A stretch of 18,541 bases of DNA, from NCBI GenBank assembly GCA_023701085.1, contig JAMPXR010000007.1, forward strand, positions 1-18,541, given 5' to 3'. Both the position numbers and the translations under genes were made by a program. Positions 1 through 18,541 of this stretch are shown piece after piece (within the stretch, counting starts at the first letter, position 1; each line of letters starts with the position of its first letter). The DNA is from Ramlibacter sp. Its GTDB lineage: Bacteria > Pseudomonadota > Gammaproteobacteria > Burkholderiales > Burkholderiaceae_C. The notes beneath the pieces are model-generated. The model saw only the letters and a program-made list of their open reading frames with translations, was not told the DNA's origin and did no database searches.

Positions 1-152
1 CGATCTTCAACGGGCTGGCCGTCTCGCTGATCTTCGGCATCCTGGTGTCCACCCTGCTCACGCTGGTGGTGATCCCCGTTCTGTACTACGCGCTGAACCG
101 CCGCCGCCTGGAAGCCGGGGAGCCGGCCGCGGTCGGCGGGCCGGCGCATTGA
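1..152 (+). CDS. RND-family efflux pump inner-membrane subunit, C-terminal end (partial)
   Basis: This is the 3' end of a gene that begins before the window; 49 codons are visible from base 3 and the stop is TGA at 150-152. The residues form one hydrophobic helix (from FNGLAVSLIFG to VVIPVLYYALNRRR) followed by a short Ala/Gly/Pro tail. The pattern 'GLAVSLIFGILVSTLLTLVVIPVLYY' in outline is that of the last transmembrane helix of RND proton-antiport exporters (AcrB/MexB/CzcA superfamily). From what is visible, drug and metal exporters cannot be told apart. A DUF2892 membrane gene follows 29 bp downstream on the same strand, so the two could be co-transcribed. Confidence rests on a single helix, so the family call is good but the subfamily is not assigned. 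Confidence 0.72.
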   Translation, partial: IFNGLAVSLIFGILVSTLLTLVVIPVLYYALNRRRLEAGEPAAVGGPAH

Positions 153-181
153 TCTTTCTTTCATCAACCTGGAGTCGCATC

Positions 182-406
182 ATGACCATCGAACGCTACA
201 TCCGCATCTTCGCGGGCCTGTTCATCCTCATCTCTCTCGCCCTGGGCGTCGAGGGCAGCCCGCTGTTCGTCAGCCGCTGGGCGCTGGCCTTCACCGCCTT
301 CGTCGGGCTGAACCTGTTCCAGTCCGGCTTCACCAACGTCTGCCCGCTGGGCACCATCCTGCGCAAGCTGGGGGTGCCGGTGGCGGGTAATACCTGCGGC
401 AGCTGA
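182..406 (+). CDS. DUF2892-family small inner-membrane protein
   Basis: The 74-residue product has two predicted membrane segments, about residues 8-24 and 31-50, followed by a C-terminal tail with Cys54 in 'NVCPLG' and Cys72 near the end. This arrangement matches the DUF2892 family, which occurs alone or fused to rhodanese domains (the membrane part of YgaP is the known example), often with sulfur or thiol genes. The start is ATG at 182, preceded by GGAG about 8 nt upstream; an earlier in-frame ATG at 149 overlaps the previous gene and lacks a ribosome site. The OsmC gene starts 8 bp after the stop and a CsoR-type repressor follows, so the three probably form one thiol/sulfur-related operon. 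The molecular function of this stand-alone form is unknown. Confidence 0.8.
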   Translation: MTIERYIRIFAGLFILISLALGVEGSPLFVSRWALAFTAFVGLNLFQSGFTNVCPLGTILRKLGVPVAGNTCGS

Positions 407-414
407 GAACGGCC

Positions 415-861
415 ATGTCCGAAGACACCATTCGCGTCGAACTGACGCAACGACAGGACTACAGCTTCGACGTGCGCTTCGGCGGCGATGTACCGCAGCT
501 GCTGGTGGACGAGCCGCCGCCGCTGGGCGGCGGCCGGGGCCCATCGCCCAAGCAGCTGCTGGCGGCAGCGGTGGGCAGCTGCCTGTCGGATTCGCTGCTC
601 TTTGCCCTGCGCAAGTTCAAGCAGAAGCCCGAACCGATCAGCTGCAGCGTCGAGGCAGTCGACGGCCGCAATGCCGAGGGACGGCTGCGCGTGCAATCGA
701 TGAAGGCGGTCCTGAAGCTGGGCGTCGCGGGCACGTCGCTGGAGCACCTAGACCGCGTCTTGAGCCAGTTCGAGGCTTTCTGCACCGTCACGCAAAGCGT
801 GCGACAGGGCATCACCATCTCGGTGGAGGTCTGGGACGCGGACGGAGTACGCCTCAAATGA
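415..861 (+). CDS. OsmC/Ohr-family protein, thiol-dependent peroxide or persulfide handling
   Basis: The 148-residue protein has the OsmC fold signature: an N-terminal strand region with 'DVRFGG', a central helix 'LLAAAVGSCLSDSLLFAL' containing Cys56, and a second cysteine, Cys123, in 'EAFCTVTQSV'. These correspond to the paired redox cysteines that reduce organic hydroperoxides in OsmC and Ohr. The length is usual for the family. It belongs to the broad OsmC-like group rather than clearly to Ohr, so the true substrate (organic peroxide, persulfide or other electrophile) is open. Its stop overlaps the start of the repressor gene by 4 bp (ATGA), which implies translational coupling. With the preceding DUF2892 gene it looks like a small thiol-stress unit. 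The product should be cytoplasmic, as no signal peptide is seen. Confidence 0.85.
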   Translation: MSEDTIRVELTQRQDYSFDVRFGGDVPQLLVDEPPPLGGGRGPSPKQLLAAAVGSCLSDSLLFALRKFKQKPEPISCSVEAVDGRNAEGRLRVQSMKAVLKLGVAGTSLEHLDRVLSQFEAFCTVTQSVRQGITISVEVWDADGVRLK

Positions 862-1151
862 TGCCCACGCTCACGAACGCGTCGGCCCGCGCCGACATCC
901 TGGCCCGGCTCAAGCGCGCCGAGGGTCAGTTGCGCGGCATCCAGCGCATGGTCGAGGAAGGTTCGCCCTGCCTCGAAGTGGCCCAGCAGTTCTCGGCCGT
1001 GCGCAAGGCGCTGGACAGCACCTATGTGCGCATGACGATGTGCATGCTCGAACAGGAACTGGACGCGCATTTGCGCAAGGGCGGCGGGCTGGAAAGCGAC
1101 CTCGCACCCCTGATGGCCGACGTGCAGAAGCTGCTGGTGCGGATGGGGTGA
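858..1151 (+). CDS. CsoR/RcnR/FrmR-family (DUF156) transcriptional repressor with atypical sensor residues
   Basis: The 97-residue all-helical product has the family core 'ILARLKRAEGQLRGIQRMVEEG' in outline (residues 14-35) followed by 'PCLEVAQQFSAVRKAL'. Members are DNA-binding tetramers that release DNA on binding Cu(I), Ni/Co or formaldehyde, or on persulfide modification. Cys38 aligns with the conserved first-helix cysteine. The usual second ligands 25 and 29 residues later (His-Cys in CsoR, His-His in RcnR, Cys at the last position in CstR) are Met63 and Glu67; the only other cysteine is Cys62. Copper or nickel sensing is therefore doubtful, and a thiol or persulfide signal is possible. 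The start could be ATG 858 (overlapping the OsmC stop) or ATG 861. It probably autoregulates the preceding operon. Confidence 0.88.
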   Translation: MMPTLTNASARADILARLKRAEGQLRGIQRMVEEGSPCLEVAQQFSAVRKALDSTYVRMTMCMLEQELDAHLRKGGGLESDLAPLMADVQKLLVRMG

Positions 1152-1163
1152 GGCCCGGGCCGC

Positions 1164-1188
1164 GTTCGCACTGCCAGAAGACAGCGTG
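1164..1188. repeat. Intergenic 25-nt motif, copy 1
   Basis: This segment begins 12 nt after the repressor stop and starts with GTTCGCACTGCCA. The same 13 bases open a related 25-nt segment at 15931-15955, also placed about 10 nt after a stop codon. Over 25 positions 20 agree. The role is unknown; it could be part of a dispersed repeat or a regulatory or termination element. Confidence 0.45.
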
Positions 1189-1200
1189 GGCGGGGATTGG

Positions 1201-1599
1201 CTAGTGCGCGGCCAGCGCCAGTTCGCGCAGGACGCGCCGCTCCAGTTCCGCCACGCCCACGGCCGTCAGGTCGAGTTCGTGAACCGCGGACAGCAGGCCG
1301 ATCGTCGCCTGGCCGAGGCCGGCCTTGAGCACCTCGACGAAGGCGGGCCCGGCGAAGATGGTCAGGCGGTGGAAATGCGCGAGCCGCGCCTCCTGCTCCA
1401 GGAACCGGCTCAGCTCATTGGCGAAACGGGCGCACTCTTGCTGCCTGGCGTCGGCCGCGGGGTCCGAGGGCTGGCCGCGGCCGGCCGGATGCACGAAGCT
1501 TTCAAGGATCACCATCGCGCTGCCGGGCTCGTGCTGCAGGACGCGGGCACGGGTGGTGTTGGCGATCAGTATCCAGTCGGGTCTCGGTCTCGTGTACAT
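1201..1599 (-). CDS. Host-attachment / baeRF-like protein
   Basis: The 132-residue product starts 'MYTRPRPDWILIANTTRARV', resembling the WILVANxxRARI opening of proteins annotated as 'required for attachment to host cells' (now grouped with bacterial release-factor-like baeRF domains). It then carries the usual variable loop, a mid-protein helix 'CARFANELSRFLEQEARLAHFHRLTIFAGPAF' in outline, and a C-terminal segment with 'VHELDLTA'. Length is close to the family norm of about 140-150. The open frame extends to an ATG at 1641, but that ATG lies inside the predicted -10 hexamer, and the family N-terminus fits ATG 1599. A strong FNR-type operator lies upstream at 1665-1678, so expression under low oxygen is inferred. 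Biochemical function is not established for the family. Confidence 0.72.
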   Translation of the reverse strand: MYTRPRPDWILIANTTRARVLQHEPGSAMVILESFVHPAGRGQPSDPAADARQQECARFANELSRFLEQEARLAHFHRLTIFAGPAFVEVLKAGLGQATIGLLSAVHELDLTAVGVAELERRVLRELALAAH

Positions 1600-1636
1600 C
1601 GAGCTTGGCGCGCAGGGCCCGCAATGGTCCTGCGGG

Positions 1637-1678
1637 ACCATAGCTCTGCCGTAGCCGGTCCGCCTTGATTCGCGTCAA
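1637..1678 (-). promoter_or_regulatory. FNR/ANR-type operator with -10 element for the host-attachment-like gene
   Basis: TTGATTCGCGTCAA at 1665-1678 matches the FNR operator TTGAT-N4-ATCAA at 9 of 10 fixed positions. Reading towards the minus-strand gene, the hexamer TATGGT (1642 down to 1637) begins after exactly 22 nt, the class II FNR spacing. That predicts a transcript start near 1630, about 31 nt before ATG 1599. Binding is inferred from the sequence. Confidence 0.78.
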
Positions 1679-1714
1679 ATTCTCCGCCGAGCGCGGGCGC
1701 CGCCGTCCTGCCCA

Positions 1715-2551
1715 TCAATGGGCCATCAGGACCGGCAGGGTCATGGACGACAGCACCGTGCGCGTGGTCCCGCCCAGTACCCACTCGCGCGCCCGGCTGT
1801 GGCCATAACAGCCCATCACCAGCAGGTCGGCGTCCAGGTCGAAGGCCCGCGTGAGCAGCAGTTCGCCGACGGCATCGGGCTCGCGGGCCTCCAGGTGCCA
1901 GACCGCCTGGATGCCGCGCAGCTTCAGGTAGCCGTCCAGGTCCAGCCGCGCCCCGTCGATGGACTCGTCCTCCTCCATCCAGGAAATCACGTGGACGCGC
2001 CGCGCGCGCTGCAGCATCGGGACCGCCGCGCCCACGGCCCGGGCGGCCTCCCGCGTCGGTTTCCACGCGATCAGCGCGGTTTCGCCGACCTCGGAAGGCG
2101 CTCCCGCATAGGGCAGGATGAGCGCCGCCTTGCCGCTCGCGGCGATCACGCTCTCCGGGAAGTCCGAAGGCACGCCGACCGACGGATTCGAAGGATCGTG
2201 CTGGCCCAGCACCAACAGGTCGGCATACAGTGCCTGCCGGGAGAAAGCCGGCACGATCGGGTAGTCGCGCACTTCGGCCCAGGTCGCGTGCACGCCGGGA
2301 ACGGCGAGCGAGCGCTCGAGCATGGCGCGCGCCGCCGTGCGTCGCTCGTCGTCGATGTCGCGCAGGTCGGCGGCGACGCTGAGTCCCGCCTCGGCGGCGA
2401 AAGGCACGGCGAGCAGGGCCGGCGTCACGGCGTACAGCGCCGTCACCGCGGCGCCGTGCGACTGCGCGATCGCGCGCGCCACCTCCAGGCGCCGCGCCGC
2501 GCCCGGCGACGCGTCCAGATGGACCAGCAATTGCGTGAGGGATTCCTTCAT
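1715..2551 (-). CDS. Two-domain universal stress protein
   Basis: The 278-residue protein contains two UspA-like halves, about residues 1-148 and 155-278. The first opens with 'LTQLLVHLDASPGAARRL' and keeps 'ADLLVLGQHD' near its end but lacks the glycine loop. The second ends with 'ADLLVMGCYGHSRAREWVLG', the G-2x-G-9x-G ATP-binding motif (Gly247, Gly250, Gly260), followed by 'GTTRTVLSSMTLPVLMAH'. So only the C-terminal half looks competent to bind ATP. The start is ATG 2551 with AGGAG upstream; a longer open frame to 2731 is low-complexity and has no such site. An FNR-type operator at 2609-2622 lies at class II distance, which suggests induction when oxygen is limiting, as for many tandem USPs. 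Its client or signal is unknown. Confidence 0.9.
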   Translation of the reverse strand: MKESLTQLLVHLDASPGAARRLEVARAIAQSHGAAVTALYAVTPALLAVPFAAEAGLSVAADLRDIDDERRTAARAMLERSLAVPGVHATWAEVRDYPIVPAFSRQALYADLLVLGQHDPSNPSVGVPSDFPESVIAASGKAALILPYAGAPSEVGETALIAWKPTREAARAVGAAVPMLQRARRVHVISWMEEDESIDGARLDLDGYLKLRGIQAVWHLEAREPDAVGELLLTRAFDLDADLLVMGCYGHSRAREWVLGGTTRTVLSSMTLPVLMAH

Positions 2552-2580
2552 GATCCGGCTCCTGTCGACACCTGCAGCAC

Positions 2581-2622
2581 ACCTTAGGCCGCCAATGCAC
2601 GCGCCGCCTTGAGCGCCGTCAA
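2581..2622 (-). promoter_or_regulatory. FNR/ANR-type operator with -10 element for the two-domain USP
   Basis: TTGAGCGCCGTCAA at 2609-2622 keeps both TTGA/TCAA cores with six bases between. Towards the minus-strand USP gene the hexamer TAAGGT (2586 down to 2581) begins after 22 nt, predicting a transcript start near 2574 and a leader of about 22 nt. The inner bases (G and G) depart from the consensus T and A, so the site may be weaker than the others. Confidence 0.65.
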
Positions 2623-2640
2623 GCCGCGTTCGCGGCTTGA
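2619..2640. repeat. Perfect 22-bp inverted repeat (possible operator)
   Basis: Ten-base arms, TCAAGCCGCG and CGCGGCTTGA, flank a central TT. The left arm shares its TCAA with the FNR-type operator and the right arm shares its TTGA with the predicted -35 element of the plus-strand promoter. This placement suggests an operator for a second dimeric regulator or a cruciform-forming element between two divergent promoters; a role as terminator is less likely because no T-run follows. Confidence 0.6.
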
Positions 2641-2665
2641 AACCCGGCGCCGGCAGGCCTATAAA
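2637..2665 (+). promoter_or_regulatory. Predicted sigma-70 promoter for the gene at 2762
   Basis: TTGAAA (2637-2642) and TATAAA (2660-2665) are separated by 17 nt, each one or two bases from the sigma-70 consensus. A transcript would begin near 2672 and carry a GC-rich leader of about 90 nt before ATG 2762. This is unusually good for DNA of this base composition. Confidence 0.65.
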
Positions 2666-2686
2666 TCGCAGTCCGCCAGGCCGCTC

Positions 2687-2716
2687 GCGGCGCGGGCGCG
2701 CGCGGCGCGGGCGCGC
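2687..2716. repeat. Two perfect tandem copies of a 15-bp GC-only unit
   Basis: The unit GCGGCGCGGGCGCGC occurs at 2687-2701 and again, identically, at 2702-2716, followed by a partial third copy. It lies in the predicted 5' leader of the gene at 2762. Such a tract is prone to slippage and to stable RNA folding. Confidence 0.8.
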
Positions 2717-2761
2717 GCGGCGGTCGGGCATGGGCTGGCTCTTTCACCAAGGAGACGAATC

Positions 2762-3073
2762 ATGATGGTCGCACGTTGGAGCATCGACGCGAAGTTCGGG
2801 TACAAGCAGAACGTGGTGGACATGATGCAGCGCTGGCTGCGCGACATCGCCCCGAAGGTCGGCATCAAGGCGGAGCAAACGCGGCTGTTGACCGGCTCGG
2901 TCGGGGCGCTGGAAGCCTCGGTCGTGTCCGAGCACGTGATCGAGAACCTGGGTGAGCTGAACAAGGTGTGGGACCAGCTGGCGGCGCTGCCCGAGCACAA
3001 GAAGTGGGGCCAGGAACTGGAGCCTTACGTGGTGTCGGGCACCAGCCGCTGGGAGATCTTCCGCCTGATCTGA
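2762..3073 (+). CDS. Conserved-looking small protein of unknown function
   Basis: I do not recognise this 103-residue protein with certainty. It starts 'MMVARWSIDAKFGYKQNVVD' and contains an amphipathic helix (about 18-35), a strand-rich centre 'TRLLTGSVGALEASVVSEH', a second helix 'NLGELNKVWDQLAALPEHKK' and the ending 'RWEIFRLI'. The alternating strand/helix layout with a 'W..LA..P.H..W' segment resembles small alpha-beta-barrel (ABM/NIPSNAP-like) dimeric proteins, but that is an inference from layout. The start is supported by AAGGAG upstream of ATG 2762. There is no signal peptide or membrane segment. It has its own good promoter (2637-2665), a GC tandem repeat in its leader, and is divergent from a USP gene. 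Confidence 0.75.
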   Translation: MMVARWSIDAKFGYKQNVVDMMQRWLRDIAPKVGIKAEQTRLLTGSVGALEASVVSEHVIENLGELNKVWDQLAALPEHKKWGQELEPYVVSGTSRWEIFRLI

Positions 3074-3082
3074 GCGCGGCGT

Positions 3083-3727
3083 TCAGGGCTCGAGGCTGTC
3101 GGCCAGTCCGTGCCGGATGGCGTAACGGATCAGCTCACTGGCGTTCTGCAGCCCCATCTTCTGCATCAGGTTCGCCTTGTGGGTGCTCACGGTCTTGACC
3201 GAGAGCTTCAGGCGCGAGGCGATCTCGGTGACCGACACCCCGTCCGCGAGCAGCCGGAACACCTCGAATTCGCGGTCCGACAGCATCTCGTGCGGATAGC
3301 TTTCGCTGCCCGGCATCGCGCCCAGCGCGAGCTGCTCGGCCACCTCGGGCGTGATGAACGCGCCGCCGCCGGCGATCTTGCGGATCGCCTGCTCGAGCTG
3401 GGCCGGGGCGCTTTCCTTGGTGAGATAGCCGCTGGCGCCCGACTTGATCGCGCGCACGGCGTATTGCAGTTCCTGGTGCATGCTCAGCACCAGGATGCGC
3501 ACCTTCGGCTTTTCAGAGCGCACCAGCCGGATCAGTTCCATGCCGCTGCGCCCGGGCATCGACAGGTCGAGCACGAGGATGTCGAAATCGAGTTCGCGCA
3601 CCCGCTTCATCACCTCGCTGCCGTCCGCGGCCTCGCCGGCCACGGTCATGTCGCCGGTGTCCGAGATGATGCGCTTGAGTCCCTCGCGAACGATAGCGTG
3701 ATCGTCGGCGATCACGATCCGGATCAT
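3083..3727 (-). CDS. NarL/FixJ-family response regulator
   Basis: The 214-residue protein has a receiver domain (about 1-120) with Asp8-Asp9, the phospho-acceptor Asp54 in 'ILVLDLSMPG', Ser82 and Lys104 in 'GYLTKES', followed by a LuxR-type helix-turn-helix (about 148-210) with 'LSDREFEVFRLLADG' and 'EIASRLKLSVKTVSTHKANL'. It is the DNA-binding partner of the kinase encoded immediately upstream: the kinase stop and this ATG overlap in ATGA (3724-3727), so translation is coupled. Target promoters cannot be read from the window, although the oxygen-limitation genes around it are candidates. The gene ends 9 bp from the stop of the convergent gene at 2762-3073. Confidence 0.95.
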   Translation of the reverse strand: MIRIVIADDHAIVREGLKRIISDTGDMTVAGEAADGSEVMKRVRELDFDILVLDLSMPGRSGMELIRLVRSEKPKVRILVLSMHQELQYAVRAIKSGASGYLTKESAPAQLEQAIRKIAGGGAFITPEVAEQLALGAMPGSESYPHEMLSDREFEVFRLLADGVSVTEIASRLKLSVKTVSTHKANLMQKMGLQNASELIRYAIRHGLADSLEP

Positions 3728-5208
3728 TGGGGCGCCCCGCTCTCCAGCACCGGGATGCGCACCTGGATCCGCGTGCCCTTGCCCGGCCGGCTGTCGATGC
3801 TGACGCTGCCCTTGAGCAGTTGGGCGCGTTCGCGCAACCCCATCAGGCCGAGCGAGTGCGGCTTGCGCGGTGCCGTGGTCGAGAAGCCCTGGCCGTTGTC
3901 ACGCACTTCGAGCACCACGCTCTGGCCGGTGCGGGCGATGACGACGGCCGTTTCGGCGGCGTGGGCGTGCTTGCCCACGTTCGCCAGCGACTCCTGCACG
4001 ATGCGAAAGACCGCCGTGGCATAAGGCTCCTGCAGTTCCAGCTCCTCGTCCACCGAAACCTCGCAGGGCACGCCCGTACGCTGCGTGAAGGTATGGGCGA
4101 GCCACTCGATCGCCGGGGCCAGCCCGAGGTCGTCGAGCATCAGCGGCCGCAGGTCGGCGGCGATGCGGCGCGTCGCCGCCACGGTGGTGTCCAGCATGCT
4201 GACCATATCGGACAGCTTGGCCACCGCCTTTTCCGGCTGGGCAGTCGCGTTGTCGCGCAGCCAGATGGTGTCCATCTTCAGCGCCGTGAGCGATTGCGCC
4301 AGTTCGTCGTGCAACTCGCGCGCGATGCGGCTCTTTTCGCCTTCCCGGATGGCATGGGCCTCGGCCGCGAAGCTGCTCAACTCCTCCTGGGTGCGGATGC
4401 GCTCCGTGATGTCGCGCAGGATCACCGTGAACAGCTTGCCTTCGGGTGTGTTGAGCTGCGAAATCGACGACTCCATCGGGAATTCCTCCCCGTTGGCGCG
4501 CTGCCCGTACAGCACGGTGCCGTCGCCCATGCGGCGCGAAGTGACGCCGGTGCGGTCGAACCGTCGCACGTGCGAGCCGTGGTTGCCCCGATAGCGCTCG
4601 GGGAGCAGCTTTTCCAGCGGCGCGCCCATCGCTTCTTCGCTGGTCCAGCCGAAAATCTTCTCGGCCGCGCGGTTGTACAGCACGATGCTCTGCTGCTCGT
4701 CCACGGTGATGATGGCGTCCATCGCCGAATCCAGCAGCCCCGCCAGCCGGGCGGCCAGCCGGGTGCTGCGCTCCTCGGCCTTCAGGCGCTCGGTGATGTC
4801 CCGCAGGATCACCGTGTACAGCTTGCCCTGGGGCGTCTCGAGCTGCGAAATCGATGCGTCCATGGGGAACTCCTCCCCATTGGCGCGCAAGCCATGGACC
4901 ACCCTCAGTCCCCCCATGCGCCGGGGCGTCACGCCGGTCGTGCCGAAGCGCGCAAGGTGCTGGGAATGGTCGGCCCGAAAGCGGCCCGGAATGAGCCTTT
5001 CCAGGGGTTGCCGCAGCATTTCCTGGCGCGGCCAGCCGAAGATCTTCTCGGCCGCGCGGTTGTAGAGGACGATTTTTTGCTGCTCGTCGACCGTGATGAT
5101 GGCATCCATCGCGGAATCGAGCAGCCCGGCCAGCAGCGCCGCCGCATGTCCGGCGTCATGGCTGAGCGTCGCGTCGTCGTCGAGAATGTGGACGGGAGAA
5201 TCGGGCAC
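3724..5208 (-). CDS. Cytoplasmic tandem-PAS sensor histidine kinase (HisKA_3 type)
   Basis: The 494-residue kinase has no membrane segment. Two PAS domains occupy about residues 26-146 and 155-275 and are a gap-free tandem duplication with a 129-residue period (for example Ala53-Trp59 and Ala182-Trp188, both AEKIFGW). The dimerisation/phospho-acceptor region has 'SRIARELHDELAQSL' with His300, followed by the ATPase N-box 'QESLANVGKHAHA' (405-417), 'VRDNGQGF' (435-442) and 'LGLMGLRERA' (453-462). The PAS domains resemble FixL but carry Arg where the FixL haem histidine is expected, so direct haem-based oxygen sensing is unlikely. The start codon is GTG at 5208; an in-frame TGA lies one codon further up, so there is no longer option. 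It forms an operon with the downstream regulator gene (4-bp overlap). Confidence 0.93.
   Translation of the reverse strand: MPDSPVHILDDDATLSHDAGHAAALLAGLLDSAMDAIITVDEQQKIVLYNRAAEKIFGWPRQEMLRQPLERLIPGRFRADHSQHLARFGTTGVTPRRMGGLRVVHGLRANGEEFPMDASISQLETPQGKLYTVILRDITERLKAEERSTRLAARLAGLLDSAMDAIITVDEQQSIVLYNRAAEKIFGWTSEEAMGAPLEKLLPERYRGNHGSHVRRFDRTGVTSRRMGDGTVLYGQRANGEEFPMESSISQLNTPEGKLFTVILRDITERIRTQEELSSFAAEAHAIREGEKSRIARELHDELAQSLTALKMDTIWLRDNATAQPEKAVAKLSDMVSMLDTTVAATRRIAADLRPLMLDDLGLAPAIEWLAHTFTQRTGVPCEVSVDEELELQEPYATAVFRIVQESLANVGKHAHAAETAVVIARTGQSVVLEVRDNGQGFSTTAPRKPHSLGLMGLRERAQLLKGSVSIDSRPGKGTRIQVRIPVLESGAPQ
4360..5133 (-). repeat. In-gene tandem duplication of a 387-bp PAS-coding unit
   Basis: Codons 26-154 (5133 down to 4747) and 155-283 (4746 down to 4360) of the kinase encode aligned PAS units without any gap. 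The blocks SAMDAIITVDEQQ, IVLYNRAAEKIFGW, RANGEEFPM and TVILRDITER are identical in both. At DNA level the copies are similar but differ at many third positions, so the duplication is not recent. Confidence 0.85.
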
Positions 5209-5309
5209 GCGTCAGTATGACACGCGCACGGATTCCCCCAGCGCCTGCGGGTTAACCTGAAGTAGAAGAACTTCTTAAAAAGACGGTTGACGGTTGATCT
5301 GTCAGCGGC

Positions 5310-5951
5310 TCAATGCGAGCGCGCCAGCAGATCGCGGACCTCCTCGTCGCTGGTCTGGCCGAAATCGCCGTAGTACTGCCCCACACTGCGGAAGTCTGGC
5401 GGGCTCGCCACGCAGACGAATTCGTCCGCCGCCGTTCCAATCAGCTCCTGCGCCTGTGGCGGGGCCACCGGCACGGCGGCCACGATCCAGGCGGGCTTGG
5501 CGCCGCGCAAGGCCTTGAGCGCCACGTTCATCGACGCGCCGGTGGCCACGCCGTCGTCGACCACGATCACCGTGCGGTCCTCGACCGGCACGCTGCCGCG
5601 CTTGCCGCAATACAGCGCATGCCGCCGTATCAGCTCGAGGCTTTCCACGGCGATGATCTCGTCCAGCTGGCGCGCGCTGACGCCATAGGCGGCCACGATC
5701 TGCGGGTCGATGTGCAACGCGCCGCCGCTGGCGATCGCGCCCATGGCCAGCTCCGGCTGGCGCGGCACGCCCAGTTTGCGCACGATCAGCAGGTCCAGTT
5801 GCGCGTCCAGCGCCCGGGCCACCTCGGCGGCAACCGGCACACCGCCACGCGGCAGGGCCAAGACCACGACGTCGCTGCGGCCGGCATACGCCTGCAACCG
5901 GTCAGCCAACGCGCGGCCAGCACTGGCGCGGTCGGTGAATTGAACACTCAT
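5310..5951 (-). CDS. Phosphoribosyltransferase-family protein (PRTase type I)
   Basis: The 213-residue protein has the PRTase fold: 'VVVLALPRGGVPVAAEVA' (about 28-45) as the N-terminal phosphate loop, 'VRKLGVP' (57-63), and the PRPP-binding motif 'VIVVDDGVATGAS' (128-140), whose two Asp bind the ribose hydroxyls. It resembles stand-alone predicted phosphoribosyltransferases found near stress and dormancy genes, not a named purine or pyrimidine salvage enzyme; its base substrate is unknown. The start is ATG 5951 with AGGAG upstream; a longer frame to 5999 would enter the predicted promoter. An FNR-type operator at 6008-6021 and a CRP-like site at 6040-6055 lie upstream, so it is probably induced under oxygen or carbon limitation. 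It is divergent from the DUF883 operon. Confidence 0.88.
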   Translation of the reverse strand: MSVQFTDRASAGRALADRLQAYAGRSDVVVLALPRGGVPVAAEVARALDAQLDLLIVRKLGVPRQPELAMGAIASGGALHIDPQIVAAYGVSARQLDEIIAVESLELIRRHALYCGKRGSVPVEDRTVIVVDDGVATGASMNVALKALRGAKPAWIVAAVPVAPPQAQELIGTAADEFVCVASPPDFRSVGQYYGDFGQTSDEEVRDLLARSH

Positions 5952-5979
5952 GAAAAACACTCCTGCTGCGCAACCATCC

Positions 5980-6021
5980 ACGTTAGGGCAGCGCGCCACA
6001 AGGGGGCTTGACGCACATCAA
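5980..6021 (-). promoter_or_regulatory. FNR/ANR-type operator with -10 element for the phosphoribosyltransferase
   Basis: TTGACGCACATCAA at 6008-6021 is a strong operator match. On the minus strand the hexamer TAACGT (5985 down to 5980) begins 22 nt after it, predicting a start of transcription near 5973 and a leader of about 22 nt before ATG 5951. Confidence 0.78.
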
Positions 6022-6039
6022 GCGCTGTTCCGGGCCCAA

Positions 6040-6055
6040 AGTGATCTGGATCACA
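6040..6055. promoter_or_regulatory. CRP-like palindrome between the divergent promoters
   Basis: AGTGATCTGGATCACA matches the CRP site TGTGA-N6-TCACA at 9 of 10 positions and is also a one-base variant per arm of the FNR operator (GTGAT-N4-ATCAC). Its centre is 33 bp, about three helical turns, upstream of the centre of the FNR-type operator at 6008-6021, a spacing typical of co-activation. Which CRP/FNR-family protein binds is not known. Confidence 0.6.
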
Positions 6056-6166
6056 GGTGAGTGTGGCGGCGATCGGCGTGAAGCGACGACCGTCGCGGCG
6101 CTCGACGCGCAGATCAAACCCCCTCGTCTGGCGCGCATATGCGGGCCGAACGATACCGGGATCGGC

Positions 6167-6208
6167 TTGACGGCGATCAACTTCGCCGTCCAGGCGCGTG
6201 ACTAGACT
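6167..6208 (+). promoter_or_regulatory. FNR/ANR-type operator with -10 element for the DUF883 operon
   Basis: TTGACGGCGATCAA at 6167-6180 is followed after 22 nt by TAGACT (6203-6208). This predicts a transcript start near 6215, 17 nt before ATG 6232, again the class II FNR geometry. Confidence 0.78.
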
Positions 6209-6231
6209 GGAATCAGCACAGGAGCGAAACC

Positions 6232-6552
6232 ATGAACGATGCTACGCAGGCCCCCGCCGACGGCCAGAGGCGCCTGGCCGAGGATTTCAAGGCTGTGGTC
6301 GCCGATGCCGAAGAACTGCTGCGGCATGCCGCGCGCGATGCCGGCGCGGGTTACAACGAAGCGCGAGCGCGCCTGGAAGCCAGCCTCAAGACCGCACGCG
6401 CTGAACTCGAAGTGCTCGAGAAAAGCGTGCGCGACGGCACGCGCCGGGCGGCGCGCGCGACCGACGGGTACGTGCACGAACATCCGTGGGAATCGGTCGG
6501 CATCGCGGCCGGCGTGGGCCTGCTGCTGGGCCTGCTCATCTCGCGCCGCTAG
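6232..6552 (+). CDS. DUF883 (ElaB/YqjD/YgaM-like) membrane-anchored protein
   Basis: The 106-residue protein has a long, charged, Ala-rich helix (about 12-78) and a C-terminal membrane anchor, 'HPWESVGIAAGVGLLLGLLI' (84-103), ending in Arg-Arg. The 'HPW.SVGIAAGVGLLLGLL' signature is typical of DUF883. In Escherichia coli the relatives ElaB, YqjD and YgaM are tail-anchored inner-membrane proteins that associate with ribosomes in stationary phase. The start is ATG 6232 with AGGAG about 8 nt upstream. It is the first gene of a three-gene operon matching the E. coli yqjD-yqjE-yqjK order, and it sits behind an FNR-type promoter, so low-oxygen induction is inferred. Confidence 0.9.
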   Translation: MNDATQAPADGQRRLAEDFKAVVADAEELLRHAARDAGAGYNEARARLEASLKTARAELEVLEKSVRDGTRRAARATDGYVHEHPWESVGIAAGVGLLLGLLISRR

Positions 6553-6918
6553 ATGAGCCTCGGCGAAAGCCTGGGCAGGCTGGGCGCCAGCTCGCTGCTG
6601 GTGGCCCGGCAGCGGCTGGAACTGGCATCCCTGGACGTCGAGGAGGAACTGCTGCGCCTGGGCGGACTGCTCGCCGGCGCGCTGGTGACGGCCCTCATGC
6701 TCGCCCTCGCCCTGGCCGGCGCGGCGGCCACGGTCGTGATCTATTTCTGGGAGGAAGCGAGGCTCGCCGCCAGCCTGGGCGTCACCGCGTTCTTCTGCGC
6801 CGCGGCGGCCCTCATGGCCTGGCGCCTGGCGCGCGCGCTGCGCGACAAGCCGCGGTTCCTGGCGGGCACGCTCGCCGAACTGGACAAGGACCGCCAGCAA
6901 TGGCGTGACGAGGCTTGA
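6553..6918 (+). CDS. YqjE-like / 'phage holin family' membrane protein
   Basis: The 121-residue product starts at the ATG directly following the TAG of the previous gene (no intergenic base), so translation is probably coupled. An N-terminal amphipathic helix (about 1-35, with 'RQRLELASLDVEEEL') precedes two membrane segments at about 38-63 and 73-92, then a charged tail ('LAELDKDRQQWRDEA'). This matches the YqjE group, often labelled 'phage holin family' (Actinobacteriophage_holin_6/PF07332-type) although no phage context exists here. The function is unknown; in enterobacteria it is encoded with yqjD and yqjK. The product is an inner-membrane protein. Confidence 0.85.
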   Translation: MSLGESLGRLGASSLLVARQRLELASLDVEEELLRLGGLLAGALVTALMLALALAGAAATVVIYFWEEARLAASLGVTAFFCAAAALMAWRLARALRDKPRFLAGTLAELDKDRQQWRDEA

Positions 6919-7199
6919 GGACGCGCCTGCAAGCGATCGCGCGGCGCCGCGCCGAACTGGCCGGCGAGATCGGCCGGCAGCGCGCTGCCTTGGGCGAGTC
7001 GCTGGCCGAGGTGCGGCAGGCCGTCGCGTTCGCCGGCGCGGGCCTCGTGATCGGCCGCGTGCTGACGCGCCGCCCCTGGCTGCGCGCCCTGGCGCTGGGC
7101 GCCCTGGCCGTCGTCGCGGCCCGGCGCCTCGCGGTGCGGCCGGCTATTGCTGGGGACAGCCGTCCGGACGCTCGCCCGGCGCGCGCGGGCAATCCCTGA
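6915..7199 (+). CDS. YqjK-like small protein
   Basis: The 94-residue product begins at TTG 6915, overlapping the TGA of the YqjE-like gene by 4 bp; no ATG is available early in this frame. It has an Arg/Ala/Glu-rich N-terminal helix ('ARRRAELAGEIGRQRAALGE'), one weak hydrophobic stretch at about 37-50, a second at about 57-70, and an Arg/Pro-rich tail. Position as third gene after DUF883 and YqjE-like genes, and the Arg-rich helix, fit the YqjK family. The function is unknown. Its last 56 bp overlap the 3' end of the convergent membrane-protein gene on the other strand. The exact start is uncertain because it is a TTG. Confidence 0.72.
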   Translation: MRTRLQAIARRRAELAGEIGRQRAALGESLAEVRQAVAFAGAGLVIGRVLTRRPWLRALALGALAVVAARRLAVRPAIAGDSRPDARPARAGNP

Positions 7200-7425
7200 T
7201 CTGCGCCGGCGGCGTGCCCAGCACCGCCGTCAACGCGTTCGACACGGCGCTGATGGCCCAGAACACGAAAAAGCTCACCGTGTACACGCCCTGCCGGGAC
7301 AAGGCCAGCGGCTGGCCGAGCCATTGAAGGTCCTGCGGGTCCACCATCGCGAAGACAAACAATTCGAGCACGCAGGCCGAGAGGAACGCCGGCCACGCGA
7401 CCCACACGAGTTTCAGGTTCCCCAT
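7144..7425 (-). CDS. Small two-helix membrane protein at the end of the cbb3 locus
   Basis: I cannot assign a named family. The 93-residue product has two clear membrane helices, about residues 6-28 and 47-69, separated by a short loop ('DPQDLQWLGQPLALSRQG'), and a soluble tail with Cys79 and Cys90. The start ATG 7425 has AAGGAG 9 nt upstream, so the frame is very likely translated. The gene follows the FixH-like gene by 30 bp on the same strand and is probably the last member of the cbb3 cluster, which suggests an accessory role in oxidase assembly or membrane function. That role is an inference from position only. Its 3' end overlaps the convergent YqjK-like gene by 56 bp. Confidence 0.75.
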   Translation of the reverse strand: MGNLKLVWVAWPAFLSACVLELFVFAMVDPQDLQWLGQPLALSRQGVYTVSFFVFWAISAVSNALTAVLGTPPAQIRDCPRAPGERPDGCPQQ

Positions 7426-7455
7426 GCCTTGGCTCCTTGAATCAACCGGTTCACA

Positions 7456-7725
7456 TCACTGCTGCCGCGCAGGCACGGGCGCGGCATCGGGCGTGGCGGC
7501 GTGGTTGCGGCCTTGCAGGGCCGGCAGCAGCGCACGGTCTTTCGTCGCCGTCCGCTCGATCTGGAGCGGCTTGCGATCGCGCCCTTCGGCCAGCAACGGG
7601 TCGCCGCCGCCCACCGCGATCCAGACGGTCGCCAGCCCGGCGATAACCGCAGCGGCGGGACCGGCGATGACCAGCCACACATAGCCGTGTTTCCACCAGG
7701 GAGCGCCCGCTTGTTCCTGCTTCAT
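7456..7725 (-). CDS. Short FixH/CcoH-like membrane protein
   Basis: The 89-residue product opens with 'PWWKHGYVWLVIAGPAAAVI', which resembles the PWY..PWVWLLIAGPA membrane start of FixH/CcoH, the cbb3 oxidase assembly factor. One membrane helix covers about residues 14-38, followed by 'GGGDPLLAEGRDRKPLQIER', comparable in position to the FixH 'DxLVxDDYYKxGLAIN' segment. The remainder is a short, Ala/Pro-rich tail. Typical FixH has about 160 residues with a periplasmic beta domain; that domain is missing here. The gene lies 8 bp after the ccoG stop, the normal place for ccoH. It is most likely the local, reduced counterpart of CcoH. The start is ATG 7725; GGAG is present a few bases upstream. 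Confidence 0.75.
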   Translation of the reverse strand: MKQEQAGAPWWKHGYVWLVIAGPAAAVIAGLATVWIAVGGGDPLLAEGRDRKPLQIERTATKDRALLPALQGRNHAATPDAAPVPARQQ

Positions 7726-7733
7726 GCTTGCTC

Positions 7734-9170
7734 CTATCTCGGCACCAGGAAGGCCGACTTCTCGCTGACTTGGGCTTCGCCCGACACTGCGCCGATGTTG
7801 AAGCGGATGGGATGGGACCCCGGCGCGGCCGCCCCGTAGGGCAATTGCAGCCGCACGGCGACCCAACGCGATTCCGCGGGACCTACGGCAACCTCCGCGT
7901 CCGAGGCCAGCGCCAGCCCCTGCAGTCCTTCGGCGGAAATCCGGTAATTCTGCGGCTGCTCCGTGGCGTTCATGATCTGCAGCCGGTAAACGTTCTCGAG
8001 CTTGCCGCCGGCGACGATGCGCGAGAGCGCGGCGCGATCGCGCACGACGTCCACCTTCAGCGGCGTGCGGACCACCAGGCTGGCCAGCAGCGCGGCGCAC
8101 AAGGCCACCAGCACGCCGCCGTAGACCAGCACCCGCGGGCGCAGCACGTGGCCCCAGATCTGCGAACGCGTCCAGCCCCCGGCCATGGCGTTCTGGGTGG
8201 TGAACCGGATCAGCCCGCGCGGGTAGTTCATCCGGTCCATCACGTCGTCGCACACGTCCACGCAGGCCGCGCATCCTATGCATTCGTACTGCAGGCCCTC
8301 GCGGATGTCGATGCCGGTCGGGCAGACCTGCACGCACAGCGTGCAGTCCACGCAGGAGCCCAGCGACAGCGCCACGGGATCGGCCTTGCGCGAGCGCGAA
8401 CCGCGCGGCTCGCCGCGCCCGGCGTCGTAGCTGACGATCAGCGTGTCCGGGTCGAACATGGCGCTCTGGAAGCGCGCGTACGGGCACATGTACTTGCACA
8501 CCTGCTCGCGCAGGAAGCCGGCGTTGCCGTAGGTCGCCAGGCCGTAGAAATTGACCCAGAACCACTCCCACGGGCCGAACGACAGGGTGAACGCCTGCGC
8601 CCACAGCGTCTGGATCGGCGTGAAGTAGCCGACGAAGGTGAAACCGGTCCACACCGACAGCGCCAGCCACAGGAAGTGCTTGGTCCCCTTTCTCAGCAGC
8701 TTGGCGGGCGACATCGGCGCGGCGTCCAGGCGCATGCGCGCGGTGCGGTCGCCCTCGACCTTGCGCTCTATCCACAGGAAGATTTCGGTGTAGACGGTCT
8801 GCGGGCAGGAAAAGCCGCACCACAGCCGCCCCGCCACCGCCGTGAACAGGAACAGCGACAGCGCGCTGATCACCAGCAGCGCGGTCAGGTAGATGAAGTC
8901 CTGCGGGTACAGGACATAACCCAGCAGGTAAAAGCGGCGCGCGCCCAGGTCGAACAGGACCGCCTGGCGCTCGCCCCATTGCAGCCAGGGCAGGCCGTAG
9001 AACACGAGCTGGGTGAGGAACACGAAACCCCAGCGCCAACGCGCGAACAGGCCGCGCACCGCCCGCGGGTAGATCTTCTTCTGGGCCTCGTAGAGGGAGT
9101 CGCCCTCCTGCTGCGCCGCCGCGGCGATGGGAATCACCTTGCGGGCGGCATTCGACTGCGGATCGGACAC
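7734..9170 (-). CDS. ccoG: CcoG (RdxA/FixG-like) cytochrome c oxidase accessory iron-sulfur protein
   Basis: The product is a membrane protein of 478 residues from GTG 9170. It has several membrane segments in its first two thirds, 'GRLWCGFSCPQTVYTE', 'CKYMCPYARFQ', and two 4Fe-4S binding motifs, CVDCTLCVQVCP and CIGCAACVDVCD, then a last membrane helix and a C-terminal immunoglobulin-like periplasmic domain ending in 'SAFLVPR'. CcoG is thought to reduce Cu(II) to Cu(I) for loading of the cbb3 copper centre. The GTG start lies just beyond the ccoP stop (9172-9174) and gives the usual length; an in-frame ATG at 9215 would overlap ccoP and has no ribosome site. It belongs to the cco operon. Confidence 0.94.
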   Translation of the reverse strand: MSDPQSNAARKVIPIAAAAQQEGDSLYEAQKKIYPRAVRGLFARWRWGFVFLTQLVFYGLPWLQWGERQAVLFDLGARRFYLLGYVLYPQDFIYLTALLVISALSLFLFTAVAGRLWCGFSCPQTVYTEIFLWIERKVEGDRTARMRLDAAPMSPAKLLRKGTKHFLWLALSVWTGFTFVGYFTPIQTLWAQAFTLSFGPWEWFWVNFYGLATYGNAGFLREQVCKYMCPYARFQSAMFDPDTLIVSYDAGRGEPRGSRSRKADPVALSLGSCVDCTLCVQVCPTGIDIREGLQYECIGCAACVDVCDDVMDRMNYPRGLIRFTTQNAMAGGWTRSQIWGHVLRPRVLVYGGVLVALCAALLASLVVRTPLKVDVVRDRAALSRIVAGGKLENVYRLQIMNATEQPQNYRISAEGLQGLALASDAEVAVGPAESRWVAVRLQLPYGAAAPGSHPIRFNIGAVSGEAQVSEKSAFLVPR

Positions 9171-9171
9171 T

Positions 9172-10089
9172 TCAGGGCTTGCCGGGCGCGGCCTTGTTGG
9201 AAAGACCCCAGACATAGGCGGACAGCACGTGGATCTGCGGTTCCGTCAATTTGCCAACCTGCGCCGGCATCTCGTTGGTCTTGCCGTTGTTGATCATCGC
9301 GATGACGGCCTGCTCGCCCCAGCCGTGCAGCCAGATGTCGTCGCTCAGGTTGGGCGCGCCGACCGCGGGGTTGCCCTTGCCGTCGTTGCCATGGCAGGCC
9401 GCACAGGCGGCGAACTTGGCCTTGCCCAGCTGGGCGCGCACCGAATCGTGCGGGTTCCTGGACAGGCTGAGCACGTAGTGGGCGACGTTCCTGACGTCGT
9501 CGGGCGTCCCAACCGCCGCGGCCATGGGAGGCATCAGGCCGCGGCGCCCCTGCGCGATCGTTTCGACGATCTTCTCGGGCGAGCCGCCATGCAGCCAGTC
9601 CGCGTCCGCCAGGCTGGGAAAGCCCTTGCTGCCGCGCGCGTCCGAGCCGTGGCACTGGGCGCAGTTGTTCATGAACAGCCGCTCGCCGATCGCCATCGCG
9701 TTGCCGTCGCCCGCCAGCTCCTCGACCTTCCTGGAGGCGAATTGCGCGTACAGCGGCGCCAGTTCCTTGTTGGCGCTCGCGACTTCCGACTCGTATTCGC
9801 CGCGCGTGGTCCACTTCAATTCGCCCGGATAGCTGCCCAGGCCGGGATAGGCCACCAGGTAAAGCAGGCCGAAGACGATGGTCAGCACGAACAGCCACAT
9901 CCACCAGCGCGGCATCGGGTTGTTCATCTCGCGCAGGTCGTCGTCCCAGACATGCCCGGTCGTGTTGTCGGCCTGCGAGACCACCTTCTTGCGCGCGGTG
10001 ATCCACAACAGCAGCAGGCAGGCCAGGATGCCGGCGACCGTGAAGCCGGCCACATAGACCGACCAGAAGTTCGCAGTGAAATCGCTCAT
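9172..10089 (-). CDS. ccoP: cbb3-type cytochrome c oxidase subunit III (dihaem)
   Basis: The 305-residue protein has two N-terminal membrane segments (about 9-31 and 62-82), with the conserved 'DDLREMNNPMPRWWMWLF' stretch between them, and two cytochrome c domains. Haem-binding sites are CAQCH (143-147) and CAACH (229-233); likely distal ligands are the methionines in 'GLMPPM' (186 or 189) and 'NEMP' (274). It passes electrons from soluble cytochrome c through CcoO to the CcoN catalytic site. The gene begins 12 bp after the ccoQ stop and ends 1 bp before the GTG of ccoG. The size matches the family (about 290-320 residues). Confidence 0.97.
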   Translation of the reverse strand: MSDFTANFWSVYVAGFTVAGILACLLLLWITARKKVVSQADNTTGHVWDDDLREMNNPMPRWWMWLFVLTIVFGLLYLVAYPGLGSYPGELKWTTRGEYESEVASANKELAPLYAQFASRKVEELAGDGNAMAIGERLFMNNCAQCHGSDARGSKGFPSLADADWLHGGSPEKIVETIAQGRRGLMPPMAAAVGTPDDVRNVAHYVLSLSRNPHDSVRAQLGKAKFAACAACHGNDGKGNPAVGAPNLSDDIWLHGWGEQAVIAMINNGKTNEMPAQVGKLTEPQIHVLSAYVWGLSNKAAPGKP

Positions 10090-10101
10090 GGCAGGCTCGC
10101 G

Positions 10102-10245
10102 TCAGTCGTGTTCGAAGGGAATGCGGGCCGCTTCGTCGAAGCGGTCCCGGTTGCGGCGCGCATAGGCCCACCAGGCGATGCCCAGGAACGTGCCCAGCGA
10201 GGCGAGCGTGGCGATGATGCGCAGCGTGGTGATGTCCATGTCCAT
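10102..10245 (-). CDS. ccoQ: cbb3-type oxidase subunit IV, CcoQ
   Basis: This 47-residue frame lies between ccoO and ccoP. It reads 'MDMDITTLRIIATLASLGTF', then 'LGIAWWAYARRNRDRFDEAA' and the tail 'RIPFEHD'. A single membrane helix (about 8-28) followed by a short charged tail with 'FDEAARIPF' is the CcoQ pattern. CcoQ stabilises the CcoP-CcoNO association. Start could be ATG 10245 or the in-frame ATG 10239; neither has a strong ribosome site. It would be missed by gene finders with a 60-residue cutoff. Confidence 0.93.
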   Translation of the reverse strand: MDMDITTLRIIATLASLGTFLGIAWWAYARRNRDRFDEAARIPFEHD

Positions 10246-10286
10246 TGCGTTGTCCGTTCAGTGCCGCGGGCGCTTGCGGGGTGGGT

Positions 10287-10922
10287 TCATTTCAACGCCC
10301 GGCCCATGGATTGCAGGTAGGCGACGAGCGCGTCCATGTCGGTCTTGTCCTTCACATCGGCGGCCGCCTTGGCGATCTCCGCGTCGGTGTAGGGCACGCC
10401 CACCGTGCGCAAGGCCTTCATCCGCGCCGCCATGCCGCCGGCGTCCACGGCGCTCTTTTCCAGCCACGGGTAGGCCGGCATGTTGGATTCGGGCACGACG
10501 TCGCGCGGGTTGTTCAGGTGGATGCGATGCCATTCGTCGCTGTACCTGCCGCCCACGCGGTGCAGGTCCGGACCGGTGCGCTTGCTGCCCCACTGGAAGG
10601 GGTGGTCGTAGACGAATTCGCCGGCCACCGAATAGTGGCCGTAGCGCAGCGTCTCGGCGCGGAACGGCCGGATCATTTGCGAGTGGCAGTTGTAGCAGCC
10701 TTCGCGCAGGTAGACGTCGCGGCCGGCCAGCTGCAGCGCCGTGTAGGGCTTGACGCCCTCGATCGGCTGCGTGGTCGTCTTCTGGAAGAACAGCGGCACG
10801 ATCTCGATCAGGCCGCCGACGGCGATCACGAGCAGGATCAGCACGATCATCAGGAAGTTGCTGGTCTCGACGCGCTCATGCGAGAAGGCGGCGGGCGTGT
10901 TGTGGTTGTCGCTCATCTGCAT
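10287..10922 (-). CDS. ccoO: cbb3-type cytochrome c oxidase subunit II (monohaem)
   Basis: The 211-residue protein has an N-terminal membrane anchor (about 22-45, ending '[11 protein letters not shown]') and one haem c site CYNCH (76-80) in the conserved context '[18 protein letters not shown]', with Met148 in '[10 protein letters not shown]' as the probable distal ligand. '[20 protein letters not shown]' is also typical of CcoO. It links CcoP to the catalytic subunit. The start is ATG 10922 with GGAG 6 nt upstream; ATG 10916 is a nearby alternative. The ccoN stop lies 7 bp before it. Length is at the family norm. Confidence 0.97.
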
Positions 10923-10929
10923 CGCTCCA

Positions 10930-12366
10930 TCAGGCGCCCTGCGCCACGGCGGCGACCGGCACGCGCACCGACCGTCCCCGCGCGACCGTCATCCAGGTGT
11001 TCCAGGCCATGATCACCATGCCGGCCAGGTAGAGCAGGCCGCCCAGCACGCGGATCATGTAGAAAGGATAGGTCGCCTTGACCGATTCCACGAAGGTGTA
11101 GGTCAGCGTGCCGTCGGCGTTGATGCCGCGCCACATCAGGCCCTGCATCACGCCGGCGATCCACATCGCCGCGATATAGAGCACGATGCCGATGGTGGCG
11201 ACCCAGAAATGCAGCTCGATGGCCGGCACCGAGTGCATGGTCTTGCGTCCGAACAGGCGGGGAATCAGGTAGTACAGCGACCCCATCGAGATCAGGCCGA
11301 CCCAGCCGAGCGCGCCCGAGTGCACGTGGCCGACGGTCCAGTCGGTGTAATGGGACAGCGCGTTGACGGTCTTGATCGACATCATCGGTCCCTCGAAGGT
11401 GCTCATGCCGTAGAACGACAGCGACACGATCAGGAACCTGAGCACGGGATCGTCGCGCAGCTTGTGCCAGGCCCCCGACAGGGTCATCACGCCGTTGATC
11501 ATGCCGCCCCAGCTGGGCGCCAGCAGGATGAGGGAGAACACCATGCCGACCGACTGGGTCCAGTCGGGCAAGGCCGTGTAATGCAGGTGGTGCGGGCCGG
11601 CCCACATGTAGGTGAAGATCAGGGCCCAGAAGTGCACGATCGACAGCCGGTAGCTGTACACCGGGCGCTCGGCCTGCTTGGGGATGAAGTAATACATCAT
11701 CCCCAGGAAACCGGCGGTGAGGAAGAAGCCCACCGCGTTGTGGCCGTACCACCATTGCACCATCGCGTCCTGCACGCCCGCGTAGGCCGAGTACGACTTC
11801 ATCCAGCCGGCCGGCACCTCCGCGCTGTTGACCAGGTGCAGCAGGGCCACCGCCAGGATGAAGGAGCCGTAGAACCAGTTGGCCACGTAGATGTGGCGCA
11901 CCTTGCGGATGCCGATGGTGCCGAAGAACACGATGGCGTAGGCCACCCACACCAGCGTGATCAGGATGTCGATTGGCCACTCGAGCTCGGCGTACTCCTT
12001 GCCGGTGGTGTACCCCAGGGGCAGGCTGATGGCCGCCGCGACGATCACGGCCTGCCAGCCCCAGAAGGTGAACGACGCGAGCGCGCCGCCGAACAGGCGC
12101 GCATGGCAGGTGCGCTGCACCACGTAATAGCTGGTGCCGATCAGCGCGCAGCCGCCGAAGGCGAAGATCACCGCGTTGGTGTGCAAGGGGCGCAGGCGCC
12201 CGTAGCTAAGCCACGGGATGCCGAAATTGAGCTCGGGCCAGGCGAGCTGCGCGGCGATGAAGACGCCCACCAGCATGCCGACCACGCCCCAGACCACGGC
12301 CATGAGGGAAAACTGGCGCACGACCGTGTCGTTGTAGAGCGCCGTCTGCGCCGAAGAATCGTTCAT
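10930..12366 (-). CDS. ccoN: cbb3-type cytochrome c oxidase catalytic subunit I
   Basis: The 478-residue protein is a 12-helix haem-copper oxidase subunit that reduces oxygen with high affinity and pumps protons. Visible ligands include His62 ('PLHTNAV', low-spin haem), His209 ('WWYGHNAV') and the pair His259-His260 ('AGPHHLHYT') for the copper site, and '[10 protein letters not shown]' (His347 and His349) for the haems. The family-specific Glu325 in 'STFEGPMMS' is present. ATG 12366 is the expected start; the frame remains open to 12573, but that extension overlaps ccoS and is low-complexity. An FNR-type operator at 12421-12434 lies about 60 bp upstream, consistent with microaerobic induction, the usual control of cbb3 genes. 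Confidence 0.98.
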
Positions 12367-12420
12367 TGGGAGACCTTGTTGCCAAACCTTGTCAGTTTCC
12401 GCGCGGGATCGGGCATGCAA

Positions 12421-12434
12421 TTGACGAATGTCAA
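12421..12434 (-). promoter_or_regulatory. FNR/ANR-type operator upstream of ccoN, overlapping the ccoS stop codon
   Basis: TTGACGAATGTCAA (12421-12434) has perfectly symmetrical arms TTGAC/GTCAA. Its centre is 61 nt upstream of ATG 12366. The ccoS stop codon (12431-12433) lies inside it, so an internal promoter for ccoNOQPG appears to be embedded in the ccoI-ccoS-ccoN unit. Unlike the other five sites, no TAnnnT hexamer occurs 22 nt downstream (the bases there read AAACTG). Confidence 0.75.
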
Positions 12435-12568
12435 TCCGACCGGAGAATGCGCTCGGCCTCCGCGTCGACGCCTTCGAACTGGCCGCGCCAGACGGCCCAG
12501 CCCAAGGCGCCAATGATGAGCAGCGCCAGCACCACGGAGAGCGGGATGAGGATGAAGAGGATGTCCAT
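12431..12568 (-). CDS. ccoS: CcoS, cbb3 oxidase maturation protein
   Basis: This 45-residue frame begins '[20 protein letters not shown]' and continues '[20 protein letters not shown]' to the end 'ILRSD'. One membrane helix followed by 'W.V..GQF.DLE.PA.RIL'-type sequence is the hallmark of CcoS/FixS, needed to insert haem b and copper into CcoN. It lies 30 bp after the ccoI stop, the usual neighbour. No clear ribosome-binding site precedes ATG 12568. Its stop codon is part of the FNR-type operator for ccoN. The short length means it could easily be overlooked. Confidence 0.93.
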
Positions 12569-12598
12569 GTCAAACGTTCGATGTGCGGGCGCCCGTCG

Positions 12599-14929
12599 TC
12601 AGGCGCCGTGGGTCACGGCCGGCGTCCGGGCAAGCGGCGGGCGGCCTTCGGCGGTTGGCAGGGCGTCCACGCGCGCCAGGCGCGCCGCGTTGGCCACGAC
12701 CCCCAGCGAGCTGGCGGCCATGCCCAGTCCCGCGAGCCAGGGCGGCATGGCGCCCATGACCGCCAGCGGAACCGACACCGCGTTGTACACCGCGGCCCAG
12801 GCGAGATTCTGCCGCACGATGGCGCGGGTGCGGCGCGCCTGCCGGACCAGCAAGGCGACGGACGCGAGCTGGCCGCCGGGAATGGCGAAGTCGGACCTGG
12901 ACTGCGCCAGCGGCACGGCCTGCCCCATGGCGATCGAAACATCGGCGCGCGCGAGCACCGGGCCGTCGTTCATGCCGTCGCCCACCATCAGCAGGCGATG
13001 TCCCTCCTGCTGCGCCCGCCGCACGTGGTCCAGCTTGTCTTCCGGCGAGCAGCCGCCCAACGCGGGGCCGATGCCCGCGCGGCGCGCCAGCCGCAGCACG
13101 TTCGCGGCATGGTCGCCGGAGAGCAGCTGCACGCCCAGGCCCATGGCGCGCAGCGCGCCCATCGCCGCGGGCGCATCGCCGCGCATCGCCTCGTCGAGCT
13201 CGAAACTGGCCAGCCAGCCTGCCTCGTCGGCCAGGTGCGTCTGGAGCCTGTCCGCGCTCGCCGGGCCGGCCGGGGCGCCGCAAAAAGATGCCGATCCCAG
13301 CCGCAATTCGCGCGCGCGGCCGTCTTCCCCGGCGACCACTCCGCGAACGCCGCGCCCGGGCGCTTCGCTCACCTGGGTCGCGGCCGGTCCGCCCGCAGGC
13401 GCGGCGGCGGCAAGGGCGCGCGCGGCGGGATGCAAGGAATGCCGTGCCAGCGCCGCGGCCTGCGCCAGCGCCTGCGCGCCATCGGCGCCGGCGCGGACCC
13501 GCGCCGCCACCAGCGACATGCGGTCCTGCGTCAGCGTGCCGGTCTTGTCGAACACGACCGTGTCGACGCCGGCGCAGGCTTCCAGCGCCTGCAGCCGCCG
13601 CACCAGCACGCCGCGCCGCGCCAGGGCGCCGGCCGAGGCCAGCGTGGCGGCCGGCGTGGCCAGCGAGAGCGCGCACGGGCACGTGACGATCAACACCGCC
13701 ACCGCCACGCCCAGCGCATGCGCCGGGCCGCTTTCCCACCACCACGCCGCCGCCGCCGCGGCCGCGAGCACGACGCCGACCAGGAAGGGGCTGGCGATCC
13801 GGTCGGCGATCTGCGCGAGCCGCGGCTTGTCCAGCGACGCCTGCTCCATCAGGGCGACGATCCCGGCGTAGCGCGTCTGGCTGCCGGTGCGCTGCACCCG
13901 CACCAGCAGCGCGCCCGTCAGGTTGTGGCTTCCCGCCACCACGGGTTCGCCCTGGCGCCGCGGCAGCGGACTGCACTCGCCCGTGAGCAGGGCCTCGTCC
14001 ACCTGGGTCTGCCCCTCGACGATGCGGCCATCGGCCGGAAACACCTCTGCGGGCAGCACGCGGATCAGGTCGCCCGCCGCCAAACGCCGCACCGGCACCC
14101 GCTCGAACACGCCATCTTCGCGCTGCCGCTCTATGGTTTGCGGCAGCCGCCGCATCAGCGCTTCCAGCGACCCCGCCGTGCGGTCACGCAGGCGCTGCTC
14201 CAGCAGGCGTCCCGAGAGCAGGAAAAACACGAACATCGTGACCGAATCGAACCAGACGTCGCCGCCCAGCGGGCCGGCCGGATCGAAGGTGGCCGCGGTG
14301 CTGGCGCCGAACGCGATGGCGATGCCCAGGGCGACCGGCACGTCCATCCCGATCCGCCCGTTGCGCAGGTCGCGCGCCGCCGCCGAGAAGAAAGGAACGC
14401 AGGAAAACAGCAGCACCGGCAGCGTGAGCACCCAGGAGGCCCAGCGCAGCAGCGCCTGGATGTCGGGCGTGATCTCGCCCGGCGCGGCCGTGTAGGCCGG
14501 ATAGGCGTACATCATCACCTGCATCATGCAAAAGCCCGCGACCAGCCAGCGCCACAGCAGCAGCCGCTGCGCCTGCCGCCGCGGCTCGGCGGCCAGCAGG
14601 TCACCCGCCGGGACCGCGCCGTACCCTGCGCGCTGCAGGGCGGACAGCCAGTCGGACGGGCGGCTGCCCTCGGGCGACCAGACCAGGCAAGCCGTGGCAC
14701 TGGCACCGTTGACGCGCACGCTGTCGACGCCGGGCAGCCGCGACAGCGCCGCCTCCACCGTGAGCGCACAGGCGGCGCAGTGCATGCCCTCGATGGCGAG
14801 GAACGACTCCCAGCGGCCCGCGCGGCCCGCGACGGGCCGGCTGAAGCCCTCCCATTCCGCCGGCTCGTCCAGCACGCAGCCGCCCCGCGCGGCCGCGCCG
14901 TCGTCCGGGGTTGGGACAGTCATCTGCAT
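12599..14929 (-). CDS. ccoI: CcoI-type copper-transporting P1B ATPase
   Basis: The 776-residue protein exports Cu(I) for assembly of the cbb3 copper centre. In order: a short N-terminal segment, a heavy-metal-associated domain with '[15 protein letters not shown]' (Cys51, Cys54), about eight membrane helices, the actuator 'LLTGEC' (TGE at 316-318), the membrane metal site CPC (417-419), the phosphorylation site Asp461 in 'DKTGTLTQ', 'HSLHP' (497-501), and 'GDGMND' (650-655). The usual CcoI N-terminal extension with an extra Cys-rich metal-binding segment is reduced to about 38 residues with one Cys (Cys18). Position before ccoS and ccoN supports CcoI rather than a general CopA. The start could be ATG 14929 or ATG 14923; neither has a clear ribosome site. 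Confidence 0.95.
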
Positions 14930-14963
14930 GTTGGGAGGCTATCGGCCGCCCGGGGCGCCCCAA

Positions 14964-15005
14964 TTGACATGGATCAAGCGGCCAGGGGAAGCGCCGACCT
15001 AAGCT
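14964..15005 (+). promoter_or_regulatory. FNR/ANR-type operator with -10 element for the USP pair
   Basis: TTGACATGGATCAA at 14964-14977 is followed after 22 nt by TAAGCT (15000-15005), predicting a transcript start near 15012 and a leader of about 19 nt before ATG 15031. The operator is also 35 bp upstream of the divergent ccoI start, so it might influence both directions. Confidence 0.78.
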
Positions 15006-15030
15006 GAACCAGCAACAGGAGAAGAAAACC

Positions 15031-15474
15031 ATGTACCAGAAAATCCTCGTGGCCACCGATGGATCGGCCTTGTCCAAGAAAGCCGTGCGCAGCGCCGTCG
15101 AACTCGCCGGCGCGGTCGGCGCGGAGCTGCTGGCGCTGTATGTGGTGCCCCGCTACCCCGTCAGCTATTTCGAAGGCGGCATCACCATCTCCTCCCAGGA
15201 AATCGCCCGCACCGAGAAGCAGTGGGCCGACGAAGGCCAGGCCGTGGTCGACGCCGTGCAGCAGGCCGCGCAGGCCAAAGGCATCAAGGCCAAGGGCCTG
15301 ATCGCCAAGTCCGACATGGTCGCCGAACAGATCATGGCGATGGCCAAGAAGCACAAGTGCGACCTGATCGTGATGGCCTCGCACGGGCGCAAGGGCCTCA
15401 AGCGCATCCTGCTGGGCAGCGAGACGCAGCACGTCCTCACCCACAGCGCCGTCCCGGTGCTGGTGCTACGCTGA
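15031..15474 (+). CDS. Universal stress protein, single domain
   Basis: The 147-residue protein opens 'MYQKILVATDGSALSKKAVR', the UspA strand-loop with the nucleotide-contacting Asp10, and ends with 'CDLIVMASHGRKGLKRILLG' plus 'SETQHVLTHSAVPVLVLR'. The ATP loop G-2x-G-9x-G-S is present except that the first glycine is Ala ('ASHG'), a frequent variant. The start at ATG 15031 has AGGAGAAG upstream. It sits behind a class II FNR-type promoter and is followed 24 bp later by a second USP, so the two are probably co-transcribed under low oxygen. The sequence 'YPVSYFEGGITIS' is typical of proteobacterial USPs of this subgroup. The physiological partner is unknown. Confidence 0.93.
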   Translation: MYQKILVATDGSALSKKAVRSAVELAGAVGAELLALYVVPRYPVSYFEGGITISSQEIARTEKQWADEGQAVVDAVQQAAQAKGIKAKGLIAKSDMVAEQIMAMAKKHKCDLIVMASHGRKGLKRILLGSETQHVLTHSAVPVLVLR

Positions 15475-15498
15475 CGGGTTTGACGAAAGGACAGACCG

Positions 15499-15921
15499 AT
15501 GAAGATCCTGTTGGCCGCCGACGGCAGCGAGTACACGAAGAAGGCCGCGGCGTTCCTGGTCACCCATGACAGGCTGGCCGGCCCGGACGACGAACTGATC
15601 GTGCTGCACGTGCAGACGGCCGTCCCGCCGCGGGTCAAGACCATGCTGGGCGCCAGCGCCATCCGGTCCTACCACGCCGAGGAAGCGGCCAAGGTGCTGG
15701 CGCCGATCGAGCGCTTCCTCAAACGGCACCCCCTGAACTTCCGCGCCTCCTGGGTCATCGGCTCGCCCGCGGCCGAAATCGTGCGCATCGCCAAACAGGA
15801 AGGCGCGCACATGATCGTGATGGGCACGCACGGGCTGGGCATGCTGGGCCGCGCCCTGATGGGGAGCGTGGCCACGAAAGTGATCAGCGAATGCGACATC
15901 CCCGTGCTGCTGGTGAAGTAG
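15499..15921 (+). CDS. Universal stress protein, single domain
   Basis: The 140-residue protein has 'MKILLAADGSEYTKKAAAFL' at its start (Asp8 in the nucleotide loop) and a complete ATP-binding motif, 'GTHGLGMLGRALMGSVATKV', then 'IPVLLVK' at the end. The start ATG 15499 follows AAAGGA. It is clearly different in sequence from the preceding USP, so the pair is not a recent duplication. Being 24 bp downstream on the same strand, it probably shares the FNR-type promoter at 14964-15005. Together with the two-domain USP at 1715-2551, there are three USP genes in 14 kb, all placed behind FNR-type sites. Confidence 0.93.
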   Translation: MKILLAADGSEYTKKAAAFLVTHDRLAGPDDELIVLHVQTAVPPRVKTMLGASAIRSYHAEEAAKVLAPIERFLKRHPLNFRASWVIGSPAAEIVRIAKQEGAHMIVMGTHGLGMLGRALMGSVATKVISECDIPVLLVK

Positions 15922-15930
15922 CGGCACGCG

Positions 15931-15955
15931 GTTCGCACTGCCAAAAAATAGTGTT
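15931..15955. repeat. Intergenic 25-nt motif, copy 2
   Basis: The segment starts with GTTCGCACTGCCA, identical to copy 1 at 1164-1188, and agrees with it at 20 of 25 positions. It begins 9 nt after the USP stop and ends 12 nt before the narX-like start, so here it could lie in a promoter or leader. It contains CACT-N10-AGTG as a small dyad. Confidence 0.45.
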
Positions 15956-15967
15956 AACAGGCCCTAG

Positions 15968-17872
15968 ATGCAAGGTCCCTGGACCCTGACCGCCAAGCTG
16001 TACGCCAGCGGCATCAGCTTCCTGGTGCTGGCGCTGGCCTCGATCGGCCTGACCCTGTGGGTGACATGGAACCTCGAGGGCGGCGCCGCGGCCGTCAACG
16101 AGGCCGGCCGCATGCGCATGCAGACCTACCGCATGGCGCTCGAAGCGTCCGGACCGGGCGAGCGCGCGGCCATGCCGGCGCTGGTGCGAAGTTTCGACGA
16201 GAGCGTGGCGCTGCTGCGCTCGGGCGACCCGTCGCGTCCGCTGTTCGTCCCATGGTCGTCGGCGTCGCGGGCGCAGTTCGAGCGCGTCAACGACAGCTGG
16301 GGCGAACTGCGCCGGCGCTGGCTCGATTCGCGGCCCACGCCGGCCGAAGCGGCCCGCGAGGCCGCGGCCTTCGTCAACATGGTGGACGGCTTCGTCGCCG
16401 CGATCGAAAGCCAGATCGCCCGCTGGACCGCGATCCTGCACATGTTCCAGCTGGCGATGATGGCGCTGGCCATCGGCAGCGCCGTGGTGATGCTGTACGC
16501 CGGCTACCTGTTCGTGCTCAATCCGCTGTCGCGGCTGCAGCGTGCCCTCACGGCCTTGCAACAGGGCGACCTGTCCACCCGGATCGAGGTCGACAGCGAC
16601 GACGAATTCGGCCAGCTCTCGGCCGGGTTCAACGAGATGGCGCGCACGCTGCAGTCGCTGTACGGCAGCCTGGAGGAAAAGGTTCGCGAGAAGACCGCCC
16701 GGCTCGAGGTCAAGCGCCAGCGGCTGGCGGATCTGTACGAGGTCAGCGCCTTCATGGCCCACGCGACCGGCCTGGACGAACTCGCCCGCGGCTTCGTGCG
16801 CCAGGTGCGCATCGTCGCGAAAGCCGATGCCGCCGCGGTGCGCTGGTCGGACGAGGGCAACCAGCGCTATGTGCTGCTCGCCACCGACAACATGCCCCAG
16901 ACCATGGCGCTGGCGGAGACCTGCCTGGAAACCGGCAGCTGCCTGTGCGGGCAGGTCGGCGCCGACGCGACCATCCGCGTGATCCCGATCCGCACGGCGC
17001 TGCCCGCGCCCATGGACCATTGCCTGCGATCCGGGTTCCGCACGCTGGTCTCGGTGCCGGTCAAGCTGCACGAACGCGTGCTCGGCGAGGTGGACCTGTT
17101 CTATCGCGCCGAGGTCCGGCTGGATCCCGAGGAGCGCGACCTGCTCGACACCCTGGCGAGCCACCTGGCCAGCGCCATGGAAAGCCTGCGCGCGTCCGCG
17201 CTGGAGCGCGAGGCCGCGGTCGCGCAGGAGCGCAGCCTGCTGGCCCAGGAGCTGCACGACTCGATCGCGCAGTCGCTGGCGTTCCTCAAGATTCAGGCGC
17301 AGCTGCTGCGCGACGCGATGCGGCGCGGCGACAGCGCCGCGATGGAGCGCGTGATCGGCGAGCTCGATACCGGCGTGCGCGAGAGCTATGCCGACGTGCG
17401 CGAGCTGCTGGTCCACTTCCGCACGCGCACCAGCAAGGAGGACATCGAGCCGGCGCTGCGCACGACGCTGTCCAAATTCGAACACCAGACCGGCCTGCCG
17501 GCGCGCCTCGAGATGGAAGGCCATGGCGTGGCGCTCGCGCCGGACGTGCAGGTGCAGGTGCTGCACATCATCCAGGAGGCGCTGTCGAACGTGCGCAAGC
17601 ACTCGAAGGCGCGCGAGGTGGCGCTGCGGGTGTCCTCCGATCCCTGCTGGCGCTTCGAGGTCCATGACGACGGCGTGGGGTTCGCGGCGGAGAGCGCGTC
17701 TTCCAACGAGACCCGGGTGGGCCTGCGCATCATGCAGGAGCGCGCCCAACGCATCGGCGCGACCGTGCAGGTCAAGTCGGCGCCGGGCACGGGGTGCAGC
17801 ATCGTGCTGGAACTGCCGCGCGCGGCGGCCGGCGAAGCCGCGGCCGCATCGCTGGCGGGAGCGCCGGCATGA
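15968..17872 (+). CDS. narX: NarX-like nitrate/nitrite sensor histidine kinase
   Basis: The 634-residue protein has a membrane helix at about 13-33, a periplasmic domain with a P-box-like 'VNEAGRMRMQTYRM' (43-56, the nitrate-binding signature of NarX/NarQ), a second membrane helix at about 160-184, a HAMP domain (about 185-238), a GAF-like central domain (about 262-405) with the cysteine cluster 'CLETGSCLCG' (Cys319, 325, 327), and a HisKA_3 kinase with 'LLAQELHDSIAQSL' (His430), 'QEALSNVRKHSKA' and 'HDDGVGF'. It would report nitrate or nitrite to the regulator encoded next. The start ATG 15968 has only a weak ribosome site. No FNR-type operator is seen in its 46-bp upstream gap, so it may be read through from the USP genes. 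Distinction from NarQ rests on the P-box and gene pairing. Confidence 0.9.
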   Translation: MQGPWTLTAKLYASGISFLVLALASIGLTLWVTWNLEGGAAAVNEAGRMRMQTYRMALEASGPGERAAMPALVRSFDESVALLRSGDPSRPLFVPWSSASRAQFERVNDSWGELRRRWLDSRPTPAEAAREAAAFVNMVDGFVAAIESQIARWTAILHMFQLAMMALAIGSAVVMLYAGYLFVLNPLSRLQRALTALQQGDLSTRIEVDSDDEFGQLSAGFNEMARTLQSLYGSLEEKVREKTARLEVKRQRLADLYEVSAFMAHATGLDELARGFVRQVRIVAKADAAAVRWSDEGNQRYVLLATDNMPQTMALAETCLETGSCLCGQVGADATIRVIPIRTALPAPMDHCLRSGFRTLVSVPVKLHERVLGEVDLFYRAEVRLDPEERDLLDTLASHLASAMESLRASALEREAAVAQERSLLAQELHDSIAQSLAFLKIQAQLLRDAMRRGDSAAMERVIGELDTGVRESYADVRELLVHFRTRTSKEDIEPALRTTLSKFEHQTGLPARLEMEGHGVALAPDVQVQVLHIIQEALSNVRKHSKAREVALRVSSDPCWRFEVHDDGVGFAAESASSNETRVGLRIMQERAQRIGATVQVKSAPGTGCSIVLELPRAAAGEAAAASLAGAPA

Positions 17873-17928
17873 AGCAAGGCACGGGCGGCCGGGCGCGGAC
17901 CCCGCGGCGCGCGGGAGTGAATCGATGA
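17869..17928 (+). CDS. Possible 19-codon bridging peptide between narX and narL
   Basis: An ATG at 17869 overlaps the narX-like stop (ATGA) and its frame runs 19 codons to a TGA (17926-17928) that overlaps the ATG of the narL-like gene. The peptide would be Arg/Gly-rich. It has no own ribosome site beyond coupling. It may only carry ribosomes across the gap, or be chance; no protein evidence is available. Confidence 0.25.
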   Translation: MKQGTGGRARTPRRAGVNR

Positions 17929-18541
17929 CCGCGGCTGGCAAGCCCGTGCGTCTGATCGTGGTGGACGACCACACGCTGTTCCGGCGCGGCCTGGTGGCGC
18001 TGCTGGCGTCCGATGCCAGCCTGTCCGTGGTCGGCGAGGCCTCCGATGCCGGCGAAGCCGTGCGCAAGGCCGCGGCCCTGCTGCCGGACGTGATCCTGCT
18101 GGACAACCACCTGCCCGGCGTCACCGGCATCCAGGCCTTGCCGGGCCTGAAGGAAGCGGCGCCGTCGGCCCGCATCATCCTGCTGACGGTGAGCGAGGAC
18201 GAGCAGGACCTGCAGGCGGCGCTGCGCGCCGGCGCCCACGGCTACCTGCTCAAGACCATAGAGGGCGAGTTGCTGGCACGGTCCATCCACCAGGCGATGC
18301 GCGGCGAGCCGGTCATCAGCTCCGAAATGACGGGCAAGCTGGTCACCGCCTTCCAGAGCGCGGCCTCGCCCGCCCCGCCCGCGGCCGCCCAACCCGACCC
18401 GCTGGCGCAATTGTCGGCGCGCGAGCAGCAGGTGCTGCAGCAGATCGCCCTGGGCGCCAGCAACAAGGAAATCGCCCGCGCGCTCTCGATCGCCGAAACC
18501 ACCGTGAAGATCCACGTGCAGCACATCCTGCGCAAGCTCGA
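17925..18541 (+). CDS. narL: NarL-like response regulator (partial, 3' end beyond window)
   Basis: The first 205 codons are present. The receiver domain has Asp14-Asp15 in 'VVDDHTLFRRG', the phospho-acceptor Asp60 in 'VILLDNHLPGVTG' and 'GYLLKTIEGE' near residue 110, as in E. coli NarL. A Pro/Ala-rich linker (about 146-160) leads to a LuxR-type DNA-binding domain, 'LSAREQQVLQQIALGASNKE' then 'IARALSIAETTVKIHVQHIL', which is cut in its recognition-helix end by the window edge. ATG 17925 is preceded by GGGAG about 9 nt upstream. It is the partner of the upstream NarX-like kinase (52 bp apart) and would control nitrate respiration genes, probably located downstream outside the window. Confidence 0.93.
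   Translation, partial: MTAAGKPVRLIVVDDHTLFRRGLVALLASDASLSVVGEASDAGEAVRKAAALLPDVILLDNHLPGVTGIQALPGLKEAAPSARIILLTVSEDEQDLQAALRAGAHGYLLKTIEGELLARSIHQAMRGEPVISSEMTGKLVTAFQSAASPAPPAAAQPDPLAQLSAREQQVLQQIALGASNKEIARALSIAETTVKIHVQHILRKL

What the first reader, a model, noticed from the sequence alone, without database searches (positions are those of the whole stretch)
1637..15005. Six FNR-type operators in 13 kb, five with identical class II spacing, define an oxygen-limitation island
Seen: TTGA-N6-TCAA sites at 1665, 2609, 6008, 6167, 12421 and 14964, all intergenic or at a gene end, each upstream of a different unit. In five cases a hexamer of form TAnnnT (TATGGT, TAAGGT, TAACGT, TAGACT, TAAGCT) starts exactly 22 nt later in the direction of the gene. 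Known: E. coli FNR class II promoters have the site centred at -41.5, giving this 22-nt gap. Inference: one FNR/ANR-family regulator drives the host-attachment-like gene, USPs, phosphoribosyltransferase, DUF883 operon and cbb3 genes as a local regulon, in loose analogy to dormancy regulons such as DosR.
Basis: partly seen in the sequence, partly recalled or inferred. Interest (0 to 1): 0.75.

Follow-up and report, generated by a model that had tools for sequence, protein, structure and literature searches.

The report
Two-way oxygen switch with leaderless mRNA
Six binding sites for a low-oxygen regulator in this bacterium are real and conserved, and one of them appears to start two genes in opposite directions, one of which is predicted to make an mRNA that begins directly at its start codon.

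Summary
All six TTGAN6TCAA boxes are there (0.05 expected); genome density predicts 0.22. Five have TAnnnT exactly 22 nt on; the ccoN box has GAAACT at 21, so all six look like class II FNR promoters. Boxes stand before orthologous genes in five same-genus and two Polaromonas genomes, though not every box keeps a -10 (20 of 33). Two complete FNR homologues are encoded. It is an FNR island, comparable to the Burkholderia lxa locus.

New: the 14964 box is two-sided. Towards usp2 it gives a normal leader. Towards ccoI it is centred -41.5 from the A of the ATG, predicting a leaderless mRNA. Of 70 ccoI genes read in the family, 55 have an exact box plus -10; all 55 have a start codon 6-9 nt after it, 1 of 55 with a Shine-Dalgarno-like motif, and 45 share the box with a divergent usp (42 of 45 with such a motif). 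Fifteen of 70 lack this. None of 28 ccoI-like genes outside the family has it. No expression data were available.

The parts
1665..1678 (-). FNR box of the host-attachment-like gene
   Evidence: box unchanged in C251 copy
1637..1642 (-). -10 element TATGGT, gap 22
1201..1599 (-). Host_attach / baeRF family 12 protein gene (start codon uncertain, no clear Shine-Dalgarno)
2609..2622 (-). FNR box of tandem-USP gene
   Evidence: box before the orthologue in 7 of 7 island relatives
2581..2586 (-). -10 element TAAGGT, gap 22
1715..2551 (-). tandem universal stress protein
6008..6021 (-). FNR box of phosphoribosyltransferase - PAS kinase - response regulator genes (operon inferred from same strand and order)
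5980..5985 (-). -10 element TAACGT, gap 22
5310..5951 (-). phosphoribosyltransferase
3724..5208 (-). two-PAS HisKA_3 histidine kinase, nearest solved relative FixL
3083..3727 (-). LuxR/NarL-type response regulator
6167..6180 (+). FNR box of DUF883 genes
6203..6208 (+). -10 element TAGACT, gap 22
6232..6918 (+). DUF883 protein and holin-superfamily membrane protein
12421..12434 (-). FNR box of ccoN, overlapping the ccoS stop codon (TGA at 12431-12433)
12394..12399 (-). non-consensus -10 GAAACT, gap 21 (GACACT/GAAACT/AACACT at 22 in relatives)
7734..12366 (-). ccoN, ccoO, ccoP, ccoG (cbb3 oxidase genes; ccoN 10930-12366)
12431..12568 (-). ccoS-like small protein
   Evidence: named by eye
14964..14977 (.). 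two-sided FNR box shared by usp2 (+) and ccoI (-)
15000..15005 (+). -10 TAAGCT, gap 22, towards usp2
14936..14941 (-). -10 TAGCCT, gap 22, towards ccoI; 6 nt before the ccoI ATG
12599..14929 (-). ccoI copper P-type ATPase; the A of the ATG at 14929 is the predicted +1 (leaderless)
15031..15921 (+). two universal stress proteins (usp2 with AGGAG leader, usp3)
15968..17872 (+). NarX/NarQ-like histidine kinase (PilJ, HAMP, GAF, HisKA_3) following the usp genes

Best explanation
This is an FNR (ANR)-controlled low-oxygen island. When oxygen falls, a [4Fe-4S] FNR dimer binds each palindrome at about -41.5 and recruits sigma-70 RNA polymerase as a class II activator. The targets are the cbb3 oxidase genes, universal stress proteins, a phosphoribosyltransferase-sensor kinase-regulator operon, DUF883 genes and a host-attachment-like gene. 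At 14964 one dimer serves two promoters placed symmetrically around it. The usp2 side gives an mRNA with a leader of about 19 nt and an AGGAG site. The ccoI side starts transcription on the A of the ATG, so the copper-ATPase mRNA should be leaderless. Shown here: sites, spacing, conservation, gene identities, presence of FNR proteins. Inferred: binding, oxygen control, transcription starts, leaderless translation.
For: Six exact boxes, local enrichment and fixed 22-nt spacing. In the C251 copy four of four boxes and -10s are unchanged, while spacer 6022-6166 matches at 107 of 168 aligned columns. Seven island relatives: box before usp1 in 7 of 7, before phosphoribosyltransferase in 5 of 7, before the host-attachment-like gene in 4 of the 4 where it was detected, before ccoN in 5 of the 5 that reach it; two-sided usp2/ccoI box in 5 of the 5 that reach it. 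FNR proteins: best solved relatives of one are FNR; both pass the Fnr cut-off, 233 and 236 bits against 228. Leaderless ccoI: of 70 ccoI genes 55 have exact box + TAnnnT; the start codon lies 6 nt (36), 7 nt (12), 8 nt (5) or 9 nt (2) after it, 53 ATG and 2 GTG, and in 41 of 55 an in-frame stop between box and start excludes a longer protein. A Shine-Dalgarno-like motif precedes 1 of 55 ccoI starts against 42 of 45 divergent usp starts. The box-gap-TAnnnT-ATG pattern is in 223 of 399 family genomes; with GAT for ATG in 68 of 399; reversed in 7 of 399 (counted by eye).
Against: No RNA, binding or mutant data. The genome is an 81% complete assembly in 543 contigs. In the seven relatives 13 of 33 boxes have no TAnnnT at gap 21-22 on either side; 6 of the 13 are the ccoN boxes. 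Fifteen of the 70 ccoI genes lack an exact box with a -10: 4 have a one-mismatch box with a -10, 11 have neither. The 70 were the best-scoring of 117 genomes with a match, not a random draw. USP1 further afield has box plus -10 in only 10 of 20 loci read (my count). The ccoN -10 departs from TAnnnT. Which FNR acts is unknown.
Confidence: 0.82

Rival explanations
1. The FNR island is real, but ccoI is translated from a downstream codon or from a short leader because transcription starts a few bases upstream; the ATG position is incidental.
For: The start of transcription is only predicted; the window has a second in-frame ATG 6 nt on.
Against: ATG sits 6-9 nt after the -10 in 53 of 55 cases, and each offset beyond 9 nt holds at most 3 of 55. 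Other start codons show no common position in the listing (by eye). In 41 of 55 an in-frame stop lies between box start and start codon.
Confidence: 0.12
2. The boxes are bound by another CRP/FNR member (DNR- or FixK-like, responding to NO or other signals) rather than an oxygen-labile FNR.
For: Half-sites TTGA/TCAA are shared across the superfamily (recalled). One search finds three Crp-type domains, one of them in a short frame at a contig edge.
Against: Both complete proteins carry CX2CX5C plus a further Cys and pass the Fnr cut-off while scoring far below the FixK and FnrL cut-offs. cbb3 and usp genes are Fnr-activated in Herbaspirillum.
Confidence: 0.12
3. The boxes are a chance or compositional clustering.
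For: TTGA-N6-TCAA is short, and 47 occur in the genome.
Against: Enrichment, fixed spacing and orthologous conservation. Fifteen 15-20 kb loci around other phosphoribosyltransferase genes in the same genus hold 5 boxes in about 293 kb.
Confidence: 0.02

Closest known systems
E. coli class II FNR promoters
   Same: Palindrome centred at -41.5; 19 of 23 activated promoters with known start lie at -41.5 +/- 4 (PMC3688515, passages).
   Different: Here one box has a -10 on both sides and one side is predicted leaderless; that E. coli FNR mRNAs usually have leaders is recalled, not looked up.
Herbaspirillum seropedicae Fnr1/Fnr3 regulon
   Same: fixNOP (cbb3) and uspA genes are Fnr-activated; the fnr1 box is centred at -42 (PMC5934665, passages).
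   Different: No shared usp/ccoI operator or leaderless mRNA is mentioned in the passages seen; the word 'divergent' does not occur in its main text.
lxa locus of Burkholderia cenocepacia
   Same: A cluster switched on at low oxygen with six USPs (PMC9733578, PMC9104464, passages).
   Different: About 50 genes. The micro-oxia study found no classical cbb3 oxidase in sequenced Burkholderia (PMC3759415, passages). Overlap of the other genes was not tested here.
Bidirectional promoters of E. coli
   Same: One short DNA element starts divergent mRNAs, and polymerases can compete (PMC12825309, passages).
   Different: There a shared -10 element is read both ways. Here the -10s are separate and the shared part is the activator site.
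DosR dormancy regulon
   Same: Low-oxygen unit with USPs (recalled).
   Different: The shared operator is an FNR box, not a response-regulator box; the kinase next to the response regulator has PAS domains, although the NarX-like kinase at the right edge has a GAF domain.

Membership tests
FNR class II promoter | TTGA-N6-TCAA box | tested here: met
   6 of 6 exact
FNR class II promoter | -10 element placed for a centre near -41.5 | tested here: met
   TAnnnT at gap 22 in five; at ccoN only the non-consensus GAAACT at gap 21
FNR class II promoter | genome encodes an FNR with cluster cysteines | tested here: met
   two complete homologues
FNR class II promoter | activation at low oxygen dependent on fnr | not testable with these tools
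   no expression data
leaderless mRNA gene (ccoI) | transcription starts at the start codon | not testable with these tools
   predicted only: box centred -41.5 from the A of the ATG
leaderless mRNA gene (ccoI) | -10 directly before the start codon, no Shine-Dalgarno site | tested here: met
   window: 6 nt, no such motif before the ATG; family: 55 of 55 box-plus-hexamer genes with start 6-9 nt after the -10, 1 of 55 with SD-like motif
bidirectional promoter with shared -10 | one -10 read in both directions | tested here: not met
   two separate -10s either side of the box
lxa locus | cluster of low-oxygen genes with several USPs | tested here: inconclusive
   three USP genes and FNR boxes; low-oxygen expression not testable
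lxa locus | orthologous gene set in Burkholderia | not tested
   lxa genes were not fetched
DosR regulon | control by a GAF haem kinase and DosR box | tested here: inconclusive
   kinase beside the response regulator has PAS domains; the NarX-like kinase has a GAF domain but scores best as NarQ/NarX, below cut-off; DosR box not searched

The most novel reading that the evidence does not exclude
A single FNR dimer acts as a two-way switch between usp and ccoI. It can hold only one class II polymerase at a time, so each firing makes either a leadered stress-protein mRNA or a leaderless copper-ATPase mRNA. Leaderless initiation then adds a translational layer that favours oxidase assembly when ordinary initiation is limited. 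This unit is widespread in one bacterial family and would be, to my knowledge, the first oxygen-responsive operator that assigns different translation modes to its two transcripts.
Probability: 0.3. Interest if true: 0.75.

Novelty: new variant of a known kind. Interest (0 to 1): 0.56.

Why it matters
FNR promoters are a textbook case. A conserved arrangement in which one palindrome drives two genes, with the start codon of one pinned at the predicted +1, would be a new layout. It makes two open questions testable at one natural site: how a class II activator shares polymerase between divergent promoters, and why leaderless mRNAs are kept in proteobacteria. It also predicts the transcription start of ccoI in many genomes of the family.

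Tried and rejected
Chance clustering: rejected. The view that the ccoN site lacks a -10: replaced by a GACACT-type -10 seen in relatives. A shared second motif for the embedded response regulator: not searched; no claim made. Extension of the island to the left: the first 9 kb of C251 hold no box. Extension beyond the NarX-like kinase: the 12-kb stretches L143 and L144 have no box beyond those of ccoN and usp2/ccoI. Leaderless ccoI outside the family: one search matched 65 of 185 genomes of the class, 63 of them outside the family; 28 of those 63 loci were read and none has an exact box plus TAnnnT within 350 nt upstream of the aligned start; at 40-46% identity some may not be true ccoI. USP1 further afield: one search matched 64 of 299 genomes; 20 loci fetched, of which 10 have box plus -10 within about 110 nt upstream (my count). 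Plasmid search for the phosphoribosyltransferase: 129 records, all under 60% identity; not followed. Six of the 37 other own-genome boxes were not examined for -10s. Literature: searches returned no paper. Searches returned 8, 6, 9 and 279 papers (12 of the 279 listed); of these I read passages of four (PMC3688515, PMC5934665, PMC12825309, PMC4176332) and saw the rest as listings only. None seen describes a leaderless or shared-operator ccoI. The library holds open-licence papers only and supplementary tables could not be read, so absence from print is not shown.
Full report
WHAT WAS CLAIMED. Six FNR-type boxes in 13 kb, five with a TAnnnT hexamer exactly 22 nt on, forming an oxygen-limitation island.

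SETTING. The window lies at the start of contig C140 of a 3.10-Mb assembly in 543 contigs, 81% complete. The best named relative of its phosphoribosyltransferase is from Ramlibacter sp. BP03 (82% identity). A same-genus genome, G044, holds a contig of the same length, 6613 bases, with the match at the same place, so I take the genus as Ramlibacter. Genes by Pfam and NCBIfam and by reading: OsmC-like and RicR/FrmR-like (left edge); host-attachment-like; tandem USP; response regulator and two-PAS kinase; phosphoribosyltransferase; DUF883 and holin-type proteins; ccoG, ccoP, ccoO, ccoN, ccoS, ccoI; two USPs; a NarX/NarQ-like kinase.

OBSERVATION. Six exact boxes (0.05 expected; 8 with one mismatch allowed against 1.68 expected). 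The genome has 47 (15 for the reversed pattern). Four of them are in contig C251, which matches window 1-6229 at 94%. Leaving these and the window's six out, the window should hold 0.22 boxes (Poisson P 1.4e-7). TAnnnT is at gap 22 for five boxes, and gap 22 is the only gap from 10 to 40 with more than one hit. Elsewhere in the genome 5 of 31 examined boxes have a hexamer at gap 20-23 on either side; six more were not examined.

THE SIXTH SITE. The ccoN box has GAAACT at gap 21. In the relatives read the same place has GAAACT (L094), AACACT (L096) or GACACT (L097, L057, L064, L167) at gap 22, by eye, whose minus-strand rows are printed one base off. The box overlaps the ccoS stop codon in the window and in 5 of the 6 relatives read. 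I take it as a class II site with a poor -10.

CONSERVATION. Seven relatives have the island: L093-L097 of the same genus and L057, L064 of Polaromonas. There is an exact box before usp1 in 7 of 7; before phosphoribosyltransferase in 5 of 7; before the host-attachment-like gene in 4 of the 4 where it was detected; before ccoN in 5 of the 5 that reach it. The inner six bases differ. Of the 33 boxes in these loci 20 have TAnnnT at gap 21 or 22 on at least one side; of the 13 that do not, 6 are ccoN boxes and 7 lie elsewhere. In L094 one box serves both phosphoribosyltransferase and DUF883, where the window has two. As a contrast, 15 loci of 15-20 kb around other phosphoribosyltransferase genes in the same genus hold 5 boxes in all (L098-L112). 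Within the assembly, the C251 copy keeps four of four boxes and -10s, while 107 of 168 aligned columns agree in the spacer 6022-6166.

REGULATOR. Three Crp-type domains were found, one of them in a 59-residue frame at a contig edge. Two are complete FNR homologues with CX2CX5C and a further Cys. They score 233 and 236 bits against NCBIfam's Fnr cut-off of 228, and the best solved relatives of the first are FNR structures. That one stands beside hemN with a box between them (box at L021:3196, no hexamer either side). That the helix residues ETVSR read TTGA is recalled, not tested.

THE NEW PART. The 14964 box has TAAGCT at gap 22 towards usp2 and TAGCCT at gap 22 towards ccoI. On the ccoI side six bases follow and then the ATG, so the box centre is -41.5 from the A (41 bases). 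For the other six genes the distance from box centre to start codon is 58-72 bases (ccoN 61, its value being for a wrong codon). The same two-sided layout is in L143, L144, L145, L057 and L064, with 6, 6, 7, 6 and 6 nt between -10 and ATG.

TEST ACROSS THE FAMILY. CcoI homologues were found in 117 of 140 genomes. I read upstream DNA of the 70 best-scoring, one gene from each of 70 genomes, the window's own included. Of 70, 55 have an exact box with TAnnnT at gap 20-23 (59 with one mismatch allowed). In all 55 an in-frame start codon follows the hexamer: ATG after 6 nt in 35, 7 in 11, 8 in 5, 9 in 2, and GTG after 6 or 7 nt in one each. In 41 of 55 an in-frame stop lies between box start and start codon. 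A Shine-Dalgarno-like motif precedes 1 of 55. Opposite the ccoI side, 46 of 55 have a second hexamer. A usp2 homologue is divergent in 49 of 55: 45 with a hexamer and 4 without; none was detected in 6. Its start is 21-54 nt after the hexamer in 41 of 45, with a Shine-Dalgarno-like motif in 42 of 45; the other four offsets (-16, 71, 83, 92) are probably mis-extrapolated. Eleven of the 70 have no box-plus-hexamer even with one mismatch. Outside the family 0 of 28 ccoI-like loci show it.

GENOME-WIDE. Box-gap-TAnnnT-5..7-ATG occurs in 223 of 399 family genomes. With GAT for ATG it occurs in 68 of 399, of which at least 15 listed matches are GATG and so overlap the ATG pattern. The reversed pattern occurs in 7 of 399 (counted by eye). 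Of 30 loci fetched, 7 are ccoI and 6 are homologues of the window's NarX-like kinase; the other 17 matched no window gene, several being short frames. So a part of the 223 is chance.

MECHANISM. Inferred: low oxygen gives active FNR, which acts as class II activator at each box. At 14964 polymerase can be recruited either way. In E. coli a CRP site placed at -60.5 or -40.5 raised acrA and blocked the divergent acrR, and for -60.5 the block was traced to polymerase competition (PMC12825309, passages). If the same holds here, usp2 and ccoI transcripts compete. Leaderless transcripts exist in this order: in B. cenocepacia 72 genes start exactly at the annotated start and 42 within 10 nt, 24 of these 114 being tRNAs (PMC4603805, passages). 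Why ccoI would be leaderless is unknown. Possibilities are low but steady output of the copper ATPase, or continued translation when initiation factors are limiting.

COMPARISON. Class II FNR control and Fnr activation of cbb3 and usp genes are already known, as is a low-oxygen cluster with USPs in Burkholderia. The shared operator and leaderless ccoI were not met in searches, seen as listings and a few passages; that is not proof of novelty.

VERDICT. Observation confirmed; interpretation right in its core and incomplete. A new variant of a known kind.

Noticed in passing
L019 (contig C251) 8672-14905 versus window 1-6229: A second copy of the left third of the window, 94% identical, in the same assembly: either two co-assembled strains or a duplication.
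   Followed up: partly
window 3724-5208 (-): The two-PAS kinase is nearest to FixL among solved structures. A His in PAS-B (residue 210) aligns with the FixL His that I recall as haem ligand, and one is at the matching place in PAS-A (residue 81), by eye. It may be a second oxygen sensor under FNR control.
   Followed up: partly
L188, L198, L199, L209, L210, L212: Homologues of the window's NarX-like kinase have their own FNR box with a predicted leaderless start in other genera.
   Followed up: no
window 12421-12434: The ccoN FNR box overlaps the ccoS stop codon, also in 5 of 6 relatives read.
   Followed up: yes
L094 10396: One box serves both phosphoribosyltransferase and DUF883 genes where the window has two boxes 159 bp apart.
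   Followed up: no
L020 4064: The same 14-mer as the ccoN box stands 82 nt before a small frame with a CXXCH motif elsewhere in the genome.
   Followed up: no
window 1599-1642: The host-attachment-like gene has no clear Shine-Dalgarno site, and its -10 lies at the start of a longer open frame, so its start is uncertain.
   Followed up: no
L021 3196: The box between fnr and hemN has no TAnnnT at gap 20-23 on either side.
   Followed up: no
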